Below are positions 1 through 64,000 of a stretch of DNA of 64,000 nucleotides, one piece after another (within the stretch, counting starts at the first letter, position 1; each line of letters starts with the position of its first letter). The position numbers and the translations under genes are program-made. The notes beneath the pieces were generated by a model. It was not told where the DNA came from. It saw only the letters and a list, made by a program, of their open reading frames with translations, and did no database searches. Origin of the DNA: Halichondria panicea (taxonomy: Eukaryota > Porifera > Demospongiae > Suberitida > Halichondriidae); NCBI RefSeq assembly GCF_963675165.1, contig NC_087390.1, positions 2,154,001 through 2,218,000 on the forward strand. Reading direction: 5' to 3'.

Positions 1-375
1 CCACACCACCATAATAGGGTCTTCCTGGCGGTGCTGAGGGTCGGTAAGGGGGCAGGGCAGGCTCACCACTACCACCTGGTGGGGCTGACGGTGCACCTCC
101 TGCAACAAAATGCACGACATTATAATTATGTGACATGTACCAGCAGTGCTGCACAGAGATCAATATGTATACGTATAGCTAGCTATAATTATATATACCG
201 TATTACTAGAATGTTTTGCGAGCATGCATGCATCAAACATTTGCGAACTTTGCGATGGTTGATCAATTCGCAACAATAAAATCCGCAAAACCTATTTTGT
301 TACTAGTAGATACACACGATCCTTGCCAGAACGCAATAGTTAGATCGCAAAGGGTCAACGTACTTTTCTGCTGAT

Positions 376-2525
376 CAGGGATAAAGTAAGAGAGGGATTG
401 GCAACGGGCTAAAAAATGAAACTATCCGTGATGCGCTACGTCATTGGAATGCATAATTTTGTTTTATCTTTTGCAGCCTCCAACCCACGTGGCTAATGAC
501 ATTAAAACAGTGCAGTGCTGCATGCATGTAAACATCATAGCTAGAACTGTTTCCAAGGCAGTGAAGGAGGCTAAAACTGTGCATGATATGGCAACAGCAG
601 TAGAACCAGCCTCAAGTTCAAGTGAGAAAGTCAAACGAGCTCTGATGGAGGTGATCAACGAGAAACAATTGGAAACACCAAGATTCAGTCTCATGCTAAA
701 AACTGGGAGAGATATACTTGGTAAGATAGAGGGAGCTGCAAGCAATGAAGCAGAACCTTTTAGTGTCGAACTGGTAGAGGCCCTTCAAAGCTGCTTTGAT
801 TGTGCTAAGAGGTGCCGTTCTATAGGTACCAAAAAACCAAAGATATTGACCTCATTTCATCAAGTACAACAGGAAAAGCTACCGTCAGTTTGAAGACCCA
901 CTACTGCACCAGTCAGTTAACCAGAGGCTTTTTGATAAGTTTTTGCAAGAATACTGTCAAGGTTTCATCAGAAGCGACACTGACCATACTACTTCGTCAG
1001 AGGATGCAGGTACATCTAGTATGAGCAAGGATGAACTCAATGTGTTGCAGTATGTCGGAGGGTATGTACTGCACTCGTTACTAAAAAAGTATGAGAAGCG
1101 GAATAGCAGTAAATATGAACAGTTTATAACATGTTTAGGGAATATGGCAGTTTTAAGTGAACACGATAGTTTTCTGGATTACACTAAAGAATGGGTACAG
1201 CGAGTCAACAGAGGAGGCTTATTCCTGCTTAATAATACAACATATCTATTTTTTGTTAGTATAGAAAAACAAGTGAGAAATATTCTTGTGCCTTATTTAG
1301 GCAAGAATCGTACGTCATCCAATGAGCAATTTCAAGAAATTATTATAAAGACTGTATTTGATGATGAGGAGGTACAATGGCACTGGTTGCTGCTAAGCAA
1401 TGATATAGACACTAAAGAGGATGCTAACGAGCTCTTAACTGACATAATTACACTGTGGGTTACAATCAGAGGCTTTTCAATTTGCGCCATGTGGATGGAA
1501 CAATACAAACAAGATATTAAAAAGGGTACAAGGAAATCAGTTAGTTTACGAAAAAAACTCGACACTTAATAATTAATAGTACATGTACATAAATAGCATG
1601 CAATTATTAACTATTTCTTTTTTTACTACAACGTAAGAGGTGTGCAATCAACTTCGATAGGCTTTTCTAGCAATCTCAAGTAACAGGATCAGGACTCTGG
1701 TCCACCCACGATTTATGTGTAAGGGTCATTGTTGAGTGAAGGACTTGAAGAGTTGTGGCAGGTGGAGAGTCGGCATTGATGGGTGGAGAGTCGGGTAGAG
1801 ATTCGGGTGAAGTTGAAGATAGCCCAAATTTCTGAAGACAAAGGAACCAATAAAAATAATACCTCTAAAGGATAGAGGTACTTACATGTACAGGCTGCAG
1901 CTTTCTCTTCTAGTTTTTACTATAATGGATTCTTGGTTTACGAGGCATACTGTAACGTCAACTGCATGGAAACATGAATGAACAGTAAAAACCACATCAG
2001 TTGATAGAGCTGACATTGGTTAACACCGATAATATAATGGCAAGCGTAAAAAATAATGTATGTCTTCAAAAAAGGGGGCAAATGTCATACGTTTAATTAA
2101 ACCAAAAATAGCCTGAAAGTACACAAGAAATCATAATCAAAGAAATCTTTGCAGCCCAGTTGGTGAACATAGACACAAATAAGTAGGATTAGTAGGCACA
2201 GCATCATATAGGTAAGGCAGTGTTTCTTAAAAGGGGCACAAACCTTCAAAAAACCACTTTTTAAGCTCTAGGGCAGCACAGGTCAGGTTTTTATAAATAA
2301 AAGTCACTCTAATTAAAGCACAGACATAATGTAACGCGATTGTATTCAATTACTGGTCTTTAAAACAGACTATGAGCTTAGAAAAAGAATATTCCTTCAT
2401 TTCGCGGGCGTTGTGCCGCGAAAACAAGCGCATCAAGGATGGTAATCGAGTCTCTACGTACAGATCAATGTAAAATGATCACGTGAGTTACTCTCGTTGC
2501 CAATCCCTCTCTTACTTTATCCCTG
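376..2525 (+). mobile_element. 2150-bp DNA transposon with about 30-bp terminal inverted repeats and 7-bp target duplication (unit 1)
   Basis: The left end begins CAGGGATAAAGTAAGAGAGG and the right end is its near-perfect reverse complement, ending in CCCTG. The heptamer TGCTGAT flanks it at 369-375 and 2526-2532. The paralogous site in unit 3 (46011-46017) has a single TGCTGAT and no insert, so the borders are fixed by an internal empty site. CAGGG-type ends recall hAT elements, which normally make 8-bp duplications, so the superfamily is unsettled. The interior holds transposase-like coding sequence on the plus strand (444-1569) and about 950 bases to the right with no recognisable gene. 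Confidence 0.9.
444..1569 (+). pseudogene. Transposase-like coding remnant inside the 2150-bp element (unit 1)
   Basis: Two blocks in different frames look like one protein. Block 1 (about 444-893) is helical and charged. Block 2 (open from about 870, ATG at 943, stop 1567-1569) contains NVLQYVGGYVLHSLLKKYEK and ends in a basic stretch, KKGTRKSVSLRKKL. The two could join across a very short intron (donor near 826, acceptor near 866) or be split by a frameshift. I see no THAP zinc finger and cannot pick out a DDE triad, so the family is not named. The YVGGYV-x-H-x-LLKKY segment resembles the C-terminal part of uncharacterised transposase-related proteins in invertebrates; that is from memory of the family and unverified. 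Confidence 0.5.
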
Positions 2526-3106
2526 TGCTGATTTAGCTCATTGGCAAAGGTTTTCACCAGCAAAATGTTACTTTATGATTTTTGCAGACATGCAAAATAG
2601 CAACTATAGCGCCTTTGGTGATTCACTATTGACTACCGTAAATTACGTATAATAGGTGTTGACGGGACCCCAGTGCACAATATAATTATATGCATCATAT
2701 AATATAATTTGCTTGTAAAATGTGCCTATGGGCATGGTCTAGCTACCTGGTATCACGGGAAGAGCTGCTGATGAGGGTAATTGTCCATTTACAATGCCAT
2801 CTTCTTGCAACAGAGGTTTACTTTCTATATTAATTAATTTTGACAACTAACCAAATTGCACATACATGCATTCATGCGCGTTTTTATATATATATATGAT
2901 TGTAGTTGGTGGTAATTATCTTATCTTTTGGTCTGTTGCTTTTGTACATTTGTACTGTTTGATATTACATAAAAAAAAATTTCAACTACTCAAGCCTATA
3001 ATCACTCGCTAAACTAAACACACTAAGTATATAATCAAACTATTATTATAATACATGTCAAAGAAAATAATAGTCAGGATGTACTATATATAGGGTAGCT
3101 AAAACT

Positions 3107-4642
3107 TTACTTTCTTTTCTTGGCTTTTTGCACCACCTCTAGCTTTTTCTTGAGCTCAACTTTGGTCTTTCGAAGGTCTTCGGACTCAGGGCCAGTTGAA
3201 GCTTCAATATGTGTGTCTATTAGAGCCAGCTGGTTTTCCATCAACTTCGTGTAATTCCTTGCAATTCCCAGGGTCTCGAACTCTGTGATTGCTGCGAAAA
3301 GCTCGTCAGACAGCTGTTGTCGTTTGGTTTCAGATCCTTGCATTTGTTCCTCGAGCTCCTCGTAAAGTAGTTTAGCTATTTCTTCATCGCCTTTGGCTTT
3401 GTTGAATTTAGTCTCCATTGCATCATTAACCACAGGTTCGAATGATACTTGTTTCTCGAATAATTTCTCCCCATGATAGTGATATGTGTAGCTGTGCCCA
3501 CACTGGGAACAGGTGCTACCACCTCCCATTGCTCCACAATATCTGAACGACTCTTTATCGAATGATTTGGAAAGACCGCATGGAGCATGACAGTTGCTAT
3601 GGCAGTTAGTGTAAGCACACAGAGTGTTGTGGTGATTGGTTGGTTTTGCTACCCATCGTTCGTTTCGCATTGTAGTTCGAAACTCCTTGTTGAGCTCTTT
3701 TCGACTCAAAGCAGCTGACACTTCTTCCCTCTTCTTTCTTATTTCTTTTTCCAAGCGCATCTGGTTGTCATACTCAGTAAGTGCAACGAGAACAGTGCTT
3801 TCAATGGCTTGTTTTTTCTCATAGAGCTCAACAAATCGATGTGTGTGAACCTGATGGAAATCTTTGATGGTGGTGCACAGTTTACCCAGGACTTTACCAG
3901 TATCTTCAAACGATTTTTTCAGAGAGCTTGCAATTAAGTCAATACCGAGCTGTTTCACTTTACTTCGTGCTTTCTCAAACCGGCAGTAAGGATTTTCAAT
4001 GAAAAAGATGTGCTCGACTTTCTTCCCAAAATATTCAGTTAGTGCATTTGGATCGAAGTTGAGGTCCAGTGCATCACTGGTGTTGCTGAAGACAATGATT
4101 ACATTGTTAAGGATATCTCTTGGCAAAATGGCAGTGATCTCGGAAAGAACGTACTTAAGCGAAACACTTGCTCGAGCTTGACGACCATTGATGATCAGGC
4201 AGACACAGTTAATGTAGTCTTCATTTTTTAGTGCATTCACAATCTTTTTAGCATTTTCCTTGTCTTGGTCCGGACCACGAGAATCACCAAAGCCAGGAGT
4301 ATCGATTACTCCAACCTTAAGGTCTCCCACTTCAACATTGTATCGCTTGGCATCATTCGTTTTGCTTTGCATTGCATGGTCCATTGCATTTTCTAGCTGG
4401 ATGTCATGAAATTGTTTGAATTTTTCCAGGCCATCAGGTCCATACCCACAGCCAAGATCCTGCACAGTACCGCAGTTGCACAGAAGGTTAAGGAAAGAAG
4501 TCTTGCCAGATCCAGTTTCACCGATGAGAAGCATTTTGAAGGGATGGTGAGGATCTTGTCCTTTGAATGCCTGGAAAAAACCAACGATACCATCAGCAAT
4601 TTTTTCTCCTACACCACGTTTTTTCTTTCCATGAGATGCCAT
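3107..4642 (-). CDS. AIG1/GIMAP-like GTPase with Cys/His-rich region and coiled coil (G1, unit 1)
   Basis: A single-exon protein of 511 residues. After a short basic N-terminus the G domain begins near residue 35: P-loop GETGSGKT at 41-48 and the DTPGFGD G3 motif at 114-120. VFSNTSD (184-190) lies where AIG1 proteins carry G4, and it is not a canonical NKxD. A helical segment (265-325) rich in Lys/Glu follows. Residues 342-390 hold a possible zinc-binding cluster: Cys 342, 347, 351, 355, 369, 378 and 381, and His 348, 352, 383, 388 and 390. The C-terminal 120 residues are predicted coiled coil with a Lys-rich end. AIG1/GIMAP GTPases bind GTP and usually act at membranes in immune or stress responses; the role here is inferred. 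It lies between CD225 exon 1 and the 3' end of BBS5, on the same strand. Confidence 0.88.
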   Translation of the reverse strand: MASHGKKKRGVGEKIADGIVGFFQAFKGQDPHHPFKMLLIGETGSGKTSFLNLLCNCGTVQDLGCGYGPDGLEKFKQFHDIQLENAMDHAMQSKTNDAKRYNVEVGDLKVGVIDTPGFGDSRGPDQDKENAKKIVNALKNEDYINCVCLIINGRQARASVSLKYVLSEITAILPRDILNNVIIVFSNTSDALDLNFDPNALTEYFGKKVEHIFFIENPYCRFEKARSKVKQLGIDLIASSLKKSFEDTGKVLGKLCTTIKDFHQVHTHRFVELYEKKQAIESTVLVALTEYDNQMRLEKEIRKKREEVSAALSRKELNKEFRTTMRNERWVAKPTNHHNTLCAYTNCHSNCHAPCGLSKSFDKESFRYCGAMGGGSTCSQCGHSYTYHYHGEKLFEKQVSFEPVVNDAMETKFNKAKGDEEIAKLLYEELEEQMQGSETKRQQLSDELFAAITEFETLGIARNYTKLMENQLALIDTHIEASTGPESEDLRKTKVELKKKLEVVQKAKKRK

Positions 4643-4891
4643 TTCTTAAGAGCAGACCTGGTGAGATGTCTAATTCACTGTAAACTATGGAGCTTTAAAT
4701 AGCTAAAGGACAGGATGCATGAGAAGTGCATGTGTCATTATTGTGTGTATAATTATGAGGGAAAAAACCAGACAATACAGAACAGTATAGCAAAGGGAAA
4801 CTACCAGGGAAAATTTTCATTTGATGTAGTACAGTACATGCATGCAACAGAAAGTCTAGCATAAGATGGATAAGACAGTTGTTTAACTAGG

Positions 4892-7293
4892 TCACGTCCC
4901 ATCTAGGTCTTGGAGAGAGTATCCCTCTGGTAGTTTCTCAATGGCTAGTCCCAGCTCAGGGGAAAACACAGGATTACGATCCACTGACTTGTGGGGGTCA
5001 GCATATATAATACGCCTGCAATTAAGGGTGGGGGTATGAATAAGGGAGACAGTACCTAAAGAATTTTGTTGCCAATTATTTATTTCAAAAGTGTCCATCT
5101 TGTCTTTGGTCTCCACCACCTCAATATCATCAGTCACACTCTCAGGCACTGGCAGAGATTGCTCATCATCACCAGAGTTCTACATACATGAACGGAATGT
5201 ACCGTTTCATTGTACCGTTACTTTAATTTAATTTAATGAGTAACCAACACACCACAGACTCACTTAGTGTACAACTGCTCTCTCCCAGTAGGATACCATA
5301 GCTTGAGCTCTCATAAGGTTTGGACATCACTAACAGCTGTCTGGAACCTGTGTGTTTAAATACGTGAAGATGAATTCAAACTGAGTCTTGTCAACTTTAC
5401 AACGCTTCAGTTGTCGACCTGGCCCTCTCTGTTTCTATGGAAACAGATGGCAAATATATAGAGTGACTCTACTAATTTTACACAAGTACATTGCATTCTA
5501 TATCACAGTGAAGTCATAGGAATGTTCTTGACACACGTACAGCAGTTGCACAAGAGAAAAATTTAATTATTTAGCATGCTGAAAGAGCTATATAACCAGC
5601 CATAAAAAGTTAAACTTATGATACTAATTTGGTCACTGCACAAGTTCCAAACAGTATTCAATTGAAAAAACCAGACAAAAAATTAATAACAAAAGGCCCA
5701 CAAATTAATCATAAAAACATACAGATAGTACACTATAACTGTATACCCGCAATTGGGAAAGCCTTTGAGTGCTAGCATAACTGAAACCTTTCTGCTACAT
5801 TGTATATAGGATATTATCAGCTATAAGACCCACCAAAAGGTGCCTTACTATACACCTGTTGGACACCAGGCAACCTTCACCACACAAGTTTCAATGAGTA
5901 ACCAACACACCACAGACTCACTTAGTGTACAACTGCTCTCTCCCAGTAGGATACCATAGCTTGAGCTCTCATAAGGTTTGGACATCACTAACAGCTGTCT
6001 GGAACCTGTGTGTTTAAATACGTGAAGATGAATTCAAACTGAGTCTTGTCAATTTTACAACGCTTCAGTTGTCGACCTGGCCCTCTCTGTTTCTATGGAA
6101 ACAGATGGCAAATATATAGAGTGACTCTACTAATTTTACACAAGTACATTGCATTCTATATCACAGTGAAGTCATAGGAATGTTCTTGACACACGTACAG
6201 CAGTTGCACAAGAGAAAAATTTAATTATTTAGCATGCTGAAAGAGCTATATAACCAGCCATAAAAAGTTAAACTTATGATACTAATTTGGTCACTGCACA
6301 AGTATTCAATTGAAAAAACCAGACAAAAAATTAATAACAAAAGGCCCACAAATTAATCATAAAAACATACAGATAGTACACTATAACTGTATACCCGCAA
6401 TTGGGAAAGCCTTTGAGTGCTAGCATAACTGAAACCTTTCTGCTACATTGTATATAGGATATTATCAGCTATAAGACCCACCAAAAGGTGCCTTACTATA
6501 CACCTGTTGGACACCAGGCAACCTTCACCACACAAGTTTCAATGAGTAACCAACACACCACAGACTCACTTAGTGTACAGCTGCTCTGGGCAGTAGCTTC
6601 AACTCTTTGCTCTCTCCCAGTAGGGCACTCCGTAGCTTGAGCTCTCGATAAGGCTTGGACGTCTCGTACGCTCTGTACACTGACATCACAGTGGAGAAGA
6701 GGCGAGGGCTGTCCGGGACCTGTGTACAGGGAGGGGGGGGATTGGTAGATGAAAAGAACGTTTTATGGAAAGAATAATTACTGAATGGAGGTCGGAGGTT
6801 ATACTTACAAGATTAGTGAAGATGAATTCAAACTGAGTCTTGTCAACTTTAGTCATCAAATACAGCGCTTCAGTTGTCCCTCTTTGTTTCTATGGAAACA
6901 GTGTCAAATATAGAGTTTCTATTCACGAGTACATTCAGTAACTGTGCACTCACAGAATTCACTCTCTTTGTAGTCACTGAGGTCACTGTGTGGTAACCAA
7001 TGGCTACAAGAGGGTATAAGCAAATGTACAGAATTATAGGCTAGTTTGTGAATGTACATGTACACCAGAGCTTCTTGCTAACTCACAAAGGTTGACTCTC
7101 TGATAGTCAGCTGACGTCCAAATCACTCGCAGGTTGGTCACAAACACTTTACCTGTGTGGGGGAGACATGGTGTTACCTTTATCACCATGGTAACATAAC
7201 AACAACATACCTCTGTGTCCATTGTTCCCTTTAGTGTCCTCTACTTGAGACAAGTACACTGTAGTCGATCACCGACTCTCCAACTTCTGGAGC
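4892..7293 (-). pseudogene. BBS5: BBS5, copy A: broken (two frameshifts, second PH-like domain missing)
   Basis: BBS5 is a BBSome subunit with two PH-like (DM16) domains that bind phosphoinositides at the ciliary base. Reading the minus strand, exons line up with the animal protein: about 7211-7293 (VEDTKGNNGH-like segment), 7087-7152 (VFVTNLRVIW), 6954-7003 (SIGYHTVTSVTT), 6809-6889 ([17 protein letters not shown]), 6570-6719, and a C-terminal exon ending at 4892 with [20 protein letters not shown]. Splice phases agree across them. Relative to unit 2, the first exon carries a 7-bp insertion near 7254-7260 that brings a stop into frame, and the fifth exon lacks 2 bases near 6582, giving an early TAA. 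No exon for the second PH-like domain is found between 5180 and 6570; that gap holds only duplicated decayed exon pieces. Confidence 0.8.
5235..6540 (-). repeat. Two tandem ~650-bp units carrying fused, decayed BBS5 exon fragments
   Basis: Units 5235-5892 and 5893-6540 are near copies; the first has a 10-bp extra segment near 5645. Each holds a degenerate version of BBS5 exon 5 (compare 6570-6719) directly followed by a degenerate exon 4 (compare 6809-6889), with the intron between them mostly deleted. The rest is AT-rich sequence that I do not recognise. Unit 2 of the large duplication has only one such copy (31336-31983). The start of each repeat matches the bases at the real exon 5 donor, so the array probably grew by unequal exchange at this point. 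Confidence 0.8.
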
Positions 7294-8214
7294 AGGCTGG
7301 GGGTGTGCAGGTGTGTAATGGGTACCATAAAAATAATAATACTTTACACCCAATTATTATTAAAAACTATCTTGCTGTACGTACAACCAGGAGTACTCCT
7401 GGTACAACCCATGCTTTCAGTGTATACTGTCAGTTTTGTCCCAGCATAATTACACACTATCTAGCTTCACTTACTGTACTGGCCGGGGCATCGAACTTGA
7501 TCTCCCTACTACAGTACTTTTCAAGTAGGTTGAATCATTCAAAGTTGAATGTTGAAGTGAGTACTCACACCACTAAACCACAAAACAAAGCTGATCATGA
7601 TTATGATCTACCCACAAGCTTCATAATTGTATATGTGTATCTTTGCTTTAACTTCTCCTAAGTAAGTGCCTAGATTTTCAAAGAGTATCTGTAGCACTGT
7701 TACGGATTCAACATAGGATGAGGACCATGCATGCCTTTGCTACTTTGGCTCGACATCTCCACTTCTCCCAAACTAATGCTCTATTCTTTTACAGTACTTT
7801 TGCTGATGTACATTAATTCTCTTACTTGGTTTGCTTAAGTAGTGTAGCAACACTCTGCACCTCAAGTCATTTGAATATGCATCTAGATGAACACCCACAC
7901 ATGTAGTCAGTGCTGTGTATTATCATGCATGGCATCATCACACTGACAGGCTGTGACAGCCATCTACAGTTGTATCAGCTTTGTGGTTTAGTGGTGGGAG
8001 TACTCACTTCAACATTCAACTTTGAATGATTCAACCTACTTGAAAAGTACTGTAGCTGTCCTGCCATATGGTGCTAGAGGCCATTTTCACAGCAGCAGAT
8101 TAGGGTGGAGATACGCCCCTATCCTGCAGGAGGGTGGAGATACGCCCCCCTATCCTGGAGGCATGACCCCTATCGACCTCTTCTCCATGATTTAGACACC
8201 TCTTCTCCGGAGCT
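7294..8214. promoter_or_regulatory. Shared intergenic region between divergent BBS5 and TMEM67 (unit 1)
   Basis: BBS5 reads leftward from here and TMEM67 starts at 8215, so the two ciliary genes are head-to-head. In unit 2 the equivalent gap is about 340 bases (32733-33071), and most of the extra length here is one inverted-repeat element (7509-8055). Short repeats of a GGTGGAGATACGCCCC type lie at about 8105-8150. I could not identify a convincing X-box (RFX site) by eye and do not claim one. The first BBS5 coding exon, expected here, was not recognised. Confidence 0.4.
7509..8055. mobile_element. 547-bp inverted-repeat element (MITE) in the BBS5-TMEM67 intergenic region, unit 1 only
   Basis: The outer about 80 bases are inverted copies. 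The left arm begins CTACAGTACTTTTCAAGTAG and the right arm ends with the matching reverse complement, ...AAAAGTACTGTAG. The interior has no coding sequence that I recognise. The equivalent place in unit 2 (about 32890-32920) lacks it, so it inserted after the duplication, or was lost or converted away in unit 2. Confidence 0.8.
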
Positions 8215-11200
8215 ATGCTTTCTGTTGCTGTCCTCTGCAGCCTCCTAGGAGCTCTATGGATCAGCCCTCTGAATGGCCAACAGACAGGACCCTCTCCAGT
8301 GGTGTTTGTGTCACCAGAGAGCTGTAGTGAGGGGGTGGAGTACTACAGTCCCTCTAGACTGACCTGTCTCTCATGTGGGGCTAACCGGACCACTGCAGAA
8401 GATGGTAACTTTTATTAAAATTGAGATGAGCTCGGGAATAAAATGCATGTGCGATTGTTTGTACTGTAAGGTGGTGTATTGGTTTCTATGGTAACTAGTG
8501 TATCGATTAAGATTGTGGGTTTTGCAGGGTTGACGTGCACATGCTCGCCTGGTTTTATTCAGCCAATCGGATCACAGGATTGCACGGAATGTGCCAGCCC
8601 AACAGTAAGCACCACACACCCCCTACCCCTAGCAACCGTCCCTGTCCCATGCACTGTAGGTATCGTCTCGTGATGGTCTGTTCTGTCTGTCGTGTGTGGA
8701 TGGCTACAACTCAGCCACTGGACAATGCAACACATGCCCTGGGGGGAGATCACACATCTTGGGTGAGTGACATCTTTACTTACGAGTAATACGAGTATAT
8801 ACCAGGAACGCTAACTTTGCATTTCAATTTGCAGTGATTTACAACATTGAAATTGCTTTTACACTATAAATGTATGTTGCTCAGCATGGCCCCTGGAATT
8901 GTGTGGTTCTCCTCAGTCAAATCTCCACTGACACAACTTCCATTTTGTAGGCTCAGGCAACGGTTTTATATATATACTTACTGCATGTACACTGCATACT
9001 GTAGCTTTGTTGTACGTTTGCTTTGTGCCCTATAATGGCATACAGTACTTATTTACCCCTGTAACTCCTCCCCTAGTTGACACGCCCCCTGACCCCGCTG
9101 GTTCCCCCGGCAGTCGTGAGTGTGTGGAGTGTCCTGTAGGGAGCTGGGCGGCTGTGGGGGGTCTCCAGTGTATCCCCTGTGGAGTGGGAGATTGCTCTCA
9201 GTGTGTGAGTGTTGTTAGCCTCGTTCCCGGCCGGACTTTTCGTTTACTACAATGTTTTGCTCCTGGGGCAGGAGCAAAACATTGTAGTAAACGAAAACTT
9301 CTCAGTTGGGACTTAAACTCTAGTTATCTGTATACGGTAGCCTCAACATAACACTTGCCAATTAAGTGTAGAGTTTGTAGTACCTTGCATGTTGATTTTA
9401 CTTGAGGCAAGACTATAAATTGATTACGTTTGCAAGAATGTAGTGCTATAAAATTATGGGCGAATGTTGAAATTATGCTAGAGTGGCGTCTTTAATACAT
9501 GTACATGTAGGTGAATACAGATAAATACGTATACATGTGCTACATGTATAGTGGCGTTGATTGCTGTTGCAGTAATTAATTACAGCCTAGCTGTTACAGT
9601 ATTAAATTATTCTGCTGACTCTGATCCTAGTGCAAGTAATGCCTGTACAAGGCTTTGTCATAGCTGTGGATGAGGTTTATTATATACAATCTGAAACTGA
9701 ATTGCAACATCCCTTTATAATTATTATTACATGACATTGTTGTAAAAACACTCGTATTGTATATACATTGTATGATGCTCTGTACCATAATACTACAATG
9801 TTTTGCGAGCATAAAAAAAAATGTGCTAGTGCTTATAATTTATGATTTGACATCGCAAAAATAAGTTATACTTATTGTCCACTACATCAGAATTTATGGC
9901 AGTAAACCTCCGAGGACGAGGTCAAAGCCCCGAGGCCAAGGATGCTTTACGTTTGCCATAAATTCGAATGTAGTGGACAATAAGTGTTATAAACCCACTT
10001 GAATGAAAGTACTTGCTACCTAAGCTACCTAACCTTGGATACAACTAGCTAACAGTCTCAAAAACTATTGTAAATGAATAAAAAGCTTGTGCGTATAGCT
10101 TGTAACCAGTGCTAAGCTTCTATATAGCCTCACTGCTTGGACATTGACAAGTTAGTGCGTTGAGCTACGTATATAGAAGCTTAGCACTGGCTACAAGCTA
10201 TATGCAGAGCCTCACCCTTCCCCCAGCCTTCCTGGTGTTTAGTGAGCCCCACCCATCTGTCCTGCCCTTGTCAATAAGTGTCTGGCTTCTTTTTGGCTGT
10301 GTAGATCTAGTATAAAATCAGTGCGCCCTCAAGGCAAGGGAGTTCATGAGGAATGCGGGAGTTTATGGTAGTTAAACCCCACCCAGTTGCTATGATACAG
10401 ACCCCAAATGGGGATTCATTGCAAGAATCTATATAGTTATTGGTTGTATTTCGTTAGATAGCAAAATTTCACTGATTTGCGAAGCTTTTTCAATCGCAAA
10501 CGTTGGTAGTAATACAGTATACTGTACTAGCTACTGTACTATTGTTTAACTATAGTTGTGATATTAGACTAACAAGCAGCACAACACAATAGGAGAACCC
10601 TTTAATATAGCCAGGATTAATTTAAAGGAATTAGAGGTGCTTTTTTTCCCACCCTTGGATTTGGTTTTCCTCTCTTGGAATTATATCAAACATGGTATAT
10701 CATCATCGCCGCTAAAATTTACATTGGATCAACGGGATTAACTGTACTAAAGTTATGTTCATTGAAAGATGTTCAATTGAAATTCCTCCCCCCCCCTCAC
10801 CTCTGTTTATCAATGGTTCGGGGTTTAAGTATTCCCACTCTTGAAAATATTGCCTGCTATATAGCTGCACTGTGTGAACTTTTATTACATACAGTAGACT
10901 CTCGTTAATCCGGTCACCTTTGGGACCATGCAGCTTGGCCGGAATAGCGAGGTGGCTGTATCTCAGGAAATAGCCGCGGCTTAAAAACGACCTTACCTTG
11001 AATCCAATGACTACTTTTGCGGTTCTTGTCTCGAGGATAATGAAGGATAATGAATCATTCTGTTTTTGTTCTCTATTTAAGTGTAATCCAATTTTATTTG
11101 CTAAACCACACCCAAAACGTCATATCCGGCCGTAATATACGTATAAAATTACATTGAAAACCTTGTTTGGGACAGCCAGCACTGGCCGGTAAACGGAATA

Positions 11201-14200
11201 GCGAGTGGCCGTACTTCAGGGTGAGTTTTGTGCAGTAAACATATAGCTAGCATTCTGTGCCAAGCCAAATGGCCGGTATATCGAGGTTGCCGTACTTCAG
11301 AGAGCCGGAATAGCGAGAGTCTACTGTACAAGGTGTATACGTTATAGTTATTGACTGGTTGACTAGTAATTATGGCTTATAACCAACCAATACCGAGGGC
11401 GTAGCCCGAGGCTGAGGTTGGTTATAAACCATAAATACTAGGCAACCAGTCAACAACTGATTTATTTACTGCAAAAACAGCAAAACAGTCATTTGAACAT
11501 CAATGGATGAACATCAATGGAGACAGTCAAGCTTGCTCTCACAGCCACTTTTGTGCCTCAGAATATGCAAGTGAAGATACCAGACTCCGTTTCGGTAGAC
11601 CGAGACGTTGCAGATCTCAAGGATTGCTTTCACTTGCACAGTACGGCCTGGGAATTGGAAATGGTGAAACAAAAAGTGAGATAGTAGTATGAAACATATC
11701 GAGTAAATGGATATAGTGGAAAAGAAGAAACAAGAGTGGAGGTGGTGGGAAGGGTCTGTCTTTACTGATACCGCTAGATATCTACATCAGACATGTATAT
11801 CTATACCAGCTAGAGCTAGCTATTTAGACTATCTTACTTGTGCCATAGATAGTAGAGGATACATGGTTCACCACAAGGAGGCTAGCAGCGACTGCAGTCT
11901 GCTCTCCCTGGCCCCAGGCCCTAGCTAGCTAGCTAGCTAGCTCTCATCTGCATGCTTATTTGACAGTTTGAATATTTACGGTTTTTTATTAAAACGAGTA
12001 TTTTATATGCAAGGTTCAAAGGTCGACGTTGGACATATTCCTGTATTTAGTCGCTTTCCAATCTTCTATTTGCATAGAGACGCCTATTTTGCTACGAAAG
12101 AGAACTAGTCTATAGATCTAAGCCAGAATAGCTAACAGTTTTTAAAGACCAGTTCGTTTTGCTTGCCTACTAGCTAGCTAACTGCAGCAAGATCTGGAAG
12201 AGAAGGGGGTGCTCAGCTAGACAATCAGGTACACTTTGTGTACAATCTCAGATAGAAAGGGGGTGCTTGAGTACCATGAGCCCCCCCCCTGCCTACGCCC
12301 CTGACATTGGAACTCGACCAGGCGTTCTTTCAGATAACGAACGGCTGGTCTCGAGGCTAGGCACTCTGATCTTGTCTCTGTGAGAAGCACTCTTGATCCT
12401 GTCTCCAGGATCCCTATGAGGAGCACCCCAGGCACTCCTGTCTCCAAGATCCCTGTGAGAAGCACCCCAGGCACTCCTGTCTCTGTGATAAAGCTGCAAC
12501 ATGGAATTGTTTAGTTCAGAGTGTCCCAACATGAAGAACATCAATGACACTTAACAGTCTCATGCAAGAATTGCCTGTCACTCATACTACAGTACTGTTC
12601 TGTGTGTCCCAATATGTAGATGTTATAAAGAAAGAAAAGATGAATCGTTTATCATTAAAAGGTCACGATAATTAGCTAATTAGAGCTAAAGGTTAATCGT
12701 GTCCTCCCTCCTCTGGCACAAGTCTACCAACACTGCATTCACTGTACTCCTCTAGCTCTACCTCTGAGCCACAGCCTTGACTAGAAACACAGAGCAAGGA
12801 TTGAACTGCAAGCCTCATGAACATGTAATGAAAGCACCGCAGGTGCTGATGCCTCGGTGGAGATGTCAAAGCTACATAACAATAAAGCTAGTACTAATAG
12901 CTTTTATGCAAAACAATTAAATTTTGCTGCATGCAAAAACTCAGAGAGTGGGTAATGATCGACCATGATTGTTGTTAAAACGATCGATGCCAAAAGTTCT
13001 CATTCTTGCAGCTACCAATAGCTAGCGTTCTAGTGCAGAGCTAACTACTAAGTAGAGTAGCAACACTCGGTAAACAAGTTTGGCTACGTGCTCTTCTAAA
13101 AAGGCTGCAATGGCATTCCAAGTAAGCAAAACCATGAAAACTAGGCATAACTCGAGAATGAGCATTATTTTGCAAATCCACGAATTAAAATCCAAGTAAA
13201 CATGACTAGAAGCCTATAGAAACTCTTACTTGCACTTGATTCATCCTTGAGCAGCTGTAGCAGTCTACACACACACACACACAGACACACAAACACACTA
13301 CCGTATACCTCGCTTGCGCATGCGCACCGAGGCATAATGAAAGCACCGCAGGTGCTGATGCCTCGGTGAAGATGCCAAAGCTACATAACATGCAAAAACT
13401 CACTGAGTGGGTAATGATCGACCATTATTATTGTTAAAAACGATCTATGCCAAAAGTTCAAGTCTAAAATTAATGGCTGCATTAGCAGAGCCTTGCAGCT
13501 CTCTTCTCACTCTTGCAGCTAGCGTTTTAGTGCAGAGCTAACTACTAAGTAGAGTAGCAACACTCGGTAAACAAGTTTGGCTACGTGCTCTTCTGAAAAG
13601 GCTGCAATGGCATTCCAAGTAAGCAAAACTAGGTAGAGTAAGTAACCTATCTTCGCCAGATACCTATAATCGGCGGCTATTGCTCGAAGCACAAGACGAT
13701 TTTGCACAAAACTAACTACATGGACCTACAGATGGGTAAGAAAGTAACAACTCCCAAAAATTTGGAAAGAATAACTCGCTTGCGGATGAGGTGGTGGTCA
13801 TGAGAATTGATCAATTGTCGTCAGTGAGACATTTATCTCCATGTTTGCACGCTTACTAAGTACTGAAACTACCAGCACTAAACAATACTTCTTGGCACAA
13901 CTCTAACTAGTGAGCACTACTTGCAGGCAAAGCAGCGTTAGCTGCAGATCGAGCCCCACCCAGCTAGGCATGACGAATATTTTGCAAAAAATAATGCTGA
14001 TTCAGCAACAATTGTGCACAGTCAGCAATAATTAAAGGGATTCGCCTCGATTCCAGGCCGCACTGAAGATTATGTGCATAATTATTGCTGAATCAGCATT
14101 ATTTTTTGCAAAATATTCGTCATGCCTAGCTGGGTGGGGCTCGATCTGCAGCTAACGCTGCTTTGCCTGCAAGTAGTGCTCACTAGTTAGAGTTGTGCCA

Positions 14201-17182
14201 AGAAGTATTGTTTAGTGCTGGTAGTTTCAGTACTTAGTAAGCGTGCAAAGACGGAGATAAATGTCTCACTGACGACAATTGATCAATTCGGCAGCTCACT
14301 TCTCATGACCACCACTCCGTCCGCAAGCGAGTTATTCTTTCCAAATTTTTGGGAGCTGTTACTTTCTTACTCATCTGTAGGTCCATGTAGTTAGTTTTGT
14401 GCAAAATCGTCTTGTGCTTCGAGCAATAGCCGCCGATTATAGGTATCTGGCGAAGATTGGTTACTTACTCTATAACTCGAGAACAAAGCATTATTTTGCA
14501 AATCCACGAATTAAAATCCAAGTAAACATGACTAGAAGCCTATAGAAACTCTTACTTGCACTTGATTCATCCTTGAGCAGCTGTAGCAGTCTACACAGAC
14601 AGACAGACAGACAGACAGACACACAAACACACTACCGTATACCTCGCTTGCGCATATCGCATGCGCATATCGCATGCGCACCGAGGCATAATAAGTAGCT
14701 TAGACTGCTAGCTAGCTCAGGTCAATATGACAATAGCACAAAACATAGTCTACAAAAACTTTTGCGTGCTGTATTGCTATTTTACTGTGTACAAATTGTC
14801 AAGATGATTCAAAAGTTGAATAGTGCTTGTATATAGGAAGTAAAAATATGAGCCATATTCCATACTTCCCTGGGGGAAGTAAAATATGGCTCATATTCAC
14901 TGGAAATCACCTATATAGGATACAGTGTGAATCAGTAAATAATGATGTTAATTTATCGGACACTTCTAATTTCCCCGGACACTCTTTTGGGCAATTTTCG
15001 TTGTTCTAACACAACGGACACTGCAGTGCTTTAATATTACATTTATACATTTATTCTAAATATCCAGACAATACCTTGAAAAGTTGAGTTACCATTCATA
15101 GACGACAAGTAAGACTTAGAGTGCTGCAGTTAGATAGGCGGGGCACAATGTCGATTTGAGCATGCGCACAAGGGCAATTCTAGCTTTAACACAATCCGAG
15201 CCAGGACAATAACTGAGCCAATAAGTGAGCCAGACCTGGGACTCATGCACAGTACCGTATATATGTTCCAATTATCGGACAGCAAAAAATAGGAAATTGT
15301 CTGGATATAATTGGAACAGATTTTTATAGAGCATGCGAAGTGTCCGGAACAAGCAAGCAGCTGCATGCGAGCTAGCTAAGTTTAATAGAACAGTGTGGTT
15401 ATACTATTAAATTCAACATACAATGTATCAAATATAGACCCTATATATACAACTGATGTTCGATAGTTTTCTTCTCTTTTTAGAGCGACGCTATATATAA
15501 ATATGAACTTCAGGGAAATCTTTAATGATCTCACACATTTCAGTTAGAATTTCGGAGGTTTCTTGAAACGATTTCTTTAAGCTTTTAGCAACTTTATTAA
15601 TTCCTAGTTGAACCAATTTTGCTTCAGCTTTCTCAAGCCGACAGCACGGATTTTCAACAAAAAAAATATTTTCAACTTCTTTTCCAAAATAGTCTTTCAG
15701 CATGCCTGGATTGAATTTGAGGTCCATAGGGTCGGCTGTGTTACTGAACACAACAATCACATTGTCAAGGATATCTCTCGGCAGGATGACAAGTATCTCA
15801 GTGAGGACATGCTTCAATGAAGCACTTGCTCGAGCTTGACGACCATTGATGATCAGGCAGACACAGTTGATGTACTCTTCTTTCTTGAGGGCGCTGATGA
15901 TTCGTTGTACATTTGTTTCATCTTGTATGAAGCCACGAGAATCACCAAATCCAGGAGTATCAATTACCCCAACCTTCAGGTCACCTACTTCCACATTGTA
16001 GAGTGTAGCATCTTTGGTCGTTGTTTCTATAGAGAGTGCTTTTGCGTTCTCAAGTTTGATGTCATTGAACTGTTTGAATTGCTCGTGACCATCGGCTTCA
16101 AACCCACAACCAAGATCCTGTACAGTGGCACAGTTGTAGAGAAGGTTGAGGAACGAAGTCTTGCCAGATCCAGTTTCACCGATTAACAGCATCTTGAAGG
16201 GATGGTGAGGATCCTTTTCCTTGAATGCCCAAAGAAAGCTTGTTTTGGCTCTGGTGGGTTGTTGACCCACTTTTGTTCTTGTTGATTGGCTCTATAAAGT
16301 AATAGTTGTAGTTTACGTATGTATGCATGCATGCTATCACATAATATTATTATACCTGATCCTTGGTGGTTTTAGATTTCTCTAAAGCTTCCAGTACTTC
16401 TGGTACCGACTCTTGCGATACTTCAATCTCCTGTCTAGTAATGCTCATCTTTACTTCAGTACTTGTGTTCCTCACACTAGGTCTTGTTGTTGTTGTCGTA
16501 GTTGTTGTGCTGTGCGTTTCAAAGCATTTGTCTAGCGTCACAACAAGTGAATTTATCCATGATCCTTGTTCCTTTAAGACAGCGACAAATTTGTGATAGA
16601 CTTGAGGGTCGTGTTCAATTGAGGTCTCCAAAAAATCTAGAGCAATCCTAACTTTGCTGTCTAGTGTTGAACCGCTTTCATGCACGGAAGTTTTCACATC
16701 TTTTGAAATCAACCCCTTTGAGTATAAAACATCTCCTACAGTAGCAATAGATCGTTGAAGAAATTGTACTAACACGTAGTAACACTCTCTAATGGTCTTG
16801 TGCTCTGGTGAACTCTCACAAGTAGCTTGATGAGGATTGTATGTAGCCATCTTTAGCATAACAGATATTAGACGTACATGTACTGTCAACAAGTTAATGA
16901 CATTTAAGGGCTTATAGCACACCTGGACGAAATCACAAAACTTATGAATTTTGATCGTACTAGATATTCACTGACCCATGCACTATTCCCTCCCCCCTAC
17001 AGACGTCTACCATCACACACGGTGGAGTGTGTTTCCCCCCCACCCCTCCACTACCCTCACCCCCGACCAATGTCTTCCACTACTACCAGGAACACTTCAC
17101 TGCAGCCACTCAACTCTGTGTGGTGAGAATGAGTGGGTGTATTGTGTGGGTGGGTGGGTGTATTGTGTGTGTGGGTGTGGGT

Positions 17183-17218
<36 letters not shown>

Positions 17219-18289
17219 GGAGGGGTTGAAACGAAAAAATAAATTGCGAGGAACTGCCTTATCTGACCGTAGAATTGGGTAACCACCTCTCCTATTTCCA
17301 ATGCATTTACAATGAGACATGAATGGCTGCAGGAATAACTAATTTCAAGCTGGTAAGCTAGCTAGCTATCATTTATATTCATGCTTCTAACTATTATTAT
17401 ACTATTACAATAATATGCAGTTTTATTTATTTGTACTTTATTACCTTCAACTCTTGTGATCTAGTAATTACTTGCATGAATTGTGTTTTTTGGGTCTAAT
17501 CTACTGGTTTTAAATACTCTCAAGGGAGGCCAGGGGGAGGGGGTTTGGGTAATTATGTGTACATGTAGATGTAGTAATTTGACCTGATACATGTATGTGT
17601 CTTTCTGTGTGATTTTTAAAAAAATGTGCCAGCGCTGTGTCTTTTCTTTATCCTTAGTATGACTTTACATTATTACACATCCTACTATATTACAGTACTG
17701 TACTCATAATTAGTTATCTATGTACACATGTATGTTATAGGGGGTGGCCATGCTGATCTGATTTCAGTATGTGCTTTAATTGACTAAAGGTATACACAAC
17801 ATAGAAACAGAAAAGCAAACAGATGCTCGGCCTGGAGAGTCGAGAATGATGGGTTAAAGAGTCTTTAATGGTGCACCAACTCTCCCCATTCATCTGTTGC
17901 ATTCAGTCACATACACATGCAACTACAGTGCTATATAACACTCAATAGTTATTGTACATCTATTCACATTGGGGCCATGCTGAATAATTATTGTAAAGCT
18001 GTAAAACGTTGAGGTCAAGCTGACATGAATTATAAGACTTATCTTCTAACTTGGACTTGATATTGGTTGCTGTGATACTTTAAGTTGGCTTTTAAAAGAA
18101 AACTTCTGAAGGGGGCTTAGGTATAAAGTACAACCCTGTATTGTCTGGGTCAGGTTTTGTGGTACATGTACTTGATAGTGGGGTTGGGGAATGTGGGTTC
18201 TTCTATGTGGTTAAACTGAAGCAAGCATACAACAAACATTAACCTCAAATTTTAATTCTTAGAATTAACAACAGGCATCAAATAGATAG

Positions 18290-18325
<36 letters not shown>

Positions 18326-18480
18326 ACTAGCTGATATGTATGTACTTTTCACTTTAAAAACATTAAAGTACTGCTTTCCTTGACATGATCATCGTTTATT
18401 AACCCCCTCCCCACGCATACACACCCACCCACACACACACCCACACCCACACACACCACACCCACACATACACACACACA

Positions 18481-18516
<36 letters not shown>

Positions 18517-21500
18517 GGATGGCAATGCTTCGTCCTGTCAACTACTAGCCAACCTGTGTACTCTACAACTCTACAACCGTGACGACCCTGCATGTGTGCT
18601 GATTCAGCAGCTCTCAGAGGACCTCTTGCAGAGCCTCTATTACCCCCCAGGGAGCGCTGACCAGGTGTTGGAGAGCACTGACATCCAGACATCTCTCATT
18701 ACCAGAGAGGGTGCCGAGGTGAGGACGAACTATAAACTAGTATTGTTGTATGAAGTACTTTGTAATTTTCCTTTAGGACCGTTATAGTTCTGAAATTACA
18801 TATCCACTAGTTAGTATGGTTGGTATTTATGACGTCTTTTACTTTTAAGCTTGCATTGTTGACATTGATATCTTATACATGTAGTCAACTGTATTCACTG
18901 ACCTGTTTACAGCACACCTGGAAAATAATACCAGCACAAAGGATATCATATGAATAATGCAAAACAACTGATATGTTATTCACATGACATGTACTACCCT
19001 CCCCCTTCTCTGTGTAGGGTGTGTCTAATCTCCCACTGTGGGCGGGGTCCTACTCTCTCAACGGGACCCTACTGGGACTGGAGGAGCTGACTCAGCAGAT
19101 ACTACTCTGTACTGAGCCCCAGCCGAGGGCCAGCGCTCTCTGGAGGGTGGGTGTGGTCTATCAGATCTCGGTAAGCCCCATAGTGTAGTAGTGTAGTGTA
19201 GCTAGCATGTATTAGTACAAAACGTATGTGCAGTTAATTGTGTATTCTAGACTGAGTCCTATTCTATTCCCCACGACATGTATACTCACACAAGTGTACA
19301 GTGTCCGCTGAAGCTCTGCTCAGAAAAGGCTCAAATGCTCCAGTATTCTACGAGCTCTGTATCCTCCAATTCAATACCTCTATTGTAGTGTACCGAGCAT
19401 GCCCAGTAGTCTCCTAACGCACCGAGCATGCCCAGTAGTCTCCTAACGCACCGAGCATGCCCAGTAGTCTCCTAACATCTGAGCATGCCCAGTAGTCTCC
19501 TAACATACTGAGCATGCCCAGTAGTCTCCTAACGTACTAAGCATGCCCATAGTCTCCTAACGCACTGAGCATGCCCAGTAGTCTCCTAACATACTGAGCA
19601 TGCCCAGTAGTCTCCTAACACACCAAGCATGCCCAGTAGTCTCCTAACACACCGAGCATGCCCAGGAGTCTCCTAACGCACTAAGCATGTCCAGTAGTCT
19701 CCTAACGCACTAAGCATGCCCAGTAGTCTCCTAACACACTAAGCATGCCCATAGTCTTCTAACATACTAAGCATGCCCAGTAGTCTCCTAACGCACCAAG
19801 CATGCCCAGTAGTCTCCTAACGCACTGAGCATGCCCAGTAGTCTCCTAACGCACCAAGCATGCCCAGTAGTCTCCTAACGCACTAAGCATACCCAGTAGT
19901 CTCCTAACGCACCGAGCATGCCCAGTAGTCTCCTAACGCACCAAGCATACTGAGAATGACCAGTAGTCTACTAACATACTGAGAATGACCAGTAGTCTAC
20001 TAACATACTGAGAATGCCCAGTAGTCTCCTAACGCACTGAACATGCCCAGCAGTCTCCTTAACCACACCCCAGACCTACATGATCAGACCTCAACCACGG
20101 ACACTCTCCACTCTCTACCAGTGCTCATCACTAACTATAGGAGCACGTCTGGGGAGGCAGTCAACGACGACAGCGATGTGGGAAGCTGGCAGTTTGTGAG
20201 GAGATTCTTCCTCTTTGAGTCCGTCACAGCCCGCCCCCTCTACACTAGCTCCACCACCCTCACGTAAGTCACACTTACTTATCAAATTCGGTGAATCTAT
20301 TCCCTATATCTCAGAATTTAGTTTTTTTATTGATTTTTTCCTCTCCTAAGATGTAGTAAACGTTACAGCTCTATTTTAATATTACAGAGTGTTGATGATG
20401 TCTGAGGGAGGGAGAATATTCCCCCCTTATCTTAGAGTGAGCTATTCTAATTGGACGCCTACTGACCAGGACCTTCCAGTAAGTGATGTAACCATGACAG
20501 TAGTGTAGCATTCGACTACAATTTAGATTGATGATCACAAATGTGTACCCTCCTCCGCCAGAGCTCCCATATCACGGAGTATGCGGGTACTAGTCAATCA
20601 TTCCTCATCGCTCTGATAGTGTTGTCCCTTGTCTGTGCCGTTCTGGGTGGTGTGTACTCAGGGTTAAAGGTCAACGGGTTCGTACGACGGACTGGACTCA
20701 CCTGCTGTGACCTACACGTTAGTTGACAGTGAAAATAGAGTAGTACATGTGAGAGGCCATACATGTACTTAATATAGCCGTTAGCTAAGTGTTTGTTTGC
20801 TCTGACGTTTACAGTCTATGAATTTGATTACTTTTTGCTGGTGAAATTTTTTTGAATGAGCAAAATCAGCAAAAAATTGATCTTTTGCGATCTAACTATA
20901 ACTATTGCGATTTGACAAGGATTGCAGTGGTGTAGGCAGGGGGGCTGGCAGGGCTAGAGCCCCCCTCCCTTTGTGCTCCATCAACTCCAACTTAGCTTGA
21001 ATCATCGTGATCTGTCGATCTATTTTGCTGAAGAAAAGTGATGGTTCAGCGCCTATGCTCAACCAATTTGAGCTCTGCCCTTCCCAAAATCCTGGCTACG
21101 CCACTGGAATGTATGCATTTACCAGTACTAATTTAAGTTTTGAGATTTTGTTTGCATTATGTTTGATGCTCGCAAAACATTATAGTGTAACACGGTATTT
21201 ACTGTTGCAGTAATAATCCTCTCCTCCTCCCTCTCTTCCAGTCCCTTGTGTATGCTGTGGTGATGTTCTGTGATGGAACCTCAACCCTCCTCTACCTACT
21301 CCTCACTGCCATCTCTCTCTTCTGGCTCATATTCTACAAGGTGTGTGTATAAAGCTATCTCGTTGGTAGCTACTGTACTCTGTGTAAAAGTAAAAGACAG
21401 TATTTTGGTACTTTCCCGGCTAATTCTAGCAATTTCAATGTTTTTTCCGGCTAGCCTGTGTTATTTGTGGGCGTACAAGTACACCCTTGTATACATAACT

Positions 21501-24500
21501 AGACTTACTATATAATTATGCTACATAATAATATAGCTGTGTATTTGTAGCAGTCGATGTGTGGGCGTACAAGTGCACAGCTACATGTACACAGATATAC
21601 ATGTACAGATTTTGCTCCTTATCTTATACACTTTCAATTGACCAAAATTGTGTCTGTTACTTAAGATTGACTCTATACATGTTCCCCCTCAGGTACAATA
21701 CTACCTGCTGCTACCCCTCCCCTCACCAACAGAGGACCTCACATTCATCCTCCTATTAGCAATGGCTGCACTCTTCAGAGTGAGTAGAATATTGCACTAC
21801 TTTTGTGAATGGGTGCATTGTAAATTGTAAATAGCTCAAGAGCTGCCGTGTTTTGCACGCTTCAATCCAACAATGGTTATAATGTTTGTCAGGATTAATG
21901 TCTGATTTTCTGAAAGCGTCCCATGCATGGTCTTGAAATATGGTCTGTGTCAAATTTAGTGCTTCTCATATGAAAGTACAGGGTAATGGTAAAGGCATTT
22001 TTGGTGTATACCGTATAGCGGGTATATTTCGAGGGTATAAATTTTCGCGGATGGACCGTTACAAAGGATTTCGCGGATTTTATTTTCGTGGTCTGAGTTC
22101 CAGCCTTTTGGCGCATGCGCACATCAACATGCAGCTGTTACCACCACACCGTTAGCCTCGAATCCAGGCCTAGCCTATAACGGTGAGGCACCTCTTATTG
22201 TCGATAGGTGTGGTCAATAATACTGAACACGTCTACTATTCAATAAAGATATAAATTTTCGTGGGTATAAATTTTCGCGGTAGAGGCTCAATCCGCGAAA
22301 ACCGCGAACATTTATACCCTCGAAATATACCCGCTATACGGTACATGTAGCAACAAAATGTTTGCATCATTTTGAAAAGTTTCTTTCTAGCTTTTTCAGA
22401 AAAAGAGATTGCAAAATTAATTAATGGTGCCCTCCCCCTAAAATGTGCGGTAATATTCGTTTGGTCTTAACCCCCCTCTCCCTCAGATTCTGCATGTGCT
22501 CTACCAACTGTGGCATCAGAGCAAGGTGGATGTGTTCTTCATTGACTGGGAGAAACCTCGTGGACTAGTACAAACAACCAATCAGAATGCAGACGTCGCC
22601 CAAACCATCCCCCCTAACAGGATGTCACCAGTCAGTATTTGGCGGACTTATTTTGTTGTTAACGAATGGAACGAGTTACAGTCTCTACGGAGGATCAACA
22701 ATACGCTACTGGTTGCCATGGTGCTACTGTTTGCCCATGTTATTGGATTAGAACACTTGGCAGAAAGAGATCCTGCCTCCAACGTGACCTCTGACCCCTC
22801 TCGATACTCTGCCCCCTTCAGTCCGATACTAAGATTCTCGATCACAACCATCTTCTTTTCCCTCTTTGCTGCCCTCCTGGTGAGCAACATACAATATCAT
22901 TCGACACACCTATACATGCATGTACCTGACTATTGTAATTCTGACTCTGTACAGAGGGGCTATATGTTCCTGATTTACGAGCGCTACTTTGAGCACAAGT
23001 TGCGTCAGTTTGTGGATCTGTGCTCTGTAGCTAACGTGAGTGTCCTGGTATTGTCCCGGCAACTGTACGGTCATTACATCCACGGCAAGTCTGTGCACGG
23101 TCATGCGGACACTGACATGAGACAAATGAACTACAACTTCAAGAAAGAACAGGTATACGTACATGTATGTGAATGGAATTATGTACTATTAATGTGCAGT
23201 TCATTCTGTATAGTTAAGTGCGGTCACTCTTACTGGGTAGACCAACCAGTATAGCTGTAATAACAAAAAAATACAAGTCCAAACACATGCTATAACCTAA
23301 CCTTTGGGGCCTGTTAAACTGACTGTATTATCATATTAAAAGCGTGACCTGATTATAGGGTGATCACAATAGACAGATTTTCAGTTTGTGCATGCGTACT
23401 CTATTGATCGGTTCTATATTCGATGTATACAGGAGGACATGTGTGGTAGGCGTGGCCTAGAGGGTGACGACCAGCTGTTTGAGATGCTCCTGACACGAGA
23501 GTTCAGGACTCATTACGATAAGATAGTCACTCCGTTACGAGGGGACGGGTTGTCACATGCACAAGCTGGTGAGGAGTGTGAGGGTGTGTGTGGTGTGACG
23601 CTTGTGCTCCCCCCTCAGGTCAGACGGGTGTGAGTGAAGCTGGTCTCAAGGCACACCAAGGATTAACTTATTACTTGAGTACTTTTATAGAACACGTGAG
23701 GCACCGTATACATGCATGTAGCTATCGACGTGTATGAAAAAGAGAACTTTCAATGTTATTGCTAAAACGTGATTTGTTGACACATTGAACCCCCCCCCCC
23801 CACACACACACACTCTCTCTTTATAGGGTCTCAAGGATGTGGACTACATTGTAGGAGTCAAGACTGCCATGGAGAGGCTACTAGGGATTGAATTTTTTGA
23901 CGCCCTGGGAAAATGTGTTTTCTACAAGAGTGAGTGAACCGATCACTGTATGCATAAGTGGAGTCAAGTGGGAGTACTGTTACATAGGCGAATCTGACGA
24001 TACCCGTTTAACTAAACATTTTCTCGGATTTAATTTTGACTTCAACCCCCCCCCTTCCTACACACAGCCGCTAGACACTCGTTTGGCGATGTGTTGTTCC
24101 ACGGTTGTGAGTGGAGTCTATTCCAGCTGGACCTGCTCCTCTTTGGGATCATAGATGTCGTATCCAATAGTTACCCACTGGCTGCCGTTATCACTCTGCT
24201 AGTATCTTGGGTGAGCGAAACCACTAATAAAACTACATGTATACAGAAAGTACTAAATTATTATATACTGCAGATTGAGAGTTTATGTTTGCTGTGTGTA
24301 TACCGTATATCTTCTAATTTATCGGACATAATTATTTTGGAAATTGTCCGGGTATAATTGGAACAGATTTTTATAGAGCATGCGAAGTGTCCGGAAAATT
24401 AGGCAGCTGCATGCGAGCTAGCTAAGTTTAATAGAACAGTGTGCGACTGAATAGTTGCACTAGCTATCTAAAACTAGCTACTCAAAGCTATCTAACTGCA

Positions 24501-24818
24501 GCACTCTATCTAAGTCTTACTTGCCGTCTATGAATGTAACTCAACTTTTCAAGGTATTGTCCAGATATTTAAAACGAATGTAATATTAAAGCACTGGAGT
24601 GTCCGTTGTATTAGAACAGCGAAAATTGCCCAAAAGAGTGTCCGGGGTAATTAGAAGTGTCCGATAAATTAGAAGATATACGGCATGTACTTTTTGATGT
24701 ACTTTTTGATCTCATCCTTTGCCCCACCCCCTCTCAGCTGGTGATGTTTGTGAGGGACTGGGCAGGTCGCAGGAACATTGCTAAAAAGACTCTAGTGGAT
24801 GAACGATTCTTGTTGTGA
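8215..24818 (+). CDS. TMEM67: Meckelin, copy A (20-exon model)
   Basis: Meckelin is the frizzled-like multipass protein of the ciliary transition-zone MKS complex. Exons by phase: 8215-8404, 8528-8604, 8660-8762, 9077-9204, 17003-17122, 18518-18718, 19018-19170, 19295-19384, 20088(or 20074)-20263, 20388-20478, 20562-20717, 21242-21340, 21693-21779, 22487-22879, 22955-23152, 23433-23568, 23619-23695, 23827-23929, 24068-24210, 24738-24818. The start gives a signal peptide (about 20 residues), then a Cys-rich extracellular region (exons 1-5). Membrane segments follow from exon 11. Diagnostic blocks are VDVFFIDWEKPRG and VSIWRTYFVVNEWNE (exon 14), RQFVDLCSVANVSV and YIHGKSVHGHADTDM (exon 15), and the C-terminus KKTLVDERFLL. 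About 940 residues against 995 in human. The exon 8/9 junction is uncertain because a 29-bp satellite lies there. Intron 4 (7.8 kb) contains GTPase gene G2 in antisense. Confidence 0.93.
9237..9298. repeat. Near-perfect 62-bp hairpin in TMEM67 intron 4, unit 1 only
   Basis: The left arm TTTACTACAATGTTTTGCTC and the right arm are exact reverse complements over about 24-27 bases, with a 5-base loop GGGGC. It begins about 30 bases after the exon 4 donor. Unit 2 has different sequence here, with a weaker inverted repeat of its own around 34057-34114. Confidence 0.85.
9868..11456. repeat. Cluster of foldback elements in TMEM67 intron 4, unit 1
   Basis: Three separate foldbacks are visible: 9868-9993 (arms CTTATTGTCCACTACAT and complement), 10094-10206 (arms around AGTGCTAAGCTTCTATATA) and 11349-11456 (arms around GACTGGTTGACTAGTA). 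A TA-flanked element with TACAGTAGACTCTCG ends lies between them at 10890-11328 and is listed separately. I see no gene between 9205 and 15490. Confidence 0.75.
10890..11328. mobile_element. Tc1/mariner-pogo-like MITE, 439 bp
   Basis: The ends are TACAGTAGACTCTCG and its complement CGAGAGTCTACTGTA, consistent with a TA target. The interior repeats a GGCCGGAATAGCGAGG motif in both orientations. No transposase coding is present. End sequences of this CAGT..CTCT form are typical of pogo/Tigger-type non-autonomous elements; the assignment is by resemblance only. Confidence 0.65.
12350..12490. repeat. Short tandem repeat, ~37-bp unit
   Basis: About three imperfect copies of a unit containing GAAGCACCCCAGGCACTCCT followed by GTCTCCAAGATCCCTGT. 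Open frames across it are by-products of the repeat. The surrounding 11460-12820 shows no gene that I can support. Confidence 0.65.
12828..13628. repeat. Direct repeat pair in TMEM67 intron 4, unit 1
   Basis: The segment from about 12828 to 13144 recurs at 13337-13628 in the same orientation. It starts TGAAAGCACCGCAGGTGCTG and includes the block with AGTAGAGTAGCAACACTCGG. A related sequence, with a CA microsatellite and the ending ACCGAGGCATAA, recurs at 14525-14692 and distantly at 59040-59338. This looks like one dispersed repeat family captured several times. Confidence 0.7.
13636..14478. repeat. ~840-bp palindrome with ~400-bp arms
   Basis: The left arm (about 13636-14035) and the right arm (about 14075-14478) are reverse complements with few differences. 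The spacer is about 40 bases and contains CGCCTCGATTCCAGGCC. The innermost matched bases include GAATATTTTGCAAAAAATAA and its complement. Small differences, such as a short insertion near 14290, show that the arms have diverged slightly. It sits about 1 kb from the 3' end of nested gene G2. Confidence 0.85.
14955..15400. mobile_element. Diverged copy of the TTATCGGACA inverted-repeat element
   Basis: It shares ordered blocks with the elements at 24301-24685 and 43823-44227, including TTATCGGACACTTCTAATTT, TTTGGGCAATTTTCG and ATTTTTATAGAGCATGCGAAGTGTCCGG. The arrangement here is rearranged or partly inverted. It is non-coding. Confidence 0.6.
15491..16859 (-). CDS. CARD-like + AIG1 GTPase (G2), nested antisense in TMEM67 intron 4, copy A
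   Basis: There are two exons: 16356-16859 and 15491-16291. Exon 1 ends AAG GAT CAG before GTATAA, and exon 2 begins AGC after TTTATAG, both phase 0, giving 434 residues. The start chosen is ATG at 16859 (MLKMATYNP), conserved with G3. Residues 20-100 form an all-helical domain (LVQFLQRSIATVGDVLYSKG ... PQVYHKFVAVLKEQ) resembling CARD/death-fold domains. A Thr-run linker follows (about 115-125). The G domain has GETGSGKT and DTPGFGDSRG. The protein stops just after the G domain (EVHIYI), so it lacks the Cys/His and coiled-coil tail of G1. Death-fold plus GTPase suggests an innate-immune or cell-death signalling role; that is inference. Confidence 0.75.
16978..18517. repeat. GT/CA microsatellites and intron 5 of TMEM67 copy A
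   Basis: Exon 5 is 17003-17122. Intron 5 carries a (GT)n run near 17162-17218, another near 18291-18325 and a (CA)n run from about 18420 to 18511. The last abuts the exon 6 acceptor at 18516-18517, where it stands in for a pyrimidine tract. Long open frames over these runs are artefacts. I see no other gene in 17219-18290. Confidence 0.8.
19391..20060. repeat. 29-bp minisatellite, ~23 units, at the TMEM67 exon 8/9 junction (copy A)
   Basis: The unit is AGCATGCCCAGTAGTCTCCT plus AACGCACCG, with small variants and two 28-bp units. The last unit runs directly into exon 9 sequence (CTCCTTAACCACACC). Twenty-nine is not a multiple of three and two frames contain TAA, so the array cannot be translated through. 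It must be spliced out or it breaks the gene. Copy B has about 14 units. Confidence 0.9.
20935..21106. mobile_element. Short hAT-like MITE in TMEM67 intron 11 (copy A)
   Basis: The ends are CAGTGGTGTAGGCAGG and CCTGGCTACGCCACTG, which are near inverted repeats of the common CAGTGGCGTAGCCAGG type. It is 172 bases, non-coding, and identical in unit 2 at 40456-40627. It lies inside another A/T-rich repeat (about 20835-21215) with GATGCTCGCAAAACATT at one end. Confidence 0.65.
22009..22343. mobile_element. 335-bp MITE with TACCGTATAGCGGGTA ends, TMEM67 intron 13 (copy A)
   Basis: The terminal inverted repeats are about 45 bases (TACCGTATAGCGGGTATATT ... and complement). TA at each end fits a TA target. 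Internal GCGGATTTTATTTTCGTGG-type blocks are themselves inverted. The same family recurs at 41530-41864, 56841-57052 and 60476-60676, with decayed copies at 54113-54273 and 46393-46455. Confidence 0.8.
24301..24685. mobile_element. 385-bp MITE with TACCGTATATCTTCTAATTT ends, last TMEM67 intron (copy A)
   Basis: The left end TACCGTATATCTTCTAATTT is matched in reverse complement at the right end (AGAAGATATACGG). It is non-coding and sits about 50 bases before the exon 20 acceptor. The unit 2 homologue (43823-44227) has several small indels. Confidence 0.75.
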
Positions 24819-24921
24819 ACATTCACTCACGACCCATGCAAATAATGTGCAACACTTATCACTTGTTTATGTTATGTACCACAACATGTGCAGAATTGTA
24901 TAAATGTTATTATAATAAGGT

Positions 24922-25297
24922 GTTACTGAAAATGTTGTTTGCACAAATACAGTGTACACATGCATCAATTGTTATTCTCGATAAGATTACTGAAAATGGT
25001 TTGCACACTACAGTGTACACATGCATCGATTGTTGTTCTCGATAAGATTACTGAAAATGGTTTGCACACTACAGTGTACACATGCATCGATTGTTGTTCT
25101 CGATAAGATTACTGAAAATGGTTTGCACACTACAGTGTACACATGCATCGATTGTTGTTCTTGATAAGATGTTACTGAAAATGGTTTGCACACTACAGTA
25201 CGTGTACACATGCATCGATTGTTGTTCTTGATAAGATGTTACTGAAAATGGTTTGCACACTACAGTACGTGTACACATGCATCGATTGTTGTTCTTG
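24922..25297. repeat. 61/67-bp tandem repeat between TMEM67 and CD225 gene D1 (unit 1)
   Basis: About six copies of a unit that starts ACTGAAAATGGTTTGCACAC and ends CTCGATAAGATT. The right-hand copies carry small insertions (GTT, ACGT), making them 67 bases. The array lies 100 bases after the TMEM67 stop and just before the CD225 stop on the other strand, so it may overlap the 3' ends of two convergent genes. Open frames in it are repeat by-products. Confidence 0.85.
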
Positions 25298-26476
25298 AGC
25301 TATAAAAATGATTACACAAGCAGTCAATACCTTTTAGCGTTGAGCGTGACTGTACACTATTGCATATGTTCCACCAACAAGAGCTATGTTGGCCAGGTGC
25401 AACACAATGCCACTGACGATGCCTCCAATTCCCCACTTCTTAGCATTTTGAGAGTGTTTATGGGCCAGCTCCCTGTCTCCTTTACTCCATTCAGTGTCAG
25501 CCTGCATGCGCGTGGAGGAGGGGTTGGAAAACACCATCATAACATCATCACATAACATGCATGTGTCCATCAATTTACTGTCATGCTTTCCGGATTGACT
25601 TAAATTTTACTCTCTGATTGCTCATAATTTATACTGGCCATGGAATTATTATACCCCAATTTTATTGTATACGTGTATACGTCGATGCATGTGCATTGCA
25701 GGACCTAATGTATAGCGTGAACAGCCATAAGACCATCTTGCATTTAGTTTCCATAGCTGTATACGTATTGTATTACAAGATTATTTTGCTGGTGATAAAT
25801 CTTTCAAACGAGCCAAAATCGGAGAAAATTGATCCTTTGCAGGATCTAACATTGTATTCTGGCTAGGTTTTGCCACAAATTTGATGCTCGCAAAGCATTC
25901 TATAGTATTACGGTCGGTATATAGACACCATTATATAACTGTTCACTTGATGACCAAAGTAGAGTCCGATTGCTCCACAGACTAGGCAACAACAGAACGT
26001 AGCAACAACAGTTAGGGGAAAGTAGTTAGGTGGTTTCACCATTAAGTAAGCATTGTTGTCTTGACGATGCGGGAATGGCTGTGCGTTTGGCTGTTGATTC
26101 ACCACACCACCATAATAGGGTCTTCCTGGCGGTGCTGAGGGTCGGTAAGGGGGCAGGGCAGGCTCACCACTACCACCTGGTGGGGCTGACGGTGCACCTC
26201 CTGCAACAAAATGCACGACATTATAATTATGTGACATGTACCAGCAGTGCTGCACAGAGATCAATATGTATACGTATAGCTAGCTATAATTATATATACC
26301 GTATTACTAGAATGTTTTGCGAGCATGCATGCATCAAACATTTGCGAACTTTGCGATGGTTGATCAATTCGCAACAATAAAATCCGCAAAACCTATTTTG
26401 TTACTAGTAGATACACACGATCCTTGCCAGAACGCAATAGTTAGATCGCAAAGGGTCAACGTACTTTTCTGCTGAT

Positions 26477-28626
26477 CAGGGATAAAGTAAGAGAGGGATT
26501 GGCAACGGGCTAAAAAATGAAACTATCCGTGATGCGCTACGTCATTGGAATGCATAATTTTGTTTTATCTTTTGCAGCCTCCAACCCACGTGGCTAATGA
26601 CATTAAAACAGTGCAGTGCTGCATGCATGTAAACATCATAGCTAGAACTGTTTCCAAGGCAGTGAAGGAGGCTAAAACTGTGCATGATATGGCAACAGCA
26701 GTAGAACCAGCCTCAAGTTCAAGTGAGAAAGTCAAACGAGCTCTGATGGAGGTGATCAACGAGAAACAATTGGAAACACCAAGATTCAGTCTCATGCTAA
26801 AAACTGGGAGAGATATACTTGGTAAGATAGAGGGAGCTGCAAGCAATGAAGCAGAACCTTTTAGTGTCGAACTGGTAGAGGCCCTTCAAAGCTGCTTTGA
26901 TTGTGCTAAGAGGTGCCGTTCTATAGGTACCAAAAAACCAAAGATATTGACCTCATTTCATCAAGTACAACAGGAAAAGCTACCGTCAGTTTGAAGACCC
27001 ACTACTGCACCAGTCAGTTAACCAGAGGCTTTTTGATAAGTTTTTGCAAGAATACTGTCAAGGTTTCATCAGAAGCGACACTGACCATACTACTTCGTCA
27101 GAGGATGCAGGTACATCTAGTATGAGCAAGGATGAACTCAATGTGTTGCAGTATGTCGGAGGGTATGTACTGCACTCGTTACTAAAAAAGTATGAGAAGC
27201 GGAATAGCAGTAAATATGAACAGTTTATAACATGTTTAGGGAATATGGCAGTTTTAAGTGAACACGATAGTTTTCTGGATTACACTAAAGAATGGGTACA
27301 GCGAGTCAACAGAGGAGGCTTATTCCTGCTTAATAATACAACATATCTATTTTTTGTTAGTATAGAAAAACAAGTGAGAAATATTCTTGTGCCTTATTTA
27401 GGCAAGAATCGTACGTCATCCAATGAGCAATTTCAAGAAATTATTATAAAGACTGTATTTGATGATGAGGAGGTACAATGGCACTGGTTGCTGCTAAGCA
27501 ATGATATAGACACTAAAGAGGATGCTAACGAGCTCTTAACTGACATAATTACACTGTGGGTTACAATCAGAGGCTTTTCAATTTGCGCCATGTGGATGGA
27601 ACAATACAAACAAGATATTAAAAAGGGTACAAGGAAATCAGTTAGTTTACGAAAAAAACTCGACACTTAATAATTAATAGTACATGTACATAAATAGCAT
27701 GCAATTATTAACTATTTCTTTTTTTACTACAACGTAAGAGGTGTGCAATCAACTTCGATAGGCTTTTCTAGCAATCTCAAGTAACAGGATCAGGACTCTG
27801 GTCCACCCACGATTTATGTGTAAGGGTCATTGTTGAGTGAAGGACTTGAAGAGTTGTGGCAGGTGGAGAGTCGGCATTGATGGGTGGAGAGTCGGGTAGA
27901 GATTCGGGTGAAGTTGAAGATAGCCCAAATTTCTGAAGACAAAGGAACCAATAAAAATAATACCTCTAAAGGATAGAGGTACTTACATGTACAGGCTGCA
28001 GCTTTCTCTTCTAGTTTTTACTATAATGGATTCTTGGTTTACGAGGCATACTGTAACGTCAACTGCATGGAAACATGAATGAACAGTAAAAACCACATCA
28101 GTTGATAGAGCTGACATTGGTTAACACCGATAATATAATGGCAAGCGTAAAAAATAATGTATGTCTTCAAAAAAGGGGGCAAATGTCATACGTTTAATTA
28201 AACCAAAAATAGCCTGAAAGTACACAAGAAATCATAATCAAAGAAATCTTTGCAGCCCAGTTGGTGAACATAGACACAAATAAGTAGGATTAGTAGGCAC
28301 AGCATCATATAGGTAAGGCAGTGTTTCTTAAAAGGGGCACAAACCTTCAAAAAACCACTTTTTAAGCTCTAGGGCAGCACAGGTCAGGTTTTTATAAATA
28401 AAAGTCACTCTAATTAAAGCACAGACATAATGTAACGCGATTGTATTCAATTACTGGTCTTTAAAACAGACTATGAGCTTAGAAAAAGAATATTCCTTCA
28501 TTTCGCGGGCGTTGTGCCGCGAAAACAAGCGCATCAAGGATGGTAATCGAGTCTCTACGTACAGATCAATGTAAAATGATCACGTGAGTTACTCTCGTTG
28601 CCAATCCCTCTCTTACTTTATCCCTG
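26477..28626 (+). mobile_element. 2150-bp DNA transposon (unit 2 copy)
   Basis: Same element as at 376-2525, with the same ends and the TGCTGAT target repeat at 26470-26476 and 28627-28633. I see no difference between the two copies by eye, including the disrupted coding frames, so they were duplicated together with the flanks rather than inserted independently. Confidence 0.9.
26545..27670 (+). pseudogene. Transposase-like coding remnant (unit 2 copy)
   Basis: Identical in translation to 444-1569: an N-terminal block ending at 26994 and a C-terminal block (ATG 27145 region or 27044, stop 27668-27670) in a different frame. See the unit 1 entry for motifs and for the intron-versus-frameshift alternatives. 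Confidence 0.5.
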
Positions 28627-29207
28627 TGCTGATTTAGCTCATTGGCAAAGGTTTTCACCAGCAAAATGTTACTTTATGATTTTTGCAGACATGCAAAATA
28701 GCAACTATAGCGCCTTTGGTGATTCACTATTGACTACCGTAAATTACGTATAATAGGTGTTGACGGGACCCCAGTGCACAATATAATTATATGCATCATA
28801 TAATATAATTTGCTTGTAAAATGTGCCTATGGGCATGGTCTAGCTACCTGGTATCACGGGAAGAGCTGCTGATGAGGGTAATTGTCCATTTACAATGCCA
28901 TCTTCTTGCAACAGAGGTTTACTTTCTATATTAATTAATTTTGACAACTAACCAAATTGCACATACATGCATTCATGCGCGTTTTTATATATATATATGA
29001 TTGTAGTTGGTGGTAATTATCTTATCTTTTGGTCTGTTGCTTTTGTACATTTGTACTGTTTGATATTACATAAAAAAAAATTTCAACTACTCAAGCCTAT
29101 AATCACTCGCTAAACTAAACACACTAAGTATATAATCAAACTATTATTATAATACATGTCAAAGAAAATAATAGTCAGGATGTACTATATATAGGGTAGC
29201 TAAAACT

Positions 29208-30743
29208 TTACTTTCTTTTCTTGGCTTTTTGCACCACCTCTAGCTTTTTCTTGAGCTCAACTTTGGTCTTTCGAAGGTCTTCGGACTCAGGGCCAGTTGA
29301 AGCTTCAATATGTGTGTCTATTAGAGCCAGCTGGTTTTCCATCAACTTCGTGTAATTCCTTGCAATTCCCAGGGTCTCGAACTCTGTGATTGCTGCGAAA
29401 AGCTCGTCAGACAGCTGTTGTCGTTTGGTTTCAGATCCTTGCATTTGTTCCTCGAGCTCCTCGTAAAGTAGTTTAGCTATTTCTTCATCGCCTTTGGCTT
29501 TGTTGAATTTAGTCTCCATTGCATCATTAACCACAGGTTCGAATGATACTTGTTTCTCGAATAATTTCTCCCCATGATAGTGATATGTGTAGCTGTGCCC
29601 ACACTGGGAACAGGTGCTACCACCTCCCATTGCTCCACAATATCTGAACGACTCTTTATCGAATGATTTGGAAAGACCGCATGGAGCATGACAGTTGCTA
29701 TGGCAGTTAGTGTAAGCACACAGAGTGTTGTGGTGATTGGTTGGTTTTGCTACCCATCGTTCGTTTCGCATTGTAGTTCGAAACTCCTTGTTGAGCTCTT
29801 TTCGACTCAAAGCAGCTGACACTTCTTCCCTCTTCTTTCTTATTTCTTTTTCCAAGCGCATCTGGTTGTCATACTCAGTAAGTGCAACGAGAACAGTGCT
29901 TTCAATGGCTTGTTTTTTCTCATAGAGCTCAACAAATCGATGTGTGTGAACCTGATGGAAATCTTTGATGGTGGTGCACAGTTTACCCAGGACTTTACCA
30001 GTATCTTCAAACGATTTTTTCAGAGAGCTTGCAATTAAGTCAATACCGAGCTGTTTCACTTTACTTCGTGCTTTCTCAAACCGGCAGTAAGGATTTTCAA
30101 TGAAAAAGATGTGCTCGACTTTCTTCCCAAAATATTCAGTTAGTGCATTTGGATCGAAGTTGAGGTCCAGTGCATCACTGGTGTTGCTGAAGACAATGAT
30201 TACATTGTTAAGGATATCTCTTGGCAAAATGGCAGTGATCTCGGAAAGAACGTACTTAAGCGAAACACTTGCTCGAGCTTGACGACCATTGATGATCAGG
30301 CAGACACAGTTAATGTAGTCTTCATTTTTTAGTGCATTCACAATCTTTTTAGCATTTTCCTTGTCTTGGTCCGGACCACGAGAATCACCAAAGCCAGGAG
30401 TATCGATTACTCCAACCTTAAGGTCTCCCACTTCAACATTGTATCGCTTGGCATCATTCGTTTTGCTTTGCATTGCATGGTCCATTGCATTTTCTAGCTG
30501 GATGTCATGAAATTGTTTGAATTTTTCCAGGCCATCAGGTCCATACCCACAGCCAAGATCCTGCACAGTACCGCAGTTGCACAGAAGGTTAAGGAAAGAA
30601 GTCTTGCCAGATCCAGTTTCACCGATGAGAAGCATTTTGAAGGGATGGTGAGGATCTTGTCCTTTGAATGCCTGGAAAAAACCAACGATACCATCAGCAA
30701 TTTTTTCTCCTACACCACGTTTTTTCTTTCCATGAGATGCCAT
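29208..30743 (-). CDS. AIG1/GIMAP-like GTPase with Cys/His-rich region and coiled coil (G1', unit 2)
   Basis: The 511-residue translation is identical to that of the gene at 3107-4642: P-loop 41-48, DTPGFGD 114-120, Cys/His cluster 342-390, C-terminal coiled coil. Position and neighbours are also the same, between CD225 exon 1 and BBS5. Full identity of a 1.5-kb gene, flanks included, means very recent duplication, conversion, or an assembly that holds two haplotypes. Confidence 0.88.
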   Translation of the reverse strand: MASHGKKKRGVGEKIADGIVGFFQAFKGQDPHHPFKMLLIGETGSGKTSFLNLLCNCGTVQDLGCGYGPDGLEKFKQFHDIQLENAMDHAMQSKTNDAKRYNVEVGDLKVGVIDTPGFGDSRGPDQDKENAKKIVNALKNEDYINCVCLIINGRQARASVSLKYVLSEITAILPRDILNNVIIVFSNTSDALDLNFDPNALTEYFGKKVEHIFFIENPYCRFEKARSKVKQLGIDLIASSLKKSFEDTGKVLGKLCTTIKDFHQVHTHRFVELYEKKQAIESTVLVALTEYDNQMRLEKEIRKKREEVSAALSRKELNKEFRTTMRNERWVAKPTNHHNTLCAYTNCHSNCHAPCGLSKSFDKESFRYCGAMGGGSTCSQCGHSYTYHYHGEKLFEKQVSFEPVVNDAMETKFNKAKGDEEIAKLLYEELEEQMQGSETKRQQLSDELFAAITEFETLGIARNYTKLMENQLALIDTHIEASTGPESEDLRKTKVELKKKLEVVQKAKKRK

Positions 30744-30992
30744 TTCTTAAGAGCAGACCTGGTGAGATGTCTAATTCACTGTAAACTATGGAGCTTTAAA
30801 TAGCTAAAGGACAGGATGCATGAGAAGTGCATGTGTCATTATTGTGTGTATAATTATGAGGGAAAAAACCAGACAATACAGAACAGTATAGCAAAGGGAA
30901 ACTACCAGGGAAAATTTTCATTTGATGTAGTACAGTACATGCATGCAACAGAAAGTCTAGCATAAGATGGATAAGACAGTTGTTTAACTAGG

Positions 30993-32732
30993 TCACGTCC
31001 CATCTAGGTCTTGGAGAGAGTATCCCTCTGGTAGTTTCTCAATGGCTAGTCCCAGCTCAGGGGAAAACACAGGATTACGATCCACTGACTTGTGGGGGTC
31101 AGCATATATAATACGCCTGCAATTAAGGGTGGGGGTATGAATAAGGGAGACAGTACCTAAAGAATTTTGTTGCCAATTATTTATTTCAAAAGTGTCCATC
31201 TTGTCTTTGGTCTCCACCACCTCAATATCATCAGTCACACTCTCAGGCACTGGCAGAGATTGCTCATCATCACCAGAGTTCTACATACATGAACGGAATG
31301 TACCGTTTCATTGTACCGTTACTTTAATTTAATTTAATGAGTAACCAACACACCACAGACTCACTTAGTGTACAACTGCTCTCTCCCAGTAGGATACCAT
31401 AGCTTGAGCTCTCATAAGGTTTGGACATCACTAACAGCTGTCTGGAACCTGTGTGTTTAAATACGTGAAGATGAATTCAAACTGAGTCTTGTCAATTTTA
31501 CAACGCTTCAGTTGTCGACCTGGCCCTCTCTGTTTCTATGGAAACAGATGGCAAATATATAGAGTGACTCTACTAATTTTACACAAGTACATTGCATTCT
31601 ATATCACAGTGAAGTCATAGGAATGTTCTTGACACACGTACAGCAGTTGCACAAGAGAAAAATTTAATTATTTAGCATGCTGAAAGAGCTATATAACCAG
31701 CCATAAAAAGTTAAACTTATGATACTAATTTGGTCACTGCACAAGTATTCAATTGAAAAAACCAGACAAAAAATTAATAACAAAAGGCCCACAAATTAAT
31801 CATAAAAACATACAGATAGTACACTATAACTGTATACCCGCAATTGGGAAAGCCTTTGAGTGCTAGCATAACTGAAACCTTTCTGCTACATTGTATATAG
31901 GATATTATCAGCTATAAGACCCACCAAAAGGTGCCTTACTATACACCTGTTGGACACCAGGCAACCTTCACCACACAAGTTTCAATGAGTAACCAACACA
32001 CCACAGACTCACTTAGTGTACAGCTGCTCTCTGGGCAGTAGCTTCAACTCTTTGCTCTCTCCCAGTAGGGCACTCCGTAGCTTGAGCTCTCGATAAGGTT
32101 TGGACGTCTCGTACGCTGTGTACACTGACATCACCGTGGAGAACAGGCGAGGGCTGTCCGGGACCTGTGTACAGGGAGGGAGGGGATTGGTTGATGAAAA
32201 GAACGTTTTATGGAAAGAATAATTACTGAATGAAGGTTGGAGGTTATACTTACAAGATTAGTGAAGATGAATTCAAACTGAGTCTTGTCAACTTTAGTCA
32301 TCAAATACAGCGCTTCAGTTGTCCCTCTTTGTTTCTATGGAAACAGTGTCAAATATAGAGTTTCTATTCACGAGTACATTCAGTCACAGTGCACTCACAG
32401 AATTCACTCTCTTTGTAGTCACTGAGGTCACTGTGTGGTAACCAATGGCTACAAGAGGGTATATAAGCAAATGTACAGAATTATAGGCTAGTTGGTGAAA
32501 GCAATGAATGGATGTACATGTACACCAGAGCTTCTTGCTAACTCACAAAGGTTGACTCTCTGATAGTCAGCTGACGTCCAAATCACTCGCAGGTTGGTCA
32601 CAAACAGTTTACCTGTGTGGGGAGACTTAGTGTTACCTGGTAACATAACAACAACATACCTCTGTGTCCATTGTTCCCTTTAGTGTCCTCTACTTGAGAC
32701 AAGTAGTCGATCACCGACTCTCCCGCCCTCAT
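30993..32732 (-). pseudogene. BBS5: BBS5, copy B: N-terminal exons intact, second PH-like domain missing
   Basis: Exons on the minus strand: 32660-32732 (GESVIDYLSQVEDTKGNNGH), 32547-32612 (LFVTNLRVIWTSADYQRVN), 32399-32448, 32254-32334, 32013-32164 and a C-terminal part ending at 30993. All joints are in phase and the first PH-like domain reads as in other animals, including EALYLMTK and FEFIFTNL. Neither frameshift of copy A is present. As in copy A, nothing between 31290 and 32013 encodes the second PH-like domain; there is one ~650-bp unit of decayed exon 4/5 pieces instead. The true N-terminal exon (before the VEDTKGNNG exon) was not found. Either a truncated protein is made or this is a pseudogene and an intact BBS5 lies elsewhere. 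Confidence 0.75.
31336..31983 (-). repeat. Single ~650-bp unit with decayed BBS5 exon fragments (unit 2)
   Basis: Matches the units at 5235-5892 and 5893-6540. Unit 2 has one copy where unit 1 has two. It sits between BBS5 exon 5 and the C-terminal exon, where the missing exons of the second PH-like domain would be expected. Confidence 0.8.
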
Positions 32733-33071
32733 CTGGAGCAGGCTGGATGCGTGCAGGTGTGTAATGGGTACCATAAAAATAATGATACTTTACACATAAT
32801 TATTATTAAAAAACTAACTTGCTGTACATACAACCCATGCTTTCAGTGTATATTGTCAGTTTTGTCCCAGCATAATTACACACTATCTACTGCACTGTAC
32901 TGGATATCCATACAGCTGACAGAGGCCATTTTCACAGCAGCAGATCAGGATGGAGATACGCCCCCCTATCCTGCAGGGGGAGGGTGGAGATACGCCCCCC
33001 CTCTATATCCTGCATGACCCCTATCGACCTCTGCTCCATGATTTAGACACCTCTTCTCGATCTCCGGAGCT
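32733..33071. promoter_or_regulatory. Shared intergenic region between divergent BBS5 and TMEM67 (unit 2)
   Basis: About 340 bases separate the first recognised BBS5 exon from the TMEM67 start. It contains two copies of a GGTGGAGATACGCCCC-type repeat near 32950-33000, also present in unit 1. This is the cleaner version of the intergenic region, without the 547-bp element of unit 1. A shared bidirectional promoter is an inference from the orientation and spacing. Confidence 0.4.
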
Positions 33072-36000
33072 ATGCTTTCTGTTGCTGTCCTCTGCAGCCT
33101 CCTAGGAGCTCTATGGATCAGCCCTCTTAATGGCCAACAGACAGGACCCTCTCCAGTGGTGTTTGTGTCACCAGAGAGCTGTAGTGAGGGGGTGGAGTAC
33201 TACAGTCCCTCTAGACTGACCTGTCTCTCATGTGGGGCTAACCGGACCACTGCAGGGGATGGTAACTTTTATTAAAATTGAGTTGAGCTTGGGAATAAAA
33301 TGTATGTGCGATTGTTTACTGTACAATGGTGTGTTGGTTTCTATGGTAACTAATTGGGAATGATCAGGATTATGGATTTTGCAGGGTTGACGTGCACATG
33401 CTCGCCTGGTTTTATTCAGCCAATCGAATCACAGGATTGCACGGAATGCGCCAGCCCAACAGTAAGCACCGCCCCCCACACACCCCCTACCCCTAGCAAC
33501 CGTCCACTGTCACATGCACTGTAGGTATCGTCTCGTGATGGTCTGTTCTGTCTGTCGTGTGTGGACGGTTACAACTCAGCCACTGGACAATGCAACACAT
33601 GCCCTGGGGGGAGATCACACATCTTGGGTGAGTAACATCTTACTTAGTAATACCAGCCACGCTCAAGTTTTCAGTGATTTACAACCTTGAAATTTATTTT
33701 ACACTGTACATAATTGAAACGTTGCCCAGTATGGCCCCTGGAATTGTGTGGTTCTCCCCATCAGTCAAATTACTTCACTGACACAACTTCCATTTTGTAG
33801 GCTCAGGCACGGGTATTTGTTTATGTACTTACTGTACACTACATGCACTGTTGTGCGTTTTGCTTTGTGCCCTATAATGGCATACAGTGCTTATTTACCT
33901 CTTGTAACCCCTCCCCTAGTTGACACGCCCCCTGATCCCGCTGGTTCTCCCGGCAGTCGTGAGTGTGTGGAGTGTCCTGTAGGAACCTGGGCGGCTGTGG
34001 GGGGTCTCCAGTGTACCCCCTGTGGAGTGGGAGACTGCTCTCAGTGTGTGAGTGTTGTTAGCCTCATTCCCGGCTAGAATTTTTCTATAGATAAATTGGT
34101 TTGGGAACGAGGCTAGAGTGCTGTAAAATGTTTGCATGGAATGTTGTACCCATATACCGTATTACTACATGCAATGCTAATGACTTCGCAAAAATAAGAT
34201 TACAAACCCTATACTTATGTGCTCCTGCCTCTACTGACTTGTATGACATCACGATCGCTGCCAGATTAGGTCGCAAAGTGTCAAATTTTTGCTATTTAAT
34301 TGGCTCATTTGTCAATTACAAATAGTAAAATTATGTGTGAAAGTTGGTTGTATTGTGTTGCTAAAAGTTAGTTGCAAAGTGTTATTTTAAAATTGCTGCT
34401 ACTGCTTAACCTGAGGCGCTTAAGTGGCCATGGTTTATAGTAGCTTGTCAGTGTGTGTGTGTGTTTGTGTATCACTATGTATCCTGAGCCTGTTCACCTG
34501 CACGGCTGCTAAAATCGTTAAATATGGATACTGTATTTGTCGATTAATTGCCATGTCTGAATAATTATGTGCCTGATCTCAATTAAACCTCATGATTTAA
34601 TGGGATTCAAACGTTGGTTTCCTTAACACTGTGCCCTGAAACTTCTCAGTTAGGAAATACAGTGTAACTTCTGTTATCAACCACCTCCGAATAAAGGCCA
34701 GCTGCTATATAACGGCCAGGCACCCAGGTCCCAAATGAACAGTTTGTATACAAAACAACCTCTCAACAAAGGCCACCTCCGTATAAAGGCCAAAACATTT
34801 TTTCCCAAAGGTGTCCGTTATAGAGGGGTTCCACTGTAACTCTCAATCTGGCAATAGCCTCAATAATAATTATAATTAACACTTACCAATTAAAATGTAG
34901 AGTTTGTAAAACGTTTGTACCTTGCACGTTGGTTTTACTTGAGGCATCACTGATTACATTTGCTGGGCAAAATGTTACAATTATGCTGGAGTGGTGTCTT
35001 AAATGCATGTAGGTGAATACGGTAATATACATGTAGCTATAACCATCATGTATAGTGGCGTTGATTCAAGCTACAGTAAAGTATACCTTAATTTGATTAT
35101 CTGTCGATGTCTGGATTAACTCTGTTTAACAGTACATGTATATTTAAACGCCATCTACAAGTATGTGGTTATTTTAACAAGCACTACAATACAATAGGAG
35201 AACGCTGTAATTCACACTAGCCAGGGTTTTAGTGGGAAATTAGAGGGCCTTTTACCCTTCTTGGATTTGGTTAGCCCCTCTTGGAATTTTAAATTCAAAC
35301 GTGTCAACATTACCCACCCCCCCCCCTGTTTAATCAATGGGTCAGGGACTCTTTCAGCTGTACATTGAATTGAGTTCGTAGATCGAATATAACATTTTTA
35401 TGATGCTTAGAAAATACTTTTAAATGTGTTATCAATTTTAAATTTGGGAGATTTAAAAATGTTGGCCAAATATCGTGTGATTATATTATAATTATGGTCT
35501 ACTCTTATACTCTTGATATGGTCCAAGGCCAAAAATGTGGCTCCGACCAAATTTTAAATTTAAACATAATATTATCATTTAGGCCTAAGCTTTCATCAAT
35601 GGCACTAAAGTTATGAATTCAATGGTGCCCCCCTAAACTTTGCTAAATTGTGCACCCTCTTATTGAAATTAGCTGCACTGTGTGAACTGTTACATACACA
35701 TGACCAGAGGAGGCGGGACATGTGTCATAAGTCACATGGCAATGGAATGTGTGGCATACGTTAGGCTCTTGACCTTTAACCTTAGATTTCAGTGTAGCTA
35801 TGGTGCCTGTGTGGTAGCAAGCGCACATCACTTTCTAGTAATCTCCAATATTGTAAACTGTTATGGAAGACACGGCAACTAACCTGATTTTTAACCCTTC
35901 TAGACTGCTCTCCATAGTAGCCTATGTACAGTGAAAACCACTAGCTTTGATAGTGATTTTCAAGGTATTGAGCCGGGATCTCACTGGGATCGCTTATCTA

Positions 36001-38260
36001 TAAGTTATTACCATCCTTTTACTACATGATAGCTAAATTTTAGTTATAACCATGGGATCACTGCTGTTTTGGCTGCTTAAACATCCGCACTTTTCATGCA
36101 CAAATCCTTGTCTAAAGTGGTTAAACGTGGATTGTTAATTAACTGAGGTACACGTGCCCTACGTCCTCTGCACATGACTATGAGTAGGCCTGACCTGGTT
36201 ACATAATTATATCAATTATATATATATATATATAATTATATCAATCGATTATCATAGCGTCAGCGAACTGACATTCGATAAATGTGTGTGAGCTTGAGGG
36301 AAATCTTTGATGGTCTCACACATCTCAGTAAGGACTTCGGAGGTTTGTTCGAAAGCGTTTTTCAAGCTCTTAGCCACTCTATCAATGCCTAGTTGACCCA
36401 ATTTTGCTTTAGCTTTCTCAAGCCGACAGTATGGATTTTCAACAAAAAACATTTTAACCATTGCAACTTCTTCTCCAAAATACCCTTTCAGCACACCTGG
36501 ATCAAAGTTGAGGTCCAGAGAGTAGGCTGTGTTACTGAATACAACAATTACATTGTCAAGGATATCTCTCGGCAGGATGGCAGTGATCTCAGAAAGGACA
36601 TACTTCAATGAAGCACTTGCTCGAGGTTGCCGGCCATGGATGACCAGGCAGACACAGTTGATGTAATCTTCTCTCTTGAGGGTACTAATGATTCGTTGTA
36701 CATTCGTTTTGTCTTGTTTGAAGCCACGAGAGTCACCAAATCCAGGAGTATCGATCACTCCAATATTCAAGTCACCTACTGCCACATTGTAGAGTGTAGC
36801 ATCGTCAGTCTTGCTCTCCATAGAAAGTGCTTGTGCATTCTCAAGCTCGATGTCATTGAATTGTTTGAATCGCTCAAGAGCTCCGAACCCAGAGCCAAGA
36901 GCCTGAACAGTGGCACAGTTGTAGAGAAGGTTGAGGAACAAAGTCTTGCCAGATCCTGTTTCACCGATGAGCAGCATCTTGAAGGGATGGTGAGGATCTT
37001 TTCCCTTGAATGCCTGGAGAACACGAGCGTTTATCCCAGATGGTGTTACAAAAGATCTAAAAATGGCGCCTATATAGCTCACTCCTTTTTGGTGATCTTT
37101 TCTGGATGTTACTGTAAATAAATAATTATTTAAAAGGCTATTTGCTTCACATGCAAGGGTCATTATACCTTGTGTTTTTCGTGTTACGGTGGGTTGTTTT
37201 GACTCTGGTGGGTTGTTGTGTCTGATGGGTTGTTGAGGTTCTACCACTTTTGTTCTTGTGGACTGGTTCTATAAAGTAATAATTGTAGGTGGGTGTATGC
37301 TATGCATGCTATCACTATTATATCTGATCCATGTATTGTATGGTGATTGTAGTTTTCTCAAAAGCTTCCAATAGTTCCAGTACACACTCATGTGATACTT
37401 CAATCTCTTGCCCAATTCTCATCTTCACTTTAGTACTTGTGTTCCTCTCACTAGGTCTTGTCGTTGTTATCGTGCTGTGCGATTCAAAGCAATTGTTTAG
37501 TATCTCAACAATTGATTTAGTCCATGATCCTTGTTCCTTTAAGACAGCGACAAATTTGTGATAGACTCGAGGGTTGTTTTCAATTGAGGTCTCCAAAGCG
37601 TCCAGAACTTTCCTAGTTTTTTCGTCTGGCGTTGAACTGCTTTGATGTATCTGATTTTTCAGATATTTAGAAATCAACTCTTGTGAGTATAAAGTATCTC
37701 CTATGCTAGCAACAGATTGTTGAAGAAGTTGTACTAACTTATCATAGCACTGTCTAATTGTCTTGTGCTCTGGTGAACTCTCACAAGTAGCTTGAGGATT
37801 GTATGTAGCCATCTTTAGCATACAGGTATACTAAATAGCTAGATGTACATTTACTATATCAACAAGTTAATGGGCTTATAGCACACCTGGACGAAATCAC
37901 AAGACTTATGAATTTTGATAGTACTAGATATTCACTTATTCTCTCCTCCTACAGACGATTGCCACCACTCATGGTGGAGTGTGTTTCCCCCCCACCCCTC
38001 CATTACCCTCACCCCCGACCAATGCCTTCCCCTACTACCAGGAACACTTCACTGCAGCCACTCAACTTTGTGTGGTGAGAATGAGTGGGTGTATACATTG
38101 TGTGTGTGTGCATTGTTTACAAAGCCATATGCACATGTGCTCTGTACATTGTGTACTTCCCTGAAAAGGGTTCATTTAGCCTACTATAGCTACTTTATTT
38201 TTCGTTCACACACACGCACGCACACACACGCATGCACGCACACACACGCATGCACGCACG

Positions 38261-38292
<32 letters not shown>

Positions 38293-38308
38293 CACACGCA
38301 CACACACG

Positions 38309-38364
<56 letters not shown>

Positions 38365-38389
38365 CACACACGCACACACACACGCACAC

Positions 38390-38450
<61 letters not shown>

Positions 38451-41400
38451 ATGGCAATCCTTCGTCCTGTCAACTGTTGGCCAACCTGTGTACTCTACAA
38501 CTCTACAACCGTGACGACCCTGCTTGTGTGCTGATTCAGCAGCTCTCAGAGGACCTCCTGCAGAGCCTCTATTACCCCCCAGGGAGCGCTGACCAGGTGT
38601 TGGAGAGCACTGGCATCCAGACACCTCTCATTACCGGAGAGGGTGCCGAGGTAAGTTACTCTTAAATGTTTCCACAAGAGAGCTGGGATTTACAATCCAT
38701 GCACATGTACAAAAGCTATTATACAAACCACTATTCTAACGTGCCATATACAGTTGCTGAAATTCACATGACATGTACTACCCCCCCCCTCCTCTCTCTG
38801 TGTAGGGTGTGTCTAATCTCCCACTGTGGGCGGGCTCCTACTCTCTCAACGGGACCCTACTGGGACTGGAGGAGCTGACTCAGCAGATACTACTCTGTAC
38901 TGAGCCCCAGCCGAGGGCCAGCGCTCTCTGGAGGGTGGGTGTGGTCTATCAAATCTCGGTGAGCCCCATAGTGTAGAATGTATTAAAGTTTAGTGCAAAA
39001 CATATGTGGAGTTAATTGTGTGTTCTAGATAGAGGGATTTTTCTGAGTCCTATTCTATTCCCCTAACTACATGTATACTCACACACAGTGTACAGTGTCG
39101 GCTGAAGCTCTGCTCAGAAAAGGCTCAAATGCTCCAGTATTCTACGAGCTCTGTATCCTCCAATACCTCTATTGTAGTGTACCGAGCATGCCCAGTAGTC
39201 TCCTAACGCACTGAGCATGCCCAGTAGTCTCCTAACGCACCGAGCATGCCCAGTAGTCTCCTAACATCTGAGCATGCCCAGTAGTCTCCTAACATACTGA
39301 GCATGCCCAGTAGTCTCCTAACGCACCAAGCATTCCCAGTAGTCTCCTAACGCACTGAGCATGCCCAGTAGTTTCCTAACGCACTGAGCATGCCCAGTAG
39401 TCTCCTAACATACTGAGCATGCCCAGTAGTCTCCTAACGCACCGAGCATGCCCAGGAGTCTCCTAACATACTGAGCATGCCCAGGAGTCTCCTAACGCAC
39501 CGAGCATGCTCAGTAGTCTCCTAACGCACCGAGCATGCCCAGGAGTCTCCTAACGCACTGAGCATGCCCAGTAGTCTCCTTAACCACACCCCAGATCTAC
39601 GTGATCAGACCTCAACCACGGACACTCTCCACTCTCTACCAGTGCGCATCACTAACTATAGGAGCACGTCTGGGGAGGCAGTCAACGACGACAGCGATGT
39701 GGGAAGCTGGCAGTTTGTGAGGAGATTCTTCCTCTTTGAGTCCGTCACAGCCCGCCCCCTCTACACTAGCTCCACCACCCTCACGTAAGTCACACTTACT
39801 TATCAAATTCGGTGAATCTATTCCCTATATCTCAGAATTTAGTTTTTTTATTGATTTTTTCCTCTCCTAAGATGTAGTAAACGTTACAGCTCTATTTTAA
39901 TATTACAGAGTGTTGATGATGTCTGAGGGAGGGAGAATATTCCCCCCTTATCTTAGAGTGAGCTATTCTAATTGGACGCCTACTGACCAGGACCTTCCAG
40001 TAAGTGATGTAACCATGACAGTAGTGTAGCATTCGACTACAATTTAGATTGATGATCACAAATGTGTACCCTCCTCCGCCAGAGCTCCCATATCACGGAG
40101 TATGCGGGTACTAGTCAATCATTCCTCATCGCTCTGATAGTGTTGTCCCTTGTCTGTGCCGTTCTGGGTGGTGTGTACTCAGGGTTAAAGGTCAACGGGT
40201 TCGTACGACGGACTGGACTCACCTGCTGTGACCTACACGTTAGTTGACAGTGAAAATAGAGTAGTACATGTGAGAGGCCATACATGTACTTAATATAGCC
40301 GTTAGCTAAGTGTTTGTTTGCTCTGACGTTTACAGTCTATGAATTTGATTACTTTTTGCTGGTGAAATTTTTTTGAATGAGCAAAATCAGCAAAAAATTG
40401 ATCTTTTGCGATCTAACTATAACTATTGCGATTTGACAAGGATTGCAGTGGTGTAGGCAGGGGGGCTGGCAGGGCTAGAGCCCCCCTCCCTTTGTGCTCC
40501 ATCAACTCCAACTTAGCTTGAATCATCGTGATCTGTCGATCTATTTTGCTGAAGAAAAGTGATGGTTCAGCGCCTATGCTCAACCAATTTGAGCTCTGCC
40601 CTTCCCAAAATCCTGGCTACGCCACTGGAATGTATGCATTTACCAGTACTAATTTAAGTTTTGAGATTTTGTTTGCATTATGTTTGATGCTCGCAAAACA
40701 TTATAGTGTAACACGGTATTTACTGTTGCAGTAATAATCCTCTCCTCCTCCCTCTCTTCCAGTCCCTTGTGTATGCTGTGGTGATGTTCTGTGATGGAAC
40801 CTCAACCCTCCTCTACCTACTCCTCACTGCCATCTCTCTCTTCTGGCTCATATTCTACAAGGTGTGTGTATAAAGCTATCTCGTTGGTAGCTACTGTACT
40901 CTGTGTAAAAGTAAAAGACAGTATTTTGGTACTTTCCCGGCTAATTCTAGCAATTTCAATGTTTTTTCCGGCTAGCCTGTGTTATTTGTGGGCGTACAAG
41001 TACACCCTTGTATACATAACTAGACTTACTATATAATTATGCTACATAATAATATAGCTGTGTATTTGTAGCAGTCGATGTGTGGGCGTACAAGTGCACA
41101 GCTACATGTACACAGATATACATGTACAGATTTTGCTCCTTATCTTATACACTTTCAATTGACCAAAATTGTGTCTGTTACTTAAGATTGACTCTATACA
41201 TGTTCCCCCTCAGGTACAATACTACCTGCTGCTACCCCTCCCCTCACCAACAGAGGACCTCACATTCATCCTCCTATTAGCAATGGCTGCACTCTTCAGA
41301 GTGAGTAGAATATTGCACTACTTTTGTGAATGGGTGCATTGTAAGTTGTAAATAGCTCAAGAGCTGCCGTGTTTTGCACGCTTCAATCCAACAATGGTTA

Positions 41401-44348
41401 TAACGTTTGTCAGGATTAATGTCTGATTTTCTGAAAGCGTCCCATGCATGGTCTTGAAATATGGTCTGTGTCAAATTTAGTGCTTCTCATATGAAAGTAC
41501 AGGGTAATGGTAAAGGCATTTTTGGTGTATACCGTATAGCGGGTATATTTCGAGGGTATAAATTTTCGCGGATGGACCATTACAAAGGATTTCGCGGATT
41601 TTATTTTCGTGGTCTGAGTTCCAGCCTTTTGGCGCATGCGCACATCAACATGCAGCTGTTACCACCACACCGTTAGCCTCGAATCCAGGCCTAGCCTATA
41701 ACGGTGAGGCACCTCTTATTGTCGATAGGTGTGGTCAATAATACTGAACACGTCTACTATTCAATAAAGATATAAATTTTCGTGGGTATAAATTTTCGCG
41801 GTAGAGGCTCAATCCGCGAAAACCGCGAACATTTATACCCTCGAAATATACCCGCTATACGGTACATGTAGCAACAAAATGTTTGCATCATTTTGAAAAG
41901 TTTCTTTCTAGTTTTTTCAGAAAAAGAGATTGCAAAATTAATTAATGGTGCCCTCCCCCTAAAATGTGCGGTAATATTCGTTTGGTCTTAACCCCCCTCT
42001 CCCTCAGATTCTGCATGTGCTCTACCAACTGTGGCATCAGAGCAAGGTGGATGTGTTCTTCATTGACTGGGAGAAACCTCGTGGACTAGTACAAACAACC
42101 AATCAGAATGCAGACGTCGCCCAAACCATCCCCCCTAACAGGATGTCACCAGTCAGTATTTGGCGGACTTATTTTGTTGTTAACGAATGGAACGAGTTAC
42201 AGTCTCTACGGAGGATCAACAATACGCTACTGGTTGCCATGGTGCTACTGTTTGCCCATGTTATTGGATTAGAACACTTGGCAGAAAGAGATCCTGCCTC
42301 CAACGTGACCTCTGACCCCTCTCGATACTCTGCCCCCTTCAGTCCGATACTAAGATTCTCGATCACAACCATCTTCTTTTCCCTCTTTGCTGCCCTCCTG
42401 GTGAGCAACATACAATATCATTCGACACACCTATACATGCATGTACCTGACTATTGTAATTCTGACTCTGTACAGAGGGGCTATATGTTCCTGATTTACG
42501 AGCGCTACTTTGAGCACAAGTTGCGTCAGTTTGTGGATCTGTGCTCTGTAGCTAACGTGAGTGTCCTGGTATTGTCCCGGCAACTGTACGGTCATTACAT
42601 CCACGGCAAGTCTGTGCACGGTCATGCGGACACTGACATGAGACAAATGAACTACAACTTCAAGAAAGAACAGGTATACGTACGTATTACGTTAATTAAG
42701 TGAATGGTATTATGTACTATTAATGTGCAGTTCATTCTGTATAGTTAAGTGCGGTCACTCTTACTGGGTAGACCAACCAGTATAGCTGTAATAAAAAATA
42801 CAAGTCCAAACACACGCTATAACCTAACCTTTGGGGCCTGTTAACTTGACTGTATTATAATATTAAAAGCGTGACCTGATTATAGTTTGATCACAATAGA
42901 CAGATTTTCAGTTTGTGTGCGTACTCTATTGATCGGTTCCATATTCGATGTATACAGGAGGACATGTGTGGTAGGCGTGGCCTAGAGGGTGACGACCAGC
43001 TGTTTGAGATGCTCCTGACACGAGAGTTCAGGACTCATTACGATAAGATAGTCACTCCGTTACGAGGGGACGGGTTGTCACATGCACAAGCTGGTGAGGA
43101 GTGTGAGGGTGTGTGTGGTGTGACTCTTGTGCTCCCCCCTCAGGTCAGACGGGTGTGAGTGAAGCTGGTCTCAAGGCACACCAAGGATTAACTTATTACT
43201 TGAGCACTTTTATAGAACACGTGAGGCACCGTATACATGCATGTAGCTATCGACGCGTATGAAAAAGAGAACTTTCAATGTTATTGCTAAAACGTGATTT
43301 GTTGACACATTGAACCCCCCCCCCACACACACACACACTCTCTCTCTTTATAGGGTCTCAAGGATGTGGACTACATTGTAGGAGTTAAGACTGCCATGGA
43401 GAGGCTACTAGGGATTGAATTCTTTGACGCCCTGGGAAAATGTGTTTTCTACAAGAGTGAGTGAACCAATCACTGTATGCATAAGTGGAGTCAAGTGGGA
43501 GTACTGTTACATAGGCGAATCTGACGATACCCGTTTAACTAAACATTTTCTCGGATTTAATTTTGACTTCAACCCCCCCCCTTCCTACACACAGCCACTA
43601 GACACTCGTTTGGCGATGTGTTGTTCCACGGTTGTGAGTGGAGTCTATTCCAGCTGGACCTGCTCCTCTTTGGGATCATAGATGTCGTATCCAATAGTTA
43701 CCCACTGGCTGCCGTTATCACTCTACTAGTATCTTGGGTGAGCGAAACCACTAATAAAACTACATGTATACTAAATTATTATAATTATACTGCAGATTGA
43801 GAATTTATGTTTGCTGTGTATATACCGTATATCTTCTAATTTATCGGACAGCAAGAAATAATTATTTTGGAAATTGTCCGGGTATAATTGGAACAGATTT
43901 TTATAGAGCATGCGAAGTGTCCGGAATAATTAGAACAAGCATGCAGCTGCATGCGAGCTAGCTAAGTTTAATAGAACAGTGTATGTGCAACTGAATAGTT
44001 GCACTATAGCTATCTAAAACTAGCTACTCAAAGCTATCTAACTGCAGCACTCTAAGTCTTACTTGCCGTCTATGAATGTAACTCAACTTTTCAAGGTATT
44101 GTCCGGATATTTAGAATGAATGTAATATTAAAGCACTGGAGTGCCCGTTGTATTAGAACAGCGAAAATTGCCCAAAAGAGTGTCCGGGGTAATTAGAAGT
44201 GTCCGATAAATTAGAAGATATACGGTATGTACTTTTTGATCTCATCCTTTGCCCCACCCCCTCTCAGCTGGTGATGTTTGTGAGGGACTGGGCAGGTCGC
44301 AGGAACATTGCTAAAAAGACTCTAGTGGATGAACGATTCTTGTTGTGA
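33072..44348 (+). CDS. TMEM67: Meckelin, copy B (20-exon model)
   Basis: Exons by phase: 33072-33261, 33385-33461, 33525-33627, 33920-34047, 37955-38074, 38450-38650, 38806-38958, 39089-39173, 39595-39784, 39909-39999, 40083-40238, 40763-40861, 41214-41300, 42008-42400, 42476-42673, 42958-43093, 43144-43220, 43354-43456, 43595-43737, 44268-44348. Domain order is as in copy A: signal peptide, Cys-rich ectodomain, multipass membrane region, C-terminus KKTLVDERFLL. Only a few residues differ (for example Gly for Glu at the end of exon 1). The gene is 5.3 kb shorter than copy A, mainly because intron 4 is 3.9 kb rather than 7.8 kb. Exon 8 lacks 5 bases that copy A has, which changes the phase of the exon 8/9 joint; a TAT-T donor at 39173 and an acceptor at 39594 restore frame. 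Gene G3 lies antisense in intron 4. Confidence 0.93.
34115..36251. other. Intron 4 of TMEM67 copy B: no gene before G3
   Basis: Mostly AT-rich sequence. One inverted-repeat element with pogo-like ends lies at about 34668-34841 (listed separately). A short ATATAT-rich stretch near 36210-36245 precedes the 3' end of G3. Nothing else here is supported as coding. Confidence 0.6.
34668..34841. mobile_element. ~174-bp MITE with CAGTG..CCTCTGTTAT-type ends
   Basis: The left end (ACAGTGTAACTTCTGTTATC) and the right end (GTTATAGAGGGGTTCCACTG) are imperfect inverted repeats. The interior repeats CCACCTCCG-ATAAAGGCC. A related partial copy lies near 47450-47510 and a hairpin version at 48913-48968. Confidence 0.65.
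36252..37821 (-). pseudogene. CARD-like + AIG1 GTPase (G3), nested antisense in TMEM67 intron 4, copy B; exon 1 donor mutated
   Basis: Paralogue of G2. Exon 1 is 37324-37821 (MLKMATYNP start; helical CARD-like domain with VGDTLYSQE-like and PRVYHKFVAVLKEQ segments). The second coding block is 36252-37268, opening after TTTATAG in phase 0. It may contain a 57-bp intron (37112-37168) whose removal or retention both keep frame. The G domain has GETGSGKT and DTPGFGDSRG, and GRQPRASASLKYVLSEITAI follows. At the exon 1 donor G2 reads CAG|GTATAA, but here it is CAG|ATATAA, so the GT is lost and the frame ends in TAA at once. Unless another donor is used, exon 1 would make a CARD-like protein alone and the GTPase exon would need its own start. 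Protein if spliced: about 485-504 residues. Confidence 0.65.
38209..38449. repeat. ~240-bp CA-rich microsatellite ending at the TMEM67 exon 6 acceptor (copy B)
   Basis: (CA)n with interspersed CG steps from 38209 to 38449; the final CACAG is the acceptor of exon 6 (38450). Copy A has a shorter, differently interrupted tract at the same place. Long open frames on both strands, of Thr-His or Cys-Val repeats, are simple-sequence artefacts. Confidence 0.9.
39180..39581. repeat. 29-bp minisatellite, ~14 units, at the TMEM67 exon 8/9 junction (copy B)
   Basis: Same unit as in copy A (AGCATGCCCAGTAGTCTCCT plus AACGCACCG) but about nine units fewer. The last unit again grades into exon 9. If only one unit were present, copy B exon 8 and exon 9 would form one continuous open frame, which suggests that the array may have grown out of a coding or junctional segment. 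Confidence 0.9.
40456..40627. mobile_element. Short hAT-like MITE in TMEM67 intron 11 (copy B)
   Basis: Same as 20935-21106: CAGTGG... left end and ...GCTACGCCACTG right end. Identical position in the two copies shows that it predates the duplication or was carried by conversion. Confidence 0.65.
41530..41864. mobile_element. 335-bp MITE with TACCGTATAGCGGGTA ends (copy B)
   Basis: Counterpart of 22009-22343 with only about one base difference (CAT for CGT near 41578). Located in TMEM67 intron 13. Confidence 0.8.
43823..44227. mobile_element. 405-bp MITE with TACCGTATATCTTCTAATTT ends (copy B)
   Basis: Counterpart of 24301-24685. It is 20 bases longer, with small insertions such as ATTAGAACAAGCATGCAGC, and its right end keeps the expected TACGGTA that is altered in copy A. 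Located in the last TMEM67 intron. Confidence 0.75.
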
Positions 44349-44451
44349 ACATTCACTCACGACCCATGCAAATAATGTGCAACACTTATCACTTGTTTAT
44401 GTTATGTACCACAACATGTGCAGAATTGTATAAATGTTATTATAATAAGGT

Positions 44452-44827
44452 GTTACTGAAAATGTTGTTTGCACAAATACAGTGTACACATGCATCAATT
44501 GTTATTCTCGATAAGATTACTGAAAATGGTTTGCACACTACAGTGTACACATGCATCGATTGTTGTTCTCGATAAGATTACTGAAAATGGTTTGCACACT
44601 ACAGTGTACACATGCATCGATTGTTGTTCTCGATAAGATTACTGAAAATGGTTTGCACACTACAGTGTACACATGCATCGATTGTTGTTCTTGATAAGAT
44701 GTTACTGAAAATGGTTTGCACACTACAGTACGTGTACACATGCATCGATTGTTGTTCTTGATAAGATGTTACTGAAAATGGTTTGCACACTACAGTACGT
44801 GTACACATGCATCGATTGTTGTTCTTG
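44452..44827. repeat. 61/67-bp tandem repeat between TMEM67 and CD225 gene D2 (unit 2)
   Basis: Matches 24922-25297 unit for unit, with the same copy number and the same 61-to-67 switch. Equal copy number in a repeat that should vary quickly supports a very recent common origin, or an assembly duplicate, for this block. Confidence 0.85.
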
Positions 44828-44863
44828 AGCTATAAAAATGATTACACAAGCAGTCAATACCTT

Positions 44864-46304
44864 TTAGCGTTGAGCGTGACTGTACACTATTGCATATGTT
44901 CCACCAACAAGAGCTATGTTGGCCAGGTGCAACACAATGCCACTGACGATGCCTCCAATTCCCCACTTCTTAGCATTTTGAGAGTGTTTATGGGCCAGCT
45001 CCCTGTCTCCTTTACTCCATTCAGTGTCAGCCTGCATGCGCGTGGAGGAGGGGTTGGAAAACACCATCATAACATCATCACATAACATGCATGTGTCCAT
45101 CAATTTACTGTCATGCTTTCCGGATTGACTTAAATTTTACTCTCTGATTGCTCATAATTTATACTGGCCATGGAATTATTATACCCCAATTTTATTGTAT
45201 ACGTGTATACGTCGATGCATGTGCATTGCAGGACCTAATGTATAGCGTGAACAGCCATAAAACCATCTTGTATTTAGTTTCCATAGCTGTATATACGTAT
45301 TGTATTACAAGATTATTTTGCTGGTGATAAATCTTTCAAACGAGCCAAAATCAGAGAAAAATTGATCCTTTGCAGGATCTAACATTGTATTCTGGCTAGG
45401 TTTTGCCACAAATTTGATGCTCGCAAAAGCATTCTATAGTATTACGGTCGGTATATAGACACCATTATATAACTGCTCACTTGATGACCAAAGTAGAGTC
45501 CGATTGCTCCACAGACTAGGCAACAACAGAACGTAGCAACAACAGTTAGGGGAAAGTAGTTAGGTGGTTTCACCATTAAGTAAGCATTGTTGTCTTGACG
45601 ATGCGGGAATGGCTGTGCGTTTGGCTGTTGATTCACCACACCACCATAATAGGGTCTTCCTGGCGGTGCTGAGGGCCGGTAAGGGGGCAGGGCAGGCTCA
45701 CCACTACCACCTGGTGGGGCTGACGGTGCACCTCCTGCAACAAAATGCACGACATTATATGTGACATACATGTACCGGCAGTGCTGCACAGAGATCAATA
45801 TGTATACGTATAGCTAGCTATAATTATATATACCGTATTACTAGAGTCTGAGTCAGAATGTTTTGCGAGCATGCATCAAACATTTGTGAACTTTGCGATG
45901 GTTGATCAATTCGCAACAATAAAATCCGCAAAACCTATTTTGTTACTAGTAGATACACACAATCTTGCCAGAACGCAATAGTTAGATCGCAAAGGGTCAA
46001 CGTACTTTTCTGCTGATTTGGCTCATTGGCAAAGGTTTCACCAGCAAATTATTACTTTATGATTTTTGCAGACATGCAAAATAGCAACTATAGCGCCTTC
46101 GGTGATTCACTATTGACTACCGTAAATTACGTATAATAGGTGTTGATGGGACCCCAGTGCACAATATGCATCATAATTATAATATAATTTGCTTGTAAAA
46201 GGTGCCTATGGGCATGGTCTACCTGGTATCACGGGAAGAGCTGCTGATGAGGGTAATTGTCCATTTACAATGCCATCTTCTTGCAACAGAGGTTTACTTT
46301 CCAT
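44864..46304 (-). CDS. CD225/dispanin-family two-pass membrane protein D2
   Basis: Exons 46223-46304, 45481-45734 and 44864-45031, joined with phases 1 and 0, encode 167 residues from a true ATG. Domains: an N-terminal tail starting MESKPLLQEDGIVNGQ, a Pro/Gly/Tyr-rich segment (about residues 28-75, with SAPPG and GGVV motifs), PPNYF, a first membrane helix with the CCC cluster (VATFCCCLVCGAIGLYFGHQ), a cytosolic loop (GDRELAHKHSQNAKKWGIGG) and a second membrane helix. This is the intact reference for D0 and D1, and its intron 1 has the empty transposon site at 46011-46017. The CD225 family includes IFITM proteins, which stiffen membranes against fusion; whether that function applies here is unknown. 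It is convergent with TMEM67 copy B. Confidence 0.88.
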
Positions 46305-46389
46305 ATTAAATTAATTTTGACAACTAACCAAATTGCACATACATGCATTCATGCGCGTTTTTATATACATGATTGTAGTTGGTGGTAAT

Positions 46390-46800
46390 AATATTAAAAA
46401 TCCGCGAAAATGTAGATTATACCCTCGAAATAATATTATACCCGCTATACGGTATTAACATTAACTTTAACTTGTCCCGGAGTGTTGCTACTCGTTAGCT
46501 CTTCACTAGAACGCTAGCTATTGGTAGCTGCAACAGTGAGAAGAGAGCTGCAATTTCCAAAGCTATACTGATGCAGCTATCAATCTTGGGGTTGAACTTT
46601 TTACAACAATTTAATATGTAGCTTTGACATCTCCACTGAGGCATTAGCACCCGCGCGCGCGGTGCTTTTGGTTTTGTGGACTTGGCAACAACAAAATGCA
46701 ATAATGTCACATCACAATAACTGTCTATGGAGTATTGACCATATATAATTGATTATATAACAAGTTTTTTAGTTTCAGTTTCAACAAGTTCAAGTTTTGT
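46390..46800. other. Junction between duplicated unit 3 and unique sequence
   Basis: Similarity to units 1 and 2 ends near 46390. A half element of the TACCGTATAGCGGG family follows (46393-46455), then a fragment (about 46480-46700) related to the repeat at 12828-13628 in reverse, with a GCGCGCGCGG run near 46653. No gene is seen. The half element at the breakpoint could mark a rearrangement. Confidence 0.6.
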
Positions 46801-49550
46801 CTACTGGAGGTAGCTCCGACTTCCGTACACCACCCCAAAGCTGACTCCAATAATGACAATACTGCACAAGTGAGTGACGGAACCTCCTACGATGCCTCCG
46901 ATCCCCCACTTCTTGGCATTTTGAGAGTGCCTCAAGGATTGCTCCCTGTCTCCGTTGTCCCAGGCAGTGTCACTCTGTATAGAATACACAAACATTTAAC
47001 TGTACATAGCAGTCATCATTTGTGACAGGCTCTGGGAAAACAGACCAATTGGCGCAAGCTATAATTTTTGCGATCTATATACCAGATGATAGAGCAAAGA
47101 ATTGCCTACGCATTGATATGCTTAGTTTGTACATACCTCGTTCCATGCCTGAGTTATGCGCATTGGAAACTCGAAGTTGTAAAACAGCAGTATTGAGAAA
47201 CGCCCACTCAAAGATTGCTAAATTGGGAAAAGTAAGGTAATGGTGGCTGCTTAGACAAAGCGCTTTGATGGAAAGAGTCAGATTCAGAGCATCAGATTTT
47301 GCAGAGAGGTAGTAGAAAGACTGTAGATAACTATTAGCCAAGAAAAATATTTTGAGATTATACACTGTAGTCTATAAATCTGGCTATTGCTCAATACCAA
47401 TATCTGCTCCAATTGGTCTGTTTTCCCAGAGCCTGTCACATTTTACTAGGGGAACCTCTTATAACGGACTCTCTAAATGGCGGACCCCTCTGTTATAGCA
47501 GACGTCATGTCTTGTACCAACTATCTAACTGGTGTACTTGCAACCTGGATTGTTGTTTTTTGTACTGAGATCAAAGGAAAACTATGTCATAGACTAGGAT
47601 CTACAACTGTAGTAACCACAGACGTGCTCTATTATTCTGTGGTTGGCATTTTTCTGACAGTTTGGTACCAGAGGAGGTTGGACACAATCAAGTGCACCAC
47701 TTTTTTTGCTGAGCTGGCACAAAAATTGACAATGAGTTCTATGTAAACTTCTAGCTGATGTTGCATGGTCATTAGAGACTGAAGGCAAACTTTATGTGCC
47801 TCATTAACCAACCCGATCCCCTCTATTCTGGCGAGTTATCAGTGCATACAGTGTTTACTAGATTCTTGCCAGCCAGTACAATGCAAGCTGCATACAGCAC
47901 CGCTAAACTATACTCTACCCTATAGTCTAGCTAATCTTGGTCCAGCCAGACAACAGACACAGCTAGTCCGGTGTTATAAGTCAGCAAAGCAAGAGTCCAT
48001 AATTTTTTATTACAGTTATTCGGTATCTATGGTAACGTGAGCAGAGACCTTCAGAATGTCACATGATTGATGACGCGTGGCCAACCTCCCTGGTTTGGTA
48101 CAGTGGTGTAGTCAGAGTACAGCTGGGGTAGGTGGTCAAAATAATTTATTTTTAAGCCATCGAATTTTATAATAGCTACAACTGTTCCATGGTTGCAATG
48201 CGAGTACAGCTAAGTGATTCTATAAGCTTCTAGCAATTTGCTATCTTGCAAACAAAGGCTTTATTCTCGAGTAAAGGCTAGTTTAGCTTACCAGTACATT
48301 GAAGGCCATTGCAGTCTCTTCAGAATCAGGAATAGCAAAATCTGTTGGTAGAAGGTTGCTATTCTAAGTAGTTAGCTCTATACTAGAGCCAATAGCTATT
48401 GTAGTGTGCTGCAGAGTACAAACCATGCACTGTTTTACGCTCGTGCTCTATGGATACTATATTGGCCTCACGGAAGTTCTCGAAGCATCATGTAGCACTT
48501 GGCTTCGCCTCGAGCTACACATGAGCTTCTCGAACTTCCGCTTGGCCAATAATATTCATAGAGCACTCGCAACCGTGCATTAACTAGAACATAGCGGACA
48601 CCTCTAAACTCTGAACAACGGACAAGTCACCTTGATAATTTTAGCTTAGTAAACAGGTCTGCAGTTCTAGTGTGGACTTAAAACAGGATGACATTGTTGA
48701 CCATACTCCACATTTCTTTAATAGCAAGAGAACTGTGACGATTAGCTAAGTCTTGTCATGTGTGCTTGCACAGTTCAGATTCAGTCTGCTGCAGTTCACC
48801 AGAGGAGGTCCGACATGCATGCACGAATCACTACAAGTTCAGTGCATTGATGTCATTGCGGTCACGTGATAACATCCAGGCCAAATACACTAGCACTTGT
48901 AGTGATTTGTGCACCTCCGAATAACGGACAAAACCTTCTGCACCAAATTGTCCGTTATTCGGAGGTTTCATTGTACATGCGTGCATGTATTAAATTTTAT
49001 AATGACTATACTTGCAGGACTACTGCCCTTACTTGCGATCCCATGTAGAGTCCCATTAATCCACACAAGAGACAGCAACAGAACGCAGCGAAAACGTTGA
49101 GGACCATGTAGTTAGGTGGCTTCACATTGACCTGTGCATAACCCCCGTAGGGTTGGACATGTGGCTGCTGGGTAACCACTCCCCCGTACCCCCCTTGACC
49201 TGAGTAAGGGGGCGGGGCAATTGCACCTGGTGGGGCTGATGGCACACCACCTGTAACAAAATACATAAATATTATAACAGTTAGATCAATGTGTACTGTT
49301 GATCATTAGCAGATATGCAACATAATTATTTACCACCAGGAACATTGATTAGCACATTGATTAGCGCATTGATTAGCGCATTGATTAGCACATTGATTAG
49401 CGCATTGATTAGCGCATTGATTAGCACATTGATTAGCACATTGATTAGCAGACATGCAACATATTTACCACCAGGAACATTTGGAGGAGCTCTTGGTTGA
49501 CCATCTCCATCAGTTTGAAGCAGAGGTGTCTTATGATCCATAGTGCTCAT
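46801..49550 (-). CDS. CD225/dispanin-family two-pass membrane protein D3
   Basis: Exons 49469-49550, 49033-49250 and 46801-46974, phases 1 and 0, give 157 residues. The tail starts MSTMDHKTPLLQTDGDGQP. Then comes a Gly/Tyr/Pro-rich segment (SGQGGYGGVVTQQPHVQPYG), PPNYM, helix 1 with CCC (FAAFCCCLLCGLMGLYMGSQ), the loop (GDREQSLRHSQNAKKWGIGG) and helix 2. It is closer to D5 than to D1/D2. Intron 2 holds a 420-bp inverted-repeat element (47021-47440) and a foldback. A 12-bp satellite lies immediately downstream of the exon 1 donor, flanked by a second copy of that donor sequence. Confidence 0.85.
47021..47440. mobile_element. 420-bp inverted-repeat element in D3 intron 2
   Basis: The ends are TGTGACAGGCTCTGGGAAAA and its complement, extending about 32 bases (to CAGACCAATTGG). 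The interior shows no recognisable coding. The target duplication is not clear. Confidence 0.75.
47441..49032. repeat. D3 intron 2: foldbacks and degraded repeats
   Basis: 47450-47760 resembles a decayed pogo-like piece (ATAACGGACTC, GTTATAGCAGAC). 48429-48588 is a foldback of about 160 bases with arms around CGTGCTCTATG and TTCTCGAA. 48913-48968 is a hairpin with arms CCTCCGAATAACGGACAA. A CAGTGGTGTAGTCAGAG end near 48113 marks part of a hAT-like MITE. I see no gene here. Confidence 0.65.
49329..49475. repeat. 12-bp minisatellite bounded by duplicated D3 exon 1 donor sequence
   Basis: About nine copies of ATTGATTAGCGC/ATTGATTAGCAC at 49345-49450. The 16-base stretch TTTACCACCAGGAACAT occurs both before (about 49330) and after (about 49464) the array. 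The latter is the real exon 1 end plus donor, so the satellite is framed by two copies of a splice donor. Confidence 0.85.
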
Positions 49551-49877
49551 TTTCACGTGGCTATATTAGTTTTCCTCGATTACTAGCCGCCAAAGAGGCC
49601 TTAGCCTGGAAGAATCGAGGTTAATTTTATAACACTTTGGGGAGGGCGTGGCCTACTATTCGTATAATTATATGACCCGCGAAATTTTAACTAGGCAAAC
49701 ATCACCACAATAATTATGCACAGTTTTGTAAGCCCGGATCAGTTCGAAAAAACCAAAATGTTCTACTGTAGTCCAACAGCCACTCCCAATACACATTAAG
49801 TTAGTGTATTGGTATAATAGGATTAACACAGTCATGATTATCCGGCCTCCAATCATAGAGTTCCTCTACTATCTATG

Positions 49878-49969
49878 CTCCAATGCCCCATGTCTTGGCG
49901 TTCGTATATAGACTACATGTAGAGTGCTTATAAAAGCCTTGTTTCCCAGGTTCCAGGCATTTTCAATCT
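49878..49969 (-). pseudogene. Relic CD225 exon 3 fragment
   Basis: On the minus strand it reads like the conserved loop (IENAW..GN....NAK.WGIGG) but with frame breaks near 49900. A parallel relic lies at 62364-62735, so both are leftovers of an additional CD225 copy upstream of D3 and of D5. Confidence 0.6.
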
Positions 49970-50023
49970 ATAGTGAGAAAAATCAAAACAATGTCACTGC
50001 ACACAACTTGATAGTACATGTGC

Positions 50024-51342
50024 GATCCCAGGCCGAGTTTTCGCTTTTATAACTGTTAGCTAGTTGTTCGCCTAACCATAGATAGTAGAGGAAAGGGATT
50101 GGAAACACAGGGATTTCACGCGGCCCATGCGTGTCGCACCGGAAATTGACAGGAAGTTAATTTAATGGGAGGAGATTGGAGGAAAAGCTGCTTATTATAG
50201 ATGCTGATCAACTACTTAGCTACATGTAGTTGCTCTGGTTGCTGCTGTACATCTGAATGACTGACACTTTTCTCTTTGCAAATACTTGATTGGAGATTAC
50301 ACATTCTCCAAACCTTGAAAATAACAAGGCATGCATTTACAAAGAAATTAAATCTAGGAACTCAATAATTATTTATACTTTATGGTACTAGTACTAGGCA
50401 CTGTTCACTGCTTCATAACATTATGACTTTCACACAATCACACAATTTTGATGTTTACATAAAAATGTTTACAAACACAAAACATAATTTTATGAGCCTG
50501 ACGCCCTTTTAGGCAATGGTGTATTCTCGTCATCGGTCACTGTTTAGCTCTTGCAAAAGAATTTACTAATCATAATACATAACAGTGGGGTTATCATGTG
50601 TCCCTCCCCTCTGCCGTTGGCATACAAAAGGGTCTTGGCAGATTTTCTGATTTTCTGAGTACCCCTGGGAAAAAAATGTATGGGTAAGTTTGAATTAGTA
50701 TATTTCCAAAACGATAAACGTTAGCAAGGAAAATCTTTTCTTACTGCACATCGGGATCATTAAGCAACATGTAGAACCAAACAATAGTGATGTACAATTT
50801 ATTGTTAACCAGTAGCTCCCCCGCAAAACAAGTTACTTTTGAATCCTTGTTTTCACACTTAAAAGCAAATATTCAACATTAAACAGCATAATGCTCAACT
50901 TGGCTATGCCTACTGCATATTTCAATGCTCCCTCTACACTCTGATCACTCTCAAGCAACCATGATTACTTCCTAGCTCAAGATATCCCCCCACAAAGTTT
51001 CTTACTTACCAATTCTTAGCTAAATACATGTAAAACAGTGTAACATGGAGCTCTGATGATCAAATAAATTAGGTAAATGATGTAAACCATACATTTACTA
51101 TGGATAATGTACATACAGACTAGCTCTGCCAGTGCTTACTGCAGTTTTCTTCACTTTCTTCTCTTTTGTCTTTGCATCTGGCTCGCAATCAATCGCAATC
51201 AATACTTGCGGAATGCAACACGCATGGTGTCAGAATTCTCTAGGGCAATACATTGGTCACCTGAGATGTTTCCAATCCCTCCCCTCTACTATCTATGGCC
51301 TAACCGTTATAAAAGCGAAAACTCGGCCTGGGATCGAGGCTA
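50024..51342. mobile_element. 1.3-kb non-autonomous transposon with ~75-bp terminal inverted repeats
   Basis: The left end starts GATCCCAGGCCGAGTTTTCG and the right end is its complement followed by a short GAGGCTA tail. A second shared block (ATAGATAGTAGAGG.AAGGGATTGGAAAC) extends the repeats. The hexamer ATGTGC flanks it at 50018-50023 and 51343-51348. The paralogous site near D5 (about 62795-62805) lacks the insert. The interior is AT-rich without a recognisable gene. The GAGGGATTGG block also occurs near the ends of the 2150-bp element and at 55480-56555, so these may share an origin. Confidence 0.75.
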
Positions 51343-51450
51343 ATGTGCATACTACTAAGTTAGGGTATTACCACCTATAATCATGATAATGCATTATTAT
51401 AGTAACTAGATCTATTATTCCTTCGACATATAAAAATTAATATGCTTTTA

Positions 51451-51500
51451 CTTGCGATCCCATGTACAGTGTAGAGTCCCACTGATTCACACATGACCTT
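51451..51500 (-). pseudogene. Relic CD225 exon 2 end
   Basis: The bases around TACTTGCGATCCCATGTACA match the last codons and donor of exon 2 in D3 and D5 but break within about 40 bases. The same relic is at about 62880-62935. Confidence 0.5.
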
Positions 51501-51539
51501 TAACATAACCTGCATAAAAAACTGACATGTACAAATTAT

Positions 51540-51720
51540 AGTGCATAGAATTTTCGCTCATGACCTTTCCTGATACAGGGCGACTGGAATGGAGACACCC
51601 AGATGTTCTTGGATGTCGGCAATGTACTGCGGCTCATTGTACCATATGGCACAGCCCCCGTCCTCCAACAGGCTCGTGTTGTAGCAGCAGCCACGCCCCC
51701 TACTAGCATGCTTGTAGTCA
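51540..51720 (-). other. Orphan coding-like segment, not recognised
   Basis: On the minus strand one frame reads about 50 residues of well-balanced composition, including [20 protein letters not shown] and [13 protein letters not shown]. It is more GC-rich than its surroundings and looks like a conserved exon. I cannot assign a family, and no neighbouring exon was found. It could be a captured exon of an unrelated gene. Confidence 0.35.
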
Positions 51721-53807
51721 AGAGTTCATGAACTCTTGTTGTAGTCTATAGGGAGGGGGCAATCTGAACTTAGGTTACATAATACAAGCTATGAACCGAC
51801 GATCGTGTAATACAACAAAGGTGCATGGGACTGCTGCATGCATTCCACTGGATTAAAATGAGAGGCACTTAATACCTTTTCCTTGAGGAATTATAATATT
51901 ACTATATGGCTAGTCTGTCCATCACGAGTAACTCTCTATAGGGCCAGGGAGTATCGGTATAGGGAAGAAAGAGGATCATCAGTATACAATGTACTAGCTA
52001 CCAAGGGCGTGCAACTTCAATCTACAAATGGATGGGGGCGGTTTTATTATTAAGAATTTCTCTTTTTATGCCCTTGGTACTCTTACTCCCTGATATAAGG
52101 AGCAGCAATGCCACCTGGTATGTTTAGATCAAAGCCAAACAGTCTACACTAAGACTCCCGGAAGTGTGTATTATACAGTTCATTTGTCAATTTATATGGG
52201 CCCTTATGGGAGATAATGATATTCATAGTTCGCGGTAGTATCAAAAACAGTAACACTGTTTTTGTCAAGGATAACTTTTCACCAGTAGGTGCCTACCACT
52301 ATTAAATGATATACAAATAATGCTGAATAAATAAGCTACTGAATGATATAAAAATTAAGTGGTAAAAAAGTACTGAATTGCTGCATTGTATGAAAGAAAA
52401 CTGGTGATATTTATATTTTCTGTGACTTTGATTTCCGGGCAAATTAGTAATGGGGGTGCTGGAGAGATACAGATGATCTAAACTATAAGACAACACTGGT
52501 AACTACAAGTAGACCAAATAAGAACACTAATAACCCAGGTTTTACCAAGATACAACAAAGTAAACATTGACAAAAATGAGTAAGTTTAGCTCTTGCCTAC
52601 TTGCCACTTGAATGTCCAGAGTTTCTTGAAACTGCCTAGATAGCTAATATAATGCTAGAAGTTAGTCTTTGCAAAGAAATAAACAGCATCCGCTTTGCCA
52701 ATATTTTTTTATAGCAGGTCTTGTGTTCTAACATTGGCCAGTTTATTGGATATATCCTGTTTAGACTGACTTTGATTTCTGGGCAAATTAGTACTCCCCA
52801 GTTCTGGATCCTAATTTTCCTGTGGCCAGTTCATGAATACTATATCTACTAGTACTGTGACTCTGGAACCTGGCTTGCACTTCAGGACCTGGGTATTGAT
52901 GCTGGAAAAACTGAAAAAGTTGTTTCTTTATCCAATTCTGATAGTAAACAATGACATAACAGAAGCCATAATTAAATTTACGGAGAATTACTGTAGTATT
53001 TACAAGCCACAAACAGGAAATTTACTCACTATGATGCAAAACCACGATTACATCATTTGAAGCCAAATTTGTAGTCTTAGTGTAGACTGCAAACTGGTAA
53101 AATTCTTTAATTTGACAAAAACGAATCAAGGCTATACATAATAGCATTAATGGAAGTCGTTGAAATACGTGAAATAAAAATATAGGTCATAATAGATCTA
53201 AGTATGGGGTGCTTGGTGGGCAAAAAATGAAATGAGGTTAATACAATGACATTGAAAAGGACAATAATCAGTATAATGATATAAACGATGACTCCAAAAA
53301 TTATCCCTCCAATTGCACATCTCTTGGCGTTCTTAGAGCGCTTATAAGCCAACTCCCTATTGCCCTGCTTCCAATGTTCTTCAATCTGTGAAAGAGCAAA
53401 GTATTAATGTAATTGTGCAAAACAATGTATATACAGTGGAGTCTCGCTATAATTTTATGACTCTTTGATTTACAGTCACCTCGATATAATGACCGTTAGT
53501 TTGTTAGCTACATGCAGGGGCGAATCTACTGAGAAAAACAAGCAGGTAGGTGCTGATGCAAAAGGAAAGAAATATGTGCATCATTTTTGGGGCCATGCAC
53601 GCCCACACTTGCATGCAGTTGCACGTGGTGATTTAGGTGTGATTTGCAAGGAAAACGGTTGTGTTAGTTCACACTGCAGCAATGCTAGTCATTATACTAG
53701 CTTCACATTTCACACAATGAAATGTGGTTAGACGATATAGTGAATTCACAATACTATATGCATGCACAGTAAAACTCTCTATCTCCTCATGTGCTCCTGC
53801 ATGGTGC

Positions 53808-54023
53808 TACCAAGGGCGCATAAAAGAAGAGAGGGCATGCAACTCAGTATCTAGCACATGTAGACAGCAGAATTCAAATGTGGGCAGATGAATGTGAATT
53901 TGCATGAAGTGCTAAAATAGAAATTTCTATTTTTAGCACATTCGTGCACATTCATCCGCCCATGCATTTGATTTCTACTGTTTTGCTGTTGCATACCCTC
54001 TCTTCTTTTATATGCCTTTGGTA
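53808..54023. mobile_element. 216-bp foldback element with TACCAAGGGCGCATAAAAGA ends, in D4 intron 2
   Basis: The left end TACCAAGGGCGCATAAAAGA and the right end are inverted repeats over about 37 bases. The interior contains a smaller palindrome around AGAAATTTCT. Related ends mark the 81-bp element at 51999-52079 and its inverted relative at about 63010-63092. Confidence 0.75.
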
Positions 54024-54112
54024 CTACCTGCTAGATCCGCCCCTGAGCTATGAAACATTGTGAAGTCAAACGAAGTCTTCGTCAAACTTCGCAACGTATA
54101 ATGTATATCATA

Positions 54113-55139
54113 ATATAGCGTGTATATTTCGAGGGTAAAATGTTCGCGGTTTTTGATGATTAATTAAGCATGTATACCGCAAACATTTATACCCGCAAAT
54201 TTAATATCGCATGCACGCTGCAGAAAGGCTGCTATTCTGACGGTCATTTCGGAAATATACTCGCTATATGGTACATTGTAGTAAAGAAATACTATTCCCT
54301 TTGACAATTATACAGCCCTTACTTGCAATCCCATGTATAGAGTCCCATTAATCCACACAAAAGACAGCAACAGAACGCGTTGATTACAATACCACCTGGG
54401 GCTGACGGTGCACCTCCTGCAACAAAATGCACGACATTATATGTGAAATACATGTACCGGCATGCAGTGCTGCACAGAGATTAACCAGTCCACATGCACC
54501 CACTATTTGTATACCTATAGTTATCCAGAAGTTAGCTAGCCAGAGCTATTAAAAGCTAGTGAGGTGAATCAAATGAAACTTGAAGTTCAAGAGTATACAG
54601 GAGCTAGGCCCTCTGCCTCATTGCTAGTTACCCCCTGAATAATTATGTACATGTAGCTATAAAACATTTCACCACAATAATCATATAAGATTACGTATAA
54701 TAGGTGTTGACGGGACCCCATGCTATAATTATTAACATCAAAATCTTCCATCTATAATTTGCGTGTAAAATATGCCTATACAGGTATACTTAAGGTGACA
54801 TATTTACGCGAGTATTAATTTCTGCGAATGAGTAAAGTTGCAAAAATGTGTACTCGCAAATGAACGGAAAAAGTATAAAACTACTTGCGAGTACCTATAG
54901 AAACGCTATGAATATAACATTGATACCAGCAAAATGAGCTAAACATGCAGTGAAAACGCAAACAAATCTATACCTGTGAAAATATTCACCTTAAGGTATA
55001 TGTAAGGCATAATAGTACAACATAATTATGTATGTACATGCGTGTACGTATGCATGGAGCATTTTAAGTTAGTCTACCTTGTAGCCTCGAATCCACGCCG
55101 ATTAAAATACGTATTTTAATCGGCGTAGATTCAAGGCTA
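54113..55139. repeat. Miniature elements in D4 introns
   Basis: 54113-54273 is a decayed member of the TACCGTATAGCGGG family. 54786-55007 is a foldback with ends around ATACTTAAGGTGA. 55082-55139 is a 58-base near-perfect palindrome (TAGCCTCGAATCCACGCCGA ...), inserted five bases from the exon 1 donor of D4. Confidence 0.7.
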
Positions 55140-55479
55140 TCTACCTGGTATCACGGGAAGAGCTGCTAAGGGTGATTGTCCATTTATAATGCCATCTTCT
55201 TGCAACAGAGGTTTACTTTCCATATTTATTTTGACAACTAGATCTAGAGCACAACAAGCGCATGCAACTAATCGCAAGATCTTGGAAAAATACAATACAT
55301 GCGCGTCGCCCTGAAGTTGGTAATTCCTCGGTGCGCATGCACAAGCAAGGTTACGCCCTTGGTTGATTTGTGCAAACAGTGACGGCTTGCTGTGTTCTAG
55401 GCAGATCGAGCTAATGGTAGCTGCAAGAGAAGAGAGTATAGCCATTAGGCCACTGTTCATGTTAGTTGCATCATATATA

Positions 55480-56555
55480 GATAGAAGAGGAAGAGGGATT
55501 GGTAACGGAAGTACCCTCGTGTAACATCCGCTTTACCGTGGTTTAATCATAAGAGAGAAATGGATAGGAAACGGATGACGTGATCCCATAAGCTGCATAT
55601 AAAATACATAAGATACAGCCGTGTTTCGCTCCCAAACCCCCAGGAAAACTACTTCTATGGCTGTTTTGAAAAATTCAGACCTTTCCAAGTCTCCCTATAT
55701 ATACCACTTCAATTTAATGTCCCTTTATACTATATAGGTATCATTTGGAAATAACAGAAACTTTTTTGTGAGTGCTAAGAAGTAGCTAGAGGTACAGAAA
55801 CATTGCTTTCACTACTTAGGATGTTTCTTGTACCAATAACACCTATAATACAGCTAGAACAACCTATATAAGTAGTGTACTGTGTGTCATAATTATAGCC
55901 TCAAGTATTAAACAGAAGTAAAAGTTCAGCAGCAGGGTTCTCACACTGACAGTAAGACAATCATTTGTCTCTTTTTTGTGTTTTTGACCAGTATATACAG
56001 TAGGCGGCCTCGAATGAATCCCGCGGGGGAAACGCGGATAGTTTTTGAGGCGCTAAGTGTTTCCTATCCTTTTATATCTATATATGGTTTAATCGAGGCT
56101 GTGTCAACAAGCTAAAGCTGTAGATACCACAAGCATACATGCTCAGTCTGTGCAACTCACTCATATTTAAAGGTCTATACCTATTTAGCAGTTATAACCA
56201 GCACGCTTATGCGTTTTAGCAATACAAGACTGTAAATAGCATGTTCGCAATCAATTAACAATAATAATCTACTGTTTTACGTGTACCCTTAAACTTCTTT
56301 TTCACTGTACATGCCATTCGTCTAATAATTATTTTTACCCCACTTGGGGCCTGCAAAAAAAAAAAAGCTGCATGTTCGCCTAAAACTTTACTGGAATGTC
56401 TGGGTTTTCTACACAACTTTCTTATTTTGAGTGATTTACCTGGCAAAATAGCCTCGTTTATAGGGCGTAACGCGGATAGTTTTTCGAGGTTTTACTGCAG
56501 ATTCAATGTAAAATGATTACGTGAACTGCTTCCGTTACCAATCCCTCTCTATGGT
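55480..56555. mobile_element. ~1.1-kb non-autonomous element with GAGGGATTGGTAACGGAAG ends
   Basis: The left end (GAAGAGGGATTGGTAACGGA) and the right end (TTCCGTTACCAATCCCTCTC) are inverted repeats. Internal copies of GGATAGTTTTTGAGG and TTTCCTATCCTTTT suggest nested relatives. No coding sequence is recognised. It belongs with the GGGATTGG-ended elements at 376-2525 and 50024-51342. Confidence 0.6.
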
Positions 56556-56840
56556 TGCACACTTGTTTCAGATCAACCTCCTTCCTGGTTTTGCTCACTC
56601 CTCAATTAAGTCATTATTGCTGATGTTAGCCATTATTTGAGCCAATGAGGTCAAAGTCCTTTTTTTGCATGTGCAAGTTGTGCACCAAAGAGCCAGTGCG
56701 GAAAAAATCAATTATATATATGTTCAGACTCCGTCCTTTTGTATATGTATTTTCGTCAGTTAAAAAAACAGGATATGACGTCATCAAATGAATGGGATAA
56801 TGGGTAATGAAGACTTCCCTCCCTCATCGGGTCGAGCTAG

Positions 56841-57052
56841 TACCGTATAGCGGGTAATTTTCGTGGGGTAAAATATTCGTTCAACTCAAGAAAAGGTGGT
56901 TTTTTCGTGAGTAAAAATTTCGTTTAGTCGCGGTGGCTGCACGACATTCCTACGTTCCGATAAGCCACGTCTACGTTAAAATTTCGTGGAGGTCAGCCTG
57001 CCCACGAAAATAACGAATATTTTACCCCACGAAAATTACCCGCTATACGGTA
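56841..57052. mobile_element. 212-bp MITE with TACCGTATAGCGGGTA ends
   Basis: The ends are inverted over about 40 bases (through AATTTTCGTGGGGTAAAATA). It lies upstream of CD225 gene D4 and beyond the 3' end of D5. Confidence 0.8.
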
Positions 57053-57381
57053 TTCTCATCTGAAACAAGTATGAAACTAACAGTGGCCTTACTTGAAATT
57101 TTGACATCAATCGTTTTAAAACAATAACGGTCCTGTGATCTTCGATTCTGTATAGCAAAAATTAAAAATGTTAATAAGATATTAGTATAATTATAGCTTA
57201 GCTTTGGCACCTGTACATGTTACATGTATATAGTTGTATTTAAATGTGGACTTGGCAAACAATACATTCACATCACACTAACTGTCTATGGAGTATATCG
57301 AACATACAGGTATTATCCAGAGAACATTATATATTTTCACAAAATAGTTTCAGTTTCAGTTTCATGTCTATTGCTCTGAGC

Positions 57382-60300
57382 TCAGATTCCAACAACCCCA
57401 AAGGTGACTCCAAGAATGATGATAGTGAACAAGTGAGCGACGCAACCTCCTATGATGCCTCCGATCCCCCACTTCTTGGCATTTTGAGAGTGCCTCAAGG
57501 ATAGCTCCCTGTCTCCGTTGTTCCAGGCAGTGTCACTCTGTATAGAATACACACACATGCAACGTTCAACTGGATAATAAAATTGCCGAGCGAGAAGCAA
57601 GGGCGAATTATAATCGTGCTACCTGATTCTGGCCTATAGCTAATTATGTGGATATTATTATACTAATAATTATGTCTGTAACGGATGTGGGTTGGGTTCC
57701 CCCCGAGGTTTTAGTGAGTTTCGTCTTCGCGGTTTGGTAATGAGTGAAAACTTCTCAACGAGGATTTAAGGCTGCAGTTTTCATATTTTTGGGCCTTAAC
57801 TGCTCGTTGTGAAATATTCTGAAAACAAACAATACAGGGGCGCTTTGAGGCAATAAAGAAGCAAGCGATGCACTTGCCTATGGATGGGTGTGGCCCACGC
57901 CACATACTTCAACTTGATAAAAGAAGAAAGTAGAATTCAGTATGTAAAAGCTCACAACAAATGTGGATCTGATTACTAACACTTTGTTGCCTTTTGACCT
58001 CTGAGATCAAAGCAATAGCAGTGCCAGTATATGGCATATTGTAAGGCCAATATAATCAAGGTGGGCCTGGTATCGACTGCTTGCGTGCGCTAAATCTCCC
58101 CCGGTATCTGGGAGCTTTGGATAACATCGTATATGCTCTAATGACATCACAACGAACAGAAGTGGATTGAAGGAAGCCTTCAAAAGGGCTTTAGCCCCAC
58201 CCCCTGGATCCGCCCCTGCTAGCTGTGTATGACTTTTTGGATATTTTCTCAGTACTATAGGAAATTGTACGGGGAAAAATATCCAATAATTTTAAGCAGT
58301 CGATAGCAGGCCTTCTTTTCTCTTCGAAGGCCGGTGAAGGAGGCTAATATATGGCATGGGCAAAGTAACCTGAGACCACCGTCCACCCAATACTGCAAAT
58401 CATTGCAATGAATATGAGACACTTGGGGTTCCTGTGGTAAATGCACTAGACTACATATGCATGGTTTCGATGCAGCTACTATACGATATCAAAGAGTACA
58501 TTATTATTGTTGATTGACGGAGTTGAATTCAACATAGGAGAGGAGCTGAATGGAAACAGAAGCCTATCTGATGGCTTGATGAATAATCTTCAACGATACT
58601 GAAACAACTGTATGTTATTTAAATGGCCTGTATAGCCAAACAGTGGGAGCAAACCTTTATCAAAGGCACAGAGAAAGAGAGAAAGAGAGAATTTAAGCAC
58701 AGACAGTATAGTATAAACAAGCAGAAAGTGTATATCTATCTATAACTAAGAAGAAAAGACTTGTATCGTTACCAGACTCGTGTACATGCATCTATTGTTA
58801 TCTATTGTATATGGTATCATTTGTTTTGTGGCTTACCGGTATACCAGGACCTCAAGAAAAAGAAGTAAGTTGATTCTGCCACTGATTCTCTAATATGTGG
58901 GGGATGAGCGCGCATGTGCATATTGCACCCACAGGAATAATAATTAAAGGGGGTGTGTCCAAAGAGATGAAGTTCAGAAATGGCTACTATATAACTTGCT
59001 GTTTTAACAGATTATTTCTGACTCTTGTAGCTAACAAAAGTTAGCGCTTTAGTGCAAGACTAACTCATATGTTGAATAGAAAGTTTGTGCGAACAGATGA
59101 TGCTATGAAAGATTCTGAAGAGACTGCAACAGCCTTCAATGTGAGTCAAACTAGCCAAGAAGCTTTAATTTGCTAATCCACGAATCAAAATCCAAGAGAA
59201 TGTGGCTATAAGCCTATAAAAGCTGTTAGTTTTCGTCGCATTGCAACCGTTGAGCAGTTACAGTTAGAACAAACACACACACAACACACACACACAGCTT
59301 TACTGTATCCCTCGTGCGGCTACGCCTCGAGGCATAACAAGAAAAGGTTGCACAACACTAGTGCAGTCAACTCAAGCTCCTTGACTGGCTAACAGTAGCC
59401 ACAGTTAGGCTGACTAGCGCTAGCTATAAATGCTTCCTACTGCATACGCTTCTTGTCATTCTTCATTTCCTTTAATTTTGTCAATCCTTGATCTGATTTG
59501 ATTGATCAGGTCGGAATTGCCAAAAAGTTCAGACTAAAGTGCTCAGACGGACTCTCCAAGGCCGGCTGATTCATAGACTAACACATTTCTTGTCTTATCC
59601 TATGTATCAGCCAGTTATTTCTCTTCATTTGTATACCTCTTTCATTTTACTAACAAATCAGAGCTGCCCCTGCACAGGGGCGGATACAGGAATATTGAAA
59701 GGGGGGGAGGCTTAATCACCAGAACATTTTGCTAAAAAAAGTCAACTGTTTTTCGAGTGTATAATTTTAAGGTCAACCACATTTTGGGTACTGTTTAATC
59801 TCTTCAGCAGGGTAGACTAGCTAGCTATTGCTGAGGCATAGGAGGAGGTACGACACGCGGTTAAGCTCACGTGGCTGCTATTTATTGATTGAAGGCAAGA
59901 AAGACAAAGAAGTCGTTAAAAATGCATTCTAATGACGACGTGGCAAGTAAGCGCCATAAAGAGACAAGTTTAGAGCAATAACTCAGTGAATTTGTTGCTG
60001 GCTAGTAGCTAGAGTTTTACAAGTAGAGTTGCATGTAAGAATATAATCAAGGCTCAAATGTTTGCAGTGACTGAATGCAGGGACAGAATACTTATTAAAA
60101 CAGAATTACACTTAAGAACAATAATTCTAAGTGGTGGTTGAAAAGATTTCACACCAGCAATATAAGCCATAAGCCATAAAATCTTAGAAACGTCAAGTGT
60201 ATTTCTTGAAAGATACACGCCAAACCATATCCACTATCAAAGCTCACAGTCTTGAATGATATTCATAATCCTTTTGGCTGGTCATGTGACCAACACGTAT

Positions 60301-61585
60301 CGTACCTCCTCTGAGCACGTGACATGATTGCTGCTCTGGAGCCACACCCAATTCAAGTAAAGTTCACTAAGTTGCTACAGTCTGTCTAGCTGGAGGAGGG
60401 GGCTACAGCCCCTCCCCCTGCTGTATGCGTATAATACATATAATTATTATTATGTATAATTATGCCCTATATAGTTACCGTATAGCGGGTAATTTTCGTG
60501 GGGTAAAATATTCTTTATTTTCATGGTCAAGCTGATCTCCACGAAATTTTAACGAAGGCGTGGCTTACCGGAGCGTAGCAATGCAGTGCAGGCAACGAGA
60601 CTAAACGAAATTTTTACTCAAGAAAACCATCGTTTAACGAATTTTTTACCCCACGAAAATTACCCGCTATACAGTATTCAGTATAATTTATGGAACGGCA
60701 TTGATGCACTTCCACTGTACTTCCATGAATTCATATAATTATTGCCCTTACTTGCGATCCTATGTAGAGTCCCATTAATCCACACAAAAGACAGCAACAG
60801 AACGCAGCAAAAGCGTTGAGGACCATGTAGTTAGGTGGCTTCACAGCAACATAACCACCGGCACCATAAGGAGGAACATACGGTTGTTGGGTAACCACTC
60901 CCCCGTACCCCCCCGGACCTGAGTAAGGGGGCGGGGCACACTCACCACCACCACCTGGTGGGGCTGATGGTGCACCTCCTGTAACAAAAGTAATGTGTAT
61001 TAACAGGAGTGTAGCCAGGATTTTTTGGAAGAGGGGTCAAAACTTATCAGCCGCGCAGCGCAGAAATAATTACTGGAAGCCACGCCTCTTAATTATGACA
61101 TCACAATTGACTTCTCTCTATTTAGTTGGGTGTGGCCTGATGTTAAAGCTAGTTTAGCGAAGAATAAGAACTGTCTATAGATTTAGACCAGAATAGCTCA
61201 CAGTTAGAGACTAAATCGTTTTGCTTGCCTACTAGCTAGCTAACTGCAGCAAGATTCCGAAGAAAGGGAGTGCTCAGCAAGATAATAACTTGAGCAGAGT
61301 AGTAGAGATCCAGAAAAAGGGGGGGCATTTGCCCCCTTTGCCACCCCCTGGCTACGCCACTGCTGTAATGTGTAAATATATATTATTTAGGCCTACATGT
61401 ATTTTATTTTCAGTTAATACAATGTTATTAGTCGTAGATCAATGGAATGACTGACAATGCTGTAGCTATGCTCATTTGCAGAGCAACATATTTTTACCAC
61501 CAGGAACATTTGGAGGAGGAGCTCTTGGTTGACCATTTCCATCGGTGCCCAGCAGAGGTTTCTTCTGATCCATAGTGCTGCTCAT
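57382..61585 (-). CDS. CD225/dispanin-family two-pass membrane protein D5
   Basis: Exons 61498-61585, 60752-60978 and 57382-57537, phases 1 and 0, give 156 residues. The start is MSSTMDQKKPLLGTDGNGQP. A Pro/Gly/Tyr segment (PPPYSGPGGYGGVVTQQPYV) precedes PPNYM. Helix 1 is FAAFCCCLLCGLMGLYIGSQ, the loop GDRELSLRHSQNAKKWGIGG, then helix 2 ending TFGVVGI. It is the close paralogue of D3; exon 1, exon 2 and the upstream 1 kb all align with D3. Intron 2 is 3.2 kb and carries several miniature elements (59842-60312, 60476-60676). The intron 1 segment 61005-61362 is another CAGTGGCGTAGCC-type element. Confidence 0.85.
57600..59841. other. D5 intron 2, left part
   Basis: Mostly unassigned. 59040-59338 is a diverged member of the repeat seen at 12828-14700, including a CA run and GAGGCATAAC. 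The ends GGATCCGCCCCTG near 58206 and GGGGCGGATACAGG near 59676 look like borders of hAT-like MITEs. A possible orphan exon is at 58343-58437. Confidence 0.5.
58343..58437 (-). other. Orphan transmembrane exon
   Basis: After a good acceptor (TTACCACAG) the minus strand encodes about 28 residues, NPKCLIFIAMICSIGWTVVS and onward, then a stop. It is one hydrophobic helix and could be an alternative last exon of a CD225-type gene. It lies inside D5 intron 2 on the same strand. Support is limited to the splice site and hydrophobicity. Confidence 0.3.
59842..60312. mobile_element. ~470-bp element with GAGGAGGTACGACACG ends, in D5 intron 2
   Basis: Inverted ends: GGAGGAGGTACGACACG on the left and CGTATCGTACCTCCTC on the right. 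The interior is closely related to 61668-62194 (for example GAAAGACAAAGAAGTCGTTA). It is non-coding. Confidence 0.75.
60476..60676. mobile_element. 201-bp MITE with TACCGTATAGCGGGTA ends, in D5 intron 2
   Basis: The ends are inverted over about 35 bases; the right end carries one change (TACAGTA for TACGGTA). Close relative of 56841-57052. It ends about 75 bases from exon 2 of D5. Confidence 0.8.
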
Positions 61586-61667
61586 TTTCACGTGGCTAAT
61601 TATTAGTTGGCCTCAGCTTGGAATCAGCACTTCGGGGAGGGCGTGGCCATACTACTACGGTGAAATT

Positions 61668-62194
61668 CAGAGGAGGTACGACACGCGAAGCTCACGTGGC
61701 TGCTATTTCTTGATTGAAGGCAAGAAAGACAAAGAAGTCGTTAAAAATGCATTCCAATGACGACATTCAACTGGTGGCAAGTAAGCGCCATAAAGAGAGC
61801 ATAAAACTCAGTGAATTTGTTGCTGGCTAGTAGCTAGAGTTTTACAAGTAGAGATTAGATTTGTTGTAAGAACCAAGGCTCAGATGTTTGCAGTGATCCT
61901 ATCCTGAATGCAGGCACAGAATACTTATTGAATACTCTAAAACAGAATTACACTAAAAACAATAATATCTCAAAATCTAAGTGGTGGTTGAAACTGGTTG
62001 AAAAGCTATTTCACATCAGTATAAGCCCAGCAATCAACAATCCTGATCTTAGAAACCTCAAGTGTATTTTTTGAAAGATACACGCCAAACCAAATCCACT
62101 ATCAAAGTACACAGTCTTGAATGATATTCATGCACAAGTTAATGAGATTCATAATCCTTTTAGCTGGTCATGTGACCGTGTCGTACCTCCTCTG
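61668..62194. mobile_element. 527-bp element with CAGAGGAGGTACGACACG ends and 9-bp target duplication
   Basis: Left end CAGAGGAGGTACGACACG, right end the complement ending CCTCTG. GGTGAAATT flanks it exactly at 61659-61667 and 62195-62203. The paralogous D3 upstream region shows no insert at this position. A 9-base duplication fits Mutator-like or hAT-like integration. It lies 80 bases upstream of the D5 start codon. Confidence 0.85.
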
Positions 62195-62363
62195 GGTGAA
62201 ATTATTACAAAGCAAACAAAAAGTTTACTTGAGAAATACCTATGACCCGCAAAACTAGGCCAACATCACCACAATAATAATGCACAGTTTCGTAATTGTT
62301 CGAAAAAAACGAAATGTTCTACTGTAGTCCAACATGCAGCCACTCCCAATAGACATTTAACAT

Positions 62364-62735
62364 ATGATTATCCCTCCAATGCCCCATGTCTTGGCGTTAA
62401 ATGTAGAGCAGTGGCAGATCTAGGATTCTTGAAAGAATAACATCACTTTTCATAAGCAATCTGCCATGCACTACGCTGGAGAGTTTTTTAGCCTTCATAG
62501 TCACTGAAACTGCACAGACAAAGCTTCGCAGGACTAACAAGGACTAAAGGTTAGTGAGAAGTGCATGTGAAAGCTATAGTAAGAAAGGAACAACTTGCTA
62601 ACTAGTTGCTTGAGCCTCCCACTCACTTCTCTCTCAAAGGGGGGGTTCAATTGAACCCAAATAACCCCCTCTGGATCCGCCACTGTAGAGTGCTTATTAG
62701 CCTTGTTTCTCATGTTCCAGGCATTTTTGATCTGT
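62364..62735 (-). pseudogene. Relic CD225 exon 3 split by a 276-bp MITE
   Basis: The relic matches 49878-49969. It is interrupted at 62410-62685 by an element beginning CAGTGGCAGATCTAGGATTC and ending GGATCCGCCACTG. TAGAG (or TGTAGAG counting shared bases) flanks the insert, and the relic at 49918-49930 shows the uninterrupted site. Confidence 0.7.
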
Positions 62736-63144
62736 TATAGTGAGAAAAATTAGTTGTACAAAAACAATGTCACTGCACACAAATTGATAGTACCTACTAC
62801 TTAGCCTTAGGGTATTATATACCGCCTATAATGATAACGAATAATTATAGTCCTTTGATGTATAAAAATTATATGCTCTTACTTGCGATCCCATGTACAG
62901 TGTCTGTGTAGTGTCCCACTGATTCACACATACATAATTTTTTATAACCTGCAGAAAAAACTGACATGTACTTGAATGAATAGTGCATAGAAATTTAGGG
63001 CATAAAAAAAGAAATTCTTAGTAATAAAACCGCCCCCATCCATTTGTAGATTGAAGTTGCACCCCCTCTTCTCTTTATACGCCCTTGGTATAGCTATAGT
63101 ACATTGTATACTGATGATCCTCTTTCCTCCCTATACCGATACTC

Positions 63145-63389
63145 TGTGGTATCCTTACGACATGGAACTAACATTAAGATAAAGACTTGTGATTCCGTAA
63201 ATACTGTACTGTAAACCTGTGATTCCGTAAATACTGTGTTGTGTTAGTTCTAGTGGTTTCATGTTCTTATTTAGTCATTTCTGTACTATTGTTCTAGAAG
63301 GTTCTTTCTAGTATTGTTTTTTGTATAAATAGCCTGTGTATTTTGTATGTATCAGAGTTCTGATTTAATGAATTATTGAAGTTATCTCA
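63145..63389 (+). mobile_element. 5' LTR of a retrotransposon
   Basis: The block begins TGTGGTATCC and ends TTATCTCA, with the TG...CA form. The left border is fixed by comparison: the inverted paralogous sequence at 51944-51998 continues past GATACTC with different bases. A likely primer binding site (CTGGCGACGAGGATTG) follows at once, then gag. The 3' LTR is outside the window. Confidence 0.8.
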
Positions 63390-63426
63390 CTGGCGACGAG
63401 GATTGTGGATCAAGTAGCCTACAGCA

Positions 63427-64000
63427 ATGGCAGCCACACACTATGGAACTCTCAACAATTACAGACCAGACCAAGAGTCTATCAAGACCTACCTGGATCA
63501 GGTAGACCTCTACTTCACGGCGAATACAGTCCCTGATGATAAGCAAGTACCTATTCTCCTCAGCTCCATTGGTGCAACGACCTACAGTCTTCTATGTGAC
63601 TTGCTTGCACCTGAGGCTCCCAAATCGAAGACAAAGGGAGAAATATTTGCTGCACTACGGAAGCACTACGAACCGACACGAGCGGTGATCGCAGAACGTT
63701 TTCATTTTCAAAAAAGGGATCAAGTCCCTGACGAATCTTTAGCAGAATACGATGCAGCTCTACGCAAGCTGGCAACACACTGCAATTTTGGGGCGTATCT
63801 CACTGAAGCCCTACGTGACCGTTTCGTTGCAGGACTCCGAAGCGAAGCAATGCAAAGAAGACTATTAGCCGAAACAGAACTTACTTTGAAGAGAGCAATG
63901 GAAATCGCACAGGGAATGGAAGCAGCAGAAAGCAACACCAGAGCACTCAAGGCCAGCAACCCCTCCATCAAGAGCATACAAAGCAAAAGGAGACCGCAGC
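63427..64000 (+). CDS. Retrotransposon Gag, N-terminal part (runs off the window)
   Basis: Open from ATG at 63427 to the window edge, 191 codons without a stop. The sequence has the helical capsid pattern of Ty3/gypsy-type Gag: a conserved YLDQVDLYFTAN-like start, LLSSIGATTYSLL, LRKHYEP, ERFHFQKRDQ, ESLAEYDAALRKLATHCNFG and LRDRFVAGL. No nucleocapsid knuckle is reached before the edge. The start is supported by its position 30 bases after the presumed primer binding site. The intact frame suggests a young insertion. Confidence 0.85.
   Translation, partial: MAATHYGTLNNYRPDQESIKTYLDQVDLYFTANTVPDDKQVPILLSSIGATTYSLLCDLLAPEAPKSKTKGEIFAALRKHYEPTRAVIAERFHFQKRDQVPDESLAEYDAALRKLATHCNFGAYLTEALRDRFVAGLRSEAMQRRLLAETELTLKRAMEIAQGMEAAESNTRALKASNPSIKSIQSKRRPQ

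Follow-up and report, generated by a model that had tools for sequence, protein, structure and literature searches.

Does an intron of TMEM67 (meckelin) in the sponge Halichondria panicea host genes that join a death-fold domain to a GTPase, and what would such proteins do? We addressed this question in a 64,000-nucleotide window, i.e., the whole stretch of DNA analyzed, which is part of genome contig C14, and across its 131-Mb genome, in which silicatein-type exons point to a demosponge. The reading that we favor, and hold to be reasonably probable, is a small tandem family of genes, antisense in TMEM67 intron 4, that encodes CARD-GTPase fusions.

TMEM67 copies and their nested genes

TMEM67 occurs as three neighboring copies, B and C in the window and A just upstream. 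Exon placement with a human TMEM67 sequence as the query delimited copy B at 8215..24815 (plus strand), from the exon 1 ATG to the last matched exon and with exons 1 to 5 read, and copy C at 33162..44345 (plus strand), from the first to the last matched exon; both carry Pfam Meckelin matches. As the original prediction had it, nested genes B and C run antisense to TMEM67 and lie wholly between its exons 4 and 5. Splice borders were read at 9204/9205 and 17002/17003 for TMEM67-B intron 4 (9205..17002, plus strand), and TMEM67-C intron 4 (34048..37954, plus strand) was placed by the same border motifs, with its exon 5 read. Nested gene A (frames at about C14:2143917-2146200) likewise maps to TMEM67-A intron 4 by match positions (exon 4 match at 2142179-2142355) and by the reading of exon 5 (locus L043). 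Our literature search found no earlier report of a gene nested in a TMEM67 intron.

A CARD-less paralogue, a 512-aa open frame with a G domain and a Cys/His segment, lies between TMEM67 copies A and B at 3107..4645 (minus strand), and an identical frame is found at 29208..30746 (minus strand); both are outside TMEM67. Positions 1-5941 and 26102-32032 are 99.8% identical, so this repetition may in part reflect haplotypes or the assembly. The 15 to 20% difference between nested genes B and C and the existence of a third copy argue against a pure assembly duplicate. TMEM67 is probably a mere chromosomal address of the family.

Exon structure of the nested genes

In copy B, exon 1 (16356..16859, minus strand) is an open frame for a CARD and a Ser/Thr-rich linker, with a likely start ATG (MATYN) at 16850 that matches the start in copies A and C and in a fragment on contig C8. 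A predicted phase-0 intron of 64 nt with GT..AG borders (16292..16355, minus strand) separates it from exon 2 (15491..16291, minus strand), which specifies an AIG1/septin-like G domain of 266 aa and lacks the C-terminal half found in copy A. The exons are thus joinable in phase, as had been proposed. The same predicted phase-0 GT-AG junction is present in copy A, whose exon 2 is full length (576 aa) and includes a C-terminal extension that contains a Cys/His segment.

The claim that both duplicated copies in the window have this structure stands for B only. Copy C retains an exon 1 with CARD and linker (37324..37821, minus strand), assigned by Pfam CARD and predicted fold; at its intron position (37269..37323, minus strand, 55 nt) the donor is AT rather than GT, and its exon 2 (36252..37268, minus strand) has lost the C-terminal half and carries an Asp-to-Tyr change in G4 (NTAD to NTAY). 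Copy C therefore probably does not make the fusion, and the third copy, A, is outside the window.

The exon-2 frame of copy B opens exactly at the AG acceptor and contains no ATG before PFKM, where the G domain starts; an upstream exon would thus be needed to supply the conserved N-terminal portion of this domain. Exon-1 lengths of A and B differ by 3, 9, 3, and 9 nt, all multiples of three, whereas the intron differences are 7, 1, and 3 nt. All three copies have an uninterrupted exon-1 frame whose indels come only in multiples of three, and exon 1 stayed open in just 715 of 20,000 neutral simulations. Chance by itself therefore explains this poorly. As far as sequence can tell, we are highly confident that the anatomy, i.e., a nested CARD joined to a GTPase, is real in B and A.

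Identity of exon 1

The original prediction described exon 1 as death-fold-like, and profile comparison now specifies it as a CARD. We compared a 25-member exon-1 family by HHalign with reference sets drawn from this genome, which comprised 14 of its 44 CARD matches, 10 of its 126 Death matches, and 10 of its 27 DED matches. The family, whose alignment includes the copy B CARD core (16497..16826, minus strand; HMM match), scored 96.6% against the CARDs (E 5e-10), compared with 0.7% against Death and 1.2% against DED, and on these sets the latter two identities were rejected. The CARD score was 96.3% after removal of the three nested members and 92.7% for the nested trio alone, and the copy B core by itself gave 73.6%, 0.26%, and 0.61% for CARD, Death, and DED, respectively. 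In 40 column-shuffled controls, the HHalign score did not exceed 16.3, versus 55.5 for the real alignment.

Pfam CARD (PF00619) is the commonest family among the exon-1 relatives, with E<=1 in 9 of the 25. The copy C core reaches 24.2 bits, over the cut-off of 23.9, and its whole exon 23.1 bits; the whole exon 1 of copy B had no Pfam CARD match, and an NCBIfam search returned nothing useful. An AlphaFold2 model of the full exon 1 gave mixed fold matches, which we treat as weak. For a second model, 18 CARD-bearing entries stood among the first 20 VIA rows, and 1dgn, which we take to be ICEBERG, was among the matches. Sin3 PAH was the top PDB profile row and was rejected: its best single domain gave E 0.46 over 35 positions, versus E 0.003 over 65 positions for ICEBERG.

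Identity of the GTPase domain

All three nested G domains pass the Pfam AIG1 (PF04548) cut-off of 27 bits (A, 30.3; B, 32.4; C, 29.0), as do 7 of 10 distinct family members. L018 (23.8) and L019 (18.2) fail, and L010 was not listed for AIG1 in the Pfam run on family members, although its six-frame match reached 30.3 bits. HHalign of the G domain with eight AIG1 domains of the same genome gave 97.6%, a comparison made with AIG1 domains alone. AIG1 matches elsewhere in the genome reach 68 bits. The GIMAP-type assignment originally proposed needs qualifying: copy B also passes for Septin (33.8) and MMR_HSR1 (34.9), with scores about equal to that for AIG1, and the closest PDB rows by sequence are septins (E 0.0021, best 60 of 113 rows). 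Copy A scores 25.7 for Septin, under the cut-off of that family. No GIMAP structure appears among the best 60 of 113 PDB rows, which is not evidence against GIMAP. On these profile scores, we regard the GTPase as AIG1/septin-like and not clearly a GIMAP.

Copy B has intact G1 (GETGSGKT), G3 (DTPG), and G4 (NTAD) motifs. In copy A, G3 is changed from DTPG to NTPG (Asp to Asn). Among the three copies, a standard splice site is combined with intact G1, G3, and G4 in B alone, where the tail is missing. This pattern suggests that the family is in fast birth-and-death evolution.

CARD-GTPase genes elsewhere in the genome

A same-strand CARD-like match lies within 3 kb of 4 of the 56 AIG1 matches, against about 0.10 expected, which argues against chance co-location, bearing in mind that three of the four cases are the tandem duplicates nested in TMEM67. 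The fourth (L044, C15:5338042-5339121) is a CARD-AIG1 fusion in one uninterrupted frame of 360 aa with a clear AIG1 match (43.4 bits). As predicted for the nested genes, it has a CARD of the same family N-terminal to the GTPase, but in a single frame instead of two exons. Thus, two separate fusions, the nested family and L044, appear to exist in this genome by sequence comparison. Contig C8 holds a frameshifted CARD fragment in which exon 1, intron, and linker are kept together.

Evolution of the array

Copies A and C hardly differ across the CARD exon and linker but diverge in the G domain: window identity is 97 to 100% up to the G domain and 81 to 94% within it, and dS is 0.01 in exon 1 versus 0.30 in the G domain. 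At both ends of its G domain, copy C is closer to L011 (98, 93, and 93% at one end and 95% at the other). Several middle windows are nearer to A, and A groups with C in the tree; both observations speak against a simple derivation of the C G domain from L011 and limit the claim to a mosaic. From this mosaic identity, we infer that unequal crossing-over or gene conversion swapped gene parts within the array. At an earlier step, a single-exon GTPase probably gained the CARD as a new 5' exon.

Discussion

Three other explanations deserve consideration. The array may consist of decaying duplicates that no longer make functional CARD-GTPases, A or an ancestor having once been functional and B and C being pseudogenes or truncated by-products. 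The AT donor, G4 change, and truncation of C, the truncation of B, the G3 change in A, the frameshifted fragment on C8, and a CARD-core dN/dS near 1 (A versus B) all fit such decay. However, the open exon-1 frames and the neutral simulations, the donor, acceptor, and G motifs retained by B, and point estimates of 0.28 to 0.45 for the G-domain dN/dS speak against it, and we rate decay as rather unlikely.

We think it improbable that exon 1 encodes a CARD-only protein and that the GTPase has a transcript of its own. Regulators that consist of a CARD only, such as ICEBERG, are known, the exon-1 frame of A, B, and C runs into a stop one codon past the donor position, and exon 1 of C is intact despite the lost donor. 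Against two separate genes stand the in-phase GT-AG borders of A and B, the B exon-2 frame that opens at the acceptor with no start codon of its own before the G domain, the joint retention of exon 1, intron, and linker on C8, and the one-frame gene L044. Slightly less probable still is regulatory coupling, in which the promoter and 5' end of the antisense gene would overlap exon 5 or intron 5 of TMEM67 and immune induction would thereby repress or retune a ciliary gene. Some 150 nt separate the likely nested ATG (16850) from the start of TMEM67-B exon 5 (17003), with similar spacing in A and C, and the layout is present in three copies; these are tandem duplicates, so its persistence is not independent, and the CARD-less paralogues lie outside TMEM67.

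Septins and GIMAPs assemble in the GTP state. By analogy, the GTPase of the fusion may assemble when bound to GTP and thereby cluster the CARDs, which would seed a signaling filament and recruit a CARD adaptor or caspase. We tentatively propose that it would thus be a GTPase-gated scaffold in immunity or cell death, at odds slightly below even. More speculatively, and in our view doubtful, TMEM67 intron 4 might be a cassette site. Conversion or unequal exchange, bounded close to where the G domain begins, would let an AIG1/septin-like GTPase array swap its N-terminal modules (none, CARD, or filamin repeat). New CARD scaffolds triggered by the GTPase would arise in this way, independent in origin from the fusions of snail and amphioxus. 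The grouping of A with C in the tree weighs slightly against this reading.

We know of no CARD in vertebrate GIMAP or plant AIG1 (IAN) proteins, which share with the nested G domains an AIG1 match above the Pfam cut-off; unlike them, nested B scores about equally for Septin and MMR_HSR1, with septins as the closest among the best 60 of 113 PDB rows. The best fold matches of the exon 1 model include a teleost GBP-NLRP1-like CARD protein (PDB 4irl). Such proteins have a dynamin-like GBP GTPase and the CARD at the C terminus, whereas the sponge CARD is N-terminal on an AIG1/septin-like G domain.

CARD plus AIG1 is already in print, and the sponge genes would be a variant of it. Biomphalaria glabrata is reported to have a DD-CARD, AIG1, and coiled-coil protein (Bg8770; PMC7053062). 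It resembles the sponge genes in its CARD-type death domain, AIG1 GTPase, coiled coil, and expanded tandem AIG families; it differs in that the GTPase is a snail AIG1 rather than of the AIG1/septin-like subfamily, and the passages on it mention no TMEM67 nesting. According to the same paper, Amphimedon is not known to have AIG genes (PMC7053062). Amphioxus proteins with an N-terminal CARD on AIG1, some with HINT, are described as unique to amphioxus among animals, with highly dynamic gene presence or absence (PMC12373286). The N-terminal CARD on AIG1 would be shared with the sponge genes; Pfam listed no HINT family for L044 or for the nested exon 2 in any of the three copies.

If our reading is correct, CARD plus AIG1-type GTPases extend to sponges, beyond the stated amphioxus-only range. 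Two separate fusions in one genome would make it testable whether CARD clustering via an oligomerizing GTPase is recurrent in animal immunity, and the mosaic array would be a concrete case for how immune GTPases gain new N-terminal domains.

Results

The genome searched (131 Mb, 39 contigs) carries three tandem TMEM67 (meckelin) copies on contig C14, here A, B, and C, as judged from Meckelin profile matches and exon placement. The window spans C14:2154001-2218000. TMEM67-A lies wholly outside the window (exon-4 match at C14:2142179, last match to 2152714), and TMEM67-B and TMEM67-C occupy window positions 8215-24815 and 33162-44345. Intron 4 of each copy harbors a minus-strand gene. The original prediction of this host intron fits the exon borders read from the TMEM67-B sequence, since exon 1 starts at the ATG at 8215, exon 4 ends at 9204, and exon 5 spans 17003-17122; intron 4 of TMEM67-C corresponds to 34048-37954. 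Stop-bearing TMEM67 N-terminal fragments also occur at C14 2120.7 and 2128.1 kb, each followed after approximately 3 kb by a GTPase gene that lacks the CARD and lies on the minus strand (at 2123.3 and 2131.4 kb, respectively), and the Pfam Meckelin search found no match following either fragment. An inverted repeat within TMEM67-B intron 4 (13634-14472; 91% identity to its own reverse complement over ~840 bases) is perhaps a foldback element. Window blocks 1-5941 and 26102-32032 are 99.8% identical, whereas adjoining blocks share only 80-94% identity; this patchwork could reflect either recent conversion or an effect of the assembly.

In copy B, exon 1 (CARD plus linker) and exon 2 (G domain) join in phase 0 across a predicted 64-nt GT..AG intron. 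The equivalent intron of A is 55 nt long with GT..AG ends, and the 55-nt stretch at this position in C has AT where GT is expected. Only B keeps G1, G3, and G4 all intact, with G3 reading NTPG instead of DTPG in A and G4 reading NTAY instead of NTAD in C. Of the two duplicated copies in the window for which the fusion was claimed, B retains the predicted junction and C is probably broken. Exon-2 frames encode 576, 266, and 338 aa in A, B, and C, those of B and C stopping shortly past the G domain. Inspection by eye showed an in-frame stretch of ~57 nt (GTATAATGACC..TTTACAG) 5' of the G domain in A and C, which could be an additional intron. Exon 1 is probably coding, because it stays open in just 715 of 20000 neutral simulations and the four indels between A and B are all multiples of 3. 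The likely ATG of nested gene B (16850) is ~150 nt from TMEM67 exon 5 (17003), so an overlap between TMEM67 exon sequence and the promoter or 5' end of the nested gene is possible. At C8:2360336-2360679 (L004, L023) the CARD exon recurs as a dispersed, frameshifted copy together with intron and linker; no GTPase was seen there.

GTPase matches number 14, comprising 11 close copies on C14 and three at 27% identity on other contigs. The G domains of B (32.4 bits) and A (30.3 bits) pass the Pfam AIG1 cut-off (27), but B scores higher with Septin (33.8; cut-off 26.2) and MMR_HSR1 (34.9; cut-off 21.9); the corresponding scores of A are 25.7 and 23.5. Among the PDB matches listed, the closest are septins (E 0.002), and none of the 32 (of 56) genome AIG1 matches above 40 bits belongs to the C14 family. 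On these scores and matches, the nested GTPase is best labeled AIG1/septin-like. N-termini vary among paralogues, being CARD-bearing in A, B, and C, fused to a filamin repeat in L016 (C14:2884.7 kb), L018, and L019 (C14:2094.6 and 2101.7 kb), and devoid of an added domain in L010, L011, L014, L015, and L017. The G-domain tree does not track N-terminal type, as L016 groups with CARD-less members (100/100) and L018 and L019 fall in the other clade. Upstream frames of these three filamin-repeat loci resemble coiled coil by eye, and the loci carry these features in place of a CARD. The GTPase tail at window 3107-4639 and in L010-L012 contains a conserved Cys/His segment (CHSNCH...C..C.HSYTYHYH) that perhaps binds metal; Pfam gave no convincing match for it.

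Nei-Gojobori dN/dS is 0.28-0.45 in the G domain and 0.79-1.04 in the CARD core, where the A-C value derives from four changes. Between A and C, dS is 0.01 in exon 1 versus 0.30 in the G domain (A versus B, 0.26, similar), and identity falls from 97-100% before the G domain to 81-94% inside. C is nearer the CARD-less L011 at both G-domain ends and nearer A in several windows between; the G-domain protein tree groups A and C (96/93). The simplest reading of these patterns would be conversion or unequal exchange among copies, bounded near the start of the G domain.

A same-strand CARD-like match lies within 3 kb of four of the 56 AIG1 matches (A, B, C, and C15:5338225), against a chance expectation of ~0.10. 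These pairs represent two events, because A, B, and C, being mutual duplicates, count as one. The C15 locus (L044, 5338042-5339121, minus strand) is one uninterrupted 360-aa frame in which a CARD from the same family immediately precedes a clear AIG1 G domain (43.4 bits), and it displays the combination free of splicing assumptions. None of the 44 canonical Pfam CARD matches is within 10 kb of a same-strand AIG1 match. CARDs of this family also head a 1118-aa minus-strand frame that encodes, farther along, a UvrD-like helicase domain (L031:2-3355) and, in partly N flank, follow a ZU5 frame (33 bits; L007:351-947 and 1462-2079).

Elsewhere in the window, minus-strand CD225 (IFITM/dispanin)-like frames lie at 25908-26279 (32.9 bits; cut-off 27.1), 60731-61036 (27.4 bits), and 45442-45813, the last looking nearly identical to the first. 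The identical open frames duplicated at 432-1569 and 26533-27670 may be transposable-element remains; for their 239-aa frame, Pfam yields nothing at E<=1. Silicateins with Ser replacing Cys mark demosponges. A silicatein query returned 68 genomic matches; the three best (L084-L086) are single frames with the ordinary cathepsin Cys, and all six short exons examined among the others carry Ser (CGASYAF or CGSSYAF), which makes a demosponge the most likely host.

Discussion

Our analysis establishes the domains, their order, the junction signals, and the nesting of a real CARD-GTPase gene family within a ciliary gene, clearest in B and in copy A beyond the window. In the text available from each source, a DD-CARD+AIG1+coiled-coil architecture is reported in a snail and Amphimedon is held to be without AIGs as far as known (PMC7053062); amphioxus CARD+AIG1(+HINT) is described as unique among animals, with H. 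panicea homologues named in a tree (PMC12373286); and single-exon AIG1 genes of glass sponges are mentioned (PMC10282587). The accessible portions of two accounts of sponge CARD genes name no AIG1 fusion (PMC12909245, PMC6208332). Among the titles listed by the literature searches, none concerned a CARD-AIG1 protein of sponges. The CARD-GTPase kind has already been reported, and the sponge family is a new variant of it.

Septins and GIMAPs undergo GTP-driven assembly. By analogy, the sponge GTPase would assemble in the same manner, which would cluster the attached CARDs and, in turn, recruit a CARD partner.
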